Below are positions 1 through 60,475 of a stretch of DNA of 60,475 nt, piece after piece. Made by a program: the position numbers and the translations under genes. Under the pieces are notes generated by a model, which searched no databases, had not been told where the DNA came from, and saw only the letters and a program-made list of their open reading frames with translations. Origin of the DNA: Ralstonia pickettii (GTDB lineage: Bacteria > Pseudomonadota > Gammaproteobacteria > Burkholderiales > Burkholderiaceae); the NCBI RefSeq assembly GCF_001699815.1, contig NZ_MCGB01000066.1, positions 1-60,475 of the forward strand, written 5' to 3'. Each line of letters begins with the position of its first letter. Position 1 is the first letter of the stretch.

Positions 1-97
1 AACCTTACTTCTGTGCGAGCACTTTATTACTTGTTAGCTAGCGGATCGAAATCCGCCGCACCCAGTATTAAGCGCCCACACTTATCGGCTGTTTGCT

Positions 98-109
98 TGT
101 TAAAGAACT
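98..109 (-). promoter_or_regulatory. boxA-like antitermination site
   Basis: The minus strand reads AGTTCTTTAACA, close to the bacterial rRNA boxA consensus TGCTCTTTAACA, which recruits the NusB/S10 antitermination complex. It sits between the promoter and the expected 16S start, the usual place. Confidence 0.7.
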
Positions 110-163
110 TCGCGATCAACTTTGTTTATCGCGTCGCTGCGTTTTCTGCAGCAGAGAAACGAG

Positions 164-192
164 ATTATGCAGAGCTTTTTTGTCGCTGTCAA
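164..192 (-). promoter_or_regulatory. proximal rRNA promoter
   Basis: On the minus strand TTGACA (187-192) is followed after 17 bases by CATAAT (164-169): a perfect -35 and a five-of-six -10 at optimal spacing. An AT-rich block just upstream (about 193-215) could act as an UP element. This should be the main sigma70 promoter for the leftward rRNA operon. Confidence 0.8.
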
Positions 193-362
193 CAATTCGT
201 CGAAGATTTTTTATCCACCAACGCGCCGCCAACCACCACCGAATCTCCAGCCAACCGTCAACCACCCAATCGACCGCAAACCCGCTCTACACCTGCTTCT
301 CCACCACTCAACACCACCACCGCCACTTGCGTTTCGGCGCTGTGTTTTGCAGCGAGGGGCGA

Positions 363-391
363 ATACTAATGTGCGGAAGCGCGGCTGGCAA
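363..391 (-). promoter_or_regulatory. distal tandem rRNA promoter
   Basis: On the minus strand TTGCCA (386-391) and TAGTAT (363-368) are separated by exactly 17 bases and followed by a GC-rich discriminator (TCGCCCC), a hallmark of stringently controlled rRNA promoters. With the promoter at 164-192 it makes a tandem arrangement, as in many rrn operons. Confidence 0.6.
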
Positions 392-565
392 GCACTTTTG
401 TGAGTCACTCGCAAAAATCTTGTTGATCGCCTGCTCGCTTCGCCGTGGGCCGCTTGCGTTATGGCAGGTTGAGAGGCCACCGAACGCCGCGCCCGACCAA
501 CCTGCGACACGGATTGGGCCTGGCCATCGCCCGCCGCTTCGTTACTCATAGAGATGCAGTTGGCA

Positions 566-1295
566 TCAATGCTTGCCCGGCGCTTGGCGCAGCATCTGGT
601 TGTAGAGAATCGCCTTGCTGGTCGACACGTAATTGTCGGCGTCGCACGGCGGCAGGATCAGCGATGCGTCCCTCTGCGCTGTGATCGCAGTCGTCTCGAA
701 CAGCACAGCGAGGCACTGGGCGTTGTCGCCACGATGGTATTCAGTCACGGCCAAGTCGCTGCGAGCCTTGTCGCGCTCGATCCAGTCCATGAAGGGATCG
801 CAATCGGCGAGCAGCGAACGCAGCGTTGTACGTGCTGCGTCGTAATCCTTGGCGGCATATTCCTTGTGGGCGTGGCCGATGCGGGCTTGCCGCTGGCGGT
901 CAGTGCAGGCGGCGGGTGCGCGGCGGTAGTCGCCATCAAACATAGCGCGCATGCCACAGAATTCTCGGCAGGCTTCGGCGGTCGCAGATGAATCCAGCTT
1001 GAGCCCATCCTTATTACCTGACACGGCGATGTGGCACTCGCCCTCATCCTTGTCGACGCCAACGCGCCCCCCCAAACGTGCCTTCGATCGCGCACGTGTG
1101 GCAGTTGCCGCCAATTGTCGTGATGTTGAAGCTACCGCCCTTGACCGTCATCGTGCCGCTTGCGCTGCCACCCAGAATGTAGACATACTCGCCCGGCTCG
1201 ACGGCAGGGCCGGGCGCCATGACGCACGCGCTAGCCAACAAGCCGGCCATCATCCATGTGCGCAACATCCCCATTCGAAGTGTCATAGTGTTCAT
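566..1295 (-). pseudogene. putative lipoprotein gene split by a frameshift in a G7 run
   Basis: Two overlapping frames together make one secreted protein. The first starts at 1295 (AGGA eight bases upstream) and carries a lipoprotein signal: a hydrophobic stretch ending LLASAC, with the Cys as lipidation site. It reads through a Gly/Thr-rich segment to a run of seven C (G on the coding strand) at 1067-1073. The continuation, rich in Cys and repeat-like helices, lies in another frame and ends at 566. Removing one G joins them in frame (..GTFGG-RVGVDKDEG..), giving about 242 residues. I do not recognise the family. The break may be a sequencing error, a true mutation or slipped-strand phase variation. 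Without repair only the N-terminal third would be made. Confidence 0.6.
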
Positions 1296-1394
1296 TCCGG
1301 ATTCCTGGAGGACGGTGCCTCCTGCGCGAGCGCCATTCTGGCTATCCGGCATGTCGGCACGCAACTTATCGGACGAAGAGCGCGCCCGAGGCTG

Positions 1395-1967
1395 TCAGAT
1401 GTGAAGCAGCGCCAGCACAGCCACGACACCACCGACAGCGGCCACGCCGTACGACAGCACCTGCATCCAGCGCCGGCGGGAAAGCAACGTGATAGCCGCC
1501 AGCGCGATCGACACCTGAATGGCGACCACCGCTTGCGCCCACCGATGATGATGGTGCACGGCGAGCTCGCTGGCGTCGTCGGCCTCTTTGGCCAAGCGCT
1601 CCTGGTCTTCAGCCTGGCGACGGATGTCTTCCTTTTCGGCGGCGTAGCGCTGGGCTTCGCGCCTGGCGGCGGCCTGATCGGTGCCGGGCAGTTGGGCGGT
1701 CAGCTCGGCAATCGCCTGCTTCTGACCTTTGGCCTGGTAGTAGGCCCAGCGGTTTGCGGCCTCGGTCTTGTGGATGGCGGCTTCATTCTTGGCCAGTAGC
1801 GCGGCGTTTTGCGTGGCACCGCCCTGGTAACCGAAGATAGCGCCGGCCGTCGAGAGAATCGCCGTCATGACGGCAATCCGCCCGGCAAAGCTGTCGGCGT
1901 GGCCGCTTTCTGCTGCGTGCTCAAGCGCGTGATCGTGCGCGCCGTGCACGTGAAATTCCTCTGACAT
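1395..1967 (-). CDS. DUF4337-type membrane protein
   Basis: A 190-residue protein starting at MSEEFHVHGAHDH, preceded by GGGGAG at good spacing; a longer in-frame start exists but has no such site. The N-terminus is His-rich. One hydrophobic segment lies near residues 30-50, a charged Ala/Glu/Arg-rich stretch likely to form a coiled coil covers about 60-130, a second His cluster (HHHH) follows, and two membrane segments close the protein at about 145-190. This layout fits the DUF4337 family, whose function is unknown; it is presumably an inner-membrane protein. It is co-directional with the broken lipoprotein gene, 99 bases away. Confidence 0.75.
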   Translation of the reverse strand: MSEEFHVHGAHDHALEHAAESGHADSFAGRIAVMTAILSTAGAIFGYQGGATQNAALLAKNEAAIHKTEAANRWAYYQAKGQKQAIAELTAQLPGTDQAAARREAQRYAAEKEDIRRQAEDQERLAKEADDASELAVHHHHRWAQAVVAIQVSIALAAITLLSRRRWMQVLSYGVAAVGGVVAVLALLHI

Positions 1968-2162
1968 GGTTGCTCCCCTTTTTATCTGGTCTTGTACCGT
2001 CGTGCGCCCGTCAGGCACGGGCCTCACAATGCATGGCCTTGCACGGAAAGGCAACGCCCTGCGGTGCGCCGCCAACGCTGCAGACGCGATTTCCCGACAT
2101 TGACGCACACGGGAAAAAAGTGCAGCAATCGCAAATCATTTGTACGCAGAAGAATAGCGCCG

Positions 2163-2190
2163 TTGAATACGCAAAACTGGTCCGTATAAT
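2163..2190 (+). promoter_or_regulatory. sigma70 promoter for the hydroxylase gene
   Basis: TTGAAT (2163-2168), a 16-base spacer and a perfect TATAAT (2185-2190) lie about 80 bases before the start at 2273. The rest of the 305-base gap (1968-2272) shows no gene. Confidence 0.7.
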
Positions 2191-2272
2191 CGCGCAGCAG
2201 TGCGAATGAGGGCCAATATTCGATTGGCAATCTCATTGTTAATAAAACAAAACAATACTGCGAGTCAGATCC

Positions 2273-3478
2273 ATGGATGCGTCCCAAAAGCCTTTGGCGC
2301 CATTGCCCGAAGAGCATCACCACCCTGCCATCGTTCGCGTGGCCGACGCGACGATCCGCGATGCCAATGCGCTGCTCCATGCCAACGGCGGCCTGAAGTT
2401 TGGCCGGGGCATGATCGGAACCATCCTGGCGCTGGTGCTGGGCTTTCTGTGCTTGCTGGGCGTGCTGGCGTTTCACTTCCCGCAGTATCTGACGACGCCG
2501 GAATTACGTCGCGCTTATTCGGTGGATGTGATTCGGCAAATCCTGTTTGTCTCGCTGTTGATTTCCGGCGGGTTATCGCTGGCGAATATCGTGCTGGATA
2601 ACCGCCGTCGCCTGAATGGCATGGCGTTCCTGTTTGTGGTGATTGCCGTGGCACTGGGCGGCTCGCGCGTGCCGGTAGGCGATTTTCCGGATCACACACC
2701 GTACATCGGCATGGATTGGTTCATTCTCGACCTGCTCGGTTCGACGGCGATTTTCGTGCTGCTTGAGAAGCTGTTCCCGCTCTACAAGAAGCAGCCGGTG
2801 TTCCGCGCCGAATGGCAGACCGACATGGTGCACTTCGCGGTGAACCACTTCATCGTGGGGCTGGTGCTGCTGGTGGTGAATTTCCTGATTCACCGGGTGT
2901 TCGGATGGATGGTGCATGCGGATTTCCAGCAGATGGTGCAGCACATCTGGTTCATTCCGCAGTTGCTGCTGTGCATGTTGGTGGCCGACCTGATGGAGTA
3001 CGTCACGCACCGCGCGTATCACGAGGTGCCGTTCCTCTGGCGCTTCCACGCCGTTCATCACAGCGTGAAGACGATGGACTGGCTGGCAGGTTCGCGTCAG
3101 CACATTCTTGAACTGATTGTCACGCGGGTAGCCGTGCTGGGCCCGCTGTTCGTGCTGGGATTCGACAAGGCCGTTGTCGATGTCTACATCATCATCGTGG
3201 GCTTCCAGGCGGTGTTCAATCACGCCAACGTGCATTTGCCGTGGGGGCCATTGAAGTACATCTTTGTGACGCCGGATTTTCACCACTGGCACCACTCGTC
3301 GGAAGACGAAGCGATCGACAAAAACTACGCCGCGCATTTCGCCTTCATCGATTACCTGTTCGGTACCGCGGTGAAATCGAAAAAGGCCTTCCCCGAGAAG
3401 TACGGCGTCGTGGGCGACTACATGCCCGACGGCTTCGTCAACCAGCAACGCTTTCCGTTCCGCCGTCAGCAGAACTGA
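2273..3478 (+). CDS. sterol desaturase / fatty acid hydroxylase family membrane protein
   Basis: A 401-residue integral membrane protein of the di-iron fatty acid hydroxylase superfamily, which hydroxylates or desaturates lipids using histidine-bound iron. Several hydrophobic segments fill residues 45-230. The histidine boxes are visible: HRAYH at about 246-250, HAVHH at about 259-263 and HHWHH at about 337-341, with a further NHANVH before the last. The N-terminal 40 residues are soluble. The start lies after a clear sigma70 promoter, but the ribosome site is weak. The cupin gene follows 17 bases downstream, so the two are probably co-transcribed. The substrate cannot be told from sequence. 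Confidence 0.85.
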   Translation: MDASQKPLAPLPEEHHHPAIVRVADATIRDANALLHANGGLKFGRGMIGTILALVLGFLCLLGVLAFHFPQYLTTPELRRAYSVDVIRQILFVSLLISGGLSLANIVLDNRRRLNGMAFLFVVIAVALGGSRVPVGDFPDHTPYIGMDWFILDLLGSTAIFVLLEKLFPLYKKQPVFRAEWQTDMVHFAVNHFIVGLVLLVVNFLIHRVFGWMVHADFQQMVQHIWFIPQLLLCMLVADLMEYVTHRAYHEVPFLWRFHAVHHSVKTMDWLAGSRQHILELIVTRVAVLGPLFVLGFDKAVVDVYIIIVGFQAVFNHANVHLPWGPLKYIFVTPDFHHWHHSSEDEAIDKNYAAHFAFIDYLFGTAVKSKKAFPEKYGVVGDYMPDGFVNQQRFPFRRQQN

Positions 3479-3495
3479 GTCGAAGGTTTCCCATC

Positions 3496-4014
3496 ATGCC
3501 GCTCGCCCTCGCCGCCCAGAACCTCATCGCCCGCCTCGGTCTCGAACCGCACCCGGAAGGCGGCTTCTATCGCGAAACCTATCGCAGTGAGGAACGCATC
3601 CAGCGAGGCATCCCGCCCATCGGGCGTGCGGCTGCCACCGCTATCTATTACCTGTTGGCGGATGATGCATATTCCGCCTGGCATCGGATCCAGTCGGACG
3701 AGTTGTGGCACTTCCATGCGGGGGACTCACTCAATGTGCATGTGTTGGAGGAAGACGGTACGGTGAGCACGCATCGCCTGGGCCACGCGGCCGACGATGC
3801 GATGGCGGTGTACCAGGCGGTGGTCCCGGCTGGCCGCTGGTTTGCAGCCGAGCGCGTGCCGGGTGAACATGGGTATGCGCTGGTCGGCTGCACCGTCGCT
3901 CCGGGGTTCGAGTTCAGCGAGTTCGAACTGGCTGACGGCGATGCGCTGCTGGCGAAGTATTCGGCACATGGCGATCTCGTCCGCAGGTTGCTGCCCAAGC
4001 CCCACGGCGCTTGA
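3496..4014 (+). CDS. cupin of the DUF985 family
   Basis: A 172-residue single-domain beta-barrel protein. The family signature is evident: LGLEPHPEGGFYRETYRS near the N-terminus, then IYYLLADD, SDELWHFHAGD (metal-type histidines) and a C-terminal VAPGFEFSEFELAD block. Members are small cupins of unknown reaction. The start at MPLALAAQNL was chosen because the frame upstream overlaps the hydroxylase gene and lacks similarity. It sits 17 bases after that gene in the same direction. Confidence 0.8.
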   Translation: MPLALAAQNLIARLGLEPHPEGGFYRETYRSEERIQRGIPPIGRAAATAIYYLLADDAYSAWHRIQSDELWHFHAGDSLNVHVLEEDGTVSTHRLGHAADDAMAVYQAVVPAGRWFAAERVPGEHGYALVGCTVAPGFEFSEFELADGDALLAKYSAHGDLVRRLLPKPHGA

Positions 4015-4137
4015 TCAGCACCACACCACGCTTTCATAGCCCACCGTGCGGCGGTAGACGCTCATGCCCCGCCATGTGCTGTACTCCATGTAGGCACATG
4101 TCAGGACGACGATCCAGTTGGCTGCTGTGGTGGACAT
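4015..4137 (-). CDS. possible 40-residue small protein
   Basis: This short frame begins with ATG at 4137, preceded by GGGAGG at ideal distance, one of the best ribosome sites in the window. The peptide starts MSTTAANWIVVLTCAYMEY, which gives a hydrophobic stretch, then a Trp/Arg/Tyr-rich tail with TWRGM and VYRRTVGYES, and ends at TGA directly abutting the 3' end of the convergent cupin gene. I recognise no family. The signal is the ribosome site plus the amphipathic membrane-like peptide; nothing else proves expression. Confidence 0.45.
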   Translation of the reverse strand: MSTTAANWIVVLTCAYMEYSTWRGMSVYRRTVGYESVVWC

Positions 4138-4209
4138 ATTCCCTCCCATCTCGGCGTGCCCGATCACTTCTTATCGGCACGTTTTCAGTCTATGAGAGGG
4201 GGCTTCAAA

Positions 4210-4229
4210 GTCATTGCACGAGCAATGAC
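4210..4229. promoter_or_regulatory. perfect inverted repeat, possible operator or hairpin
   Basis: GTCATTGC and GCAATGAC face each other across ACGA. The site lies in the 300-base gap between the possible small protein (start 4137, leftward) and the dehydrogenase (start 4440, rightward), about 73 bases upstream of the former. The rest of the gap shows nothing I can name. Confidence 0.35.
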
Positions 4230-4439
4230 GCTTCTTGCCCGCTATTTCGAGACCTCGCTTTCTCAAGGGCATCGCGCGTCGCAAACGCCCGCCGGGCGCC
4301 GCTCTCATGCATCCCGAAGCGCACAAGATGGCGAGCCGCCTAGCTTTCATTGATGTTGCTGATCTACGCTTGTGACAAGCGCTGCGGCGTGACGCACCCT
4401 CCTCATTCACATCCACCTAGACGCTTGCGGAAGAACATC

Positions 4440-5318
4440 ATGGCAACCATCGGATTCATCGGCCTGGGCATCATGGGCGCCCACATGGCTCGCAACCTGC
4501 TCAAGGGCGACCACACCCTGATCGTCAGCGGCAAACATTCCGTGCCGGAAGATCTGCGTTCCCGCGCTACCGTTGTCGCGAATTCGGCGGCGGTTGCGCA
4601 AGCAGCAGACATCGTCATCGCCATGGTGCCGGACACGCCGGACGTGGCCAATGTGCTGTTTGGCGAAGACGGTGTCGCGCAGGGCCTGGCTGCAGACAAG
4701 CTCTTCATCGACATGAGCTCGATCTCGCCGATTGAAACGCAGGCCTTTGCCAAGCGCGTCGAAGCGCTGGGGGCGGATTACCTCGATGCGCCCGTTTCAG
4801 GCGGTGAAGTCGGCGCGCGCGATGCAACGCTCACGATCATGGTCGGCGGCAAGGAAGCGGCATTCGAGCGTGCCAAGCCGCTGTTTGCGCTGATGGGTAA
4901 GAACATCACGCACGTGGGCGACTCCGGTGCCGGGCAGACCTGCAAGGTGGCCAACCAGATCATCGTGGCGCTGACCATCGAGGCCGTGGGCGAGGCGCTG
5001 CTGTTCGCATCGAAGGCCGGGGCCGATCCGGCACGTGTGCGCCAAGCGTTGATGGGCGGTTTTGCTTCGTCGCGGATTCTCGAAGTGCATGGCGAACGCA
5101 TGATCAAGCGGACGTTTGACCCGGGCTTCCGCATCGAGCTGCACCAGAAAGATCTGAACCTGGCGTTGGAGGGCGCCCGCAAGCTCGGCATCGCCCTGCC
5201 GAACACGGCCGCTGCACAGCAGCTCTTCAATGTGTGTGCGGCCAATGGCGGCAAGGCGTGGGACCACTCCGCCATGGTGCGCGCGCTGGAACTGATGGCG
5301 GATCACACGATTGCTTGA
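4440..5318 (+). CDS. glxR: 2-hydroxy-3-oxopropionate (tartronate semialdehyde) reductase-type dehydrogenase
   Basis: A 292-residue beta-hydroxyacid dehydrogenase. Visible features: the N-terminal Rossmann motif GFIGLGIMGAHMARNL, the substrate-loop signature DAPVSGGEVGARD (about 120-132), the catalytic lysine in GQTCKVANQI (about 170) and the C-terminal KDLNLAL helix. Length and motifs match GlxR/GarR, which reduce tartronate semialdehyde to glycerate with NAD(P)H in glyoxylate or glucarate metabolism; 3-hydroxyisobutyrate dehydrogenase is the main alternative. No gcl or hyi gene lies next to it, so the pathway is not proven by context. The start at MATIGFIG matches the family N-terminus. Confidence 0.8.
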   Translation: MATIGFIGLGIMGAHMARNLLKGDHTLIVSGKHSVPEDLRSRATVVANSAAVAQAADIVIAMVPDTPDVANVLFGEDGVAQGLAADKLFIDMSSISPIETQAFAKRVEALGADYLDAPVSGGEVGARDATLTIMVGGKEAAFERAKPLFALMGKNITHVGDSGAGQTCKVANQIIVALTIEAVGEALLFASKAGADPARVRQALMGGFASSRILEVHGERMIKRTFDPGFRIELHQKDLNLALEGARKLGIALPNTAAAQQLFNVCAANGGKAWDHSAMVRALELMADHTIA

Positions 5319-5321
5319 AGC

Positions 5322-5364
5322 AAAACGGGACGGCGCACGCAACTGAGCGCCGCCCCTCCGTTTT
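5322..5364. terminator. bidirectional terminator between convergent genes
   Basis: AAAACGG at 5322-5328 and CCGTTTT at 5358-5364 enclose an inner CGGCGC/GCGCCG stem. It serves the rightward dehydrogenase and the leftward MFS gene that ends at 5387. Confidence 0.65.
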
Positions 5365-5386
5365 ACGACCTTCAACCGCCTCCGGC

Positions 5387-6790
5387 TTACAGCTCAAGCT
5401 GCTCCAGCACTTTCCCCTTGGTTTCGATGCCGAGGAAGTGGATAGTGACTGCCGCCAGGATGGGCACCAAAGCCAACAGCAAGAACGCATTGCTGATGTT
5501 GCCCGAGCCGATGGTCGATCCGATCAGCATGGGTGAAAAGATGGCCGCAATCTTCAGCCACGCGCCGCCCATGCCGCAGCCGATCGCCCGGATATTGGTC
5601 GGGTACAGCTCCGGCGTATAGACATAGGCAGTGATGAAGCCGCACGCCATCAACCCCAGCGCCAACGAGCACAACCCCGCCACCACATAGAGCGACTGCT
5701 CGTGCAGCAGCCCAGCCAGCGCCAGCGAGACGCCGCAGAGTACGAACGACACGACCATCACGGGTTTGCGGCCTACCTTGTCGACGATCATCGCGCAGAC
5801 CAACGAGCCGACCACACCCAGCACCGACGCCAGCGCGGCCAAATTCAGCGCCAGTTGCAGCGGCGCGTGATAGATCGTCTTGTAGACCGTCGGCAGCCAC
5901 GTCGACAGACCGTACTGGATAAAACCGCACGTCGCCCACAGCATGGCCACGACCACCGTGCGCTTGATGTACACGGGGCCGAACAGATCGCGCATGCCGC
6001 GCTTCGGGTGGCGGTGCGACATCTGCTCGAAGGCCGAGGTATCGCCCAGCGGAGGCAGCGGCCCCTTCGCCTTGGCTTCAAAGCGTGCCTGCGCGGCATC
6101 GGCCTCGGCCATGCGTCCATTGGTCGCCAGCCAGCGCGGGGACTCCGGCACGGCCTTGGGCAGCGTGAAGAACAGCACGAGCGGAATGCCACCGAGAAAG
6201 TACATCACCTCCCAGCCGAAATGCGGTACAAGCCAGGCCCCAAGCGCGTTGGACACCAGCAAACCAATCGGGAACACCACCTCGTAGAGCAGCACGAAGC
6301 GCCCGCGGCCATGGGCACGCGTGACTTCGTTGATGTATGTGGCCGCTACGGGCAGCTCGCCACCCAAGCCGATGCCCTGCACGATACGCAGCGCTGCAAA
6401 CACGGCAAAACTGGGCGCCACGCCGCACAGCAGGCTCATCAAACCGATGATGCCCGCGCTATAGCCGATCATGCGCACGCGGCCGAATCGCTCCGCAAAC
6501 ATCGGGAACACCAGCGCACCGATCAACTGACCGATGCCGGGGGCACCGATCACAAAAGCAATCTGCGCCGGGGTCAGATGCCATTGCGCGATCAGCAGCG
6601 GCAGCGTAGCGGCAATGACGATCACGTCAAAGCCGTCGAAGAACGTCGCCAGCCCGATCAGCAGACGCGCACGCACGTGCATGCCGTTGCTCTTGAGCCG
6701 CTCGATGCGGGCAACGATCTTGCCCAGGCTCATCGCGCCCAGCGACGCATCGTGGTCAATTCCGCTATCAATCAAAACACCTGGCTTCAT
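5387..6790 (-). CDS. MFS transporter, probably an organic or aromatic acid carrier
   Basis: A 467-residue major facilitator with about 12 membrane segments. Loop 2-3 carries AERFGRVRM and the matching loop after helix 8 carries VDKVGRKPV; PESPRWL and the FFDGFD motif in helix 1 fit the sugar-porter/aromatic-acid:H+ symporter group. A good ribosome site (GGAAGGAG) precedes the ATG. It is the last gene of the leftward cluster, 71 bases beyond the porin, so it probably imports the substrate that the upstream operon degrades. Specificity is inference. Confidence 0.8.
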   Translation of the reverse strand: MKPGVLIDSGIDHDASLGAMSLGKIVARIERLKSNGMHVRARLLIGLATFFDGFDVIVIAATLPLLIAQWHLTPAQIAFVIGAPGIGQLIGALVFPMFAERFGRVRMIGYSAGIIGLMSLLCGVAPSFAVFAALRIVQGIGLGGELPVAATYINEVTRAHGRGRFVLLYEVVFPIGLLVSNALGAWLVPHFGWEVMYFLGGIPLVLFFTLPKAVPESPRWLATNGRMAEADAAQARFEAKAKGPLPPLGDTSAFEQMSHRHPKRGMRDLFGPVYIKRTVVVAMLWATCGFIQYGLSTWLPTVYKTIYHAPLQLALNLAALASVLGVVGSLVCAMIVDKVGRKPVMVVSFVLCGVSLALAGLLHEQSLYVVAGLCSLALGLMACGFITAYVYTPELYPTNIRAIGCGMGGAWLKIAAIFSPMLIGSTIGSGNISNAFLLLALVPILAAVTIHFLGIETKGKVLEQLEL

Positions 6791-6818
6791 GTGAAGCTCC
6801 TTCCGGAGGAAGTTGATG

Positions 6819-6844
6819 CGCCACTGGGTCGCTGCCCAGCGGCG
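6819..6844 (-). terminator. hairpin between porin and MFS genes
   Basis: On the minus strand CGCCGCTGGG pairs with CCCAGTGGCG (one G-U pair) over a six-base loop. There is no T run, so it looks more like an attenuating or mRNA-protecting hairpin than a full terminator. Confidence 0.4.
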
Positions 6845-6861
6845 CGCGTTGGGTCAGGACG

Positions 6862-7962
6862 TCAGAACGAGTGGTGCACCCCGGTGCTGACAACCATCTG
6901 GTTGCGCTGCGCCGCCACACCTACGCCGTTGATGGCAGCAGACTGCGCATCGCCGGACGCACGCTGATACGTACCTTGCACGTACACCTGCGTGCGCTTG
7001 GAAAACGCGTACACGTTGCCGAGGCTGAACTGGTTCCAGCGGGCGCCCTCGTACTTGCTGAAGGTATAGCCCACGTTGAGCGTATTGGCGGCGCTGTAAT
7101 GCCACGCGGTGCCGAGGTCGACGTTTTGCGCGCGGGCGTTGGCGCCACTCAGCGTGATGCGGGTCTGCGTATAGACCGCGTTGATCTGGACCGGCAGGTT
7201 GCTGAACTGATACAGCGTGCCGGCACCGAACGACTTGACCGAACTCATCGGCGTCATCACGCCGGGCACGAGCGTCGTGCCGAGCGTGTTCGTGATACCC
7301 AGGCGACCGGCGATGTCCAGCGCGCGGTCATTGGACGCGGTATAAGCCGCGGCTGCACGGAACCCGCCGTTGGTGTAGTACGCACCGAGGCTGTAACTGC
7401 GGCTTTTCGACGGCGAACCGGGTACCTCGCCAAAGCCGTACATGCCGCCCAGTTGCAGGCCGCCGAAGATGGGCGAGACGTAGCGCACGGCGTTGTCGAT
7501 CTGGAACTGGTTGGCCAGGTTGTCGAAGTTGCCGGGGTGGAACAGGTAGAAATTGGTGAGCTGGAACCCGTTGCTCAGGCGGCCGAGGTAGTCGAACATG
7601 AAGTCCGCTTGGTGGCCAAGCTGGATATTGCCCAAGCGATCGTTCGTCAGGCCCACCCACGCCGTGCGGTTGAACAGCTTGCCGGCGACCACGCTGCTGC
7701 CGGTGTCGCCCAGAAACCCCGATTCCAACTGGAAGATGGCCTGCGTACCGCCGCCGAGATCTTCCGAGCCGCGCAGGCCGAAACGGTCCGGCTGCATGGT
7801 GCCGGGGTCCATGCGCAGCGCCGAGCCGCTAGACGCGCTGCTCTTGAGGCTGTTGATGTAGGCCACGCCTTCATCAATGCTGCCGTACAGCGTCACGTTG
7901 CTCTGGGCCGCAGCGGTGCCAGCCAGGCTCATCGCCGCAATGGCGAACAAGGTTGTCTTCAT
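6862..7962 (-). CDS. Gram-negative porin (trimeric, Burkholderiales type)
   Basis: A 366-residue outer-membrane general porin. Residues 1-19 form a signal peptide (MKTTLFAIAAMSLAGTAAA, then QSNVTLYGSID). LRGSEDLGGGTQAIFQLE is the family hallmark, and the protein ends in HHSF, the terminal Phe used for barrel assembly. GGAGGAAA precedes the chosen start; a longer frame upstream has no signal sequence. It lies between the reductase and the MFS carrier, behind its own promoter region with a palindrome at 8049-8064. It probably brings the catabolic substrate across the outer membrane. Confidence 0.9.
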   Translation of the reverse strand: MKTTLFAIAAMSLAGTAAAQSNVTLYGSIDEGVAYINSLKSSASSGSALRMDPGTMQPDRFGLRGSEDLGGGTQAIFQLESGFLGDTGSSVVAGKLFNRTAWVGLTNDRLGNIQLGHQADFMFDYLGRLSNGFQLTNFYLFHPGNFDNLANQFQIDNAVRYVSPIFGGLQLGGMYGFGEVPGSPSKSRSYSLGAYYTNGGFRAAAAYTASNDRALDIAGRLGITNTLGTTLVPGVMTPMSSVKSFGAGTLYQFSNLPVQINAVYTQTRITLSGANARAQNVDLGTAWHYSAANTLNVGYTFSKYEGARWNQFSLGNVYAFSKRTQVYVQGTYQRASGDAQSAAINGVGVAAQRNQMVVSTGVHHSF

Positions 7963-8048
7963 TTGCAGTTTCCTCCACTGGACAAGGTGTCCGCCCCGCC
8001 AGTTGTTATCGCCGTCTTGGTGGACGAGCTGGTTGTGGTTCTTGCTTT

Positions 8049-8064
8049 GTTTCGTATGCGAAAC
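8049..8064. promoter_or_regulatory. candidate IclR-type operator upstream of the porin
   Basis: GTTTCG and CGAAAC form perfect arms around TATG, about 87 bases before the porin start. The same 6-4-6 layout, with nearly the same arms and the same following bases (ACGTC, then T/A-rich), occurs at 19566-19581 before the first gene of the upstream operon. The natural candidate to bind both is the IclR protein encoded at 15003-15830. Confidence 0.55.
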
Positions 8065-8089
8065 GTCGTTTAAAAGAAAAACAGGGCGC

Positions 8090-8123
8090 AAAAAAAGACG
8101 GCGCGGCTGGTCAGGCCGGCGCC
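8090..8123 (-). terminator. rho-independent terminator after the reductase gene
   Basis: Reading leftward, a GC-rich stem (GGCGCCGGCC facing AGCCGCGCC) is followed by a run of seven T. It lies 15 bases after the reductase stop and separates the long operon from the porin/MFS unit. Confidence 0.7.
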
Positions 8124-8138
8124 TAAACCATCCTGCGC

Positions 8139-9089
8139 TTACAGATCGATCACCAGGCGCTTGCCCTTACAGCCGGATACGCAAACCATCATCGTCTGGT
8201 TGGATGCACGCTCGCTCTTGGAAAGCACGCTGTCACGGTGGTCGGGCTCGCCTTCGAGCACGCGCGTTTCGCACGAGCCGCACACGCCTTCCTTGCAGCT
8301 GTGTTCCACCTCGACGCCAATCTCCAACAGCGCGTCGAGCAGCGACTTGCCCGCCGGTACACACAACTCGGCACCGTTGCGCGCGAGCTTGACCTGGTAT
8401 TCGCCCTCCTGCACCGATTCCACACCGGGGTCGGCCGCAAAGCGTTCAATATGGACGTTGGTGTAGCCCAGCGCCTCACAGGCCGCCTCGAATGCCCGCA
8501 GCATCGGGCCGGGGCCGCAGCAATAGAAATGCGTATCGGCCGGATGCCCTGCAAGCAGCGCTTTCAGATCGGGGGCGCCACCGGCTTCTGCGTCCAGGTG
8601 AAAACGCACCGCTTCGCCATGGGCGGCAAGCTCATCGGCAAAGGCCGCTTCGGCACGCGAGCGGGCGCAATACAGCATCGAGAACGCCTTGCCTTGCTCG
8701 GCCAGGCGACGCGCCATGCAGACGATGGGCGTCACGCCGATGCCACCTGCAACCAGCACGGTACGCGGCGCGGTTTCGTCCAGCTCGAAGTGATTGCGCG
8801 GGCCGCCGATCTTGAGCGTCGAACCGACGCGCAATTGCTCGTGCACATAGCGCGATCCGCCGCGGCTGTTGCGGTCGAGCAGCACGCCGACCACATAACG
8901 GTCACGCACCTCTGGCGCGCCGCACAGCGAATAGCTGCGCACCAGCCCGTTGCCGAGATGCAGTTCGATATGCGCGCCGGGTGCGTACTCGGGCAGCGTT
9001 TTGCCGTCGACATCGCGCAGCTCCACGCTCACGATGCCTTGGGCTTCGTAGCGCATGGCGTGCACGCGCAGGTTGAGGGGGGAATTCAT
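8139..9089 (-). CDS. VanB-type (phthalate dioxygenase reductase family) oxidoreductase
   Basis: A 316-residue electron-transfer protein. Order of domains: flavin-binding barrel with RSYSLCG (about 71-77), NAD-binding domain with VAGGIGVTPI (about 112-121) and CCGPGPML, then a C-terminal plant-type [2Fe-2S] ferredoxin with the ligand set CKEGVCGSC and a last Cys in MVCVSGC. It passes electrons from NAD(P)H to a Rieske oxygenase, almost certainly the one encoded at 18085-19152. It is the last gene of the operon, followed by a terminator. Confidence 0.9.
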   Translation of the reverse strand: MNSPLNLRVHAMRYEAQGIVSVELRDVDGKTLPEYAPGAHIELHLGNGLVRSYSLCGAPEVRDRYVVGVLLDRNSRGGSRYVHEQLRVGSTLKIGGPRNHFELDETAPRTVLVAGGIGVTPIVCMARRLAEQGKAFSMLYCARSRAEAAFADELAAHGEAVRFHLDAEAGGAPDLKALLAGHPADTHFYCCGPGPMLRAFEAACEALGYTNVHIERFAADPGVESVQEGEYQVKLARNGAELCVPAGKSLLDALLEIGVEVEHSCKEGVCGSCETRVLEGEPDHRDSVLSKSERASNQTMMVCVSGCKGKRLVIDL

Positions 9090-9110
9090 AGCACGTCTCT
9101 CTGCAACGTT

Positions 9111-10073
9111 TCAGCGCTTTTCCGTGAGGAACTTGCCTTCCGGGCCGGCGACGTTTTTCTGCCGGCGTGTGTTGCCGTCAATGCCGCCGTCGATGGCCCA
9201 TTCGGCGAACACGGTCGGGCCGGGCTCGAAATCGCGCGGCTGCCAGTCGGCGTCAAGCTGGTCTTCATCGGCGTAGTACTCGATCAAGCCACCGGCAGGG
9301 TTCTTGAAGTACCAGAAGTACGCCGACGAAATCGGGTGACGACCCGGGCCTAGTTGCGTTTCCCAGCCGCAGCGCGACACATGCATGCCACCGCCGAACA
9401 CTTCGTGGATGTCGCGCACGGTGAAGGCGACGTGGTTGAGCCCGCTCTTCGCCTGCGGCGTTTGCAGCAGGAACAGATCGTGATGGCCGCCTTCCGGCTC
9501 ACAGCGCAGGAACGCCCCGCGGCCCGGGTAGTGGTCGGACGGCACAAAGCCGAGCTTGTCGATGTAAAAGCGCTCCGTGGCCGCCACGTCCTTCACGAAG
9601 AAGACCACGTGGCCCACTTCGATGGGCGTGGCACGCGCGTAGATCGGGCTCGGTTGATTGCGGCGCGGTTTGTCCGTCCATGTGTTCATGGCTGCGCATT
9701 GCACGTCGACATCGCGCTTGGTGGTCAGTTGCACGCGCACTGCCAGGCCGTTCGGGTCGGTGCAGCCGACGCGGCCGTCGGCGTGCACATAACCGGGCTG
9801 GTCAGCCAGTTTGTCGACCAGGCGATCGAGCACAGCCTGCGAATCGGTGCCCCAGATCACCTCGCACAGCGTCGGGCCGGCTTCCATGGCGGCCGGCAGC
9901 GTGGCATCGTCCCTGCGCTTGACGCGCACGCGGCAGCCGTTGAGCGTTTCGAACAGCAGGCCGCTGGCGTCTTCCGATTGCAGGGCAAGGCCCCAATCCA
10001 GGAAGAACTGCTTGCAGGCGGCGAGGTCGTCGGCACCGTAGACGATTTCGTCGATGCCTCGAATCGTGTTCAT
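9111..10073 (-). CDS. two-domain VOC (glyoxalase/extradiol dioxygenase-like) protein
   Basis: A 320-residue protein with two vicinal-oxygen-chelate modules. The C-terminal module shows the usual metal-ligand positions: His in GHVVFFVKD (about 156), His in GLNHVAFTVRD (about 215) and Glu in GGLIEYY (about 265). The layout fits type I extradiol ring-cleavage dioxygenases, but other VOC activities are possible. It stands between the aldehyde dehydrogenase and the reductase in a tight operon, consistent with ring cleavage after oxygenation. Confidence 0.75.
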   Translation of the reverse strand: MNTIRGIDEIVYGADDLAACKQFFLDWGLALQSEDASGLLFETLNGCRVRVKRRDDATLPAAMEAGPTLCEVIWGTDSQAVLDRLVDKLADQPGYVHADGRVGCTDPNGLAVRVQLTTKRDVDVQCAAMNTWTDKPRRNQPSPIYARATPIEVGHVVFFVKDVAATERFYIDKLGFVPSDHYPGRGAFLRCEPEGGHHDLFLLQTPQAKSGLNHVAFTVRDIHEVFGGGMHVSRCGWETQLGPGRHPISSAYFWYFKNPAGGLIEYYADEDQLDADWQPRDFEPGPTVFAEWAIDGGIDGNTRRQKNVAGPEGKFLTEKR

Positions 10074-10109
10074 CTTGATCTCCTGTGGTCTGGGTGTTTT
10101 GTTTCAGCT

Positions 10110-11612
10110 TCAGTTGGCGTTGGCCCAGGCCAGCGGCTGTTCATTCAAGCCCCAGTAAAGGCTCTTCTGCTCCATGTATTGCAGGATGCCGAGTCGGCCC
10201 TTCTCGCGGCCGAGGCCGCTGTCGCGCCAGCCGCCAAACGGCGTCGAGATCGAGAACTGCTTGTATGTGTTGATCCACACGTTGCCGGCCTGCACCGCGC
10301 GGCCGATGCGCCATGCGCGCTTGTAGTCGCGCGTCCAGATCCCGGCGGCCAATGCGTAGACGCTGTCGTTGGCCTGTTCGATCAATTCGTCTTCATCGTC
10401 GAACGGCATGGCGACGAGCACCGGGCCAAAGATTTCTTCCTGGCAAATGCGCGCGCTGTTGGTGAGCCCTTCGATGATGGTCGGCGTGTAGAAGTAACCC
10501 GACTCACAGCCCACGATTGCTGGGCGCAAGCCGCCCGTGCGCAGGTGGCCGCCCTCTCCCACGCCCATCGCAACGTACGACTCGATGGTCTCGCGGTGAC
10601 GATCGGTGATCAGCGGGCCCATCTGCGTCGATTCATCGGCCGGATTGCCGACACGCAGGCGTGCCGCGGCAGCGGCCAGACGATCCATGAACGGCTCGTA
10701 GAGCGAGCGCGCCACAAACAGGCGCGAACCTGCGATGCACGATTCGCCCGATGAACTGAAGATGCCGTACAGCACGCCATTCACGGCGTGGTCGAGGTCG
10801 GCATCTTCAAACACCATCGTCGGCGATTTACCGCCGAGTTCGAGCGACACCGGCATCATCTTGTCGGCCGCAATGTGCGCGATATGGCGGCCCGTGTTCG
10901 TGCCTCCCGTGAACGACACGCGACGCACCAGCGGATGCTTGGTGATCGCATCGCCAATCACGGAGCCCTTGCCGGGCAGCACGCTGATCATGCCCTTCGG
11001 CACGCCCGCCTCTTCACAGATGGCGGCAAGTTCCAGTGCCATCAGCGGTGTGACTTCAGCCGGTTTGACGACGACGGCGTTGCCCGCGGCCAGCGCAGGC
11101 GCCATCTTTTGCGCTTCGCTGGCAATCGGCGAATTCCATGGCGTGATGGCCGCCACCACGCCCATGGGCTCATGCACGCTCATCGTCAGGCAATCGCCGC
11201 GCATGGGCGTGAGCGACTCTTCCAGTGTCTCGCATGCGGCGCCGAAGAACTGGAACGTGGCCGCAGCGCTTGCCACCAGGGCGCGCGTTTCGTTGATCGG
11301 CTTGCCGTTATCCAGCCGCTGGCGTTGCGCAAGTGCTTCGCTGCGCGAGCGGATCAGCTCGGCGATGCGGTACAGGACGGCGGCGCGTTCGTGCGGCTTG
11401 CGCTGCGCCCAGCCGCTGGAGAGGAAGGCGCGATAGGCACCGGCCACAGCTTCTTCCACGTCGGCGACGCTGGCAGCGTTGAGTTCCGCCACCACTTCGC
11501 CCGTGGCGGGGTAGCGCGTGACATAGCGCTCGCCGGTGCCGAGGCGCCATTCGCCTGCGATGCAGATCGGCAGCAACGAGGTCGCAGTTGCGTTCAGGGT
11601 AGAGACAGTCAT
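10110..11612 (-). CDS. NAD(P)-dependent aldehyde dehydrogenase
   Basis: A 500-residue member of the ALDH superfamily. PWNSPI, KPAEVTPL, the Glu motif LELGGKSP and the nucleophile motif GESCIAGSR (Cys catalytic) are all present, as is the C-terminal PFGGWRDSGLGREKG. The sequence resembles betaine/hydroxymuconic-semialdehyde dehydrogenase types. The start MTVSTLNATATS was chosen because the longer frame runs into the upstream gene. It probably oxidises the aldehyde made by the decarboxylase or by ring cleavage. Confidence 0.9.
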   Translation of the reverse strand: MTVSTLNATATSLLPICIAGEWRLGTGERYVTRYPATGEVVAELNAASVADVEEAVAGAYRAFLSSGWAQRKPHERAAVLYRIAELIRSRSEALAQRQRLDNGKPINETRALVASAAATFQFFGAACETLEESLTPMRGDCLTMSVHEPMGVVAAITPWNSPIASEAQKMAPALAAGNAVVVKPAEVTPLMALELAAICEEAGVPKGMISVLPGKGSVIGDAITKHPLVRRVSFTGGTNTGRHIAHIAADKMMPVSLELGGKSPTMVFEDADLDHAVNGVLYGIFSSSGESCIAGSRLFVARSLYEPFMDRLAAAAARLRVGNPADESTQMGPLITDRHRETIESYVAMGVGEGGHLRTGGLRPAIVGCESGYFYTPTIIEGLTNSARICQEEIFGPVLVAMPFDDEDELIEQANDSVYALAAGIWTRDYKRAWRIGRAVQAGNVWINTYKQFSISTPFGGWRDSGLGREKGRLGILQYMEQKSLYWGLNEQPLAWANAN

Positions 11613-11628
11613 GGCGCAATGGCCTCGC

Positions 11629-12432
11629 TTAAATCGAAACGGCGTGTGCGCGGTTGCCCAGCGCACGCACCACGCTGAACACCGTCAGCGCAGAAGTCTT
11701 GGGATTGGCCGCCAGCGGCTTGCCGCGCATCGTCAGTTCGAAACCGCCAAAGGCCCCGCGTGCCTCGACGTGATGGATGTTCTCGTCCACCGTCGGATCG
11801 GCCAGCAGCTTGACGTGCGTGTGCTCAAGCCCCAGGCCCGCCAATGACAGCGTGGCGGCCACATTGGCGTTCTTCGGGAATAGACGCGCAGCTTCGCGGG
11901 CGTTGCCTTCGAAGATCACGGTCGGCTCGCGCAGCGCATCGAGGTCGAACTGCTGTTCGGCCGGCGTGTCCTTCCAGGCGCGCGGTGGCTTGCGGCCCGT
12001 GTAGATCACAGCGTCGAGCCCGCCGACGCGCGCAGCGGCCAGTGCGTCGATGGCGCCGATGGCGCCCGACAGCAGCTGCACCTGCGCGTTGCCACGGCGG
12101 GCCGCTGCCTCCAGCCGCTCGGCCACGCCGGGTTGAGACAGCGCACCGACCGATACCACGAGGCAATCAATGCCCTGCTCCAACGCCGGCAACACATGTT
12201 CTTCAAGCGCGTCATGGCCAGCGCACTCGACCAGCAGATCCGTATGCGCGTCGGCCGACAGATGCGTCGTGACACGCGCATTTGGTGCGAACGGGGCGAT
12301 GGCCTCGCGCGCCTTGTCCATCGCGTGCTCGGGCACGATTACGGCATCAAAGCACACATCCGGATCGCTCTTGAGCAGTTCCAGTACGCCCTGCCCGATC
12401 GCTCCGCACCCGACCATCGATACATGCAGCAT
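11629..12432 (-). CDS. L-aspartate dehydrogenase family protein (NadX-like)
   Basis: A 267-residue protein with N-terminal Rossmann motif VGCGAIGQGVLELL, the segment LLVECAGHDAL, VSVGALSQPGV, LSGAIGAIDAL and the C-terminal LEHTHVKLLADP, all typical of L-aspartate dehydrogenase. Family enzymes interconvert aspartate and iminoaspartate/oxaloacetate. Placement inside an aromatic-type operon, rather than with nad genes, suggests a catabolic substrate or amine transfer. From memory (unverified), a similar order of ALDH, aspartate dehydrogenase, decarboxylase, SDR, IclR and hydrolase exists in Pseudomonas aeruginosa near PA3504-PA3509. Confidence 0.85.
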   Translation of the reverse strand: MLHVSMVGCGAIGQGVLELLKSDPDVCFDAVIVPEHAMDKAREAIAPFAPNARVTTHLSADAHTDLLVECAGHDALEEHVLPALEQGIDCLVVSVGALSQPGVAERLEAAARRGNAQVQLLSGAIGAIDALAAARVGGLDAVIYTGRKPPRAWKDTPAEQQFDLDALREPTVIFEGNAREAARLFPKNANVAATLSLAGLGLEHTHVKLLADPTVDENIHHVEARGAFGGFELTMRGKPLAANPKTSALTVFSVVRALGNRAHAVSI

Positions 12433-12464
12433 GTCCGGCTCCTTCAGTTGGCTCGGTTGCAGGT

Positions 12465-14204
12465 TCACGCCACCACCGTCGTGCCGTCCGTGGCGCATGC
12501 AGCAGCGCGCTCGCCCTGACCGTCCTTGGCCTGCTGGTTGACCGGCGGGCCTGCAAAGATCGTCTTGAAGCTGCCGATGGAGAGCATGTCGATCTCCATC
12601 AGGAACGGGCCTTCGCCGCTGGTGGCTTCCTTCAACACGCTGCCCACATCGGCCAGATCCGACACGCGGCGATGGCGCAACTGCAGCGACTGCGCAAGCG
12701 CCGCGTAGTCCGGCGTGTGCAGATCCACGTAATGGCGGCGGCCGCCGTACTGCGCGTCCTGAATGTTCTTGATGACGCCGTAGCCCTTGTCGTTCATCAG
12801 CACGATGACGAGGTTGGCGCGCTCCTGCACCGCAGTCGCCAATTCGCCGAGGTTCAGGATGAAGCCGCCGTCGCCGGCCAGGCAGAACGTCGTCTTGCCG
12901 GATTCGATCGCGGCCGCACCGATGGCCGCACCAATGCCCATCGCCAAACCTTGGCCGATACCGCCACCCAGCGCATGCACGCCGGCGCGCGAATCAAAGA
13001 TACGGAGCTGGCGATTGCCCCACGTGCTGTTCGACACGGTCACGTCGCGCACCCAGTTGAACTCACGTCCCACGGCGGCTTGCAACGCCTCCACAAGCTT
13101 TGCGTACGGGCCGAGGCCATCGATCAGTCCGCGCACGGCCGCATCGTGTGCAGCGCGCAGGTCGGCGGCGAATGTCGCGTCGATCTGCATCTTCTTTTCC
13201 AGCCGATCCGCCAAGCCTTCCAGCGCGAGGGCCGAATCGCCGCACACGAAATAGTCGCTGGCGTAGCAACGGCCTTCCGCCGAGGCATCCGCATCGACGC
13301 GGTACAGCGGACGCGGCAGTTTCAGTTCGTACTTGAGCGTTTCATTGCCACGCAGGCGCGAGCCGACCACGACCATCGCGTCGCACGTCTGGTAGAACGC
13401 CTCGACCGGCTTGTGCAGGTTGAATGCGCCCAGCGAGCGCGGATCATCTTCCGGCACGATGCCGCGGCCCTGCGTGCTGGTGACCACGCCAAAGCCAAGG
13501 TCCATCAGGCGCTTGACCTGCTTCGCGGCGTGGCGGGCACCACCGCCCAGCCACAGCATCGGACGGCGCGCGCGCGACAGGCGTTCAGCCAGTTCGTCCA
13601 GCGCGTGGGCCGACGGCACATGCTGAGGCACCTGCAGCGGGCGCAGGTCATCCGGCATCGGGATCAGCGCGGCCTGGATGTCGATGGGAATCTCCACGCT
13701 CACCGGGCCGGCCGGTGCCGTCAGCGCAGTCTGCACCGCCAGCTTCATCGTGCTGATCGCCGTGTCGGCACTGCGCACGCGGAAGGCAGCCTTGGAGACG
13801 GCCTTGAGCATCGTGAGCTGGTCCGGCGCTTCGTGGATGTAGGCAAGGCTCTGGTCCAGGTACGGCGTTTCGATCTGGCCCGTGATGTGCAGCAGCGGCG
13901 TGCCGGCGGTCAGGGCTTCGACCATTGCGCCCGCCGCATTCCCGGCAGCGGTGCCGGTGCTGGTCAGGCACACACCGAGGCCGCCCGTGGTCCGGGCATA
14001 GGCGTCGGCCATGTTGGCGCCGCCGGCTTCACCGCGCGCCATGACGAAGCGGATCTTGCCGCGCTCGCCCATCGCATCGAGGATGGGCATGTTGTGGATC
14101 GAGATGACGCCAAAGGCGGCCTTGACCTCGCAGGCCTCCAGGAAGGCTGCAATCGCGTGGCCCACCGTGACCAGCTGTTGTTCCTGTTGTTGTCTGTTAA
14201 GCAT
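12465..14204 (-). CDS. thiamine diphosphate-dependent enzyme (acetolactate synthase/decarboxylase type)
   Basis: A 579-residue three-domain ThDP enzyme. The N-terminal Pyr domain carries the activating Glu (about residue 59) in ARGEAGGANMADAYAR. The central domain has LWLGGGARHA. The C-terminal PP domain carries the cofactor motif GDGGFILNLGELATAV followed by MNDKGYGVI (about 445-480). The usual loop FGxPG is replaced by FGVISIHNMP, so this is not an ordinary acetolactate synthase. A 2-oxoacid decarboxylase or carboligase is likely. Its start overlaps the preceding SDR gene by 8 bases. Confidence 0.85.
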   Translation of the reverse strand: MLNRQQQEQQLVTVGHAIAAFLEACEVKAAFGVISIHNMPILDAMGERGKIRFVMARGEAGGANMADAYARTTGGLGVCLTSTGTAAGNAAGAMVEALTAGTPLLHITGQIETPYLDQSLAYIHEAPDQLTMLKAVSKAAFRVRSADTAISTMKLAVQTALTAPAGPVSVEIPIDIQAALIPMPDDLRPLQVPQHVPSAHALDELAERLSRARRPMLWLGGGARHAAKQVKRLMDLGFGVVTSTQGRGIVPEDDPRSLGAFNLHKPVEAFYQTCDAMVVVGSRLRGNETLKYELKLPRPLYRVDADASAEGRCYASDYFVCGDSALALEGLADRLEKKMQIDATFAADLRAAHDAAVRGLIDGLGPYAKLVEALQAAVGREFNWVRDVTVSNSTWGNRQLRIFDSRAGVHALGGGIGQGLAMGIGAAIGAAAIESGKTTFCLAGDGGFILNLGELATAVQERANLVIVLMNDKGYGVIKNIQDAQYGGRRHYVDLHTPDYAALAQSLQLRHRRVSDLADVGSVLKEATSGEGPFLMEIDMLSIGSFKTIFAGPPVNQQAKDGQGERAAACATDGTTVVA

Positions 14205-15006
14205 GACGGGAGTGTCCTCCGGAGATATCGATGTGGCTGCCCGTGGTGTACGAAGACAACGGCGAGGCAAGGAACAGAATGGCGCGGGCAGCCTCTTCGG
14301 GCAGGCCCAGGCGTCCAAGGGGAATATGTTTTTGCGTGGCCAGGCGGCGCGTCCATGCGGCCCAGTCGAGATGGCGGTCTTCTTCAGGTCGTGCCTCGAA
14401 GCGGCGGCGCCATTGGCCGGACTCCACCAGGCCGATCAGGATGCCGTTGACGCGCACGCCCTTCGGTGCAAATTCGGTCGCCATCGAACGCACAAGATTG
14501 AGCACACCCGCACGCGCAGCCGAGGTGGCGACCATGTGCGGCTCGGGCTGCTGCGCGAGCAGCGAATTCACGCAGACGATCGCGCCGTGCTCCGAGCGCT
14601 CGAGTTGCGGCAGGAAAGCGCGCGTGGGATGGATCACGGAGAAGAACTTGAGATGCAGCTCCTGCGTCCACGCGGCATCGTCGGTATCGGCAAACGTCGA
14701 GACACGGCCTTGGCCCGCGTTGTTGACCAGCATGTCGACGGGGCCGAGGGCTTGCTCCACGGCGTCGGCAAACGCTGCCATCTGCGCGGCGTCGAGCACG
14801 TCGCACGTTGCGGCAAACAGCCGGGCGTTTGGGAAGCGGCTGCGCAGACCTTGTTCGGCTTGCGCGAGGCGTTCGGCATTGCGCCCGCACAGCGCCACGA
14901 CAGCGCCGGCTTCCAGCAGCAGTTCAACGGTGGCCAGGCCGATGCCGGAGGAGCCACCCGTCACGACAGCCGTCTTGCCAGTCAGGTCGATCATCGGCAT
15001 GGTCAT
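14197..15006 (-). CDS. SDR-fold protein lacking the catalytic Tyr-Lys pair
   Basis: A 269-residue short-chain dehydrogenase. The cofactor motif TGGSSGIG (about 17-24), NNAG (95-98) and Ser148 are in place, but the normal YxxxK is TSAAR: Thr161 replaces Tyr and Arg165 replaces Lys, exactly 13 residues after the Ser as in normal enzymes. The C-terminal ending GSHIDISGG is typical. So it may bind nucleotide without normal reductase chemistry, or use a different mechanism. It starts within the IclR stop codon (ATGA overlap) and overlaps the ThDP gene by 8 bases, so it is translationally coupled on both sides. Confidence 0.85.
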   Translation of the reverse strand: MTMPMIDLTGKTAVVTGGSSGIGLATVELLLEAGAVVALCGRNAERLAQAEQGLRSRFPNARLFAATCDVLDAAQMAAFADAVEQALGPVDMLVNNAGQGRVSTFADTDDAAWTQELHLKFFSVIHPTRAFLPQLERSEHGAIVCVNSLLAQQPEPHMVATSAARAGVLNLVRSMATEFAPKGVRVNGILIGLVESGQWRRRFEARPEEDRHLDWAAWTRRLATQKHIPLGRLGLPEEAARAILFLASPLSSYTTGSHIDISGGHSRHA

Positions 15007-15830
15007 TCGCGGAACAGGTTGACGACCTTGCCGCCTGCGGGGCGGTAGTCCAGCAGGTAAGACAGCTCGCCGGCAGCGGCGCGCACCTTGTCGATCATCA
15101 GATCGAGCTGTGCGGCTTCAATGCGCGGCGACGGAATCGTCGTGCCGAGGGCTGCTACCACCTTGCCGGCGCGGTCGAGCACCGGCGCAGCAATCGTCGA
15201 GATGTTGGCTTCGAAGAAACCTTCCTGCAGCACGTAGCCGTGTTCGCGGTCGCGCTGGACCATCTCGAACAGCTCTTCGACCGTGCGCGGGGTATTGGCG
15301 GAAAACACTTCCAGCTGCGGCTCCGGATAGAGCTGGCGCAGCTCAGCCAGCGACAGATCGGCCAGCAGCACACGACCCAGCACCGTGGCGTGCGCCGGCA
15401 GGCGCGTGCCGACATTCACCGAGCTGGTGAACGGCGTGGGCGCCACGGATTTCGCCACGTAGACGATCGAGCGGCCATCGCGCACGACGAGGTTGCACGG
15501 ATAGTGAATCTCGTCGCGCAGACGATCGAGCAGCGGGCGGCCCAGCTCGGTCAATTCCAGCGACGCGAGATATTCAAAGCCCAGGCGCAGCACCGCCATG
15601 CCGAGGCGAAAATCGCGGCCGCCGTCGACGCGTTCGATAAAACCCATCACTTCAAGTGTGGTCAGCAGGCGGAACACCGTGGAGCGCGGCACCTTCAGGC
15701 GGCGCGCCAGTTCCGGCGCCGACAGCACACGGTCTTTGTGGCTGAACTCGCACAGCAGGCGCAGGCCGCGTTCGAGCCCCGGCACGATGTACTTTTCTTG
15801 CACGTCTTCTGGGATGAGGTCGTTGCTCAT
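15003..15830 (-). CDS. IclR-family transcriptional regulator of the operon
   Basis: A 275-residue regulator. The N-terminal winged helix is clear (LSAPELARRLKVPRSTVFRLL about 36-56), followed by GFIERV and the ligand-binding domain with LPAHATVLGRVLLA and the C-terminal VAALGTTIPSPRI. It lies in the middle of the operon it likely controls, as an unusual internal regulator gene. Candidate operators are the paired palindromes at 8049-8064 and 19566-19581. Ligand unknown. Confidence 0.9.
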   Translation of the reverse strand: MSNDLIPEDVQEKYIVPGLERGLRLLCEFSHKDRVLSAPELARRLKVPRSTVFRLLTTLEVMGFIERVDGGRDFRLGMAVLRLGFEYLASLELTELGRPLLDRLRDEIHYPCNLVVRDGRSIVYVAKSVAPTPFTSSVNVGTRLPAHATVLGRVLLADLSLAELRQLYPEPQLEVFSANTPRTVEELFEMVQRDREHGYVLQEGFFEANISTIAAPVLDRAGKVVAALGTTIPSPRIEAAQLDLMIDKVRAAAGELSYLLDYRPAGGKVVNLFRE

Positions 15831-15842
15831 ACGTCTTGGCGC

Positions 15843-16745
15843 TTAGGCGTTTTGGGATTGGGAGAGAACAGCGTGTTCGATCCAGCCTGCAACAGCGTCA
15901 GGCGCATCGATATAAGAGGCATGCCCGGCCGACGGCACAAGCGCAAACGGCAGATCAAACATCTTTGCCAGCGCTTCGCAACCTTCCGGTGGTGTAATGC
16001 CGTCGACATCGCCGCAAGCGATCTGCGCTAGCGTCGATTCGGGGCGTTTTTTCAGATAGGCGCCGATGTCGTCGCCGCTGAGCATCGCCACAGCCTGGCG
16101 ATAACCACCGTCGTTGAGGCGCTTCATGTTCCAGCGCACCCAGGCGCGTTCTTCGTCGGTGGCATCTGGGCGCAGCAGGTGTGCGTGGTGCGACTCCGCC
16201 ATGCCGTCGATGCCAAGCTGGTCGAGCGTTGCAAGCCGCTGGGCCTGCACGCTGCGGGACTTGTCCTCCTGCCCCGCTTGGCCGTAGCCCTGCGCGGGGT
16301 TCAGAAGCAGCAGGCACTTCGGCTGCATCGCGGCTGGCGCGGCGGCCACATACGCCGATGCCATCAGCGCGCCCAGCGAATGACCGACGATCGCATCGGG
16401 CGTCACATCCAACGCGGCAACCCATGCCTGCAACCGCACCGCGTAATCGGCAGCGCGCGGTGCACCCTCTGCAAGCGGCGTGGAATTGCCGTAGCCCGGC
16501 GCATCCCATGCCAGCACGCGCATGTTGTGCGAAAGAACCTGCGCGCAAGGCAGCCATGACGCGGCGCTGGAGCTGATGCCGTGCAACAGCACCACCACCG
16601 GCCCGCGCTCGCCCCATTGCCGATAGCCGATGCGATCGCCGTGCGCGTTGATGGCGACGGTGCGTTCGGCAAACCCGGCGCCCAGCGCGGCAAGCGCGTC
16701 GGCAACACGGAACGGGTGGGAAGACATGACAGCCTGCACGCTCAT
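15843..16745 (-). CDS. alpha/beta hydrolase
   Basis: A 300-residue alpha/beta-fold hydrolase with oxyanion motif LLHGISSSAASW (about 54-65), nucleophile elbow GHSLG (Ser, about 121), acid region CGDVDGITPPEG and the final His in SAGHASYID (about 277). The core resembles meta-cleavage product hydrolases and related C-C hydrolases. It begins 4 bases after the cupin stop. A second in-frame ATG six codons in is possible. Confidence 0.85.
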   Translation of the reverse strand: MSVQAVMSSHPFRVADALAALGAGFAERTVAINAHGDRIGYRQWGERGPVVVLLHGISSSAASWLPCAQVLSHNMRVLAWDAPGYGNSTPLAEGAPRAADYAVRLQAWVAALDVTPDAIVGHSLGALMASAYVAAAPAAMQPKCLLLLNPAQGYGQAGQEDKSRSVQAQRLATLDQLGIDGMAESHHAHLLRPDATDEERAWVRWNMKRLNDGGYRQAVAMLSGDDIGAYLKKRPESTLAQIACGDVDGITPPEGCEALAKMFDLPFALVPSAGHASYIDAPDAVAGWIEHAVLSQSQNA

Positions 16746-16749
16746 GGCA

Positions 16750-17286
16750 TCAACGCTTGATTTTGGCGAGCGGATGCTCGGGCGGATACGTCGGCGTGAT
16801 CGGTTTTTTGGCGCCGAGCATCACGCACATCAGCGCGTCTTCATCGCCGATGTTGATTTCTTCGCGGTACACGCCGGGCGGCACCGAGACGAGATCGCGA
16901 TCGGTCAGGATGGTTTCGTAGCGCTCGCCGTCCTTCTCCAGCACCAGCTTGAGCTTGCCGCGAATGATGAAGAACACCTCTTCCACATCGGTGTGCAGAT
17001 GCGACGGGCCTTCGTGGCCGGCCGGAATGACCATCGTCGAAAACGTGAAGTGCTCCGCCGGCACCGTGTTGGTGTCTGCGGCCACGCCCGTGCCGCCCGT
17101 GCCGAGGTAGCGCATTTGCGCACGGCGGTATTTCGGGTCGAAGTCGGCCTGGAACTTGAGGGCGTCCCAGTCGTAGCGGCGGGTGGAGAAACGCGCCACG
17201 CGGCTGTTCATCCAGTCTTCAAACGACGCGCCTTCCGGGCGGTCCCACGTGCGTTGCACTTGCTGTTGTTCGGAGAGATCGCTCAT
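16750..17286 (-). CDS. cupin-domain protein
   Basis: A 178-residue protein with one cupin barrel. The metal-binding motif reads PAGHEGPSHLHTDVEEVFFIIRG in two parts: GPSHLHTDVEE, then the second motif around VPPGVYREEINIG, where the usual His is absent. An N-terminal region of about 60 residues, rich in Arg and Trp, precedes the barrel. AGAGG-like ribosome site before the start at 17286. Role unknown: dioxygenase, isomerase or small-molecule sensor are all possible. Confidence 0.8.
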   Translation of the reverse strand: MSDLSEQQQVQRTWDRPEGASFEDWMNSRVARFSTRRYDWDALKFQADFDPKYRRAQMRYLGTGGTGVAADTNTVPAEHFTFSTMVIPAGHEGPSHLHTDVEEVFFIIRGKLKLVLEKDGERYETILTDRDLVSVPPGVYREEINIGDEDALMCVMLGAKKPITPTYPPEHPLAKIKR

Positions 17287-17318
17287 TGAATACCTCTTCT
17301 GAATGGTGTGTGGATGCA

Positions 17319-18092
17319 TTACTGCATGACAAAACCGCCGTTGACGGCCAGCGTCTGGCCCGTCACGAATCGGGAAAGGTCGGACAGCGCGAACAGCACG
17401 GCGCCGCACACGTCGTCCGGCAGTTGATCGCGCGAAATGGCGCGCTGGTCGCGGTACAGCGCATGGCGGTGCGCCGGCACGTATTCGGTGGCTTCCACCA
17501 GCGTCAGGCCCGGCGCGATGGCGTTGACGGTGATGCCGTCTGCGCCGCATTCGCGCGCCAGAGACTTCGTCATGCCGATGACAGCGCTCTTGCTGGCCAC
17601 GTAAGCCAACAGGTTCGGCGCGCCCCACAGCGGTGTGTCCGACGACAAATTGACGATGGCGCCGCGGCCCGATGCCTTGAGTGCCGGCAGGCAAGCCGTC
17701 GTCATCAACCATGTGCCGCGCACGTTGACGTTCATCACGCGGTCCCAGGTCTCGATGTCGATCGACGATGCGTCGCGCCCGCCCGAGTTGGTAATGGCCG
17801 CGTTGTTGACAAGACCGTCGAGCCCGCCCAATGCCTGCGCCGCTGCCGCAGCGCACGCCTGAATCGAAGCCGGATCGCCAAGATCAAGCGTGAAGCCATG
17901 CGCATCGAAACCTGCCGCACGCAGCGCCGCCGCCTCTTCCTGCACGCGCTCGCCAAGAATGTCGGCCAGCGCGACAGCGCCACCGGCTTCGGCGATCGAC
18001 TTGGCAAAGGCCAGCCCCAGACCGCGCGCGGCGCCCGTCACGAGCACCTTGCGGCCAGCCAGCAGCCCGGCGGTTGAATTGCGCTCAGGCAT
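17319..18092 (-). CDS. SDR-family oxidoreductase (canonical)
   Basis: A 257-residue short-chain dehydrogenase with intact motifs: TGAARGLG (about 19-26), NNAA, the Ser in NLSSDTPLWG, and YVASK with catalytic Tyr and Lys. It ends TGQTLAVNGGFV as usual. It overlaps the end of the oxygenase gene by 8 bases. A dihydrodiol or alcohol dehydrogenase step after the Rieske oxygenase is the natural guess. Confidence 0.9.
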   Translation of the reverse strand: MPERNSTAGLLAGRKVLVTGAARGLGLAFAKSIAEAGGAVALADILGERVQEEAAALRAAGFDAHGFTLDLGDPASIQACAAAAAQALGGLDGLVNNAAITNSGGRDASSIDIETWDRVMNVNVRGTWLMTTACLPALKASGRGAIVNLSSDTPLWGAPNLLAYVASKSAVIGMTKSLARECGADGITVNAIAPGLTLVEATEYVPAHRHALYRDQRAISRDQLPDDVCGAVLFALSDLSRFVTGQTLAVNGGFVMQ

Positions 18093-19152
18093 GTTGGGCT
18101 TCCGTGGGAACGGGCTTGATCATGGCAACCGGCGCATCGGCCAACTCAGCGGCGGCGCGGCGTGCAAGCACACGGCGGATACGCGTGATGCCGATGTCGT
18201 GCTGATACAGCGTCTCGTGCTCGCGCGCCTCGGGTGCCATCGACTCCAGCACCACACGGTCCTGCTCGAGCACATCCCAGTGCAGGCCTTCCAGGCGGTT
18301 GCGATACAGGAATCGCCACACATCGCGCTGCCAGCCTTGCACGTGGCGCGTGCGCCAGAAGTAGACGATGCAGTGCTCTTCATCCACTGGCGTCACGATG
18401 CCGATGATCGTGAACGGGCCGCCGGGGCCGACCTTCGGCTGATACGGAATCGAGAGGCGCAGCCACATCGTGCCGGTCTCGCCAAACTCGGTCCAATCGA
18501 AGTTCACGCCGCGCTGGCCGGTCTTCTGGAACATGATCCCGTGGTCGGTTTCAACCACTTCCATCACGGCCTTTTTCTCGCCGCTGGCCATCGAGTGCGA
18601 CACGGCGTGCAGGTAGGCGCCGTGCATGGGGTCCATGACGTTGTCGATGGCATAGCGGTAGTTGACGTTCCAATGCGCGAAGCAGAGGAAGTGGCTGTGC
18701 TCGTCACTGGTCAGTTCTTCGGGCAGGCGCAGCGTGCCGACCGCGTCGTCGAACTCTGACGGGGCCTTGTCGCCAAACCACAGGAAGATGGCACCGGCAC
18801 GCTCCTGCACCGGGTAGCTGCGCACGCAGGTCTTGCCCTCCATGGGGCAAGCGTCGACCGCCGGCACGCTCGTTACCGTACCCTGGCCGTTCACTTCAAC
18901 GCCGTGGTACCAGCAGGCCACGTGGTCGCCCAGGTTCCAGCCCATCGACAGGCGCGCACCGCGATGCGGGCAGCGGTCTTCCAGCGCATGCACCTGGCCG
19001 GCAGTGTCACGCCACAGCACGATGTTCTGGCTCAAACGCGTGATGCCCACCGGCGCGTTTTTCACATTCCACGACGCCGCCACCGGATACCAGTAGTTGC
19101 GCAGACCGGTGTTGATGCGCGCTTCCTTCTGCGCTTCCTTGTTGCCTTCCAT
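18085..19152 (-). CDS. Rieske-type aromatic ring-hydroxylating or O-demethylating oxygenase
   Basis: A 355-residue VanA/phthalate-4,5-dioxygenase-like oxygenase. The Rieske cluster ligands are Cys61, His63, Cys80 and His83 (CPHR...CWYHG). The mononuclear iron site is visible in DNVMDPMHGAYLH, with Asn171, Asp174, His177 and His182 in the family spacing. Electrons would come from the VanB-type reductase at 8139-9089. Substrates of this subclass include methoxy- and carboxy-aromatics; the actual one is not readable from sequence. Confidence 0.9.
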   Translation of the reverse strand: MEGNKEAQKEARINTGLRNYWYPVAASWNVKNAPVGITRLSQNIVLWRDTAGQVHALEDRCPHRGARLSMGWNLGDHVACWYHGVEVNGQGTVTSVPAVDACPMEGKTCVRSYPVQERAGAIFLWFGDKAPSEFDDAVGTLRLPEELTSDEHSHFLCFAHWNVNYRYAIDNVMDPMHGAYLHAVSHSMASGEKKAVMEVVETDHGIMFQKTGQRGVNFDWTEFGETGTMWLRLSIPYQPKVGPGGPFTIIGIVTPVDEEHCIVYFWRTRHVQGWQRDVWRFLYRNRLEGLHWDVLEQDRVVLESMAPEAREHETLYQHDIGITRIRRVLARRAAAELADAPVAMIKPVPTEAQHA

Positions 19153-19232
19153 TGCTTGCCTCTTCTGATGGGGTTGAGCCGTGCGCCTCTGCGGGCGATG
19201 CGGCGTCGAATCGTGTTGGATCCAGCCGGCGC

Positions 19233-19538
19233 TCAGGCGCCCAAGCGGCGCATCTCGGCCAGGAACGTGTCTTCCGTCCAGGTCTCGCCGCCGGCGGCGT
19301 TGCGCGGGCCGCGCTCGTTCAGTACGGCCACGATGTCGGCCGGCGTTTGCGCGCCACCCAGGAATGCCGCTTCCAGCGAATCGGCCAATTGATTCTCATA
19401 GGCTGTCGGCTCGGTCGCGCGCGTTTGCCACACCAGATTGGCGGCGTAACCCGGGCGCTCGACCCGGCCCTTGCCAGCGACGTTGTTTGGAGAAATCGGC
19501 TCCCACGGAGCGAGGTCGGGGTTGTATTGCGGTTGCAT
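19233..19538 (-). CDS. small protein with recombinase-like helix-turn-helix, operon leader gene
   Basis: A 101-residue protein opening MQPQYNPDLAPWEP, with the core NLVWQTRATEPTAYENQLADSLE and an end reading ETWTEDTFLAEMRRLGA. I remember this family as recombinase-like HTH proteins commonly encoded beside VanA-type oxygenases; its role is unknown. GGAG nine bases upstream supports the start at 19538 over earlier in-frame starts at 19553 or 19556. It is the first gene of the operon, with the candidate operator 28 bases upstream. Confidence 0.75.
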   Translation of the reverse strand: MQPQYNPDLAPWEPISPNNVAGKGRVERPGYAANLVWQTRATEPTAYENQLADSLEAAFLGGAQTPADIVAVLNERGPRNAAGGETWTEDTFLAEMRRLGA

Positions 19539-19565
19539 ATCTGTCGACTCCATCACGTTTCGCTT

Positions 19566-19581
19566 GTTTTACCTATGAAAC
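19566..19581. promoter_or_regulatory. candidate IclR-type operator at the operon head
   Basis: GTTTTA-CCTA-TGAAAC, an inverted repeat with one mismatch. It is flanked by an outer pair CGTTTC (19556-19561) and GAAACG (19577-19582). Over 25 bases it matches the porin site (8049-8073) at 17 positions by my alignment. No convincing -35/-10 pair could be placed nearby. The remaining gap to 19809 shows nothing further. Confidence 0.55.
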
Positions 19582-19809
19582 GTCTGTTAATATCTGGAAC
19601 ACAGGTGCAACTATAGACCGCGTCTTCGAAATCGCAGATGCGGGATTACCCTATGGTTTGCGGGAAATTGCGTCCACCGTGGGCGACCCGTCCGCCGGAT
19701 CGCGCAATGGACAAAGGTCTTGGCACCGCGCTAGCGGTACGGAGCCGAAGGCGGTAGCGATTGGAAGCACTTCGACGTGCCGAAACTCGATTGTTGAGGC
19801 CAGAACGGC

Positions 19810-20277
19810 TCAGAACAATTTGCGATACACCACGAAGCCCGACTTGTCCGCCAGCGTGTCATACAACCGCATGGCGGTCGCGTTGGTTTCGTGTGTCTGC
19901 CAATAGACGCGCGGCAAGCCGTCGGCCTGCGCGCGACGGTAGACCGCTTCGATCAAGGCCCGCCCCACGCCCTGCCCGCGCGCGGCCTGCGCAGTGAACA
20001 GATCCTGCAAATAGCAGCTCATGCCGATTTGCGTGGTGCTGCGGTGGTAGAGGAAATGCACGATGCCGAGCAGCTCGCCTCCACGCTCGGCCACCAGCGC
20101 GTGCACCGGCTCCGTTTCGTCGAAGAAGCGCTGCCATGTCGTCTGCGTGACGATGTCGGGCAAGCCCGTCTCGCCCGCACGGCCGTAAAAGGCGTTGTAG
20201 TCATCCCAGAGCGGTTTCCACGCAGCGAAGTCGTCTTGGTGAACAGAGCGGATGTGGAGGTCGGCAGGTGCGGACAT
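19810..20277 (-). CDS. GNAT-family N-acetyltransferase
   Basis: A 155-residue acetyltransferase. LHIRSVHQDD opens the fold, LLGIVHFLYH is the central strand, and the acetyl-CoA motif is CYLQDLFTAQAARGQGVGRALIEAVYRRA (Q/RxxGxG/A type). NATAMRLYDTLADKSGF is the typical C-terminal part. ATG at 20277 is preferred; the longer frame would need TTG. Substrate unknown. Confidence 0.85.
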   Translation of the reverse strand: MSAPADLHIRSVHQDDFAAWKPLWDDYNAFYGRAGETGLPDIVTQTTWQRFFDETEPVHALVAERGGELLGIVHFLYHRSTTQIGMSCYLQDLFTAQAARGQGVGRALIEAVYRRAQADGLPRVYWQTHETNATAMRLYDTLADKSGFVVYRKLF

Positions 20278-20725
20278 GGTGGGCTGGACGGGTGGCAACG
20301 CTCCGGCATTCTGCCAGCCGGCCGCCCTGCATGCAGCCGGCTTTCCTACCGATGGCTTAGCCCCTTAGCGTTGAGAATCGGACCTGCCCAACAGCACGGC
20401 GCGTTGATGTTGACTACGCCTACTCGTGCTGCTTCGCCCCGGCAGCGGCCATGTGCCGCGCACGACATCGGCAACGCCCGTGCCATGCCCGAACCTAGGG
20501 ATTGTCCGTAGAAGGCCGGCCGACGGAAGAAAGTTTGCTGAAAGCATCGGCGCTCTACAGTGCGCTCCATGGCCCGGTCATGACCCGATATCGGGCCGTG
20601 CGATCTCCACGCACATCAGCGTCACTACGATAAGGGTCGGGTGTTGTACCAGCCATATCGCCGGACCCAACGGGATGTCGGTCCGGCGTCCGCTTCAATC
20701 GGTCTTTCCTGCTGTCAACCTTGCG
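20278..20725. other. 450-base gap with hairpins but no protein gene
   Basis: No frame here looks coding. It contains a 12-base palindrome (CCCGATATCGGG, 20584-20595) and a perfect 8-base inverted repeat (GCCGGACC/GGTCCGGC, 20660-20687). A rightward terminator follows at 20726, so a rightward noncoding transcript is possible. Confidence 0.4.
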
Positions 20726-20759
20726 GCCCACCGTCCTCCCGGTGGGCTGTTTTCTTTTC
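20726..20759 (+). terminator. rightward rho-independent terminator without a gene in front
   Basis: GCCCACCG (20726-20733) pairs with CGGTGGGC (20740-20747) over a six-base loop, followed by TGTTTTCTTTTC. Only the rightward strand has the T tract. No rightward gene precedes it. On the other strand the same hairpin lies directly behind the DUF2798 stop. Confidence 0.65.
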
Positions 20760-21009
20760 AGGGCTGCATCGGACTGGGCACCACGAGGCGCTGTGTCAGC
20801 CGCTGCACCAGCGGCGCCGCAATCAGCACGATGGTGAAGGCGGCCGGCCACGCCAGTACGAAGGCATGCGCCCAGCGGGCGAGAAAGTCGGAGCTGATAC
20901 CGGCGTTGACCCAGCCGATCCAGCCCGTCATCAACAACGACATCAGGCCCGACATCATCCAGGCAAAGATGATGCGAAGACGTGTGGCGGTGGAAACGGG
21001 CATCGACAT
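20758..21009 (-). CDS. DUF2798 two-helix membrane protein
   Basis: An 83-residue inner-membrane protein with two hydrophobic helices, about 12-30 and 47-66, joined by a short loop. The core FAWMMSGLMSLLMTGWIGWVN followed by FLARWAHAFVLAWPAAF fits DUF2798 (function unknown). It is divergent from the LysR gene at 21116. Confidence 0.8.
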   Translation of the reverse strand: MSMPVSTATRLRIIFAWMMSGLMSLLMTGWIGWVNAGISSDFLARWAHAFVLAWPAAFTIVLIAAPLVQRLTQRLVVPSPMQP

Positions 21010-21115
21010 GGCGGTTCTCCTTGCAAGCCATCAAATGTGATTGACGGCATGCTAGACAACCGCGTTTATAGAAACTATAGACGTTTACTGAAACTTAAAT
21101 TCCGAAAATGGAATC

Positions 21116-22036
21116 ATGCTCGACGATCTGGCTCTCTTTGTTTCCATCGTGGACCACGGCAGCCTGCAGGCAGCGGCCCGTCACGCCAACCTGCCGCCCG
21201 CCACGCTGACGCGGCGCCTGCAGAAGCTCGAGACCTCGCTCGGCTGCCAGCTTCTGCTGCGCAGCGCCCGCAGCCTGAAACCGACGCCGGAGGGCCAGCT
21301 GTACTACGAGCAATGCCGCCCGCTGTTGACCGCGCTTGCGCAAACCACGGCCACGCTCGACGACGATCTCAATCAGGTGAAGGGCACCCTGCGTGTTCTT
21401 GCGCCGTTGAACCTGTCGCGCGGGCTCCTCGCACCCGCGTATGCGAGCTTCATGGCGACGTGGCCGGAGATCCGCCTCGAGCTATCGCTCAGCAACCGCA
21501 ATGAAGACGTGTGGCGGCATGGCGCCGATCTTGCCATCCGCGTCGGCCAGCAGGACGACCCGAAGCTGCGGCAGCGGCGGCTCGGTGTCATCGGGATGGT
21601 GCTGGTGGCGTCGCCTGCGTACGTGGCCGAGCAGGGCGCGCCGACCCATCCACATGAATTGCAAGCGCATCGGCTGTTGGTGTCATCGCCGCTCTCGACA
21701 TGGCGCTTCACCTCACCCGATGGCGAGGAGACCATCGAACTGCAGCCTCATGGACGCTGCGACCTGAACGACATCGAACTGGGCGTGACGTTGGCGGAAA
21801 CGGGCCTCGGCCTGCTGTACTGCCCTCGCACGCTCTGCCATCAAGCGCTGGAGGCTGGCCGGCTGGTGCGCCTGCTGCCCGATTGGCGTACGCCGCAGCG
21901 ACCCATCTACGCGGTGTGGCCGCAACAACAGTTGCCGCGCAAAGTGCGTACGTTGCTGGAGCATCTGGCAGCTTTCACCGCAGCCACGCCGTTGTTGCAG
22001 GCAGACCCTCCAGCGAGTGCGTCAGGCACTGCTTGA
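21116..22036 (+). CDS. LysR-family transcriptional regulator
   Basis: A 306-residue regulator: N-terminal HTH (LFVSIVDHGSLQAAARHANLPPATLTRRLQKLE, about 7-39), then a substrate-binding domain with LAIRVGQQDD and VVASPAYVAEQG. The T-R-R-L variant of the recognition helix fits the CrgA-like subgroup. It is followed 88 bases on by a co-directional hydrolase gene and is divergent from the DUF2798 gene; one of these is the likely target. Confidence 0.85.
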   Translation: MLDDLALFVSIVDHGSLQAAARHANLPPATLTRRLQKLETSLGCQLLLRSARSLKPTPEGQLYYEQCRPLLTALAQTTATLDDDLNQVKGTLRVLAPLNLSRGLLAPAYASFMATWPEIRLELSLSNRNEDVWRHGADLAIRVGQQDDPKLRQRRLGVIGMVLVASPAYVAEQGAPTHPHELQAHRLLVSSPLSTWRFTSPDGEETIELQPHGRCDLNDIELGVTLAETGLGLLYCPRTLCHQALEAGRLVRLLPDWRTPQRPIYAVWPQQQLPRKVRTLLEHLAAFTAATPLLQADPPASASGTA

Positions 22037-22124
22037 AACGGGTAAAAACACGCGTTGTCGCATCGCCCCGTTACTTCGTAGGCTGCAGAGATTGCACCGC
22101 ATCCCTTTTCCAGGAGTCCTCTCG

Positions 22125-23075
22125 ATGCACAGCAGCCACGTGGTGCGCTCCGGCGACATTCGCCTGCATGCCCGCATGACACAGCCCGCCGACCATTCCG
22201 CGCGGGAGCGCCCTGCCATCGTTCTCGTGCATGGCTATCCGGACGACAGCTCCGTCTGGGACGGCGTGCGCGACACGCTGGCGCACGAGCGCCGTGTGCT
22301 CACCTTCGACGTGCGGGGTGCCGGCCTGTCAGACGCCCCCGCAGATACCACCGGTTACCGCATCCCCCAGTTTGTCGACGACCTTGCCGCCGTGGCCGAC
22401 GCGTTGCTGCCCGGCGAGCGCTTCCATCTGGTCGGTCACGACTGGGGCTCCATCCATAGCTGGGAATCGGTGACGACCGACCGGTTGCGTGGGCGCATCG
22501 CGTCTTACACGTCGATCTCGGGGCCGTGCCTGGACCACGTCGGCCACTGGATGCGCACGCAGCTCGACGCCGGCACATGGGCCGCCAAACGAGCGGTGTG
22601 GAAGCAGCGGCTGCAATCGTGGTACGTCGGCTATTTCAACCTGCCGCTGGTGCCCGAATGGTCGTGGCGACTGTGGGTGGCAGGTGCTTGGCCGTGGTGG
22701 CTGCGCAAGACGGAGGGCATTCGCATCGAAGCGCAGCGGCCGACGCTTGTGCGCGATGCTTGCAACGGCGTGCGAATGTATCGCGCAAATTTTCGTGAGC
22801 GCCTCGCGCGCCCCCAGGCACGCGCACCGCATGCACCCGTGCAACTGGTCGTGCCAACGCGCGACCGCTACGTCAGCCCCGCGGTTACGCGCGCTGTGGA
22901 AGCTTGGGTGTCGCACTACTGGCGCCATGAGGTGGACGCGGGTCACTGGCTGCCCCTGCGCCGCCCTGACTGGGTGGCAGACTGCATCCGCTGCTTTGCC
23001 GACTACGTCGACTCAGGGAACGAGCCCCCCGAACTGCGGCAGGCGCGCGTAGCAGGCACGCTGGCACCGGCCTGA
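22125..23075 (+). CDS. alpha/beta hydrolase of the epoxide hydrolase/dehalogenase type
   Basis: A 316-residue alpha/beta hydrolase with HGYPDDSSVWD (oxyanion, about 35-45) and the nucleophile elbow GHDWGS, which has Asp rather than Ser, as in epoxide hydrolases and haloalkane dehalogenases. The catalytic His is in DAGHWLPL near the end. CAGGAG precedes the start at 22125. The C-terminal tail (GNEPPELRQARV) resembles the linker that, in some proteins I remember, leads into a fused SDR domain; no SDR follows here. Confidence 0.8.
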   Translation: MHSSHVVRSGDIRLHARMTQPADHSARERPAIVLVHGYPDDSSVWDGVRDTLAHERRVLTFDVRGAGLSDAPADTTGYRIPQFVDDLAAVADALLPGERFHLVGHDWGSIHSWESVTTDRLRGRIASYTSISGPCLDHVGHWMRTQLDAGTWAAKRAVWKQRLQSWYVGYFNLPLVPEWSWRLWVAGAWPWWLRKTEGIRIEAQRPTLVRDACNGVRMYRANFRERLARPQARAPHAPVQLVVPTRDRYVSPAVTRAVEAWVSHYWRHEVDAGHWLPLRRPDWVADCIRCFADYVDSGNEPPELRQARVAGTLAPA

Positions 23076-23246
23076 CGCCACTAGAGCATTGCGCCCAACG
23101 CAAACGTTGACGCGCGTGTAACTCACTGTAATCATCGTCCGCCACAAAGCTGACGGCGCGCCATGACCTGGCGCCCGGACGGCCCGAGCCGCCGCTGCGC
23201 GCAAACCGCGTTGTCGGCCATCGATACAAGAAACAGGGACAAGACG

Positions 23247-23471
23247 ATGAAAAGCAAGGTCGTGGTGTACGGCCCGCTCTACGGGAAGTGGTACGCAATC
23301 CTGGTCAACGACGGTGTGGCCGCCGAATCCAACCAGTTCGGCTCGTACGAAGCCGCCATGGGCTTCGCCTCACGCCGTTATCCAGAGCTTGAACAGGAAC
23401 GGCAGCCTTACGCGCGCGGCCGAGAAGACAGCGAGAGCGGAAGCGACAGCCGGGAAGCCGCGCCCATCTGA
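23247..23471 (+). CDS. hypothetical 74-residue protein
   Basis: A small soluble protein, MKSKVVVYGPLYGKWYAILVND at the start (read in two parts: KVVVYGPLYGK, WYAILVND), then GSYEAAMGFASRRYPELEQE and a Ser/Glu/Arg-rich disordered tail. An AGGG ribosome site lies before the start at 23247. I recognise no family. The 170-base gap before it has no feature I can support. Confidence 0.6.
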   Translation: MKSKVVVYGPLYGKWYAILVNDGVAAESNQFGSYEAAMGFASRRYPELEQERQPYARGREDSESGSDSREAAPI

Positions 23472-23519
23472 ACGGGAACGCGCCGGGCGGCATTTATGCC
23501 GCCCATGCCGCCCCCAGCG

Positions 23520-24074
23520 TTAGTGGCCCGCGCCGCAAAAGCGCCCGGCGATCCATTCGAACACGCTGCCTTCGCGCAGCGAGCGGCTTTGCGCCTCGTC
23601 GCCGTAATGGATCTGGTAAAGCGGCTTGCCGGTGGCGTTGCGCGCGCGATAGAGCGTTTGCGCAATTACCGTATAGCTATGTCGCGCGCAGTCCAGCACG
23701 ACCTGCTTGACCGACGAACGGATCGGCTGCCCATCTGCTGTCTTGATCGTGAAGTCGGGCAGCACGTTGCGCAGCAACCTGAAATGCACGGTGTGCGTGT
23801 CGGCGCCTGCCTCGGCGCTTGGCTGGGGCTTGACCGATTGCCGGTCGATATACGACACGATGCCGTTGATGCTCTCGAACCGGCGCCAGCGGGAATCGGC
23901 GCCGGCTGATTCGAGGGCGGGTGTCGCATCGGCCGAAACGGCTTGCGCGGCCCCCGTCGGCACAGTAGCCGACGCAGAGATGGTTTGTGCGGATACGGGC
24001 ATCGCTGCGCACTGCGCGGCAACCAGAGCGGTCACCGCGATGGCGCTTTGCCAGCGCCAGCCTCCTGTTTTCAT
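23520..24074 (-). CDS. secreted surface-adhesin-E-like protein
   Basis: A 184-residue exported protein. A signal peptide covers about residues 1-29 (..AAMPVSA then QT). After an Ala/Thr/Pro-rich linker comes the compact domain WRRFESINGIVSYIDRQSV...VVLDCARHSYTVIAQTLYR, with a final Cys in AGRFCGAGH. That pattern (WxxF..Y.D...S/V..DC..) resembles the surface-adhesin protein E family. Probably periplasmic or on the surface; function unknown. Confidence 0.65.
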   Translation of the reverse strand: MKTGGWRWQSAIAVTALVAAQCAAMPVSAQTISASATVPTGAAQAVSADATPALESAGADSRWRRFESINGIVSYIDRQSVKPQPSAEAGADTHTVHFRLLRNVLPDFTIKTADGQPIRSSVKQVVLDCARHSYTVIAQTLYRARNATGKPLYQIHYGDEAQSRSLREGSVFEWIAGRFCGAGH

Positions 24075-24140
24075 GGGATGTCTCGCCTTGCTGCAAAAAA
24101 CTCAGCGGGCGATTCTACCGCGCAGGCGCAACCGCTTGCG

Positions 24141-25013
24141 TCACATCTGGTCGACGGGCTCGGCAACGTCCACGCCGGCAAAACGCAGATACAGCGTGCG
24201 AAGTGCCTGGGTGAGCGGACCGGGCTGGCCGTTGCCAATTTGCACGCCGTCGATGGACACCACCGGCATCACGAACGTCGACGCGCTGGTGTAGAACGCC
24301 TCGGCGGCTTGCTGGGCTTCGGCCACGGTAAAGGTGCGTTCTTCCAGCGTCAGGCCATGTTCACGCGCCAGCGCCAGGATCGACACACGCGTGATGCCCG
24401 GCAGCACAGCGTTCGACAGCGGACGCGTGATCAGGCGCCTATCGGGGGTGATGATGAACGCGGTGGAAGACGCGCCTTCGGTCACACGGTCACCGTCGGT
24501 CATCCAGGCTTCATGCGCGCCGGCGCGCGCGGCGATCTGCTTGGCCATCACCTGCGGCAGCAAGCCGACGCTCTTGATGTCGCAACGCTTCCAGCGCAGG
24601 TCGGGCACCGTCACCACGGTTGCGCCCTTCTTGGCCAGCGGGCTGTTGACGATGGACTTGACCTGCGTGAACGCCACGGCCGTCGGCGTGATGTCGGCCG
24701 GGATGCCGAAATCGCGCTCGGCGACGCCGCGTGTGACCTGCATGTAGACCACGCCTTCTTCCAGCCCGTTGCGCGCCACCAGCTCTTCGCACACACGCGT
24801 CCATTCGGCAGCGGTGTACGGGTTGTCGATGCCGATCTCGGACAGCGACCGCGTCAAGCGGGCGAGGTGCGCGTCGTTGTCGACGAGCTTGCCGCGCGCC
24901 ACGGCGGTCACTTCATAGATGCCATCGGCAAAGGTGAAGCCACGGTCCATGACGGAGACGGTGGCGTCGGCGGCCGGCACGTATTGGCCGTTGAGGAAGA
25001 TGATTCGCGACAT
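24141..25013 (-). CDS. dat: D-amino acid aminotransferase
   Basis: A 290-residue class IV PLP aminotransferase. The start region SRIIFLNGQYVPAADATVSVMDRGF is diagnostic (VSVMDRGFTFADGIYEV). The PLP lysine is in RCDIKSVGLLPQV (about 146), and the C-terminal GITRVSILALARE and EAFYTSASTFVMPV bind cofactor and substrate. It interconverts D-alanine and 2-oxoglutarate with pyruvate and D-glutamate, supplying D-amino acids for peptidoglycan. Branched-chain aminotransferase-like activity is the alternative. It stands alone. Confidence 0.85.
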   Translation of the reverse strand: MSRIIFLNGQYVPAADATVSVMDRGFTFADGIYEVTAVARGKLVDNDAHLARLTRSLSEIGIDNPYTAAEWTRVCEELVARNGLEEGVVYMQVTRGVAERDFGIPADITPTAVAFTQVKSIVNSPLAKKGATVVTVPDLRWKRCDIKSVGLLPQVMAKQIAARAGAHEAWMTDGDRVTEGASSTAFIITPDRRLITRPLSNAVLPGITRVSILALAREHGLTLEERTFTVAEAQQAAEAFYTSASTFVMPVVSIDGVQIGNGQPGPLTQALRTLYLRFAGVDVAEPVDQM

Positions 25014-25175
25014 GCTGAGAGAGGGATTCAAGTGCGGGCGGGACTGCCCTGCCAATGAATCTACAGGATACGGGCACCATGCCGCGAATACCGATGCGTG
25101 CCCACGTTATGCGAAAACAGCATGATGCAGACAACCCCTCCGGTAGACTCCCCCGTTTTCGGCCAAACGCACCTC

Positions 25176-25685
25176 ATGTCCGAACTCACCATCCGCCCGA
25201 TCGCTGCAAACGACTTGCCCGGCATCCTGGCCGTGCAACAGGCGTGCTACGGCGACGGCTTTCTGGAACCGGGCGACGCGCTTGCCAGCCGCTGGGCGCG
25301 CAGTCCGGCCATGTGCCTGGTTGCCGTGCGCTGCGGCGAGGTGGTCGGCTACCTGCTTTCGCATGCGTGGCATGCATGGACACCGCCCAAATTGCACGTG
25401 CCGCTACCCATTGCGGATGCAGCCAATGTGCTCTGGTTCGTGCACGACATGGCCATCGCTCCTGCCGGCCGCGGGCAGCGTTTGGGCGAGCAGCTTTACG
25501 CCATGGCATCCGCCAGCGCCCATGCGCAGGGGCTGCGCCAATCCCGGTTGGTAGCGGTGCAAGGCGCGGATGTGTTCTGGCGGCGCCTTGGTTATCAGCC
25601 CGCCGACGTGGATGGTGCCGCGTTGGCCGCTCTGCGCGCGGTGTACGGAGAGGACGCAGAACTGATGGAGCGCGCGTTGCCGTGA
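25176..25685 (+). CDS. GNAT-family N-acetyltransferase
   Basis: A 169-residue acetyltransferase: SELTIRPIAANDLPGILAVQ start, CLVAVRCGEVVGYLLSH central strand, VHDMAIAPAGRGQRLGEQLYAMA as acetyl-CoA motif (RGxxLG), and VFWRRLGYQPA near the end. The start at 25176 matches the family; an upstream ATG would add 26 unrelated residues. Substrate unknown. Confidence 0.85.
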   Translation: MSELTIRPIAANDLPGILAVQQACYGDGFLEPGDALASRWARSPAMCLVAVRCGEVVGYLLSHAWHAWTPPKLHVPLPIADAANVLWFVHDMAIAPAGRGQRLGEQLYAMASASAHAQGLRQSRLVAVQGADVFWRRLGYQPADVDGAALAALRAVYGEDAELMERALP

Positions 25686-25704
25686 GCGGCCATGGCGTCA
25701 CTCC

Positions 25705-25719
25705 GTTACAATTTGTAAC
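25705..25719. promoter_or_regulatory. inverted repeat upstream of a secreted-protein gene
   Basis: GTTACA-ATT-TGTAAC, perfect 6-base arms, followed 16 bases on by another TGTAAG half. It lies about 70 bases before the gene at 25790 and could be a response-regulator or repressor site. Confidence 0.4.
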
Positions 25720-25789
25720 ACCCGTATCGCTTCTGTAAGACTGCGCGCGCCCGCTTCTACTACAGTGCAGCGTCTTGAGGAATTCCCAC

Positions 25790-26113
25790 ATGCATAAGAA
25801 CTTCGCGCTGTACGTGCTGGCAGCCGCTGCAGCGCTGTCGTCGCAGGCGGCCCTGGCCCGTGTCAATGTCGATATTGGAATCGGTGTGCCCGTCGCACCG
25901 GTTTATGTCGAGCCCGCGCCGGTGTACGCCGCGCCTCCGCCGCCGGCCTACTATGCGCCGGCCCCCGTCTATGTCGCGCCGCAGCCGGTCATCGTTGCCC
26001 CCGGCTACTACGACGATGGGCGCGGCCGCGAATGGCAGGAACGCCAATGGCGCGAACAACGCTGGCGTGAGCGTGAATGGCGCCGGCACCATCGTCATGA
26101 CGACGACGATTGA
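25790..26113 (+). CDS. secreted proline/tyrosine-rich protein with charged tail
   Basis: A 107-residue exported protein. Signal peptide about 1-24 (..AALSSQAALA). The middle is a low-complexity run of Pro, Ala, Tyr and Val (repeats like APVYVAP), and the C-terminus is rich in Arg, Trp, Glu and ends in HHRHDDDD. A GAGGAA ribosome site supports the start. Such YXXP-repeat periplasmic proteins are common in Burkholderiaceae; function unknown. Confidence 0.75.
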   Translation: MHKNFALYVLAAAAALSSQAALARVNVDIGIGVPVAPVYVEPAPVYAAPPPPAYYAPAPVYVAPQPVIVAPGYYDDGRGREWQERQWREQRWREREWRRHHRHDDDD

Positions 26114-26131
26114 TCCGGCTCCCCGCAGCGC

Positions 26132-26875
26132 TCAGGCGGCCTTCTTCGCCAAGCCCAGGTAGGTTTCGATCACGCGGGGGTTGACGGCCAATTCCTGCGC
26201 CGGGCCTTCGAGCGTCATATCGCCCGTTTCCAATACGTAGCCGTAGTCGGCGACCTGCAGCGCGGCGCGTGCGTTCTGTTCGATCAGCAGCGTTGCCACG
26301 CCGGTTTTGCGCAGGTCGCTGATGATGTGGAAGATCTCTTTGACGATGAGCGGCGCAAGGCCGAGGCTCGGCTCATCCAGCATCAGTAACTGGGGCTTGG
26401 CCATCAACGCGCGGCCCACGGCGAGCATCTGGCGCTCGCCGCCCGAGAGCGTGCCGGCTTCCTGCACGCGACGCTCTTTCAGTCGCGGAAACAAGTCGTA
26501 CACCACCTCCATCTGGTCGAGGTAGCTGCGTTCACCCGCCCGCTTGCGGCGGTACGCGCCGAGCACGAGGTTGTCTTCCACGCTCATGGTGGCAAACAGC
26601 TCGCGCTTTTCCGGCACGAGGCACATGCCGCGTGCCACGCGCTTTTCCACGGGCAGACCGGTCAGGTTGTGGCCGAGATACGAGACCACGCCGTTGGCCG
26701 AACCGGTGGTTGGCAGCGCGCCCATGATGGCGCCAAGCATGGTCGATTTACCGGCGCCGTTCGGGCCGATGACGGTCACGATCTGGCCCGCCCCCACCTT
26801 CAGGTTGGCGCCATGCAGCGCTTCCACCTTGCCATAGCGGACGTGCAGGTCCTTCACTTCCAGGATGACTGACAT
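26132..26875 (-). CDS. livF: branched-chain amino acid-type ABC transporter ATPase
   Basis: A 247-residue ABC ATPase. Walker A GPNGAGKS (about 37-44), signature LSGGERQ (about 143-149), Walker [12 protein letters not shown] (about 161-171) and the following [17 protein letters not shown] tail fit LivF. It is the last gene of a three-gene leftward operon with the fused LivM-LivG and LivH. No substrate-binding protein gene is present nearby, so the substrate is open. Confidence 0.9.
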
Positions 26876-26886
26876 GCGCGTTCTCC

Positions 26887-28713
26887 TTATTCCACGCCGC
26901 CCAGGTAGGCTTCCAGCACCGCCGGGTTCTGCTGCACTTCCTGCGGCAGCCCCTCGGCGATCTTGGTGCCGAATTCCATGACGACCAGCCGATCGGTGAG
27001 GTTCATGACGAAGTCCATGTCGTGCTCCACCAGCAGCACGCTCATGCCTTCGGCTTTGAGCTTGGTAAGCAGCGCAGCCAGCGCCTGCTTTTCCTTGTAG
27101 CGCAGGCCAGCGGCGGGTTCATCGAGCAGCAGCAGCGCCGGGTCGCAGCACAGCGCGCGGGCGATTTCCAGAATGCGTTGCTGGCCCAGCGCGAGGCTGC
27201 CGGCTTCCAGATACATGCAATCGGCCAGGCCTACGCGCTCCAGTTGGCGGCGCGCTTCGAACAGCAGCTTCTGCTCTTCGGCCTGGTTCATGCGCACCAC
27301 GCTGGCGAGCACGCCGCCCTGCGCCGCAAAATCGCCGCGCAGGTGGGCGCCAAGCGCCACGTTCTCCAAAACGGTCATGCCCGACAGCAATTGCACATGC
27401 TGGAAGGTGCGGCCGATGCCGCGCTTGACGATCTCGCGCGAAGGCTTGCCGCTGATGTGCTCGCCACGGTAGAGCACCTCGCCACGCGTGACCGGCAGCA
27501 CGCCCGTCACTAGGTTGAAGGTGGTGGACTTGCCCGCGCCATTGGGGCCGATCAGGCCGATGATCTCGCCGGCCTTCACCTGGAAGCTGACGTCGTTCAC
27601 GGCAACCAGGCCGCCAAACTCCTTGCGTGCGGCGCGTACATCTAGGATCAGCTCACCGGCTTGGGGCTTCTCGCGCTGCTTGAGAGCCGGTGCATCGTCG
27701 GGCGCGCGAGCCGTCGGTGCCGGTGGAAACAGCTTGCGGATGAACGGCCATACGCCATCGCGCGCGTACTGCAGCAACAGCACGAGCAGCACGCCGAACA
27801 CGATGATTTCGAAGTTGCCGTTGGAGCCGAGCAGCTTCGGCAGAATGCTTTGCAGGCTGTCTTTCAGGATGGTCAGCAGACCCGCGCCAAGCACCGCGCC
27901 CCACACGTGGCCCACGCCACCGACCACCGCCATGAACAGGTATTCGATACCGTAGTTCAGGCCGAACGGCGTCGGGTTCACCGCGCGCTGCAGATGCGCA
28001 TAGAGAAAGCCCGAAATACACGCCAGCACCGCCGCAAACACGAAGATCACCACCTTCATCCACGCGGTGTTCACCCCCATCGCCTCGGCCATGGTGCCGC
28101 CGCCCTTGAGTGCGCGGATGGCGCGGCCTGGGCGCGAGTTCAGCAGGTTCTGCACCGCCAGCACCGCCACCACAACGACAGCCCAGATCAGGTAGAACAT
28201 CTCGCGGCCGGTCTGCAGCGATTTACCGAGTACGTTCAGCACCGGAATGCCGTTCAGCCCGTCGTACTTGCCCAGGAATTCCAGGTTGCCGAACAGGAAG
28301 AACAACGACAGGCCCCACGCAATCGTCGCCAGCGGCAGGTAGTGGCCCGACATGCGCATCGTGATCAGGCCGATCACGTAGGCGCTGATAACCGTGATCA
28401 CCAGCCCGGCCAGCAGGCCGATCCACGGCGAGACCCCGTACTGCGTTGTCAGATAGGCGGTGCTGTATGCACCGAGGCCAACGAACGCCGCTTGCCCGAA
28501 CGAGGTCAGTCCGCCCACCCCCGTGAGCAGCACCAGCCCAAGCGCGACGAGGCTATAGAGCCCGATGTAGTTGAGCAGCGTGATCCAGAATTCGGGCGTT
28601 GGCACGATGGGGATCAACGCAAGCACAACCACGAACAACGCAATCAGCACGCGGTTGCGCGAAACCCAGCTGCGCTGCGCAGTGCCGGCGGAAGATTTGG
28701 TCAGCGTGTTCAT
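26887..28713 (-). CDS. fused LivM permease - LivG ATPase
   Basis: A 608-residue fusion. Residues about 18-340 are a LivM-type permease with many hydrophobic helices and the motif [22 protein letters not shown] linker (about 340-370) leads to a LivG-type ATPase with Walker A GPNGAGKS, signature region [15 protein letters not shown] and Walker [12 protein letters not shown]. The start MNTLTKSS is chosen 5 bases after the livH stop; eight extra upstream residues are possible. Such fusions are frequent in Burkholderiales. Confidence 0.9.
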
Positions 28714-28717
28714 CGGC

Positions 28718-29770
28718 TTACTCCTCTTCCTCGACATGCTTGGTGGTGAGCGATCGCCACAGCAGCACGGGAATGATGAGCGTGAACACGATCACCTCCT
28801 TGAACGCCGACGCCCAGAACGATGAATACGACTCCAGCAGCCCCACGAGCAGCGCACCCAGTGCCGCCACCGGATAGCTCACGAGCCCGCCCACGATGGC
28901 CCCAACGAACCCCTTCAGGCCGATCAGGAAGCCGGACTCGTAGTAGACCGTGGTGAGCGGCGCAATCAGGACGCCGCACAGCGCGCCAAGCGCCGCTGCC
29001 AGCGTAAAAGCCAGCCGCCCCGCCTGCGTGGTGCCGATGCCGACCAGCCGCGCACCCAGCCGGTTCACTGCCGTCGCGCGCAGCGCCTTGCCCGACACCG
29101 TGCGGCCAAAATAGAAGTACAGCGCCACGATCATCAGCACCGACACGGCCACCACCCACAGGCTCTGGCCAGACACGCTGAGCGCGCCCAGATCAAAGCG
29201 CGCATCGGAAAATGCATCCGTGCGCGAGCCTTCCGCGCCGAACATCACGAGGCCGAGACCCACCAGCGCAAAGTGCACGCCCACCGAGACGATCAGCAGC
29301 ACCAGCGTGCTGGCTTCGGCCAACGGCTCGTAGGCCAGGCGGTAGATCATTGGCCCCATGGGAATGACGATCAGCAATGTCAACGCGACCTGCGCAAGCA
29401 TCGGCAGCGTCATCGGAGTGAACATTCGGGCCGCCAGGTAGACGGCCACCGGAAAGAGCAGGTATTTGCCGGCATAGATGGCGCCTGTGCGAAGCGCATG
29501 CAGGCGCAGTTCAGGTTGCAGCAGCGTGCGGCCCATCTCAACGAGAAACGTCAGCACGCCCAGCACAACGAGCATGCTGGCAGAGAGCGGCGCCTTGTTG
29601 GCCTGGATGGCCGCCAGCGTGAGCGCGCCATACGCCACGAATTCGCCCTGCGGGATGAAGATCACGCGCGTGACGGAGAACACCAGCACGAGCGCCAGTG
29701 CCAGCAGCGCGTAGATCGCGCCCGATGTCACGCCGTCTTGCGCCAGGATGGCGGCAATCGACAAGTCCAT
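28718..29770 (-). CDS. livH: branched-chain amino acid-type ABC permease
   Basis: A 350-residue permease with about 8-9 hydrophobic helices. The opening [20 protein letters not shown] and the central [31 protein letters not shown] are LivH hallmarks. It has an extra hydrophobic segment near 60-130 compared with the E. coli protein. First gene of the transporter operon; the gap behind it (to 29884) separates it from the IclR gene in the same direction, so the regulator could be co-transcribed with it. Confidence 0.9.
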
Positions 29771-29884
29771 GAAGCTCCTCGTTCTTGTAGTCGTGGAGTT
29801 CGCGCCGGCTGTGGACCGGGCAAGGGGGCGCCACGAGTTACGAGATAGTAAATTTCTTACGACAGGATGAAATTGGCGACAACC

Positions 29885-30769
29885 CTAACGCGCCGCCCTG
29901 CTTCGCCGCGCGCCGGCCTTTGCAGGGCGTTCCGCGGGTGCCTGCAGCATGGCAGACAGGCGCATCACGAACGTGCGCAGCGTGTGCTCCAGCTCGCCGC
30001 CGCGCTGCGCGTGAAACAGCGGTTGCACGTTCAGCGCGATCAGCACCAGCACAAGTTGCCCGCGCGCACCGAACACCGGCAGCGACAACGCATTCACGCC
30101 CGGCAGCAAGCTACCCGTGACCCACGACGCGCCTTCGGTGCGGACGTCTTCGCACAGACGGTAATAGTCGGTCAGCGAACGCGGCAGGCCGGGGAGATCG
30201 TCGCTGGCACGCTCGTGCAGTTCGCGCTCCACCAGAGGCAGCGTCTGTTCCATCGGCTGATAGGCACCGAACAGGCGGCCGGTGGCGGAATTGAGCATTG
30301 GCAGGACGTCGCCGATGCGCAGGTTCACGCCGGGCGCGCCACCGGCCTTTTCCCAATGCACGACGGTCGGGCCACGATCGCTCCACACCGCAATGCCGAT
30401 GGTATGGCCGGTCTGATCTCGCAGCCCTGCAAGCAACGGCCGCGTGCGGACAATGGCATCGGAGCGATTGAGGCTGGCAAGCCCCAGGCGCAGTGCAAAG
30501 GGCCCAAGTTCGTAACGGCCGGTCAGCGGGTCTTGTGACACCGCGCCCACGCGCTGCAAGCTCACCAGATAGCGGTGCGCCTTGGACGGATGCATGCGCG
30601 CCGCGCGTGCCAGGTCGCCGAGCGCCATCGCCCGCATGGCACGCGTGAGCGCCACGAGTAATTGAGAGCCAACTTCGATGGATTGGATGCCCGAACGGTC
30701 GCGGCTGGCGCGCGCGTCTTCTGCATCGCCATCGGGTGGCGGGTCGTCTTCGACTTCCGTGGTCTCCAT
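29885..30769 (-). CDS. IclR-family transcriptional regulator
   Basis: A 294-residue regulator with an acidic disordered N-terminus (about 1-25), a winged helix (MALGDLARAARMHPSKAHRYLVSLQRVG, about 47-74) and a ligand domain with GHTIGIAVWSDRGPTVVHW. The tail is rich in Ala and Arg. It is divergent from the MBL/monooxygenase unit and upstream of the transporter operon, and a palindrome lies between it and 31045. It probably controls both; ligand unknown. Confidence 0.85.
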   Translation of the reverse strand: METTEVEDDPPPDGDAEDARASRDRSGIQSIEVGSQLLVALTRAMRAMALGDLARAARMHPSKAHRYLVSLQRVGAVSQDPLTGRYELGPFALRLGLASLNRSDAIVRTRPLLAGLRDQTGHTIGIAVWSDRGPTVVHWEKAGGAPGVNLRIGDVLPMLNSATGRLFGAYQPMEQTLPLVERELHERASDDLPGLPRSLTDYYRLCEDVRTEGASWVTGSLLPGVNALSLPVFGARGQLVLVLIALNVQPLFHAQRGGELEHTLRTFVMRLSAMLQAPAERPAKAGARRSRAAR

Positions 30770-30857
30770 GTCTCGGGGCGTATTGGCTGGGCGGGGCCGA
30801 CAAAGTGCTGCGAGCGTAGCACGCGGCTACGCGTAGACGGCCGATTTTGATTTTTAT

Positions 30858-30888
30858 GCATTGTATAAACAATGCTTCTAACCATAAT
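30858..30888 (+). promoter_or_regulatory. candidate IclR operator and promoter for the MBL/monooxygenase unit
   Basis: GCATTGT-ATAA-ACAATGC (30858-30875) is a perfect 7-4-7 inverted repeat in the divergent gap. A -10-like CATAAT (30883-30888) lies to its right, with TTGTAT (30861-30866) 16 bases before it inside the palindrome, so a bound repressor would cover the -35. Confidence 0.55.
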
Positions 30889-31044
30889 CAACGTATACCC
30901 TAGGCGCGTCTCCCGACCGTGCGGTCTATGATTGCCAGCGTTCGGCATGGCTTGCCCTCAGCCCAACCCAACGCAGGTTTCCCGAGCCATGCATGTTGAA
31001 AAGAAATTCCCCCAACCGTAATCCACTACACCAGGAGTGACAGA

Positions 31045-32004
31045 ATGGCCAAAGCCTTCGCCTCGCAAGCCGACCTCGAGGCCAAACAAGTCACCTTCAC
31101 GCAGCTCTCCCCCAACGCTTACGCCTACACCGCCGAGGGCGACCCAAACTCCGGCGTCATCATCGGCGACGACTCGGTGCTGATCGTCGACACCACCGCC
31201 ACGCCGGCGATGGCGCAAGACCTGATCGCACGCATCCGGGCCATCACCGACAAGCCGATCAAGCACGTGGTGCTGTCGCACTATCACGCGGTGCGCGTGC
31301 TGGGTGCATCGGCCTACTTTGCCGAGGGCGCGCAGAACATCATTGCCAGCCGCGGCACGTACGAAATGATCGTCGAGCGCGGCGAGGCCGATATGAAGTC
31401 CGAAATCGAGCGCTTCCCGCGCCTGTTTGCCGGCGTGGAAACCGTGCCGGGCCTGACGTGGCCGACGCTGGTGTTCGAGCGCGAGCTGACACTGTTTCTG
31501 GGCAAGTTGGAAGTGAAGATCCTGCACCTCGGCCCCGGCCACACGAAGGGCGATACGGTGGTGTGGATTCCGTCGCAGAAGGTGCTCTTCTCCGGTGACC
31601 TCGTCGAATACGACGCCGCCTGCTACTGCGGCGACGCCCAACTCGAAGAATGGCCCGCCACGCTCGATGCGTTGCGCGCGCTCGGCGCCGACAAGCTCGT
31701 GCCAGGTCGCGGCCCCGCGTTGCTCAATCCGGCCGAGGTCGACAAGGGTCTCGCCTATACGCGGGATTTCGTGTCCACGCTGCTGCAACGTGGCAAGGAA
31801 GCCGTCGCGCAGAAGATGGACCTGAAGGCCGCCATGGCGCACACCCGCGCGGCCATGGACCCGAAATTCGGCAGCGTCTTCATCTACGAGCACTGCCTGC
31901 CGTTTGACGTGACGCGCGCCTTTGACGAGGCCAGCGGCATCAAGCACCCGCGCATCTGGACCGCCGAGCGCGACAAGGAAATGTGGGCCGCCCTGCAAGG
32001 CTGA
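31045..32004 (+). CDS. MBL-fold hydrolase-like protein with altered metal site
   Basis: A 319-residue metallo-beta-lactamase-fold protein. The first motif reads HYHAVR: His79 and His81 are kept but Asp83 and His84 are Val and Arg. GPGHTKGD (His166) and FSGD (Asp185) are normal, while the last ligand motif PGHG is PGRG (Arg222). So metal site 1 looks intact and site 2 is lost. The overall plan fits class-B hydrolases of the quinoprotein-relay type. The monooxygenase gene starts 3 bases after its stop, so the two form one unit. Confidence 0.8.
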   Translation: MAKAFASQADLEAKQVTFTQLSPNAYAYTAEGDPNSGVIIGDDSVLIVDTTATPAMAQDLIARIRAITDKPIKHVVLSHYHAVRVLGASAYFAEGAQNIIASRGTYEMIVERGEADMKSEIERFPRLFAGVETVPGLTWPTLVFERELTLFLGKLEVKILHLGPGHTKGDTVVWIPSQKVLFSGDLVEYDAACYCGDAQLEEWPATLDALRALGADKLVPGRGPALLNPAEVDKGLAYTRDFVSTLLQRGKEAVAQKMDLKAAMAHTRAAMDPKFGSVFIYEHCLPFDVTRAFDEASGIKHPRIWTAERDKEMWAALQG

Positions 32005-32006
32005 AC

Positions 32007-33686
32007 ATGAACCCCGACTTCCAGAACCGCGTCTTCGCGTATGCGCCGTGCGCCGAGCAGCAGCGCGGCGCCGCACCTGCGGCCCGCCCCGTCGTCATCG
32101 TCGGCGCGGGGCCGGTGGGGTTGGCCACGGCCATCGATCTGGCGCAGCAAGGTGTGGCCGTGGTCGTCGTCGACGATGATTGCACGCTGTCGACCGGCTC
32201 GCGCGCGATCTGCTTCTCCAAGCGGTCATTGGAGATTTTCGATCGGCTCGGCTGCGGCGACTGCATGGTCGACAAGGGCGTGAGCTGGAACGTCGGCAAG
32301 GTCTACCTGAAGAACGAACTGCTCTACAGCTTTGACCTGCTGCCCGAAACCGGCCACCGCCGGCCAGCGTTCATCAACCTGCAGCAGTATTACGTAGAAG
32401 GCTTTCTCGTTGAACGCGCGCAAGCCTTGCCGAACATCGAGCTGCGCTGGAAGAACAAGGTGACGGCCCTCATACAGGATGCCGATGGTGTAACGCTCAA
32501 CATCGAGACGCCCGACGGCACGTACGAGCAGCGCGCGCAATACGTGGTCGCCGCCGACGGCTCGCGCAGCCCGGTCCGCAACATGATGGGCCTCGAAGCC
32601 CACGGCCAGACGTTCAAAGACCGCTTCCTGATCGCCGACGTGCGTATGGATGCGCCCTTCCCGAGCGAACGCTGGTTCTGGTTTGATCCGCCGTTCCACC
32701 CGAATCAATCGGTGCTGCTGCACCACCAGCCCGACAACGTCTGGCGCATCGATTTCCAGCTTGGCTGGGACGCCGACCCCGTCGCCGAGAAGCAACCCGA
32801 GCGCGTCATTCCACGCGTGCGCGCGCTGCTGGGGGAAAACGTCGATTTCGAGCTGGAATGGGTCAGCGTCTATACGTTTTCGTGCGAACGCATGGACCGC
32901 TTCCGCCACGGCCGCGTGCTCTTCATCGGTGATGCAGCGCATCGGGTGTCGCCGTTCGGCGCGCGCGGCGCCAACAGCGGCTTGCAGGATGCCGAGAACC
33001 TCGCGTGGAAGTTGCGCATGGTGCTTGCCGGCGATGCGCCCGACGCGCTGCTCGACACGTACGCGAGCGAGCGCGAGTTTGCCGCCGACGACAACATCCG
33101 CCACTCCACCCGCTCGACGGATTTCATCACGCCCAAGAGCGCGGTCAGTCGGATCTTTCGCGATGCCACACTGCGCTTGGCCAAGCACTATCCGTTTGCG
33201 CGGACGCTGGTCAACAGCGGTCGGCTCTCGATGCCAACGGTGCTTGAAGGTTCTCCGTTGCAGACAGCGGATGAAGCGCCTTTCGCCTGCACGCTCGTGC
33301 CCGGCGCTGTCGCACTTGATGCGCCGGTACGCCATGCCGATGGCCGCGCCGACTGGCTGCTCAGCCATCTGCGCGACAGCTTCACCGTGCTGCGCTTCTG
33401 CGGTGCGGGAGAACACGTCGATGCGCTGCCGTTGCCGACGCTAGCGATCTTTCCGGCCGGCGGCATGGGCACAGTCTCAGCCAACGTGACGGCGCTGGAA
33501 GACATCGACGGGCTGGTCGCGCAACGCTATGACGCGCGCCCCGGCACGACTTACCTGATCCGCCCCGATCAGCACGTCTGCGCACGCTGGCGCGCACTCG
33601 ATCCTGCCAAGCTGGCCGCCGCGTTGCTTCGTGCCACCGGCCAGACCGCGCCTGCCGCGACCTCGCGCGCTACCGTGTCCGCCTGA
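32007..33686 (+). CDS. FAD-dependent aromatic monooxygenase (MhpA-like)
   Basis: A 559-residue class A flavoprotein monooxygenase. FAD motif VIVGAGPVGLATAIDLA (about 29-45), the DG motif AADGSRSPVR (about 180-190) and the GD motif FIGDAAHRVSPFGARGANSGLQDAENLAWKL (about 308-338; read in parts) are intact. The last 150 residues form the thioredoxin-like domain seen in phenol and 3-(3-hydroxyphenyl)propionate hydroxylases. It should hydroxylate an aromatic acid or phenol with NAD(P)H. Start at MNPDFQNR. Confidence 0.85.
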   Translation: MNPDFQNRVFAYAPCAEQQRGAAPAARPVVIVGAGPVGLATAIDLAQQGVAVVVVDDDCTLSTGSRAICFSKRSLEIFDRLGCGDCMVDKGVSWNVGKVYLKNELLYSFDLLPETGHRRPAFINLQQYYVEGFLVERAQALPNIELRWKNKVTALIQDADGVTLNIETPDGTYEQRAQYVVAADGSRSPVRNMMGLEAHGQTFKDRFLIADVRMDAPFPSERWFWFDPPFHPNQSVLLHHQPDNVWRIDFQLGWDADPVAEKQPERVIPRVRALLGENVDFELEWVSVYTFSCERMDRFRHGRVLFIGDAAHRVSPFGARGANSGLQDAENLAWKLRMVLAGDAPDALLDTYASEREFAADDNIRHSTRSTDFITPKSAVSRIFRDATLRLAKHYPFARTLVNSGRLSMPTVLEGSPLQTADEAPFACTLVPGAVALDAPVRHADGRADWLLSHLRDSFTVLRFCGAGEHVDALPLPTLAIFPAGGMGTVSANVTALEDIDGLVAQRYDARPGTTYLIRPDQHVCARWRALDPAKLAAALLRATGQTAPAATSRATVSA

Positions 33687-33703
33687 GCTGAATACCGATC
33701 ACC

Positions 33704-33913
33704 ATGCCGCTGAACACACAAGCGAACCTGCCGCGTCCGGATGATTTCTACGAGGCGCTGATCGACGCGCACCGCAACCTTAGCGACGAGCACAGTGCGA
33801 TGCTCAACGCGCAGCTCATCCTGCTGCTCGCGAACCATATCGGCGACACGGCGGTATTGCGTGAAGCGCTGGCGGCGGCGCGGCTGGCATTGCCGGCAGC
33901 AACTGCAACCTGA
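33704..33913 (+). CDS. DUF2783 small protein
   Basis: A 69-residue helical protein. FYEALIDAHRNLSDEHSAMLNAQLILLLANHIGD is the recognisable DUF2783 core (read FYEALIDAHRNLSDE and LNAQLILLLANHIGD). It follows the monooxygenase by 17 bases in the same direction, which suggests a partner or assembly role for that enzyme. Function unknown. Confidence 0.8.
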   Translation: MPLNTQANLPRPDDFYEALIDAHRNLSDEHSAMLNAQLILLLANHIGDTAVLREALAAARLALPAATAT

Positions 33914-33979
33914 GCGCCATCCCGTTTCAACAATCCAACACTTACGCTTGATCGCACTTGCGACTGGGGTTGGCGCGAT

Positions 33980-34201
33980 GTGCAGCGCGCTCCCCCAAAA
34001 CGCTACCGTTCGTCCGGGCCCGGTGGCCCGCATGTCAACAAGACGGGAGCGGCCGTGCTGCTGCTCGCAGACAAGCTGGCGGACCACGACGCGGCAGCCG
34101 ACGCGGCGGAGCGTGCGCAGCGGCGGCCGCACCATCATCGGGTGGAGCGCGACAACCCGCGCCGCGTGTTCAAAGGCGAACGATTTGAGCCGGCAGACTA
34201 A
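33980..34201 (+). pseudogene. remnant of peptide chain release factor H
   Basis: The reading frame contains RSSGPGGPHVNKTGAAV, clearly the release-factor core SSGPGGQHVNKT, joined directly to LLLADKLADHDAAAD and ending HHHRVERDNPRRVFKGERFEP, the C-terminus of PrfH. The catalytic Gln of GGQ is Pro, the N-terminal two thirds are missing and an internal stretch of some 25-30 residues is deleted. So this is a decayed gene. Its stop overlaps the end of the convergent aldo/keto reductase gene. The start given is only the first ATG in frame. Confidence 0.75.
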
Positions 34202-35250
34202 CGCCCGGCCAGCCGCGTTCCGGCAAGCTGGCCCCGTCGGTATTCGCCTTGCCGCTCGAGCATCCAGCCCGGGTACTCGGCCGGGAGTTTGCTCAGTTCG
34301 TCGAGCTGCGCCAGTTCCTGCGCCGTCAGCTCGACCTTGGTAGCAGCGATGTTGTCGTCGAGCTGCTCAATCTTCTTGGCACCAACAATCACGGTGGTCA
34401 CTGCCTGCTGATGCAGCAGCCACGCGAGCGCAATCTGCGCGACCGACACGCTGCGCGCATTGGCCATGACGCGCATGGCATCCACACACGTGTAGGCACG
34501 CGCGCGGTCCACCGGCGGGAAATCGAACTTGTTGCGGCGGCTGTCGTGCTCGCCGTGCTGCTCGCGCGTGTATTTTCCGCTGAGCAGCCCGCCAGCCAGC
34601 GGGCTCCATACCATCAGGCCCAGGCCTTCGCTCTTGAGCATCGGCACCAGCTCGCGCTCCAAGTCACGGCCGGCAACTGTGTAATACGCCTGCAGGCTTT
34701 CGAAGCGTGCGCAGCCCAGCCGCTCGGCAATTCCCAACGCCTTGACGATCTGCCACGCCGCCCAGTTCGATACACCCACATAGCGAACGTGGCCATGCTG
34801 GACCAGCGTGTCGAGCGCACGCACGGTTTCTTCGATCGGCGTGGCGGGATCGAAACCATGGATCTGATAAAGATCGATATGGTCGAGCTGCATGCGCTTC
34901 AGGCTCGCCTTGATGCCGTCCATGATGTGGAACCGCGAGGCGCCGCGCGCATTCACGCTGTCGCCGGTCTGCCCGAACACCTTGGTGGCGACGACCACGC
35001 TGTCGCGCGACACCTTCAGGTTCTTGAGCGCCTGCCCCGTCATCTGTTCAGCGACGCCGTTGGCGTATACATCGGCCGTGTCGATGAAGTTGATCCCGGC
35101 GTCGAGCGCGCGCCCGATCAGGCGCTCGGCATCGGCCTGCTGCAAATCGCCGATATGCTGCCAGATGCCGTCGTTGCCGCCGAAGGTCATCGTGCCCAGG
35201 CACAGCTCCGATACGAACAGGCCCGTCCGGCCCAGCTGGTTGTAACGCAT
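34198..35250 (-). CDS. aldo/keto reductase
   Basis: A 350-residue NADPH-dependent TIM-barrel reductase. The catalytic set is present: Asp and Tyr in FIDTADVYANG (about 56-66), Lys in VVVATKVFG and His in DLYQIHGFD. GVSNWAAWQIVKA and the C-terminal cofactor region VTTVIVGAKKIEQLDDNIAA fit the Tas/YajO-like group. Start at MRYNQLGRTGLFVSELCLG; a longer frame has no similarity. Substrate unknown. Confidence 0.9.
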   Translation of the reverse strand: MRYNQLGRTGLFVSELCLGTMTFGGNDGIWQHIGDLQQADAERLIGRALDAGINFIDTADVYANGVAEQMTGQALKNLKVSRDSVVVATKVFGQTGDSVNARGASRFHIMDGIKASLKRMQLDHIDLYQIHGFDPATPIEETVRALDTLVQHGHVRYVGVSNWAAWQIVKALGIAERLGCARFESLQAYYTVAGRDLERELVPMLKSEGLGLMVWSPLAGGLLSGKYTREQHGEHDSRRNKFDFPPVDRARAYTCVDAMRVMANARSVSVAQIALAWLLHQQAVTTVIVGAKKIEQLDDNIAATKVELTAQELAQLDELSKLPAEYPGWMLERQGEYRRGQLAGTRLAGR

Positions 35251-35352
35251 GTGATCGACTCCAATACGGTGGAAATGGAATGCTGAGCGCACAGGCTCAG
35301 ATGCGAGAGACAACGCAGAGGATAAGACGGACTGGCTGATCCTGCAGAGCGC

Positions 35353-35603
35353 TCAGTCGGATGCAGGGTGATGCCCACGCCGCGACGAGATAGCCGCCCC
35401 CGCCTGCTGCAGCAGCGCAACGTAGAGCGCCTTGGTATCGGCGCCGTAACGCATGGTCGGCAACGCGATCGACAGCCCCGCAATCACGCGGTCAAAGCGG
35501 CCGAATACCGGTACGGCAATACACAGCAACCCGTCTTCGTGCTTTTCGTTGTCTTGTCGGCTTGCACGAACAATTGCAGCGCACGGTCTCGGCCGGCTGA
35601 CGC
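35353..35603 (-). pseudogene. C-terminal remnant of an IclR-family regulator
   Basis: The frame contains DNEKHEDGLLCIAVPVFGRFDRVIAGLSI and a helical tail ending SRRGHHPASD, which is the end of an IclR ligand-binding domain (E-G-x-CIAVPV...VxAxLS). The winged helix and most of the ligand domain are absent; homology stops near 35580, where the 3' end of the LysR gene begins. This looks like a regulator gene removed by rearrangement. Confidence 0.65.
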
Positions 35604-36521
35604 CTAGCCTTCCAGTTCGGCAAAGCGCTGCGCGACGAGGTTGCGCAGCCACTGGTTGCCGGCGTCCTGATGGAAACGCCGGTGCCAGAACACATTCGTC
35701 TGCAACGCCGGCAGCTTGAGCGGCGGCGCCACGAATTCCAGCCCGAACGGTGGCGCCGCACGCTCGGCCAGCTTGCGCGGCACCGTCACCACCAGGTCGG
35801 TCGTGCTGACGATGTACGGCACCGCCACGAAGTGCGGCACCGAAAAGCGCGCCGACTGCGTGATCCCCGCCTTGTCGAGCAGCGGCCCGATGGCGTTGTA
35901 GGGGCTGGCCGAACTTGCCACCACGAGGTGCGACGCTGCGCGAAAGCGCTCCAGCGTCAGCTTGCCCTCCGACAGCGCATGGCCGCGCCGGAACATCGTC
36001 ACGTAATCCTGCTGAAACAGGCGGCGCTGGAAGAGGCTCTCGCCGGAAAGATCATCGAACGCGCCAATGGCAAGGTCGATGGCACCGGCCTCCATTTCGG
36101 CCTTCATGTCGAACCCGCCCGCACGCAGCGTGTCGAGCCGCACGCCTGGCGCCTGCTCGGCACATAACTGCGCCAGCACCGGCATGAAATACACCTCGCC
36201 GACGTCGCTCATGGCAATCGTGAAGGTGCGCGTGGAAGTGGCCGCATCAAAATGCGTGCGCTGGCCGAAGGCGCGTTGCAGCGTGTCAAGCGCCATCGCC
36301 ACCGGTTCGGCCAATTGCTCGGCAAGTGCGGTCGGCATCATGCCGCGCGGGGTGCGAACAAAGAGTTCGTCGTCAAAGGTCTGGCGCAGGCGCGACAACG
36401 CGTTGCTTACCGCAGGCTGCGACAGGCCCAGCCGCTCGGCCACGACGGAGATGCGCTTTTCGCGCAGGATTTCCTGAAACAGCACCAGCAGGTTCAGGTC
36501 CACATCCCGCAGATTCAGCAT
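35604..36521 (-). CDS. LysR-family regulator, probable control of the homogentisate genes
   Basis: A 305-residue LysR protein of the NodD/NahR-like branch: DLNLLVLFQEILREKRISVVAERLGLSQPAVSNALSRLR at the N-terminus (read in parts) and FVRTPRGMMPTALA after the HTH. The binding domain has DLAIGAFDDL. It is divergent from the MFS-hmgA-fahA genes, with a perfect inverted repeat between them, the standard layout for an autoregulated activator. Confidence 0.85.
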   Translation of the reverse strand: MLNLRDVDLNLLVLFQEILREKRISVVAERLGLSQPAVSNALSRLRQTFDDELFVRTPRGMMPTALAEQLAEPVAMALDTLQRAFGQRTHFDAATSTRTFTIAMSDVGEVYFMPVLAQLCAEQAPGVRLDTLRAGGFDMKAEMEAGAIDLAIGAFDDLSGESLFQRRLFQQDYVTMFRRGHALSEGKLTLERFRAASHLVVASSASPYNAIGPLLDKAGITQSARFSVPHFVAVPYIVSTTDLVVTVPRKLAERAAPPFGLEFVAPPLKLPALQTNVFWHRRFHQDAGNQWLRNLVAQRFAELEG

Positions 36522-36542
36522 GGCGACGCCTCAACATTCACA

Positions 36543-36573
36543 ATATCAATAGCATGCATTCTCGCATTGATAT
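36543..36573. promoter_or_regulatory. LysR-type inverted repeat in the divergent promoter
   Basis: ATATCAAT (36543-36550) and ATTGATAT (36566-36573) are perfect 8-base arms 15 bases apart, between the LysR gene and the MFS gene. Each half contains the T...A ends typical of LysR sites. Confidence 0.55.
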
Positions 36574-36654
36574 TTCAAATTCTCATCCGATCCGGACAAT
36601 ACGCGCATACCAAGAATCCAGAACAGAGCGGCAACGCCGCCACCGGAGACCACC

Positions 36655-38064
36655 ATGCGCCCTGCCCCCGCCGCTCATGAAGCGCCATCCACGCCCATCG
36701 ACCTCGCCCGCCTGATCGACCAGGGCAAGGTTGGCGGCTTCCAGATCCTGTTGCTCGCCATCTGCGGGCTGTGCCTGATCATCGACGGCTTTGACGTGCA
36801 GGCCATGGGCTATGTGGCGCCCGCCATCATCAAGGACTGGAATATCACCAAGGCAAGCCTCGGGCCGGTATTTGGCGCGGGGTTGTTCGGCATGCTGGTC
36901 GGCTCGCTGGTGTTTGGCGTGCTGGGCGACCGCTTCGGGCGGCGGCCGGTGCTGATCGTCGCCACGTTCTTCTTTGCAGCGTGCATGCTGGCCACCACGC
37001 AGGTCGAAACGGTGAGCGCCCTGCTTATCCTGCGCTTTGTCACGGGCCTGGGGCTGGGCTGCATCATGCCCAACGCGATGGCGCTAGCCGGCGAGTTCAG
37101 CCCTGCACGCACGCGCGTGACCTGGATGATGCTGGTGTCGTGCGGCTTTACCGTGGGCGCGGCGCTTGGCGGCTTTGTGAGCGCAGCGCTGCTGTCGCGC
37201 TTTGGGTGGCATGCGGTCTTTCTGGTGGGCGGCCTGGTGCCTCTTGTCATTGGCGTGATGATGGTGCTGTGGCTGCCGGAATCCCTGCAATACCTGGTGC
37301 TCAAGGGTCATGGGCAAATGCGGCAGACGCGCCATCAGCGTCTGGCTCGCTGGCTGGGCAAGCTCGCGCCGCAACTGCAGGTGAACGCGCAGACGCAATT
37401 CGTGGTGCCCGAGGCGCCCGCGGGTGGCATGCCGGTCTCCGCGCTCTTCACGGAAGGCCGCGCCAAGGTCACGCTCGTGCTGTGGGTCATCAACTTCATG
37501 AACCTGATCGACCTGTACTTCCTGTCGAACTGGCTGCCGACGCTGATTCGCGATGCCGGATATCCGACGGATACCGCTGTGCTGGTCGCCACCGCGCTGC
37601 AGGTGGGCGGTGTGATCGGCACGCTCACGCTGGGCCGGTTGATCGATCGCCTCGGCTTTGTGCGGGTGCTGGCCGTGTGCTTCCTGATCGCCTGCGTCAC
37701 CGTTGGGCTGATCGGCCATGTGGCGGCTGCGCTGCCCGTGCTGGTGGCGGTGGTGTTCGTGGCCGGCTTCTGCATCGTCGGCGGACAGCCTGCGGTGAAT
37801 GCACTGGCCGCCACGTATTACCCCACCACGCTGCGCGCCACCGGCATCGGCTGGAGCCTTGGCGTGGGCCGCATCGGCTCCGTCATCGGCCCGGTGATCG
37901 GCGGGCAACTGATTGCCCTGCAGTGGAGCGGCCCGGCGTTGTTCTCGGCCGCGGCGGTGCCGGCGATGGTGTCGTTCGGCATGGTGCTGGTGCTTACGCT
38001 GGCCGCCAGTGGCGCGGACGCCGCACGCTTTGCCTCCGGCCGCACAACCGGCAAGCCCGCCTGA
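36655..38064 (+). CDS. MFS aromatic acid:H+ symporter
   Basis: A 469-residue major facilitator of the aromatic acid:H+ symporter family. Helix 1 carries DGFDVQAMGYVAPAI, the loop after helix 2 carries GDRFGRRPVLI, and LPESLQYLVLKG follows helix 6, as in PcaK-like carriers. GGAG precedes the ATG. Sitting directly before hmgA, it probably imports homogentisate or a precursor such as a hydroxyphenylacetate. Confidence 0.85.
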   Translation: MRPAPAAHEAPSTPIDLARLIDQGKVGGFQILLLAICGLCLIIDGFDVQAMGYVAPAIIKDWNITKASLGPVFGAGLFGMLVGSLVFGVLGDRFGRRPVLIVATFFFAACMLATTQVETVSALLILRFVTGLGLGCIMPNAMALAGEFSPARTRVTWMMLVSCGFTVGAALGGFVSAALLSRFGWHAVFLVGGLVPLVIGVMMVLWLPESLQYLVLKGHGQMRQTRHQRLARWLGKLAPQLQVNAQTQFVVPEAPAGGMPVSALFTEGRAKVTLVLWVINFMNLIDLYFLSNWLPTLIRDAGYPTDTAVLVATALQVGGVIGTLTLGRLIDRLGFVRVLAVCFLIACVTVGLIGHVAAALPVLVAVVFVAGFCIVGGQPAVNALAATYYPTTLRATGIGWSLGVGRIGSVIGPVIGGQLIALQWSGPALFSAAAVPAMVSFGMVLVLTLAASGADAARFASGRTTGKPA

Positions 38065-38127
38065 TGGTCTGGTAACGACTACGCTTTCCCTGAAGACGCT
38101 CCTGATTTTTTCTCCAAGGACTTCACC

Positions 38128-39474
38128 ATGAACATGCTCGCCCCGACGGCCAAGAACGCATTCACCCCCGCGTCGCTGGACCGGCCCGCTTACCAAAGCG
38201 GCTTCGGCAACGAGTTCGCCACCGAAGCACTGCCCGGCGCGCTGCCCCACGGCCAGAACTCGCCGCAGAAGGCGCCGTATGGCTTGTATGCGGAACAGAT
38301 TTCCGGCACGGCATTCACCGCCCCGCGTGCGCACAACCGCCGCTCGTGGCTGTATCGCATTCGCCCGGGTGCGGTGCATCTGCCGTTCGAGGCCATGGCG
38401 CAAGGCCGCTTCCACAGCAACTTCAACGAGGTGCCGCCCTCGCCCAACCAGCTGCGTTGGGACCCGCTGCCCGCACCGGCGGCCGGCACCGATTTCATCG
38501 ACGGCATCGTCACCTTCGCCGGCAACGGCGGGCCGGACGCGCAAACGGGCTGCGGCATCCACCTGTACGCCGCCAACGCGTCAATGACGGAGCGCTTCTT
38601 CTACAACGCCGACGGCGAGCTGCTGATCGTCCCGCAGCAAGGCCGCCTGCGCCTGCTGACGGAGATGGGCGTGGTCGATGTCGAACCGCTGGAGATTGTG
38701 GTCGTCCCGCGCGGCGTGCGCTTCCGCGTCGAGCTGCCGGACGGTGACGCACGCGGCTACATCTGCGAGAACTTCGGCGCGCTCTTCCGCTTGCCGGACC
38801 TGGGTGTGATCGGCTCGAACGGCCTGGCCAACCCGCGCGACTTCCTCACCCCGCACGCGTGGTACGAAGACCGCGAGGGCAACTTCGAACTCGTCGCAAA
38901 ATTCCAAGGCAGCCTGTGGACCGCGAAGATCGGCCACTCGCCGCTGGACGTCGTTGCCTGGCACGGCAACCTCGCGCCGTACAAATACGACCTGCGCCTG
39001 TTCAACACCATCGGCTCGATCAGCTACGACCATCCGGACCCGTCGATCTTCCTGGTGCTGCAAAGCCCCTCCGACACGCCGGGCGTGGACACCATCGACT
39101 TCGTGATCTTCCCGCCGCGCTGGCTCGCCGCTGAAAACACATTCCGCCCGCCCTGGTTCCACCGCAACGTCGCAAGCGAATTCATGGGCCTGATCCAGGG
39201 CGTGTACGACGCCAAGGCCGAAGGCTTCGTGCCGGGCGGTGCCAGCCTGCACAACTGCATGAGCGGTCACGGCCCCGATGCCGACACGTTCGAGAAAGCC
39301 AGCAACGGCGACACCACCAAGCCGCATAAAGTCGACGCAACGATGGCCTTCATGTTCGAGACGCCAGCAGTCATTCGCCCGACGCGCTTCGCGGCGGAAT
39401 CGGCGCAACTGCAAGCCAAGTACTTCGAATGCTGGCAAGGCCTGAAGAAGCATTTCGACCCGACCAAGCCCTAA
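38128..39474 (+). CDS. hmgA: homogentisate 1,2-dioxygenase
   Basis: A 448-residue cupin-type ring-cleavage enzyme that opens homogentisate to maleylacetoacetate in tyrosine and phenylalanine breakdown. [19 protein letters not shown] at the N-terminus, RSWLYRIRP, the PPRW motif and [14 protein letters not shown] near the iron site, and [11 protein letters not shown] with a ligand His are all diagnostic. Length matches the family (about 440). Second gene after the carrier; the next enzyme gene, fahA, follows after a 306-base repeat-filled gap. Confidence 0.95.
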
Positions 39475-39480
39475 GAACAC

Positions 39481-39498
39481 CGCCTTGGCGCCAAGGCG
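39481..39498. repeat. 18-base perfect palindrome after hmgA
   Basis: CGCCTTGGCGCCAAGGCG begins 7 bases after the hmgA stop. It has no T run, so it may cap or stabilise the mRNA rather than terminate transcription. Confidence 0.5.
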
Positions 39499-39531
39499 AG
39501 CATCCAGAAGGTGTGGCCGTACCCTGCCCTA

Positions 39532-39716
39532 GATGGCGCCTTGAATTTCTGTTGCAGGGAGGAAAAAGGAAGGGAAACTGTCTGAGCGAAGCGAGTTTTT
39601 CCCTTCCCCTCCCTGCGACATAAATTCAAGGGGAAGTCGCCATCTCGGGCGCGCCGTTCTTTGCTGACTTTCTTTGGCAAGACAAAGAAAGTGAGTCGCC
39701 CCCGGCAGGGGGTGAA
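39532..39716. repeat. dispersed hairpin repeat between hmgA and fahA
   Basis: A long imperfect inverted repeat: GATGGCG (39532-39538) and CTTGAATTT (39540-39548), then CAGGGAGG and a GGAAGGGAAA tract, face TTTTTCCCTTCC, CCTCCCTG (39608-39615), AAATTCAAG (39622-39630) and CGCCATC (39638-39644). A second hairpin follows: ACTTTCTTTG/CAAAGAAAGT over GCAAGA (39667-39692), then CCCCC/GGGGG (39699-39712). I remember closely similar units scattered in Ralstonia and Burkholderia genomes. Short open frames within it (with DFPLNLCRREGK-like text) are products of the repeat, not genes. Confidence 0.7.
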
Positions 39717-39780
39717 ACACCAGATGCACCGGCAGCGTCAAGAAACGAAATAACCGCCCCAAATAAATCACCGCCCCATC

Positions 39781-41052
39781 ATGACCACCCGACAACTAAG
39801 CTGGCTGGAATCCGCCAACACCCCCGACACCCACTTCCCCCTGGAAAACCTGCCCTTCGGCATCTTCTCCACCAAGGAAAACCCGTCGCCACGCGCAGGC
39901 GTGGCCCTGGGCGATCAGGTCATCGATCTCGGCGTGCTGGATGACGCCGGGCTGCTGCCCGCAGCAACACGCGGCACGTTCCGCACCGGCAAACTCAACA
40001 CCTTCATCGCCCTCGGCAAGCCCATCTGGGCGGAAACGCGCAAGAAGCTGCAAGCGCTGTTCAGCGTGGCCGACACGCACGTACGCGACAACGCCACGCT
40101 GCACGCTCGCGCGCTGGTGCCGCAGGCACATGCCGTGATGCACCTGCCGATCGACATCCCCGGCTACACGGATTTCTATTCATCGAAAGAACACGCCACC
40201 AACGTCGGCCGCATGTTCCGAGATCCCGAGAACGCGCTGCTGCCCAACTGGCTGGAAATCCCGATCGGCTACAACGGCCGCGCAAGCTCCGTGGTGGTGA
40301 GCGGCACACCGCTGCATCGCCCGATGGGCCAGATCAAGCTGCCCGACCAGCCGCGCCCGATCTTCACGGCCTGCCGCAAGCTGGACTACGAGCTGGAGAT
40401 GGCCTTTGTGGTCGGCAAGCCCAGTGCGCTGGGTGAGCCGGTTTCCGTGGACGCAGCGCCGGACCACATGTTCGGCGTCGTGCTGCTCAACGACTGGAGC
40501 GCGCGCGACATCCAGCAATGGGAATACGTGCCGCTCGGCCCGTTCAACTCGAAGGGCTTTGGTACATCGATCTCGCCGTGGATCGTGACGATGGAGGCGC
40601 TGGAGCCGTTCCGCGTGGCCAACCCGGCGCAGTCGCCCGAGCCGCTGGAGTACCTGCGCCAGAGCCGGCCGAACGCTTACGACATCGCCCTCGAAACCGC
40701 GCTGCGCCCACACGGCGGCGCGCGCACGACGATCGCTCGCACGAATTTCCGCGCGATGTACTGGACGATGGCGCAGCAGCTTGCGCACCACACCGTGTCC
40801 GGCTGCAACGTGCGCGTGGGTGACCTGATGGGCTCGGGCACCATTAGCGGAACGACGCCGGATTCTTACGGCAGCCTGCTGGAGCTGACCGTCAACGGCA
40901 AGCAGCCGCTGGACCTCGGCAATGGCACCACGCGCACCTTCCTGGAAGACGGCGACGAAGTCACCCTGACCGGCTGGTGCCAGGGCGATGGCTATCGCGT
41001 GGGCTTCGGGGAAGTGCGCGGCGAGATTCTGCCGGCACGCAGTGTGAAGTAA
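39781..41052 (+). CDS. fahA: fumarylacetoacetase
   Basis: A 423-residue FAH enzyme that splits fumarylacetoacetate to fumarate and acetoacetate, the last step of the homogentisate route. Metal and catalytic elements visible: DFYSSKEHATNVG (about 131-143), the acid cluster KLDYELEMAFVVG, LLNDWSARDIQQWEY, SISPWIV, and the C-terminal GSGTISGTTPDSYGSLLEL. Length is that of two-domain FAH proteins. A maleylacetoacetate isomerase gene is not in this cluster. A strong terminator follows. Confidence 0.95.
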   Translation: MTTRQLSWLESANTPDTHFPLENLPFGIFSTKENPSPRAGVALGDQVIDLGVLDDAGLLPAATRGTFRTGKLNTFIALGKPIWAETRKKLQALFSVADTHVRDNATLHARALVPQAHAVMHLPIDIPGYTDFYSSKEHATNVGRMFRDPENALLPNWLEIPIGYNGRASSVVVSGTPLHRPMGQIKLPDQPRPIFTACRKLDYELEMAFVVGKPSALGEPVSVDAAPDHMFGVVLLNDWSARDIQQWEYVPLGPFNSKGFGTSISPWIVTMEALEPFRVANPAQSPEPLEYLRQSRPNAYDIALETALRPHGGARTTIARTNFRAMYWTMAQQLAHHTVSGCNVRVGDLMGSGTISGTTPDSYGSLLELTVNGKQPLDLGNGTTRTFLEDGDEVTLTGWCQGDGYRVGFGEVRGEILPARSVK

Positions 41053-41058
41053 GGCAGT

Positions 41059-41097
41059 GCGGAGCGACGGATTAACAGTCCGTCGCTCCGCCTTTTA
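41059..41097. terminator. strong terminator after fahA
   Basis: A perfect 13-base stem, GCGGAGCGACGGA (41059-41071) with TCCGTCGCTCCGC (41079-41091), loop TTAACAG, then CTTTTATT. Its right end overlaps the stop codon of the convergent PaiB-like gene. Confidence 0.85.
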
Positions 41098-41733
41098 TTC
41101 TGTCTTGGCAGCAGCGCAGGCCAGCATCGCGTGGCTGATCACACGCTCGCCGCTAGCCCTGAGCGCCTCACCGGCGCCAACGATATCTCGCGTCTCTTTG
41201 TTCTGACTCAGCTTGAGCTTGCCTTCGATGCGCGTGATCTCGATCTCGATGCCGACGATCATCTTGAGCAGCGCGTCGGTGTAGTCCGTTGGGGCGTCGG
41301 ACATCTTCCACGGCGCAGGTTGTGATGCCTCATGCGTGCGCGTCAGGCGTGCCACCACGCCGCGCACAAAACGCTCGTCGTCACGCACGGTGATCCGGCC
41401 ATGCGCATGCGCGACGCGGTAGTTCCATGTCGGCACCTGCCGGTGGGCTTCGTGCTTGCTCGGATACCACGTCGGTGAAATGTACGCATCGCCCGCGCGG
41501 AAGATGACGAGCACCTCATCGCCGTTCGCCACGTCTTTCCAGACCGGGTTGGCACGCGCCACATGGGCATGCAGCACGCCAAGCTTTCCCTCTTCCGGCA
41601 GCAGCAAGAACGGGATGTGGTTCGCATCCAACCCATGCTCGCCATGCGTGACAAGCGTCCCGAACGGATTCTGCGCGATCAGGTCGTGCAGCGCGTCAGG
41701 GCGCGATTCTTCAAAGTGGGCGGGAATGTACAT
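41095..41733 (-). CDS. PaiB-like FMN-binding protein
   Basis: A 212-residue split-barrel flavin-binding protein. MYIPAHFEESRPD, GTLVTHGEHGLDANHIPFLL and especially SPTWYPSKHEAHRQVPTWNY (in parts WYPSK and VPTWNY) are the family signature. PaiB was described as a negative regulator in Bacillus, but members more likely bind FMN and act as oxidoreductases. GGAG precedes the start at 41733. Monocistronic. Confidence 0.85.
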   Translation of the reverse strand: MYIPAHFEESRPDALHDLIAQNPFGTLVTHGEHGLDANHIPFLLLPEEGKLGVLHAHVARANPVWKDVANGDEVLVIFRAGDAYISPTWYPSKHEAHRQVPTWNYRVAHAHGRITVRDDERFVRGVVARLTRTHEASQPAPWKMSDAPTDYTDALLKMIVGIEIEITRIEGKLKLSQNKETRDIVGAGEALRASGERVISHAMLACAAAKTE

Positions 41734-41836
41734 GGCGACTCCGGCAGCAACCGTGCAATCTGACAGGAAGCACCTATTCTGAACCCGAACGTGGCTCCAA
41801 CATAGAGCCAGATTCCGGCGGATTATTAGAGCCAGC

Positions 41837-42994
41837 CTAATCGCGCAGCAGGTTCTTGGCGATGATGAGCTGCTGGATCTGCGTGGTGCCTTCGTACAAA
41901 CGCAACAGGCGCACATCGCGATAGAAGCGCTCGGCCTTGTATTCGGCGATGTAACCTGCGCCACCGTGAATCTGCACCGCGCGATCCGCCACGCGACCGA
42001 CCATCTCGGTGCAGAACATCTTGGTGCACGAGGCCAGCATGCTGACTTCGTGATCCTGTTTGCCGACGGGCTTTGCGTCGTAGCGGCGCGCACAATCCCG
42101 CACCATCGACATGCCGGCGTACAGCTCTGCCTGGCTATCGGCGAGCATGGCCTGAATCAACTGAAAGTCTGCGATGGGCTGACCGAACTGTTTGCGCTCC
42201 TTGGCGTAGGCCACCGCGTCGGTGATGAGCCGATGCGCCATGCCGCAGGCCAGCGCCGAGATATGCAGACGGCCCCGATCCAGCACCTTCATCGCCGTCT
42301 TGAAACCCTGCCCCGCCACGCCGCCGATGATGTTGGCGGCGGGCACCCGCACGTTGTCGAGCATCACATCGCACGTCTTGGTGCCCCGCTGGCCCATCTT
42401 CTTGTCAGGCTTGCCCAACGTGATGCCCGGCGTGTCGGCCGGCACGATGAAGGCGGAGATGCCGCCCGCGCCTTCGCCGCCTGTGCGCGCCATCAGCGTG
42501 AATGCCCCGGCGCGCGGCGCGTTGGTGATGTAGCGCTTGCTGCCGTTGATGACGTAGTGATCGCCATCCAGCGTGGCGCGCGTCTGCAGCGACGCCGCAT
42601 CCGACCCGGCATTCGGCTCCGTCAGCGCAAACGAGATGATCAGTTCGCCGCTGGCAATGCGTGGCAAGTAGTCAGCTTTCTGCGCATCGGTACCGTCCAT
42701 CAGGATGCCCTGTGAGCCGATGCCGACGTTGGTGCCGAACACCGAGCGAAACGCCAGCGCCGTGTGCCCGAGGTCGTACGCCACCTCGCATTCCTGCACC
42801 ATCGCCAGGCCAATGCCACCGTACTCTTCCGGAATCGACAGGCCGAAGAGGCCCATCTCTTTCATGTCGGCAACGATGTCGGCGGGCACGTCGTCCTCTT
42901 CCTCGAGGATGTTCTCCGCCGGCACGAGCCGTTCCTGGATGAAGCGCTGCACCGATTGCTGCAGCAAGCCGAAGGATTCGTCGTCGAGCGCCAT
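41837..42994 (-). CDS. acyl-CoA dehydrogenase
   Basis: A 385-residue FAD acyl-CoA dehydrogenase. FALTEPNAGSDA (about 125-136), the ITNA/W-type FAD region (YITNAPRAGAF), QIHGGAGYIAEY and the catalytic Glu in LYEGTTQIQ (about 369) are present. It oxidises an acyl-CoA to the 2-enoyl-CoA and passes electrons to ETF. It is divergent from the LysR gene at 43108, which is its likely regulator. Acyl-chain preference is not readable. Confidence 0.9.
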   Translation of the reverse strand: MALDDESFGLLQQSVQRFIQERLVPAENILEEEDDVPADIVADMKEMGLFGLSIPEEYGGIGLAMVQECEVAYDLGHTALAFRSVFGTNVGIGSQGILMDGTDAQKADYLPRIASGELIISFALTEPNAGSDAASLQTRATLDGDHYVINGSKRYITNAPRAGAFTLMARTGGEGAGGISAFIVPADTPGITLGKPDKKMGQRGTKTCDVMLDNVRVPAANIIGGVAGQGFKTAMKVLDRGRLHISALACGMAHRLITDAVAYAKERKQFGQPIADFQLIQAMLADSQAELYAGMSMVRDCARRYDAKPVGKQDHEVSMLASCTKMFCTEMVGRVADRAVQIHGGAGYIAEYKAERFYRDVRLLRLYEGTTQIQQLIIAKNLLRD

Positions 42995-43107
42995 GTCACC
43001 TGCTCCTATGGGATATGCCGGGGGATCTTACCGGGTTGGCACACTTTGACAATCCGCGCCGGCATCAACAGAATGTCGAATTCGATTCACCAATCTGACG
43101 GGCGGTC

Positions 43108-44028
43108 ATGGATCTCAATGCGCTCAAGCTGTTCGTGGAAATTGTCGATGCGGGCAACCTGTCGGCGGCGGCGCGCCGGCTGCAAACCACACGTTCCAAC
43201 GTGAGCCACCGCTTGAAGGCGTTCGAGCGCGCACTGGGCGTGCAACTGCTGCGCCGGACCACGCGCCGCGTGGAGCCTACGGAGGTCGGCGCCGGCATCT
43301 ATGTACACGGCCGAAGCATCCTGCGCGAAATGGCGGCCGCCGACGCGCTGGTCTCGTCGCTCGGCAAATCGCTGCAAGGCAGCGTGCGGCTGTCGGTGCC
43401 GACGGGGCTGGGGCATCTGCTGGTGTCGCCGCTGCTGGTGGCCTTCAAGCGCGCGTATCCGGATATCCGCCTGGATGTGCGGTTCGACAACCGCGTGTCC
43501 GACCTGATTGGCGAGGATGTAGACGTGGCACTGCGCATTGTCTCGAAACCGCCGGAAACGCTGGTCGCCACGCTGCTTGATGAAGTGGACTGGGTGCTGT
43601 GCGCCGCGCCGGACTACCTGGCCGTGCATGGCGTGCCGAAAACGCTCGACGCGCTCGCAGCCCACACCATCGTCAGCGCGCCGGCCGTCGGACAACCGTT
43701 GCGGCTGTCGGCGCAACTGGGCGATGAGCGGACACTCGTGACGCTGGACCCGGGCGTCTCTTCCGACAACTACCTGTTCCTGCAAGCCGCCGTGCGTTCG
43801 GGCAATGGCCTCGGAATCCTGCCCTATTACGCCGCAGCCGATGATCTGCACGAGGGTCACGTCAAACGCGTGCTGCCCGGATATCGGTTCAGCGTGTTTG
43901 GCAGCCGCCTTTACATGCTGGCGATGCCGAGTCGATACCGGACGCTCGCGACGCGACACTTGCTGGACTTCCTCAAGGACGGGCTGCAAGGCAAGCTGCC
44001 GCGCCTGCCGCAGAAGGAACGCGCCTGA
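43108..44028 (+). CDS. LysR-family transcriptional regulator
   Basis: A 306-residue LysR protein: MDLNALKLFVEIVDAGNLSAAARRLQTTRSNVSHRLKAFE forms the HTH (read in parts), followed by LLRRTTRRVEPTE and an effector domain with VDVALRIVSKPPETL. The CrgA-like subgroup fits. The 113-base divergent gap to the acyl-CoA dehydrogenase holds a 10-base palindrome TCGAATTCGA (43076-43085). Its stop directly abuts the stop of convergent metR. Confidence 0.85.
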   Translation: MDLNALKLFVEIVDAGNLSAAARRLQTTRSNVSHRLKAFERALGVQLLRRTTRRVEPTEVGAGIYVHGRSILREMAAADALVSSLGKSLQGSVRLSVPTGLGHLLVSPLLVAFKRAYPDIRLDVRFDNRVSDLIGEDVDVALRIVSKPPETLVATLLDEVDWVLCAAPDYLAVHGVPKTLDALAAHTIVSAPAVGQPLRLSAQLGDERTLVTLDPGVSSDNYLFLQAAVRSGNGLGILPYYAAADDLHEGHVKRVLPGYRFSVFGSRLYMLAMPSRYRTLATRHLLDFLKDGLQGKLPRLPQKERA

Positions 44029-44946
44029 TCACGCCTCCAGCGGCATCAGCCCAGGCAGCTGCGCAAAGCAAATCGACTTGGCCGTCTCGATAAAGTCCTG
44101 GGCAAAAGGTGCCTGCGCATAGTCGCGCGTCATGGCGGCGTAGAGATCGCTCCAAAGGCCCTCCTTGCCGACACGCTTGGCCACCACGTATTCGTAATCG
44201 ACGTAATTCTTGATGCCCCAGCTCGGCAGCGCGGCCAGCCCGCGGCGGCTGGCAACGAGTTGCAGCACGGCAATGGTCAGCTCTGCCGTGCGGCGGTTGA
44301 ATGCGATTCCGGCCGGTGTCAGCACCTGGCGGATCAGATCGATGCGCTCTTCGGGTACGGGGTAGGTGATGAGCGTCTGGTCCGTAAAGTCCTTCGCTTC
44401 CAGCCACTTCTTGTTGCGCAGCGCGTGGTCGACCGGCAGCACGGCGAGGATCTCGAAGCGGAACAGCGGCGCGAACACCACGCCCCGCCGCACCTTGGCG
44501 TCGGAGCCGATGATGACGTCGGCGCGGCCGTCCTTAAGCAGCGCGAGCGGATCCGTGTGGAAACCCGACACGAGGTCCATTTCGACTTCGGGCCAGCGCT
44601 GGCGGAAGGCGTCCATCACGGGCATCAGCCAGTCAAAGCAGGTATGGCATTCCAGCGCGATGCGCAGCGTGCCCGCCGCGCGGCCCTTGATGCGTTCAAG
44701 GTCGCGCTCGGCGGTCTGGATGTCGGCGACGACCTTTTGCGCGAGTTCCAGCATGCGCTCCCCGGCTTCGGTCAATTCCACCGTCTGCCCCTTGCGGCGC
44801 ACGACGGCCAGCCCGTAATGCGACTCCAGTGCGCGCAGTTGATGCGACAGCGCCGATTGCGTCAGGTGCAGCCGCTCGGCGGCGCGCGACACGGAGCCGC
44901 CGTCGGCCAGGGCAATCAGCGTGCGTAGATGGCGGATTTCAAGCAT
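44029..44946 (-). CDS. metR: MetR, LysR-type activator of methionine synthesis
   Basis: A 305-residue regulator. MLEIRHLRTLIALADGGSVSRAAERLHLTQSALSHQLRALE is the HTH (read in parts), and the effector domain has LECHTCFDWLMPVMDAFR and HTDPLALLKDGRADVIIGSD, typical of MetR, which senses homocysteine. Divergence from metE and the MetR box in the gap confirm the call. Confidence 0.9.
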   Translation of the reverse strand: MLEIRHLRTLIALADGGSVSRAAERLHLTQSALSHQLRALESHYGLAVVRRKGQTVELTEAGERMLELAQKVVADIQTAERDLERIKGRAAGTLRIALECHTCFDWLMPVMDAFRQRWPEVEMDLVSGFHTDPLALLKDGRADVIIGSDAKVRRGVVFAPLFRFEILAVLPVDHALRNKKWLEAKDFTDQTLITYPVPEERIDLIRQVLTPAGIAFNRRTAELTIAVLQLVASRRGLAALPSWGIKNYVDYEYVVAKRVGKEGLWSDLYAAMTRDYAQAPFAQDFIETAKSICFAQLPGLMPLEA

Positions 44947-44967
44947 GGTCCTGCGATATCCAATATA

Positions 44968-44980
44968 TGAATCTCATTCA
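44968..44980. promoter_or_regulatory. MetR box
   Basis: TGAATCTCATTCA is a perfect match to the MetR consensus TGAA-N5-TTCA, in the 124-base gap between metR and metE. A weaker second site (TGAATCAAATGAT on the minus strand, near 45000-45012) may assist cooperative binding. Confidence 0.85.
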
Positions 44981-45070
44981 ACATTATCGAAAATAATATC
45001 ATTTGATTCATGACAACGGGTCGCAGATCATCGCTGGACTGAAAAACGAATCGCTTGTCCTGCGAAGACT

Positions 45071-47401
45071 ATGACGACCATCCACACCCTCGGCTACCCG
45101 CGCATCGGCGCGCAACGCGAGCTGAAGTTCGCGCTCGAATCATTCTGGAAGGGCGCCTCGTCCGAAGACGACCTGCGCGCCACCGGTCGTGCCCTGCGCG
45201 AGCGCCACTGGACTGCCCAGCGCGAGGCCGGCCTCGACTTCGTGACCGTGGGCGATTTCGCCTGGTACGACCAGGTGTTGCAGACTGCCGCCCTGCTCGG
45301 CGCCATTCCCACGCGCTACGGCTTTGACGCCGCGCAGCTGACGCTGGCGCAATCGTTCGTCCTTGCGCGCGGCAATGCCGACCACGCCGCCATGGAAATG
45401 ACGAAGTGGTTCGACACGAATTACCACTACCTCGTGCCTGAACTCACGCCGGACCTCCTCGATCGGCAATGGGGCCCCGGCACCGAATGGCTGTTCGACG
45501 AAGTGCGCGAGGCACAGGCCTCGGGGCACCGCGTGAAGGTGGCGCTCATCGGGCCGGTGACGTTCCTGCATCTGGCCAAGGCGCGCAACGGCTTGACCGA
45601 CAAGCTCGCGCTGCTGCCGCAAGTGCTTCAGGCTTACGCGGCTGTGCTGCAACGCCTGGCCGCGCTGAATGTGGAATGGGTGCAGATCGACGAACCGGCG
45701 CTGGTGCTGGATCTGCCGCAAGCCTGGGTGGACGCATTCGGCCCCGCTTTCCAGGCGCTGGCCGCTGCCAACGGCCCGAAGCTGCTGCTGGCGACGTACT
45801 TCGAAGCCGCGTCCCACCACGCTGCACTGATCAAATCCCTGCCGGTCGATGGCGTGCACCTGGATCTCGTGCGTGCGCCGGAACAGCTTGGCGCCTTCGC
45901 GCCGTGGCCCGCAGACAAGGTGCTCTCCGCTGGCGTGGTCGACGGCCGCAACATCTGGCGCTCCGATCTCGCGCGCGTGCTGGAGCGCGTGGCGCCGCTG
46001 GCCGACGCCTTTGGCGATCGCCTGTGGGTGGCGCCGAGCTGCTCGCTGCTGCATGTGCCGGTTGACCTGTCCGCAGAGACAAAGCTCGACGACGAACTGA
46101 AGGGGTGGCTCGCCTTCGCGCGCCAGAAGCTGGACGAACTGGCGATCCTCAAGCTCGCGCTGGTCGAAGGTCCCGCTGCCGTGCAGCAGGCGCTCGATGA
46201 CAACCGCGCCGCCATCGCCTCGCGTGCCGAATCGCGCCGCGTGCACAACGCGAGCGTCAAGAAGCGCGTGGCCGCGATCCGCGCAGAAGATGCCGAGCGC
46301 GCCGCGCCCTACGTTGCCCGGGCTGAAGCGCAGCAAGCCCGCCTGAACCTGCCGTTGCTGCCGACCACCACCATCGGTTCGTTCCCGCAAACAGCGGAAA
46401 TTCGTCAGGCGCGCGCACAGCACAAGCGCGGCGAACTGCCCGCATTGGATTACCTGCAACGCATGCGCGCCGAGATTACGGACGTCGTGCGCCGTCAGGA
46501 AGCCCTCGGCCTCGACATGCTCGTGCACGGAGAAGCCGAGCGCAACGACATGGTCGAATACTTCGGCGAGTTGCTGTGGGGCTACGCCTTCACCGCCAAC
46601 GGCTGGGTGCAGAGCTACGGCTCGCGCTGCGTAAAGCCGCCCGTGATCTACGGCGACGTGTACCGCCCGGAAGCGATGACGGTCGAGTGGTCCAAGTACG
46701 CACAAAGCCTGACCGCCAAGCCGATGAAGGGCATGCTGACCGGCCCCGTGACGATGTTGCAATGGTCGTTCGTGCGCGACGACCAGCCGCGCGAGCAGAC
46801 CGCGCTGCAGATCGCCCTGGCCCTGCGTGACGAAGTGTGCGATCTGGAAGCCGCCGGCATTGCCGCCATCCAGATCGACGAGCCGGCTTTCCGCGAAGGC
46901 CTGCCGTTGCGCGCATCCGATGTGCCGGGCTACCTGGAGTGGGCGGCGCGTGCGTTCCGCGTGTCGGCCTCCGGCGTGCGTAACGACACGCAGATCCACA
47001 CTCACATGTGCTATTCGGAGTTCAACGACATCCTGCCGGCCATCGCATCGATGGATGCCGACGTGATCACCATCGAGACCTCGCGTTCGAACATGGAACT
47101 GCTGGACGCGTTTGGGGAGTTTGCATACCCGAACGAGATTGGGCCGGGCGTGTACGACATCCATTCGCCGCGAGTGCCACGTGTGGAAGAGATGGAAGCG
47201 TTGCTCGACAAGGCCGCCCAGGTTCTGCCGGTGCAACGCCTGTGGGTCAACCCCGACTGCGGCCTGAAGACGCGCGGCTGGCCGGAAGTGGAAGCGGCAC
47301 TGCAAGGCATGGTGGAAGCCACGCGCCGCTTGCGCGCCAAGCATGCCAATGCGCTGCATGCGGGAAGCAAGGCGACGCAGGACGAAGGTGCGACGGCTTA
47401 A
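45071..47401 (+). CDS. metE: cobalamin-independent methionine synthase
   Basis: A 776-residue enzyme, slightly longer than the usual 750-765, that methylates homocysteine from methyltetrahydropteroyl-glutamate. [22 protein letters not shown] opens the N-terminal barrel; [14 protein letters not shown] opens the C-terminal one. Zinc ligands are visible: His645 and Cys647 in HMCYSEFN and Cys730 in [24 protein letters not shown] binds substrate. The extra C-terminal residues are Ala-rich. Control by MetR from the neighbouring gene is expected. A terminator follows. Confidence 0.95.
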
Positions 47402-47425
47402 AAGTCGATAGCACCAAAGAAAAAC

Positions 47426-47457
47426 GCCAACCGGCTTGCGCTGGTTGGCGTTTTTTC
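47426..47457. terminator. bidirectional terminator between metE and the lipoprotein operon
   Basis: CGCCAACC (47426-47433) pairs with GGTTGGCG (47444-47451), with six T on the right and five A on the left, so it can stop transcription from both sides. Confidence 0.9.
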
Positions 47458-47474
47458 TTGCGGCAGACGGCAGC

Positions 47475-48137
47475 TTAGTCCGTGCCGTACTTCGGCGAGC
47501 GCGGACCATACAGCAACCCGCCCGGTTGCCCGGCCGACAGCAGGCGCGCGCTGGTCGTACCGGCCACCTTGTAGCCCTGGTCGGTCACGTTGGCGATGAT
47601 CTGGTTGACGGCCGCCGACACCAGCATGCCGATCAGGCCGCCGCCCGAGTTGTTTCCGCCTTCGTTGTTGGACGCGCTGGCGCGGCCCGTCCAGAGCGTC
47701 TGCCCGCTCTTCAGGTCGACCAGCTTGGCATCGGCCGACACAACGGTGGAGCTGCTCACCACCATGTACTTGCTGCCGTACTGCGTGACCGTGATGTACA
47801 GCGCCGCATCTGCACCGAAGATGTCATGCAGTTTGGCCACCGGCACGCCGTGGATGTCGCCTGCGGTGTTCAGGCCGTTCTGGCGGAAGGTTTCATCCAC
47901 CAGCGCGACAGGCAGTACGTAATAACCCGCCTCTGCCAGCGGCACCGTCACTTGCGACAGCATGCCGTAGGTGGCGCCCACGTCGGGCGATTCATTCAGC
48001 GGCGGCAGCACCACGATCGAACGCGGCTTGCTGGCCTTGAAGGCTGCATAGTCGACGTTCTTGGTCGGCACAGCACAACCCGCCATCTGGGTCACCACGC
48101 CGGCCGCGGCAAACAGTTTCAGAAAGCGCTTGGCCAT
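47475..48137 (-). CDS. DUF799 (GNA1162-type) lipoprotein
   Basis: A 220-residue lipoprotein: signal with lipobox QMAGC (Cys about 21), then KPRSIVVLPPLNESPDVGATYGML (in parts) and a TolB-N-like fold with ALYITVTQYGSKY and LVDLKSGQTLWTGRAS. This is the DUF799/GNA1162 family. It is the third gene of a conserved trio with the DUF4810 and CsgG-like genes; its start overlaps the preceding stop by one base. Probably outer-membrane anchored; role unknown. Confidence 0.85.
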   Translation of the reverse strand: MAKRFLKLFAAAGVVTQMAGCAVPTKNVDYAAFKASKPRSIVVLPPLNESPDVGATYGMLSQVTVPLAEAGYYVLPVALVDETFRQNGLNTAGDIHGVPVAKLHDIFGADAALYITVTQYGSKYMVVSSSTVVSADAKLVDLKSGQTLWTGRASASNNEGGNNSGGGLIGMLVSAAVNQIIANVTDQGYKVAGTTSARLLSAGQPGGLLYGPRSPKYGTD

Positions 48138-48502
48138 CAGTTGGTCCCCTTCTTCACGTTCTTCATCAAGAAATCGATGTACGTTGCCGACTCCGGAAAC
48201 AGTGCCTTCTCGGTATTGAACTCCTGGACCATCTGGTCGTCCTTGCCGAGGCCCGAATACAGCATGCCCAGTTGGGCGTGATAGCCCGGCGGCACGGCGC
48301 CATTCGTCGCCTTGATCTTCTCCAGGCCGCGCTCCAGCTCAGCCACCTGGGCTTCCTTCGCTTCACCCTTGAAGTACTGATACACCTGCGGTTGGTAGCC
48401 TTCCCATTGGTACAGCGGCTTCGGACCAGCGCAACCGGCCAGCATTGCACTCCCGACGGCCACACCGGCCGCCACGCGCCACATCGCAAACACCTTGCTC
48501 AT
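48137..48502 (-). CDS. DUF4810 lipoprotein
   Basis: A 121-residue lipoprotein with lipobox MLAGC (Cys about 24), then LYQWEGYQPQVYQYFKGE and a tetratricopeptide-like helical part (GYHAQLGMLYSGLGKDDQMVQEFNTEKALFPES, in parts). It matches DUF4810. Second gene of the trio, overlapping the DUF799 start. Confidence 0.85.
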   Translation of the reverse strand: MSKVFAMWRVAAGVAVGSAMLAGCAGPKPLYQWEGYQPQVYQYFKGEAKEAQVAELERGLEKIKATNGAVPPGYHAQLGMLYSGLGKDDQMVQEFNTEKALFPESATYIDFLMKNVKKGTN

Positions 48503-48551
48503 GACTGTTGTTACCCCTTATTTCGTGTTTTTGTTTTGACTGCGTCTGCGC

Positions 48552-49235
48552 TTATTGCGCGCCCGGCTTCCAGGCACCGCTTTCGATGCCGTTGACCAGG
48601 TTGTTCACCGCTTCGCGCATGGCCAGGTCCAGCACCTTGCCGTTGAGCGTCGAGTCGTAGCTGGCTGTTCCGCCAAAGCCGATCACTTCACGGTTCGACA
48701 GCTTGTACTCACCCGCGCCGCCCACCGAATACACGACTTCCGACGTCGAGATGTTCACCACGTTCAGCGCGACCTTGGCGTAGGCCACCTGCTCCTTGCC
48801 GCGGCCGAGGATGCCGAACAGTTGCTGATCGCCGGTTTCCTTGCGGCCGAACTCGGTCACGTCGCCGGTGATGACGTAGTCAGCGCCCTTGAGTTTCTGT
48901 GCGGTGTTCTTGATGGCGGCTTCCTGCTTGATCTCGGCCATGTTGTCGCGGTCGAGCACCGAGAAACGGTTCGTCTGCTGCAGATGCGTGATCAGGATGG
49001 TCTTGGCCTGGCCGCCCAAGCGGTCCACGCCATCCGAGAACACGCCGCGCATGTACGCCGAGCGGTTATCGAATTTGCCCACCGCAATCGGGGCCCGCAC
49101 GCCGGCGTATGGACGGCTTGCGCTTTCCACCTTGGCAACCGGCAGCGCCTGCGACGATTCGGTCGCGCAGCCGCCGAGCATGCCGAGTGCCACCGCGGCG
49201 GCGCCGGCAATCATCAATTTCGAGGTTTGCTTCAT
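48552..49235 (-). CDS. CsgG/HfaB-like lipoprotein
   Basis: A 227-residue lipoprotein with lipobox MLGGC (Cys about 23). The core PIAVGKFDNRSAYMRGVFSDG (in parts), ILITHLQQTNRFSVLDRDNM, LKGADYVITGDVTEFG and VAYAKVALNVVNISTSEVVYS is the CsgG-type nucleation/secretion fold, also seen in LpoB-like activators. It is shorter than CsgG itself (about 277). First gene of the trio. Confidence 0.85.
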   Translation of the reverse strand: MKQTSKLMIAGAAAVALGMLGGCATESSQALPVAKVESASRPYAGVRAPIAVGKFDNRSAYMRGVFSDGVDRLGGQAKTILITHLQQTNRFSVLDRDNMAEIKQEAAIKNTAQKLKGADYVITGDVTEFGRKETGDQQLFGILGRGKEQVAYAKVALNVVNISTSEVVYSVGGAGEYKLSNREVIGFGGTASYDSTLNGKVLDLAMREAVNNLVNGIESGAWKPGAQ

Positions 49236-49620
49236 TCGACTTCTCCCTTAAAAATACTTAAATCTGATTTTCTAAAATGTTATTTCGAGCACTCACGCAA
49301 AGCGCCCGGGCACTATCGGCACGGGATGACCCGCGCTTGATTGAAAACAGAGGAAATTTTGGATCGGCCCGCAACGCTCCGCGCGAGAGGCAAAACCGTC
49401 GCGGATGCACGCGCCGACAGCGTTGGCAACGCTGTATGTCGCGACGAAACTCCCACACCACCCTTACATTATCTGGACGTCATTGCGTCCATTATTTTCA
49501 GGAAAGCGAGAATTTTAACGGCTGATGCCATTGATGAAAGCAGCAATCGGTCAACTCAAAGCCCCCTCGGATTTCGGGTTGACTTTTTAGAGGCAAAAAC
49601 CCGCTCGGCGCGCAATTCGG
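49236..49620. other. 385-base intergenic region with an inverted repeat
   Basis: AT-rich next to the CsgG-like gene, so the trio promoter is likely there, though I cannot place it. ACAGCGTT-GGC-AACGCTGT (49417-49435) is a perfect 8-base inverted repeat. Near 49549-49580, GTCAAC and GTTGAC arms precede TTTTTAG, a weak terminator-like element. No gene seen. Confidence 0.4.
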
Positions 49621-50391
49621 TTATTCGCCATGCCGCCCGGCGCCGCCCACGAATCGCGCGGCGCCTTCCACCCCCTCGGCAAACACGATCGGCGTACCTC
49701 GAGCGCCCTCCTGCTGCAGCGCTGCCGCCAATGGCAAATCCCACTGTGCATACGCCGATGCCCGATCGGCCAGCATGCATTGCTGCGGAAAAGCGGCGAT
49801 GTCTCGGGCAAGCTTCTGTGCCGCGGCCAGCGCTTCGCCGGTGCCGACCACGCGATTGGCAAGCCCCATGTCGAGCGCCTCGTCAGCTGGCACGGCACGG
49901 CCGGTCAGGATCATGTCCAGTGCGCGACCCATGCCGATGATGCGCGGCAAGCGCACCGTACCGCCGTCGATAAGCGGCACGCCCCAGCGGCGGCAGAACA
50001 CGCCGAACACGGCATCGCGCTCCATCACGCGCAGGTCGGCCAACAGCGCAAGTTCCAGCCCGCCCGCCACGGCATAGCCGCTGACCGCAGCGATGAGCGG
50101 CTTGGAGAGCGCCATGCGGGATGGGCCCATCGGGCCAGGCATACCGCCATCGGGATCGAGATGATTGCGTCTGGAAGGATCGCCCACGGCCGTCAGATCG
50201 GCGCCGGCACAGAAGTGGCCGCCGGTGCCGCCCAGCACGGCAACGCGTAGCGCGCTATCGGCTTCGAAACGCTCGAACGCGTTGAGCAGCGCCGCGGCGG
50301 TCGGCCCGTCCACCGCATTGCGGCACTCGGGCCGATTGAGCAGGATGGTGCAGACCGGGCCATCGGACTGGAACAGCACGGCATCGGGCAT
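49621..50391 (-). CDS. crotonase-family protein (enoyl-CoA hydratase/isomerase)
   Basis: A 256-residue crotonase. Oxyanion-hole motifs GGHFCAGADLTAVGD (about 55-69) and SGYAVAGGLELALLADLRVM (in parts) are good. The first acid (Glu in GGLELAL region) is present, but the position of the second catalytic Glu falls in FGVFCRRWGVPLIDGGTV, without the usual PE. So it may be an isomerase or a thioesterase-like member rather than a true hydratase. Not in an operon. Confidence 0.85.
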   Translation of the reverse strand: MPDAVLFQSDGPVCTILLNRPECRNAVDGPTAAALLNAFERFEADSALRVAVLGGTGGHFCAGADLTAVGDPSRRNHLDPDGGMPGPMGPSRMALSKPLIAAVSGYAVAGGLELALLADLRVMERDAVFGVFCRRWGVPLIDGGTVRLPRIIGMGRALDMILTGRAVPADEALDMGLANRVVGTGEALAAAQKLARDIAAFPQQCMLADRASAYAQWDLPLAAALQQEGARGTPIVFAEGVEGAARFVGGAGRHGE

Positions 50392-50439
50392 GGGCGGTCT
50401 CCACAGCGCGGTACGTTGACGGTCCGCCCGATGCTACAC

Positions 50440-53400
50440 CTAGCGCAGGCCGTGCTCCGACGCGGCTTCTGCCCGATGCCCGTGATGGCGCGCACCGCGG
50501 AACTTGCGTAGCGCCCACTCCTTGAAGTCGTCGACCTTCTCGAACACCACCGGCACCACGAGCAGGCTCAGCAGCGTGGAAGTCAGCAGACCGCCGATCA
50601 CCGCCACCGCCATCGGCGCGCGGAAACCTGCATCGCCCTCCAGGCCGAGCGCCATCGGCACCATGCCGGCAGTCATGGCTACCGTGGTCATGACGATGGG
50701 GCGGGCGCGCTTGTGGCAGGCATCGATGATGGCCTCGGTGCGCGACATGCCGAGATCGCGTCGCGCAACGATGGCGTATTCGACCAGCAGGATCGAGTTC
50801 TTGGTGACGATGCCCATCAGCATCAGCAAGCCAATCAACGCCGGCAGCGACAAGCTGAAGCCGAACAGCGCCAAGAGCCCGAACGCGCCACCCACCGACA
50901 GCGGCAGCGCCGCCAGAATCGTCACCGGCTGCGTGAAGTCGTGGAACAGCAGCACGAGCACTGCGTACACGCACAGCACGCCAGCAAACATGGCGAGGAA
51001 GAAGCTACTGAACAGCTCCTGCATGCCCTCCACATCGCCCGAGGCAATGCGGCGAACACCTTGCGGCAGGTTCTTGATGGACGGCAGCGCCTCCACGGCC
51101 ATGTTGGTATCGCCCAGCGCGCGCCCCTCCAGCCCGACGCTGATGGTGACGTTGCGGCTGCGGTCATACCGGTCGATCTGCGCGGGGCCGCTGCCGATGG
51201 AAATATCGGCGATGTTTTCCAGCGGCACCGCCCCGTTGCGGCCCGGCACGCGCAACTGCCGGATCGTGTCGATCTGGTTACGTGCCTTTGGATCGAGTTC
51301 AACGCGGATGTACACCTGCCGCTCGGGCAGGTTCAGCTTGGGTAGGTTGACGTCGTAGTCGCCGGCGGTGGCCACGCGCACGGCCTGGCCGATGGCGGCA
51401 GCGGTTACGCCTTGCTGCGCCGCGCGCGCAAAGTCCGGGCGGATGACGATTTCGGGCCGCAGCAGACTCGCTGACGACGTGACCGCACCTAGCCCCGGCA
51501 CGGTACGCAGGTCCCGCATCACATCGCGCGCGGCCTGCTGAAGCGTGGCGGGGTCGTCGCCGGCAAGCACCACCTGGAGTTGCTCGCCGGAGCCCACCGC
51601 GCCAAACGAGATCCGCACGCCCGGCACGCCTTCCAGCATTTCGCGCAACTGCCGTTGAACGCCCTGCTGCTTGATGTGACGGTCATGCCGGTCGGTGAGC
51701 GAGATCGTGAGCGTGCCGGTGCGCACCTCTCCCCCGCTGGAGCCCGGCACACCGGCCATCACGCCCGAGCCGATGGCCGTATAGACGTGACGGACTTCCT
51801 TGTGCTGCATCACGATCTTGCGCACGCGCTCGGTGTTGTCACGCGTTTGCGCGATCGTGCTGCCGGGCGGGCTTTCCACCGTCATCTGCAACTGCGCCCA
51901 GTCTTCGGGTGGCAGGAACGTTGCAGGAATCAGCCCGATGATGCCAACCGACACGACGAAGAACGCTGCGGCCATGCCGCCTGTCTTCCACGGATGCTCG
52001 AGACACCAGCGTGCCGCCTGCAGATAGCGCGTCATGACCCAGCCGTCACGGTTGGGCTCGTCCTGCGGCTTCAGCATATATGCCGCCATCATTGGCGTGA
52101 GCAGCCGCGCCACCAGCAGCGAGGCCAGCACCGCCAGCGAGGCTGTCCATCCGAACTGTTTGAAGAACTTGCCCGAGATACCGCCCATGAACGCCGTCGG
52201 CAGAAACACCGCCACCAGCGTGAGCGATGTCGCCACCACGGCCAGACCAATTTCCTGCGCCGCTTCCATCGCCGCCTCCAGCGGCTTCTTGCCGTTGCGC
52301 AGGTGGCGCACGATGTTCTCGACCTCCACGATCGCGTCGTCGACCAGAATCCCGACCACCAGCGTGAGCGCCAGCAGTGTGATCCCGTTGAGCGTGAAGT
52401 CGAGCAACTGCATGGCCGCGAACGTCGGGATGATCGACAGCGGCAATGCCACGGCGGACACGAACGTGGCACGCCAATCGCGCAGGAACAGCCACACCAC
52501 GATCACGGCGAGGATGGCGCCTTCGTACAGCGCGTGCATCGACGCGGTGTACGCGTCCGACACCGGCTTGACCATGTTGTAGACCTCGGTCACATGCACG
52601 TTGGGCCGCTCGGCCTGCAGCGCGGCCAGCGCTTCGCGTACGCCCTTGGCCACCGAGATTTCGCTTGCGCCGCGCGAGCGGAACACCTGGAAGCTCACGA
52701 CAGCCTTGCCGTCGAACAGCGCCATCTGGCGTGGCTCAGCCGCGGTATCGCGCACGTCGGCCACATCCGACAGGCGAATGCGCCGGCCATCGGACAACGG
52801 GATGTCCATCTGCGCCAGTTCGCGCGCGCTCTTCACCGTGCCGAGCGTGCGCACGGCCTGCTCCTGCCCGCCGATATTGCCGCGCCCACCCGGCGCTTCC
52901 TGCTGCATGCCGCGCACTTGCGCGCTGATGTCCGCCGCCGACACGTTCAACGCCTGCAGGCGCACGGGGTCAAGCTGCACGCGCACTTCGCGGTCCACAC
53001 CGCCCTGGCGCGTCACCTTGGCCACGCCATGCACCGACAGCAGCCGCTTGTTGACCGTGTTATCGACGAACCAGGAGAGATCCTCCGCATCCATGTCGGA
53101 CGCTTCCACGGCGTACGTCAGCACGGGCATGCTCGCGAACGTCACACGCGAGATGACGGGTTCCTGCACGTCGGACGGCAGCTGCGCGCGGATGCGGCTG
53201 ACGGCATCGCGCACGTCGTTCACGGCTTCCTGCACATCCTTCTCGAGCTGGAACTCGACCATCGTCGTCGAGCTGCCGTCGTTGATGGTGGACGTGATGT
53301 GCTTGATCGCGCCGATGCTCGCTATGCTGTCTTCGATCTTGCGCGTGACTTCGGTTTCCATCTGCGTGGGCGTGGCGCCCGGCAGGCTGGCCGTCACGGA

Positions 53401-53535
53401 AACCGCCGGAAAGTCGATGTCCGGAAAATTCTGGATCGACAGCATCTTGAACGACACCAACCCCGCCACCGTGATCAGGATGAACAGCAGGATCGACGGA
53501 ATCGGCTTGCGGATCGCCCAGGAGGAGAAGTTCAT
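50440..53535 (-). CDS. RND efflux pump permease (HAE1 type)
   Basis: A 1031-residue inner-membrane pump with 12 membrane segments and two large periplasmic loops. The N-terminus AIRKPIPSILLFILITVAGL, TLVVGILVDDAIVEVENIVRH in helix 4 (proton-relay Asp pair), and AIIDACHKRARPIVMTTVAMTAGMVPMAL are hallmarks. It is the last gene of the three-gene efflux operon and overlaps the adaptor stop/start by 4 bases. Drug or solvent export is likely; substrate unknown. Confidence 0.95.
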   Translation of the reverse strand: MNFSSWAIRKPIPSILLFILITVAGLVSFKMLSIQNFPDIDFPAVSVTASLPGATPTQMETEVTRKIEDSIASIGAIKHITSTINDGSSTTMVEFQLEKDVQEAVNDVRDAVSRIRAQLPSDVQEPVISRVTFASMPVLTYAVEASDMDAEDLSWFVDNTVNKRLLSVHGVAKVTRQGGVDREVRVQLDPVRLQALNVSAADISAQVRGMQQEAPGGRGNIGGQEQAVRTLGTVKSARELAQMDIPLSDGRRIRLSDVADVRDTAAEPRQMALFDGKAVVSFQVFRSRGASEISVAKGVREALAALQAERPNVHVTEVYNMVKPVSDAYTASMHALYEGAILAVIVVWLFLRDWRATFVSAVALPLSIIPTFAAMQLLDFTLNGITLLALTLVVGILVDDAIVEVENIVRHLRNGKKPLEAAMEAAQEIGLAVVATSLTLVAVFLPTAFMGGISGKFFKQFGWTASLAVLASLLVARLLTPMMAAYMLKPQDEPNRDGWVMTRYLQAARWCLEHPWKTGGMAAAFFVVSVGIIGLIPATFLPPEDWAQLQMTVESPPGSTIAQTRDNTERVRKIVMQHKEVRHVYTAIGSGVMAGVPGSSGGEVRTGTLTISLTDRHDRHIKQQGVQRQLREMLEGVPGVRISFGAVGSGEQLQVVLAGDDPATLQQAARDVMRDLRTVPGLGAVTSSASLLRPEIVIRPDFARAAQQGVTAAAIGQAVRVATAGDYDVNLPKLNLPERQVYIRVELDPKARNQIDTIRQLRVPGRNGAVPLENIADISIGSGPAQIDRYDRSRNVTISVGLEGRALGDTNMAVEALPSIKNLPQGVRRIASGDVEGMQELFSSFFLAMFAGVLCVYAVLVLLFHDFTQPVTILAALPLSVGGAFGLLALFGFSLSLPALIGLLMLMGIVTKNSILLVEYAIVARRDLGMSRTEAIIDACHKRARPIVMTTVAMTAGMVPMALGLEGDAGFRAPMAVAVIGGLLTSTLLSLLVVPVVFEKVDDFKEWALRKFRGARHHGHRAEAASEHGLR

Positions 53536-54683
53536 GGCTTGGCTCCGGCTGCGGGCGCCGACGCAGCGGGCATGGAGGCTGCACCGAGGGCCGCCACACG
53601 CACCACATCGCCATCGGTCAGGAAGGCGGCGCCTGCAGCCACAATGCCGTCCTTCGCGCCAATGCCCTGCACGATTTCGACTTGCCCATCCCGGCGGCGG
53701 CCAACCGTCACTTTGGTCTGCCGCACGCGGCCCTGCTCGCCAATCACCATCACGTAGTCGTAACCATCGCGCGAGAACACGGCGGTCTCCGGCAACGTCG
53801 CGGCCGGCGCATCGCCCAGCAGCACATCGCCCGAGAGATACATGCCTGCCTTCACGCCGGACGTTGCAGCTTCCGGCGGCAGATCAACGTAGACGAGACC
53901 ATTGCGCGTGTTGGCGTCGACCGTGGGAGCGACCTGGCGCACACGGCCGTTCACCACGCCGCCATCCATGCGGCGCAGGCGTGCGGCCTGACCGAGCTGA
54001 ATGCGGGGCAGGACGTCGCCGTGCATTTCGGCGCGCCATTCCAGGCGGTTCTTCCGGATGAGTTTGAAGAGTTCGGTGCCTGAGGACACCACGGCGCCCA
54101 CGGTGGCCGTGCGGGCGCTGATGACGCCGTCGTCGGGTGCGACCACACGCGTGTAGCGCAAGCGCAATTGCTGGCTCTCGAACTGCGCGCGTGCTGCGGC
54201 CAGCTTGGCAGCCGCTGTCTTGGCCTGCGTGTCGTACTGGATCAGATCCTGTTGGCTGATCGCACCGCTCTTGTCGAGTTCGTGCGCGCGGTGCGCCTCG
54301 CCGGCGGCTTGCGCGGCCGATGCCTCGGCTTCGGCCTGGCTGGCGCGTTGCGCAGCCACATCGGCGCGCACGGTTTCATCCGACAGACGGGCAAGCAGTT
54401 GGCCTTGCTTGACCACATCGCCCACGTTGACGAGCACTTCCGCCAGCTTCAGCCCGCTCACCTCGGCGCCGATGCTGGCTTCCTGCCACGGCTGCACGGC
54501 ACCGCTGGCCGTGGCGATGCGCGGCCACACATGCTGCGCCAGGTGCGCGACGTTGACGGCCAGCGCCGGCTTGGCTGGCAGCTGCTCCTTTTTCTTGTTC
54601 TCGGGCGCAGATTTGCCGCACGCCGCCAGCGCGCCGGCAAGCAACACCGCCAGCACGGCCATCCAAACGCGTTGTCCTGTCAT
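53532..54683 (-). CDS. RND efflux periplasmic adaptor (membrane fusion protein)
   Basis: A 383-residue lipoprotein adaptor. Lipobox LAACG (Cys about 22), then GAVQPWQEASIGAEVSGLKLAEVLVNVGDVVKQGQLLARL (barrel-sandwich, in parts), an Ala-rich coiled-coil hairpin at about 105-165 and the beta-barrel with IQLGQAARLRRMDG. Overlaps its neighbours by 4 bases on each side (ATGA), showing translational coupling. Confidence 0.95.
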   Translation of the reverse strand: MTGQRVWMAVLAVLLAGALAACGKSAPENKKKEQLPAKPALAVNVAHLAQHVWPRIATASGAVQPWQEASIGAEVSGLKLAEVLVNVGDVVKQGQLLARLSDETVRADVAAQRASQAEAEASAAQAAGEAHRAHELDKSGAISQQDLIQYDTQAKTAAAKLAAARAQFESQQLRLRYTRVVAPDDGVISARTATVGAVVSSGTELFKLIRKNRLEWRAEMHGDVLPRIQLGQAARLRRMDGGVVNGRVRQVAPTVDANTRNGLVYVDLPPEAATSGVKAGMYLSGDVLLGDAPAATLPETAVFSRDGYDYVMVIGEQGRVRQTKVTVGRRRDGQVEIVQGIGAKDGIVAAGAAFLTDGDVVRVAALGAASMPAASAPAAGAKP

Positions 54684-56236
54684 GAAGCGTTTCCGGTATG
54701 CGCCCCGCCCTGTGCGGTCGGCGCAGTAATCTTGGTATCGGGATCAGGGTTGGGGGCATCGTCGCGCCAGCCGCCGCCCACGGCCTTGTAGAGCGCAACC
54801 CAGGCCTGCGCGCGTTCGAGCTTGACTGCCGCCAGGGACTGCGAAGCCTGCAACGCTGTGCGCCGCACATCCTCGAGCTGCAGCAGGCTGCCGGCACCGA
54901 GGCGGTAGCGCGCATTCGACGCTTCCAGCACCTTCGCATATTGCGCATCGGCCATCGTGGCAGCATCGACGCGACGATCGGAAGCATCCAGCCGCACCAG
55001 CGCGTCTTCCACTTCCTGCACGGCCTGGCGCACTTTGCCGCGATAGCTGGCCAGCGCTTGGTCGTAACGCGCACGCGCTGTTTCCACGCGCGCCGCGCCC
55101 GTGCCGCCGTCAAAGATCGGCAACGACACCGACGGCCCGAACGACCAGGATTTGCTCGTCAACGATTGGCCGCCAAGGCGGTACGAATTGATGCCGATGG
55201 AGCCCGCCAGCGTGATCGATGGCAAGCGGCTTGCCACCGCCACACCGATATCCGCGCTGGCACCCGCCACCGCGCGCTCGGCCGACGACACATCCGGCCG
55301 TTGCGACAGCACCTGCGCCGGCACATCGGGCACGCCGGCATCGGGTGGCGCCGGAATCTGCGCGCTGTCCTTGGACAGCAGCCCGTTCAGCGCATCCTGG
55401 TCGATGCCGGTGAGCGTGACGAGCTTGTCGATGCCCTGCGCACATTGCGCACGCTGGCCTTCCAGCGCATTGACGGCATCGCCCACCGTGGCTTGCGCTT
55501 GCGCAAAATCAGCCGGCGCGACAAAGCCCGCGTGGAATTTACGCTCGGTCAGTTGCAGCGTTTCTTGCCGGGACGACAGCGTTGCCGCGCCGATATTCAC
55601 CAGCGCCTCGCACTCGCGTTGCTGCAAGTAGGTGTTGGCGACCTCGGCGGCGAGCGATACGCGCGCGTCGTGCCAATCGGCTTCGCTGGCCGTCAGCCGC
55701 GCATCGGCGCCTTCCAGGCTGCGGCGTTTGCCGCCGAAGAGGTCGATCTCCCACGAGGCGTCGACCTGCGCCGCCAAAGTGGTAATCGTTCCCAGCCCCA
55801 GCGTCGGATTCAGCGCGCCAGCAGAAAGTCCGCCCACGCCGCCAAACTGGCTACCACCAAACCCGCCCTGCCGCGTCGCGGAGCCGGAACCTTTCAGTTG
55901 CGGAAACAGTGCAGCCTGGCTGGTGGAAACGCTCGCACGCGCCTCACGCACGCGGCCGACGGCCTGCGCGATCGTCGGGCTGGTCGCATCCGCGTGCTCC
56001 ACCAGTTGGGTCAGCACTGGGTCGTGGAACTGCTCCCACCAGCGCGCCAGCGCCATGCGGCTGCCGTGATGCGGCAGCGTGGCGTGCCAGCCTTGCGGGG
56101 CTTCGGTGCCGCTCAGTGGCGGCGTGTGGTAATCGGGCCCGACCGCGCAGCCGGCCAGCAGCAGGGCCAGCACCAGCGGCGTAAATCGGGCGCGACCGCC
56201 GGGCGCGCGGCTGCCGGCGTGTCGACCTGTCTTCAT
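54680..56236 (-). CDS. RND efflux outer-membrane lipoprotein (NodT family)
   Basis: A 518-residue outer-membrane factor. Lipobox LLAGC (about 26-30) followed by AVGPDYHTPP, then W-R-x-F-type WWEQFHDPVLTQLV, and two OEP repeats with IDLFGGKRRSLEGADARL and SLPIFDGGTGAARVE. First gene of the operon; completes a tripartite pump with the adaptor and permease. No regulator gene is adjacent. Confidence 0.95.
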   Translation of the reverse strand: MKTGRHAGSRAPGGRARFTPLVLALLLAGCAVGPDYHTPPLSGTEAPQGWHATLPHHGSRMALARWWEQFHDPVLTQLVEHADATSPTIAQAVGRVREARASVSTSQAALFPQLKGSGSATRQGGFGGSQFGGVGGLSAGALNPTLGLGTITTLAAQVDASWEIDLFGGKRRSLEGADARLTASEADWHDARVSLAAEVANTYLQQRECEALVNIGAATLSSRQETLQLTERKFHAGFVAPADFAQAQATVGDAVNALEGQRAQCAQGIDKLVTLTGIDQDALNGLLSKDSAQIPAPPDAGVPDVPAQVLSQRPDVSSAERAVAGASADIGVAVASRLPSITLAGSIGINSYRLGGQSLTSKSWSFGPSVSLPIFDGGTGAARVETARARYDQALASYRGKVRQAVQEVEDALVRLDASDRRVDAATMADAQYAKVLEASNARYRLGAGSLLQLEDVRRTALQASQSLAAVKLERAQAWVALYKAVGGGWRDDAPNPDPDTKITAPTAQGGAHTGNAS

Positions 56237-56380
56237 GGGAGGTGTCCTTCGGGAACGCAGCTGGGATTATGCCCAGTCAAGCGTCGGCAAGACACTCGCC
56301 CCGCCACGGAGCTCAGCCAACCCCCGACAACCGGTCAGGCGATGCTCAGGACCCTGCGCACATCGGCGCCGGCCCGGGCG

Positions 56381-56536
56381 TCAGATATAGCCCAGCAGCA
56401 CAAGAATGACCACGATCACCACGATCAGTCCGAGCCCACCCGTCGGCCCGTAGCCCCACCCCCGGCTGTACGGCCACGACGGCAGCGCGCCGATCAGCAG
56501 CAAGATGAGAACGATGATGAGAATGGTGCTCAACAT
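56381..56536 (-). CDS. DUF3309 miniprotein
   Basis: A 51-residue membrane peptide, MLSTILIIVLILLLIGALP then WPYSRGWGYGPTGGLG and a second hydrophobic helix LIVVIVVILVLLGYI. This is the DUF3309 family (two helices, aromatic-glycine loop). An excellent AGGAGG site precedes the start. Often stress-induced; function unknown. Confidence 0.85.
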   Translation of the reverse strand: MLSTILIIVLILLLIGALPSWPYSRGWGYGPTGGLGLIVVIVVILVLLGYI

Positions 56537-56709
56537 GATGCCTCCTGTTTCTGCGTTGGTATGCCGCCGTTCCGTCGTGGCGCAGCGGCTTACCCGGCAT
56601 CTAGCACGCCCCGTTCCCGTGCTGGCTCCATTTGCGGTTTTCTTGAATGCTTGGCAGTTAATTGCGGAATATCGGGGGCATTCAAGGCCCCCGTGTGGCC
56701 TTTCTTGCG

Positions 56710-57651
56710 TCAGGCGGAGGACTTGGACGAAGACAACGCCCTTGCGCGGCAACCGCGCGTAGCAAGCCAGCACAGGATCGACCCGGCAACCACCATCGAT
56801 GCGCCCTTCCAGAACGCAAACGACAGCGGTGTATGCAACAGCGCCGCTGCGAGGGCCGCAGAAAATACGGGGATGAAATACGACGCGCCCGCCAGCACGG
56901 TGACGTTGCCGTGCAGGATGCCGACGTTCCACGCCGCGTAGCCAAACCCCATTGCGGACGCGGCCAGCGCAAGGTAGATCACCGCTGACACGTTGAAATG
57001 CAGTGCACCGCCGCCCGTGGCGAAGAACTTGATCCACAGGGCCAGCGCGGTCAGGATGAAAAACAGCGTTGCGCCGTTCTTGCCGTCGGCAATCCGGCTG
57101 GTGACCGTACAGTACGCCGCCCAGATCACCGCGCCTGCAAAGGCCAAGCCGTAACTGAGCGGGTTGTCCTTGACGTTCCCGGCCATGCCGGCGATATCCA
57201 GTCCCTGATCGCCGCCTAGCACGAAGCAGATCCCGAGGATGGACACGAGCACGCCCGGCACGATCAGCGCATTCGCCCGCTGATTGTTGAAGGCGATGGC
57301 GGACAGCATCGTGAACGTCGGCCACAGGTAATTGACCATCCCGACTTCAATCGCCTGCCGCGCGCTGCTGGCATAGCCGATCGACAGCGAGAGGCACAGC
57401 TCGTAAGACACAAACAGCAGGCTGCCCCACAGCAGGTAGCGCCGCGGAAACGTCCTCAGATGATTGAAACCGACCGTGAATACCAACAGCACCGACGCGA
57501 CGGTGTAGATCATGGCGGCGCCGCCCACAGCCCCCAGATGCTGGCTCACACCGCGGATCAACCCGACGATCGAACTCCACAGAAGCACCGCGATGAGTCC
57601 GATGAGTGTTGCCCTACTTTTGCTTTGCATACCACCTGCTTGCACTGACAT
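56710..57651 (-). CDS. yddG: DMT-superfamily exporter, YddG type
   Basis: A 313-residue exporter with ten predicted helices and two EamA halves. WSSIVGLIRGVSQHLG in helix 1 and VNYLWPTFTMLSAI, together with NVGILHGNVTVLAGASYFIPVFSA, match YddG, which exports aromatic amino acids and some drugs. A start seven codons on (MQSKSR) is also possible. Divergent from the gene at 57810. Confidence 0.85.
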   Translation of the reverse strand: MSVQAGGMQSKSRATLIGLIAVLLWSSIVGLIRGVSQHLGAVGGAAMIYTVASVLLVFTVGFNHLRTFPRRYLLWGSLLFVSYELCLSLSIGYASSARQAIEVGMVNYLWPTFTMLSAIAFNNQRANALIVPGVLVSILGICFVLGGDQGLDIAGMAGNVKDNPLSYGLAFAGAVIWAAYCTVTSRIADGKNGATLFFILTALALWIKFFATGGGALHFNVSAVIYLALAASAMGFGYAAWNVGILHGNVTVLAGASYFIPVFSAALAAALLHTPLSFAFWKGASMVVAGSILCWLATRGCRARALSSSKSSA

Positions 57652-57809
57652 GTCCGCCTGAGGAAAACCGCTTGCTCACACCCGGCCCAACGCTGCCGGT
57701 AAAGCCGTGCAGTTTACCGGCCGCAGTGGCAGAGCGCGTAATAGCCGCATCTCAGTCTACGGACGATGCTTCGCTATAAGATGCTGACGATAAAAATTCG
57801 AGGTTTGCT

Positions 57810-58688
57810 ATGACGTCTTTTGCAATCGAAGCGCCCGTTTCCGTGGGCTGGATTGGCACGGGGCGGCTGGCGCGGGCATTGGCCACGCGGGCACACGATG
57901 CAGGCGTGCGCACCGTGGCGGTTGCAAACCGGTCGGCCGCGCCCGCCGCGTGGCTCGCACAAGCCACGGGAGCAAAGACCGTCGATGCACAAGGCGTGGC
58001 GGACGCCGCCGATTGGGTATTCGTGACCGTGCCGGATGACGCCATCCCGGGCGTCGTCGGCAACGTGCGCTGGCGACCGGGCCAGCTCGTACTCCACTGC
58101 AGCGGCGCCGGCGAACGCGACTTGCTCGATGCCGCCCGCCAAGCCGGCGCGGCGACCGCCAGCTTCCACCCGCTATTTCTGTTTGCCGGTTTGCCGGATG
58201 ACGCTGAGCGTCTGGGCGGCGCCTCCATCGCCATTGACGCCGACGCCCCCCACGATGCGGCGCTGTCCAGCTTTGCATGGCGGCTCGGCTGCACGCCGCT
58301 GAAGGTGCGTGCCGGGCAACGCGCCCTGTATCACGCCGGCGCCAACTACGCGGCCAGCTTCCTGCTGTGCGCACTGCATGAAGCCGCCACTTTGTGGGAA
58401 GCCGCGGGCATCGACCGTGACGCCGCTGTCGCGGCCATGTGGCCGCTCGTGGATGGCACGCTGGCCGCAGCGCGCGCACGCGGTCTGGCTGGCGCACTGG
58501 CGGGCCCCGTTTCACGCGGAGACGGCGGCGTGATCGACAAACATCTGCAAGCGCTCGATGCGCTCGGCGCCGATCACGCTGCGCTGTACACCGCACTCAC
58601 ACGGCGTGCGCTGGCGTTGGCCGCCGAGCGCGGCGCACCCTCCGAAGATGTGCTGGCCGACCTGGCTGCGCGACTCAACCCTACGTAA
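57810..58688 (+). CDS. DUF2520 Rossmann-fold protein
   Basis: A 292-residue protein with an N-terminal dinucleotide-binding motif VGWIGTGRLARALATRA (about 12-28), VFVTVPDDAI, HCSGAGERDLL and FHPLFLFAGLPDD (about 110-122), then a C-terminal helical domain with YHAGANYAASFLLCALHEAA. This is the DUF2520/ketopantoate-reductase-like family. Reaction unknown. Followed by the MFS gene after 94 bases. Confidence 0.85.
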   Translation: MTSFAIEAPVSVGWIGTGRLARALATRAHDAGVRTVAVANRSAAPAAWLAQATGAKTVDAQGVADAADWVFVTVPDDAIPGVVGNVRWRPGQLVLHCSGAGERDLLDAARQAGAATASFHPLFLFAGLPDDAERLGGASIAIDADAPHDAALSSFAWRLGCTPLKVRAGQRALYHAGANYAASFLLCALHEAATLWEAAGIDRDAAVAAMWPLVDGTLAAARARGLAGALAGPVSRGDGGVIDKHLQALDALGADHAALYTALTRRALALAAERGAPSEDVLADLAARLNPT

Positions 58689-58782
58689 TTTCGGAGTCGG
58701 CATCCTCGGGGTTGGACGACGCGCATGCACCAATTCGGCGCGCGCCCTACAATCGGCAGCTTGCCCACACGCCTGTTCTGCC

Positions 58783-60009
58783 ATGTCCCACACACCGCAC
58801 TCGCCGCCATCTCCTGCTGCACATGACGCCGCTGCACCCCGTTCATCCGGCGCCCTGATCCTGCTCGTGGTGGGGTTGGTGCTGGTGGGTGTGAATCTGC
58901 GACCAGCCTTGTCGAGCCTGTCGCCCGTGCTTAAACAGGTGACAGCGGGCACCGGGCTGTCTGGCGCCACGGCGGGCTTGTTGACGACCCTGCCGGTGCT
59001 GTGCCTCGGCCTGTTTGCGCCGGCTGCCGCGTTGCTGGCTCGCCGGTTTGGCGCAGAACGCGCCGTGGGTGGCTTACTGATTGCATTGGCGGCAGGCATT
59101 GCGTTGCGCAGTGCGGGTGGCGTTGCACCGCTCTTCATCGGCACGCTGGCGGCGGGCGCCTGCATTGGCGTAACGGGCATTCTGTTGCCGGGCATCGTCA
59201 AGCGTGATTTCGGCCGGCAGGCAGACCTGATGACCGGCGTCTACACCATGGCGCTGTGCTTTGGTGCGGCAGTGGCGGCCGGCGCAAGCGCGCCGCTTTC
59301 AGCATGGCTGGGCGGCTGGCAACCCGCGCTGGCATTCTGGGCCCTGCCCGCTCTGCTGGCCTTTGTCGGCTGGTGGCCGCATATGCGGCATGCGCACGGT
59401 AAGGGCGCGGCCACGCGGCTGCAGCGTGTGTCGCTGTGGAACAAGCCGATTGCCTGGCAGGTGACGCTCCATATGGGGCTGCAATCGTCGCTGGCGTATT
59501 GCGTGTTCGGCTGGCTGCCTGTGATCTTGCAGGACCGCGGGCTATCCGCCGTGCAGTCCGGCGTGGTGGTGGCGGTGTCGATTCTCGTGCAGCTCATCAC
59601 CGCGCTGGGCGGGCCGTTTGTAGCGCGGCTCGGGCGCGATCAACGCCCCGCCGTGGTCCTGATGATGCTGATGTGCTGGGCAGGCCTGATCGGCTGCCTG
59701 TACGCACCGCTGTCAACGCTGTGGTGGTGGGCGGTCTTGTTGGGACTCGGCCAAGGCGGCAATTTCAGCGTGGCGCTGTCGCTCATCGTGCTGCGCTCGG
59801 CCGATGCGCGCGTGGCGGCAAGCCTGTCGGCCATGACGCAGGGCATTGGCTACACCATGGCCGCTGCGGGGCCGTATCTCATGGGTGTGCTGCACGATCT
59901 GACGGGCAGCTGGGCCGTGATGGGATGGCTGTTCAGCGCGATTGCGCTGGCCTCGCTCGTGGCCGGCTCACTCGCCGGGCGCAACCGTACGCTGCACGCC
60001 GGCGAATAA
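58783..60009 (+). CDS. MFS transporter of the CynX/NimT family
   Basis: A 408-residue major facilitator with about 12 helices. The opening LVGVNLRPALSSLSPVLKQV is the family signature (cyanate and 2-nitroimidazole transporters, also purine exporters). FGWLPVILQDRGLS and GQGGNFSVALSLIVLRS are further family positions. Start chosen at MSHTPHSPPS; the longer frame overlaps the DUF2520 gene. Substrate unknown. Confidence 0.85.
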   Translation: MSHTPHSPPSPAAHDAAAPRSSGALILLVVGLVLVGVNLRPALSSLSPVLKQVTAGTGLSGATAGLLTTLPVLCLGLFAPAAALLARRFGAERAVGGLLIALAAGIALRSAGGVAPLFIGTLAAGACIGVTGILLPGIVKRDFGRQADLMTGVYTMALCFGAAVAAGASAPLSAWLGGWQPALAFWALPALLAFVGWWPHMRHAHGKGAATRLQRVSLWNKPIAWQVTLHMGLQSSLAYCVFGWLPVILQDRGLSAVQSGVVVAVSILVQLITALGGPFVARLGRDQRPAVVLMMLMCWAGLIGCLYAPLSTLWWWAVLLGLGQGGNFSVALSLIVLRSADARVAASLSAMTQGIGYTMAAAGPYLMGVLHDLTGSWAVMGWLFSAIALASLVAGSLAGRNRTLHAGE

Positions 60010-60020
60010 TTCATCTACCG

Positions 60021-60041
60021 CAAGGCTTCATTCAAGCCTTG
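60021..60041. terminator. hairpin between convergent genes
   Basis: CAAGGCTT and AAGCCTTG form a perfect stem over CATTC. The right arm lies inside the last codons of the flavin-reductase gene. No T run on either side. Confidence 0.4.
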
Positions 60042-60295
60042 TGCTTCAGCGTCCAGTTGGCCAGCGCCTGCATCTGCTCGGTGATCAGGCCGGCGATGCG
60101 CTCGTCCGTCAGATCGCCATCGGCGGTGAAGCCGCCGGCAAACGCGTTGGCAAACACTTCCGGCTTGTTCAACGGATGCAGGTCCAGATACACGCACACC
60201 TGACGCAGGTGGTACTGCGCGCGCGACGTGCCCATGCCGCCGCCCGCGCCCAGGATCGCGACCGGCTTGCCTGCCAGCAACGCGTTGTTGGCCAT
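60032..60295 (-). pseudogene. truncated NADPH-dependent FMN/quinone reductase (ChrR type), C-terminal half
   Basis: The last 87 or so residues of a flavodoxin-like reductase: NALLAGKPVAILGAGGGMG, TSRAQYHLRQVCVYLDLHPLNKPEV (in parts) and a helical end ALANWTLKHKA. Intact relatives have about 185 residues with an N-terminal FMN-binding GSxR motif, which is absent here. Similarity stops abruptly at about 60290. The start at 60328 given by the open frame is not the true one. A mobile element or rearrangement has probably cut the gene. Confidence 0.8.
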
Positions 60296-60475
60296 CCTCA
60301 TGCAGTCGCACGCCGTACCGCCTTTCAATTAGGCACACGCAGTTGCGGTTTCCCGTAGGCATACCGACCTTGTAAAGGTTGTTTCGTGCAACTATCAGAT
60401 TGCAGGCGTTGGGCGCCGAACCTGGCGTGCAGGTGGAGTCATTCCAAACCAACAGCGAAGCGGCGATGTGCGAGC
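60296..60475. other. unidentified DNA beyond the break
   Basis: This 180-base tail does not continue the reductase. Reading leftward, one frame stays open from the window edge into the reductase region (containing NDSTCTPGSAPNACN), but I recognise no family. No terminal inverted repeat can be judged because the far side is outside the window. Confidence 0.4.

Follow-up and report, generated by a model that had tools for sequence, protein, structure and literature searches.

Twelve tightly packed genes that read leftward in the window (the whole 60,475-nucleotide stretch of Ralstonia pickettii DNA analysed here), together with a porin and an MFS carrier, may encode a full pathway for the aerobic breakdown of an N-heteroaromatic acid. 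The likeliest acid is kynurenate (4-hydroxyquinoline-2-carboxylate) or a close quinoline-2-carboxylate; we infer this substrate, and give the reading as a whole about an even chance of being right. A broader proposal we hold slightly less firmly, namely that the cluster supplies the genes so far missing for the quinoline pathway in two phyla, including its later steps, a C=C reductase of SDR fold that lacks the Tyr/Lys pair, and the capture of iminosuccinate.

Kynurenate, an end product of tryptophan, is active in the nervous and immune systems. To our knowledge, its breakdown by bacteria has been known for sixty years as chemistry without assigned genes, and kynurenate 7,8-dioxygenase, the dihydrodiol dehydrogenase and 7,8-dihydroxykynurenate 8,8a-dioxygenase have long been without sequences. 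If our reading is true, the gene set would make it possible to predict kynurenate removal by bacteria of the gut, lung or soil, and human-associated Klebsiella and Acinetobacter could feed on kynurenate from the host. The "aspartate dehydrogenase" of these genomes would gain a catabolic role instead of NAD biosynthesis, roles would emerge for widespread families that lack a clear function (NF005468, NF005470, the operon's cupin and HTH_62), and SDR chemistry without the Tyr/Lys pair would have an example.

Organisation of the operon

As the earlier note had described, the twelve genes run leftward and are accompanied by a porin and a carrier; they extend from 19538 to 8139, and profile searches find on the minus strand all the enzyme types that it had named, as well as the internal IclR gene. 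With our chosen starts, the junctions from the HTH_62 gene to the reductase gene measure 80, -8, 32, 4, 12, -4, -8, 32, 16, 36 and 21 bases (a range of -8 to +80), and the overlaps of 4-8 bases noted before are three, of 8, 4 and 8 bases. Beyond the reductase gene, 176 bases lead to the porin gene and 71 more to that of the MFS carrier. Three long open reading frames require later starts, at 17286 for the cupin, 12432 for L-aspartate dehydrogenase (AspDH) and 14204 for the ThDP-dependent enzyme. Judged by this spacing alone, the twelve genes are probably co-transcribed; scans for sigma-70-like promoters (0 sites, with 2.1 expected in shuffles) and for terminator-like sites (11, with 11.8 expected) are uninformative on transcription.

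At the head of the operon lies a gene for a small "recombinase-like helix-turn-helix" protein, HTH_62 (19233..19538; Pfam PF20552, 1.7e-25), the one operon gene absent from the earlier listing. A tblastn search detects it in 55 of the 69 named loci, and it lies next to the Rieske gene both in annotated clusters and in Streptomyces. The acid would be imported by the porin (6862..7962; PF13609) and by the MFS carrier (5387..6790), which is aromatic-acid symporter-like (TIGR00895, 217 bits, below the cut-off of 419), and it would be sensed by the PcaR/PobR-like regulator of the IclR family (15003..15830; PF01614, PF09339), which scores 174 bits with the PcaR/PobR family TIGR02431, below the cut-off of 285.

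Proposed dihydroxylation and ring cleavage

The route would begin with dihydroxylation of the benzo ring by a Rieske oxygenase and its VanB-type reductase. The oxygenase (VanA_C type, 18085..19152; PF00355 and PF19112) is our candidate kynurenate 7,8-dioxygenase. Its Rieske CxH...CxxH motif and its iron-binding N-x-x-D-x-x-H-x-x-x-x-H ligands are the same in all 88 aligned loci, and by these residues it belongs with the alpha subunits of Rieske non-haem iron oxygenases. Electrons would come from the reductase (8139..9089; PF00175, PF00111), in which an NAD domain precedes a C-terminal 2Fe-2S domain. In Caballeronia, Klebsiella and Acinetobacter it is swapped for a ferredoxin and an FAD reductase, and at other loci an FAD reductase and a flavodoxin-like protein are the Rieske electron partners; judged by gene content, the electron donors are interchangeable between clusters.

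SDR2 (17319..18092; PF13561) would then convert the cis-dihydrodiol to the 7,8-diol. It is a classical SDR with the catalytic Tyr-x-x-x-Lys, Tyr and Lys each being present in 90 of 92 aligned loci. Its gene shares 8 bases with the Rieske gene, and the two remain neighbours even where the pair sits apart from the rest of the cluster.

Cleavage of the diol at 8,8a, leaving a dihydroxypicolinate with a 3-carboxy-3-oxopropenyl chain, would fall to the VOC protein (9111..10073; PF00903), our candidate 7,8-dihydroxykynurenate 8,8a-dioxygenase. The iron ligands H155, H214 and E265 are conserved in 83 of 83, 82 of 82 and 81 of 82 aligned loci, and the second-shell H198, H246 and Y255 in 82 of 82 each, all at positions that we take to be those of BphC. 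These residues argue for a type I extradiol dioxygenase. Its scores with the NCBIfam equivalogs for catechol 2,3-dioxygenase, HpaD and biphenyl-diol dioxygenase (55, 62 and 40 bits) lie below the cut-offs of 320, 321 and 366.

Proposed shortening of the side chain

SDR1 (14197..15006; NF005468, 468 bits, cut-off 266) would next reduce the conjugated C=C, the ThDP-dependent enzyme (12465..14204; NF005470, 945 bits, cut-off 495) would decarboxylate the 2-oxo acid to an aldehyde, and the aldehyde dehydrogenase (10110..11612; PF00171, 562 bits) would yield 5-(2-carboxyethyl)-4,6-dihydroxypicolinate. The catalytic Glu of the ThDP enzyme is present in 93 of 93 aligned loci, and the catalytic Cys and Glu of the aldehyde dehydrogenase in 99 and 98 of 99. 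SDR1 falls outside the classical SDRs: in place of the Tyr/Lys pair, Thr (Thr159, numbered from a start at 15000) occurs in 90 of 95 aligned loci and Arg (Arg163) in 91; the Streptomyces and Vibrio proteins have both residues too. The closest solved relative, "Short Chain Oxidoreductase Q9HYA2" (PDB 3lf1/3lf2, 429 bits), has the same PEPHMVATSAARAGV stretch; Q9HYA2 is, we presume, a Pseudomonas aeruginosa accession.

The kynurenate pathway proceeds by EC 1.14.99.2, 1.3.1.18 and 1.13.11.10, followed by reduction, decarboxylation and aldehyde oxidation. For each of these six first steps, the operon encodes one enzyme of the appropriate class, with SDR1 counted tentatively. The earlier note knew of no textbook pathway that the operon matches; in our view it probably does match one, the quinoline (kynurenate) pathway, by enzyme class and order, with kynurenate as the putative substrate.

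The same enzymes can be arranged as an amino-acid route, on the model of the AruH/AruI logic of arginine catabolism: AspDH would deaminate a side chain, the ThDP enzyme would decarboxylate the resulting 2-oxo acid, the aldehyde dehydrogenase would form the acid, and the Rieske protein would demethylate an aromatic. The closest relative of the Rieske protein in the PDB is an O-demethylase (DdmC, which acts on dicamba; 1.4e-21), the ThDP enzyme shows some likeness to 5-guanidino-2-oxopentanoate decarboxylase (265 bits, against a cut-off of 500), and 91 of 113 tabulated loci combine ThDP, AspDH and aldehyde dehydrogenase genes. We nevertheless find such a route improbable, because two characterised AspDHs are strict for aspartate/oxaloacetate and because the intact extradiol dioxygenase and the Rieske-tied dehydrogenase point to ring dihydroxylation.

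Proposed opening of the pyridone and capture of nitrogen

To complete a kynurenate route, the single-domain cupin (16750..17286; PF07883) and the alpha/beta hydrolase (15843..16745; PF12697) would open the pyridone and cleave the C4-C5 bond, releasing glutarate and iminosuccinate. Homology gives no assignment for this ring opening, and the role of the two proteins, the hydrolase acting as a ring-opening or C-C/C-N hydrolase, is our proposal. The HxH and E of the cupin are invariant in 89 of 89 aligned loci, and its relatives occur in 28 plasmid records, among them all 26 Rieske records. The hydrolase retains its catalytic Ser in 89 of 90 aligned loci and its His in all 90. A search with its AlphaFold model (pLDDT 94) is unspecific: esterases and lipases rank first, and an enol-lactonase, E-2-(acetamidomethylene)succinate hydrolase and C-C hydrolases appear lower down.

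AspDH (11629..12432; NF009827, 530 bits, cut-off 226) would finally reduce iminosuccinate to L-aspartate. Activity has been published for the AspDH enzymes of Klebsiella pneumoniae and Delftia. The former (strain 34618), presumably the product of the cluster's gene, is specific for aspartate/oxaloacetate and has a Km of 53 mM for ammonium, which would suit an enzyme that reduces an imine already formed. The R. eutropha AspDH of the literature could not be assigned to the cluster, since a Cupriavidus pinatubonensis genome has two AspDH-family genes.

Public annotation places AspDH in NAD biosynthesis, which would make its position in the operon incidental. Some relatives do adjoin tryptophan dioxygenase and kynureninase genes without the cluster (L146, L147), and 11 of 20 loci retrieved have an AspDH (42-65% identical to that of the window) without the ThDP gene, so the enzyme is found in other settings too. 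Yet AspDH is present in all clusters compared and remains part of the catabolic cluster in both phyla, from Ralstonia to Streptomyces. We therefore reject a NadX/NAD role at this locus and regard it as very improbable indeed.

Conservation and variation of the cluster

A gene-neighbourhood comparison across many genera supports the conserved catabolic operon that had been suspected. All nine core genes are present in 61 of the 69 named loci, and the cluster's ThDP family scores above its cut-off in 15 of 16 genomes of the genus (the window's own genome counted); such an association is not chance. Klebsiella, Acinetobacter, a roseobacter and Streptomyces hold nearly the full set, which makes the cluster, on sequence evidence, a conserved unit common to two phyla. 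The VOC gene is absent from the sequence examined at two Ramlibacter loci (L093 and L095), alphaproteobacterial matches to VOC and cupin are weak (mostly about 25-35%), and 12 kb of the K. pneumoniae cluster have no megablast match in E. coli RefSeq genomes.

Three features point to nitrogen in the substrate: AspDH in all clusters, RidA-family genes (22 of 69 named loci, in 19 of the 22 between Rieske and reductase genes) and a large subunit of the xanthine-dehydrogenase family, which often hydroxylates N-heterocycles. The subunit occurs in 6 of the 69 loci and also at L136 and L140, where it is 63-65% identical to that of Caballeronia NK8; it most resembles 4-hydroxybenzoyl-CoA reductase (609 bits, against a cut-off of 995) rather than a known quinoline enzyme. 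None of the ten named Ralstonia loci has RidA, the xanthine-dehydrogenase-like Mo enzyme or an extra FAD enzyme.

Variation in the upper genes allows that the same chemistry serves another bicyclic or N-heteroaromatic acid, such as a plant quinolone, a pyridine dicarboxylate or a chromone-type compound. The extra FAD enzyme, nearest to 6-hydroxynicotinate 3-monooxygenase, is present in 20 of 69 loci, an arylsulfatase-like gene at L166-L168 and L093, and GH3 and TonB receptor genes in a Novosphingobium cluster; VOC homologues (about 33-38%) lie in other clusters with FAA-hydrolase genes, some also with cyclase or cupin genes. However, a flavonoid or chromone yields no nitrogen, which would leave AspDH and RidA useless, and single-ring pyridines have no obvious need for the trio of reduction, decarboxylation and oxidation. 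We consider a different acid possible, if rather unlikely.

The FAD enzyme is not supported as a true 6-hydroxynicotinate 3-monooxygenase, since in an alignment to 5eow, compared by eye, it differs at the residues that we take to bind the substrate (H47, C202, H211, Y215). Nor does it replace Rieske and SDR2 at L166-L168, where both lie just beyond the stretches first examined. Vibrio nigripulchritudo (L191) is the only locus with the FAD enzyme and without Rieske and SDR2 within 28 kb; the deposited sequence there breaks the reading frames of the ThDP and FAD enzymes.

Some observations weigh against kynurenate. Genes for tryptophan 2,3-dioxygenase or kynureninase occur in none of the 91 loci with ThDP, AspDH and aldehyde dehydrogenase, and the tryptophan dioxygenase gene of the window's own genome is on another contig. 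Klebsiella and Acinetobacter carry the cluster but are not known to have a kynurenine pathway, and so would need external kynurenate. As to glutarate, at the one locus tested the acyl-CoA dehydrogenase and CoA-transferase beside the Pseudosulfitobacter cluster score below the glutaryl-CoA family cut-offs. On the same side count the lack of VOC at the two Ramlibacter loci, the weak alphaproteobacterial matches, the lack of RidA, FAD enzyme and Mo enzyme at the Ralstonia loci, and the resemblance of the Mo enzyme to 4-hydroxybenzoyl-CoA reductase.

Comparison with known systems

The quinoline (kynurenate) pathway of pseudomonads was reportedly worked out as biochemistry in the 1960s by Hayaishi, Taniuchi and others. 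The operon offers a suitable gene for ring dihydroxylation, for dehydrogenation of the dihydrodiol, for extradiol cleavage and, in the side chain, for reduction, 2-oxo acid decarboxylation and oxidation of the aldehyde. The products differ, glutamate and alanine being reported whereas we predict aspartate and glutarate, although the latter could lead to the former. According to a review, pseudomonads convert kynurenate to glutamate, alanine and organic acids, and another paper cites the formation of 7,8-dihydroxykynurenate and a pathway in P. fluorescens.

With the vanillate and dicamba O-demethylase systems, of which DdmC is the closest PDB match, the operon shares a Rieske/VanA_C alpha subunit and a reductase with C-terminal 2Fe-2S domain; unlike in those systems, the oxygenase is tied here to a dehydrogenase and an extradiol dioxygenase, and other genera use a ferredoxin and an FAD reductase. 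P. aeruginosa PA3504-PA3511 presumably has eight genes in the order seen here, without an adjoining Rieske or VOC gene; if so, its substrate must differ. The SDR1 relative Q9HYA2 shares the Thr/Arg motif. One paper names PA3505 as a nicotinate-metabolism gene.

The earlier note had allowed that the set might already be assigned to a known pathway. In the literature searched, on kynurenate degradation genes, PA3505-PA3511, A1S_0955-0958 and AspDH with Rieske, we found no paper assigning it. Six terms searched for are all absent from the main text, gene list excluded, of a paper on the iad auxin (indole-acetate) operon (PMC12633357).

The isoflavone and flavonoid clusters ifc (Variovorax) and fde (Herbaspirillum) differ in their first enzyme, a flavin monooxygenase instead of a Rieske pair, and in a substrate without ring nitrogen. 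No cluster-borne flavin monooxygenase is found among the operon genes, and that of the L061 cluster has one match in the window's own genome, at 35% identity on a different contig. The main text on ifc (PMC11069340) contains none of the words "aspartate dehydrogenase", "thiamine", "Rieske" and "aldehyde dehydrogenase". According to that text, a glyoxalase-type enzyme is needed after the fused-ring 7,8-diol, a cupin double mutant accumulates a 2-hydroxy-4-pyranone, on which the cupin acts, and disruption of the cluster's alpha/beta hydrolase gene leaves daidzein degradation unaffected (PMC11069340). All three protein types have counterparts here, and by analogy the hydroxypyranone is the oxygen equivalent of the pyridone that we predict.

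Organization of the operon

Fourteen leftward genes lie within 5387-19581. Twelve of them run from 19538 down to 8139, with junctions of 80, -8, 32, 4, 12, -4, -8, 32, 16, 36 and 21 bases, in order; a porin follows 176 bases past the twelfth gene and an MFS carrier 71 bases past the porin. In gene order, their families are HTH_62, Rieske with VanA_C, an SDR (SDR2), a cupin, an alpha/beta hydrolase, IclR, a second SDR (SDR1), a ThDP-dependent enzyme, aspartate dehydrogenase (AspDH), aldehyde dehydrogenase (ALDH), a glyoxalase/extradiol dioxygenase (VOC) and a reductase with NAD and C-terminal 2Fe-2S domains. The gene list of the earlier note was correct in its family assignments, leaving out only the HTH_62 protein, and the 4-8-base overlaps that it claimed were measured as -8, -4 and -8. 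For three genes the start lies inside a longer ORF: cupin at 17286, ThDP at 14204 and AspDH at 12432. From the gene spacing, we infer that the operon is co-transcribed; consensus scans of the stretch gave no signal beyond chance level. Elsewhere in the window, homogentisate pathway genes (36655-41052; homogentisate 1,2-dioxygenase 38128-39474, fumarylacetoacetase 39781-41052) lie next to an MFS carrier, and 50440-56236 holds leftward genes for RND efflux, encoding an AcrB-type pump and an outer membrane factor.

A conserved unit that crosses phyla

The set had been suspected to be a conserved system, and the gene-neighbourhood search bears this out. A core of nine genes (SDR2, cupin, hydrolase, IclR, SDR1, ThDP, AspDH, ALDH, VOC) is complete in 61 of 69 loci, and the cluster is also present in Klebsiella, Acinetobacter and Streptomyces. 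The 69 loci, the nearest of which to the window are from Ralstonia, come from a genome scan with AspDH, a single-protein query that returns close relatives only; presence means a tblastn match of at least 30-38% identity and at least 40% coverage. The Rieske gene is matched in 66/69. Five of the eight incomplete loci are short or at contig ends (L069, L077, L087, L094, L096), two from Ramlibacter (L093, L095) are without SDR1 or VOC within the DNA compared, and L090 has only IclR and AspDH of the set. Among 20 further loci, eight carry most of the cluster (L136, L137, L139-L143, L155), L144 is truncated, and eleven (L138, L145-L154) have AspDH at 42-65% identity without ThDP, so that AspDH alone is not diagnostic of the cluster.

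Counting the own genome (113 contigs, 5.24 Mb) throughout, AspDH of the window type (E <= 1e-20) and ThDP family NF005470 each occur in 15/16 genomes of the genus. AspDH exceeds the NF009827 cut-off in 24/399 genomes of an order-level draw and 5/369 of a class-level draw; the ThDP family exceeds its own in 15/398 genomes drawn from the phylum.

In a plasmid collection of 72,556 records, some of which resemble chromosomes filed as plasmids, cupin relatives (E <= 1e-6) appear in 28. A Rieske relative (E <= 1e-80) is found in exactly 26 of these 28 and nowhere else, the other two being Vibrio nigripulchritudo. A plasmid of that species (L191) holds a reduced cluster that includes the FAD monooxygenase described below but, across 28 kb, matches neither Rieske nor SDR2; as deposited, its sequence splits the reading frames of both ThDP and the FAD enzyme. 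The cluster is present in annotated records of Caballeronia, Novosphingobium, Paracoccus, Nitratireductor, Pseudosulfitobacter, Klebsiella pneumoniae, K. aerogenes and Acinetobacter baumannii. An unannotated linear plasmid of Streptomyces chartreusis carries adjoining matches to Rieske, HTH_62, reductase, ThDP, SDR1, SDR2, cupin, hydrolase, AspDH and ALDH, with a partial VOC match (47% coverage) beside them; thus, the unit crosses phyla. In alphaproteobacteria other than Novosphingobium, VOC and cupin are matched only weakly, at about 25-35%, and their orthology there therefore depends on position and annotation.

Catalytic residues and oxygenase partners

Residues were counted over aligned loci above 60% coverage. 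The Rieske and mononuclear iron ligands are unchanged in 88/88; at the bridging position, 84 rows have Asp and four have Glu. VOC retains its metal triad (H155 83/83, H214 82/82, E265 81/82, one row being a stop) and second-shell H198, H246 and Y255 (82/82 each), by comparison with BphC numbering. SDR2 keeps Tyr/Lys in 90/92. SDR1 has Thr (90/95) and Arg (91/95) at these sites, a pair present in Streptomyces and Vibrio too; four rows with Tyr/Lys may be paralogous hits. A relative of SDR1, Q9HYA2 (3lf1), is presumably a P. aeruginosa protein. The ThDP Glu (93/93), ALDH Cys (99/99), hydrolase Ser (89/90) and His (90/90) and cupin HxH...E (89/89) are likewise retained.

In Caballeronia, Klebsiella and Acinetobacter, a ferredoxin and an FAD reductase stand in place of the VanB-type reductase; on three alphaproteobacterial plasmids, an FAD reductase and a flavodoxin-like protein do. 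Such replacement argues that the VanB-type reductase serves the Rieske oxygenase. In three genomes (G977, G1004, G1091) the Rieske gene is paired with SDR2 on the opposite strand, apart from the remaining cluster, which points to SDR2 as the oxygenase partner, as expected for a dihydrodiol dehydrogenase.

Proposed pathway

A Rieske oxygenase and YxxxK dehydrogenase that feed an intact extradiol dioxygenase imply ring dihydroxylation to a vicinal diol, followed by cleavage. The remaining genes would trim a 2-oxo acid chain through ThDP decarboxylase and aldehyde dehydrogenase, and would also have to supply a substrate for AspDH. To our knowledge, the quinoline pathway of kynurenate, whose steps are those of its EC entries, is the sole known pathway with this enzyme order. 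A review gives glutamate, alanine and organic acids as products of kynurenate in pseudomonads, and one paper cites 7,8-dihydroxykynurenate formation and a pathway in P. fluorescens. Aldehyde oxidation would leave 4,6-dihydroxypicolinate bearing a carboxyethyl chain; hydrolysis of the lactam and of the C4-C5 bond would then yield glutarate and iminosuccinate, the half-way product of AspDH. AspDH of K. pneumoniae strain 34618, presumed to be the product of the cluster gene, is described as aspartate-specific, with a Km of 53 mM for ammonium against 1.35 mM for oxaloacetate (PMC5554190). We infer that the enzyme probably reduces a ready-made imine rather than assimilating ammonia, because these values fit that better.

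The operon is very probably catabolic for a nitrogen-containing aromatic acid, acting via ring dihydroxylation and extradiol cleavage; that the substrate is kynurenate or a near relative is an even call. Several observations count against kynurenate. Tryptophan dioxygenase and kynureninase (own-genome queries, 166 loci searched) match in none of the 91 loci with ThDP, AspDH and ALDH, and only in four lacking this trio (L100, L131, L146, L147). In L146 and L147, AspDH (51%, 45%) adjoins these matches without ThDP or ALDH genes, probably a kynurenine/NAD setting. The single neighbour test for glutarate use came out negative, and a fold search with the hydrolase could not tell C-C hydrolases and esterases apart. 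Our predicted products also differ from those reported for kynurenate unless further metabolism is assumed.

The earlier note knew of no textbook pathway to match the operon; by enzyme order, the quinoline pathway would fit. Among the open-access papers listed, none gives genes for kynurenate degradation in its title or the opening of its abstract, though an assignment may exist in subscription papers, and none of those listed for PA3505-PA3511 or A1S_0955-0958 assigns the set. A1S_0956-0958 (AspDH, betaine-aldehyde dehydrogenase, acetolactate synthase) are listed among amino-acid catabolism genes for growth with mucin, with table values of 2.2-2.4 that we take as fold change (PMC5757984). PA3505 is placed under nicotinate metabolism and named a hypothetical pyrimidine biosynthesis gene (PMC9732424).

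Accessory genes

A RidA-family gene occurs in 22/69 loci. In 19 of them it lies in the Rieske-reductase gap; in L081 it follows the Rieske gene, and in two from Ramlibacter it is closer to the FAD enzyme than to the Rieske gene. It is found in none of the ten Ralstonia loci among the 69. RidA proteins hydrolyse imines. An FAD monooxygenase nearest to 6-hydroxynicotinate 3-monooxygenase (8e-87) is present in 20/69 loci and in alphaproteobacteria, without the substrate residues of that enzyme. Six of the 69 loci, all Cupriavidus, together with L136 and L140, carry a xanthine-dehydrogenase-family large subunit at 63-65% identity to that of Caballeronia NK8 (L135); its nearest families, 4-hydroxybenzoyl-CoA reductase and xanthine dehydrogenase, are both below cut-off. 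In Cupriavidus the gene lies some kilobases downstream of the cluster and may be a separate unit. In L135 (plasmid pNK84), there is a second Rieske-ThDP-VOC set, and the genes immediately after it encode three subunits of xanthine-dehydrogenase type and an SRPBCC protein.

In L166-L168 and L093, the stretch with the FAD monooxygenase also contains an arylsulfatase-like gene, whose families score below cut-off; a sulfate ester may be the form in which the substrate arrives there. On a Novosphingobium resinovorum plasmid (L129), a GH3 glycosidase and a TonB receptor lie immediately upstream of ThDP-AspDH-ALDH; here the substrate may arrive as a glycoside. Ralstonia L035, L038 and L039 have an additional ORF of about 440-490 aa between ALDH and VOC, which recurs in other groups, and the MFS carrier of the window is unmatched in these three loci.

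Comparison with isoflavone catabolism

In Variovorax isoflavone catabolism, an 8-hydroxylase forms a 7,8-diol, which builds up in a mutant of the glyoxalase-type gene ifcB; recombinant IfcB left substrate unconverted, and a hydrolase mutant retained daidzein degradation (PMC11069340). In a cupin double mutant, 2-hydroxy-5-(4-hydroxyphenyl)-4H-pyran-4-one builds up, and the cupin IfcD acts on it (PMC11069340). The pyridone predicted here would be the nitrogen analogue of this pyranone, which offers an analogy for the cupin of the operon.
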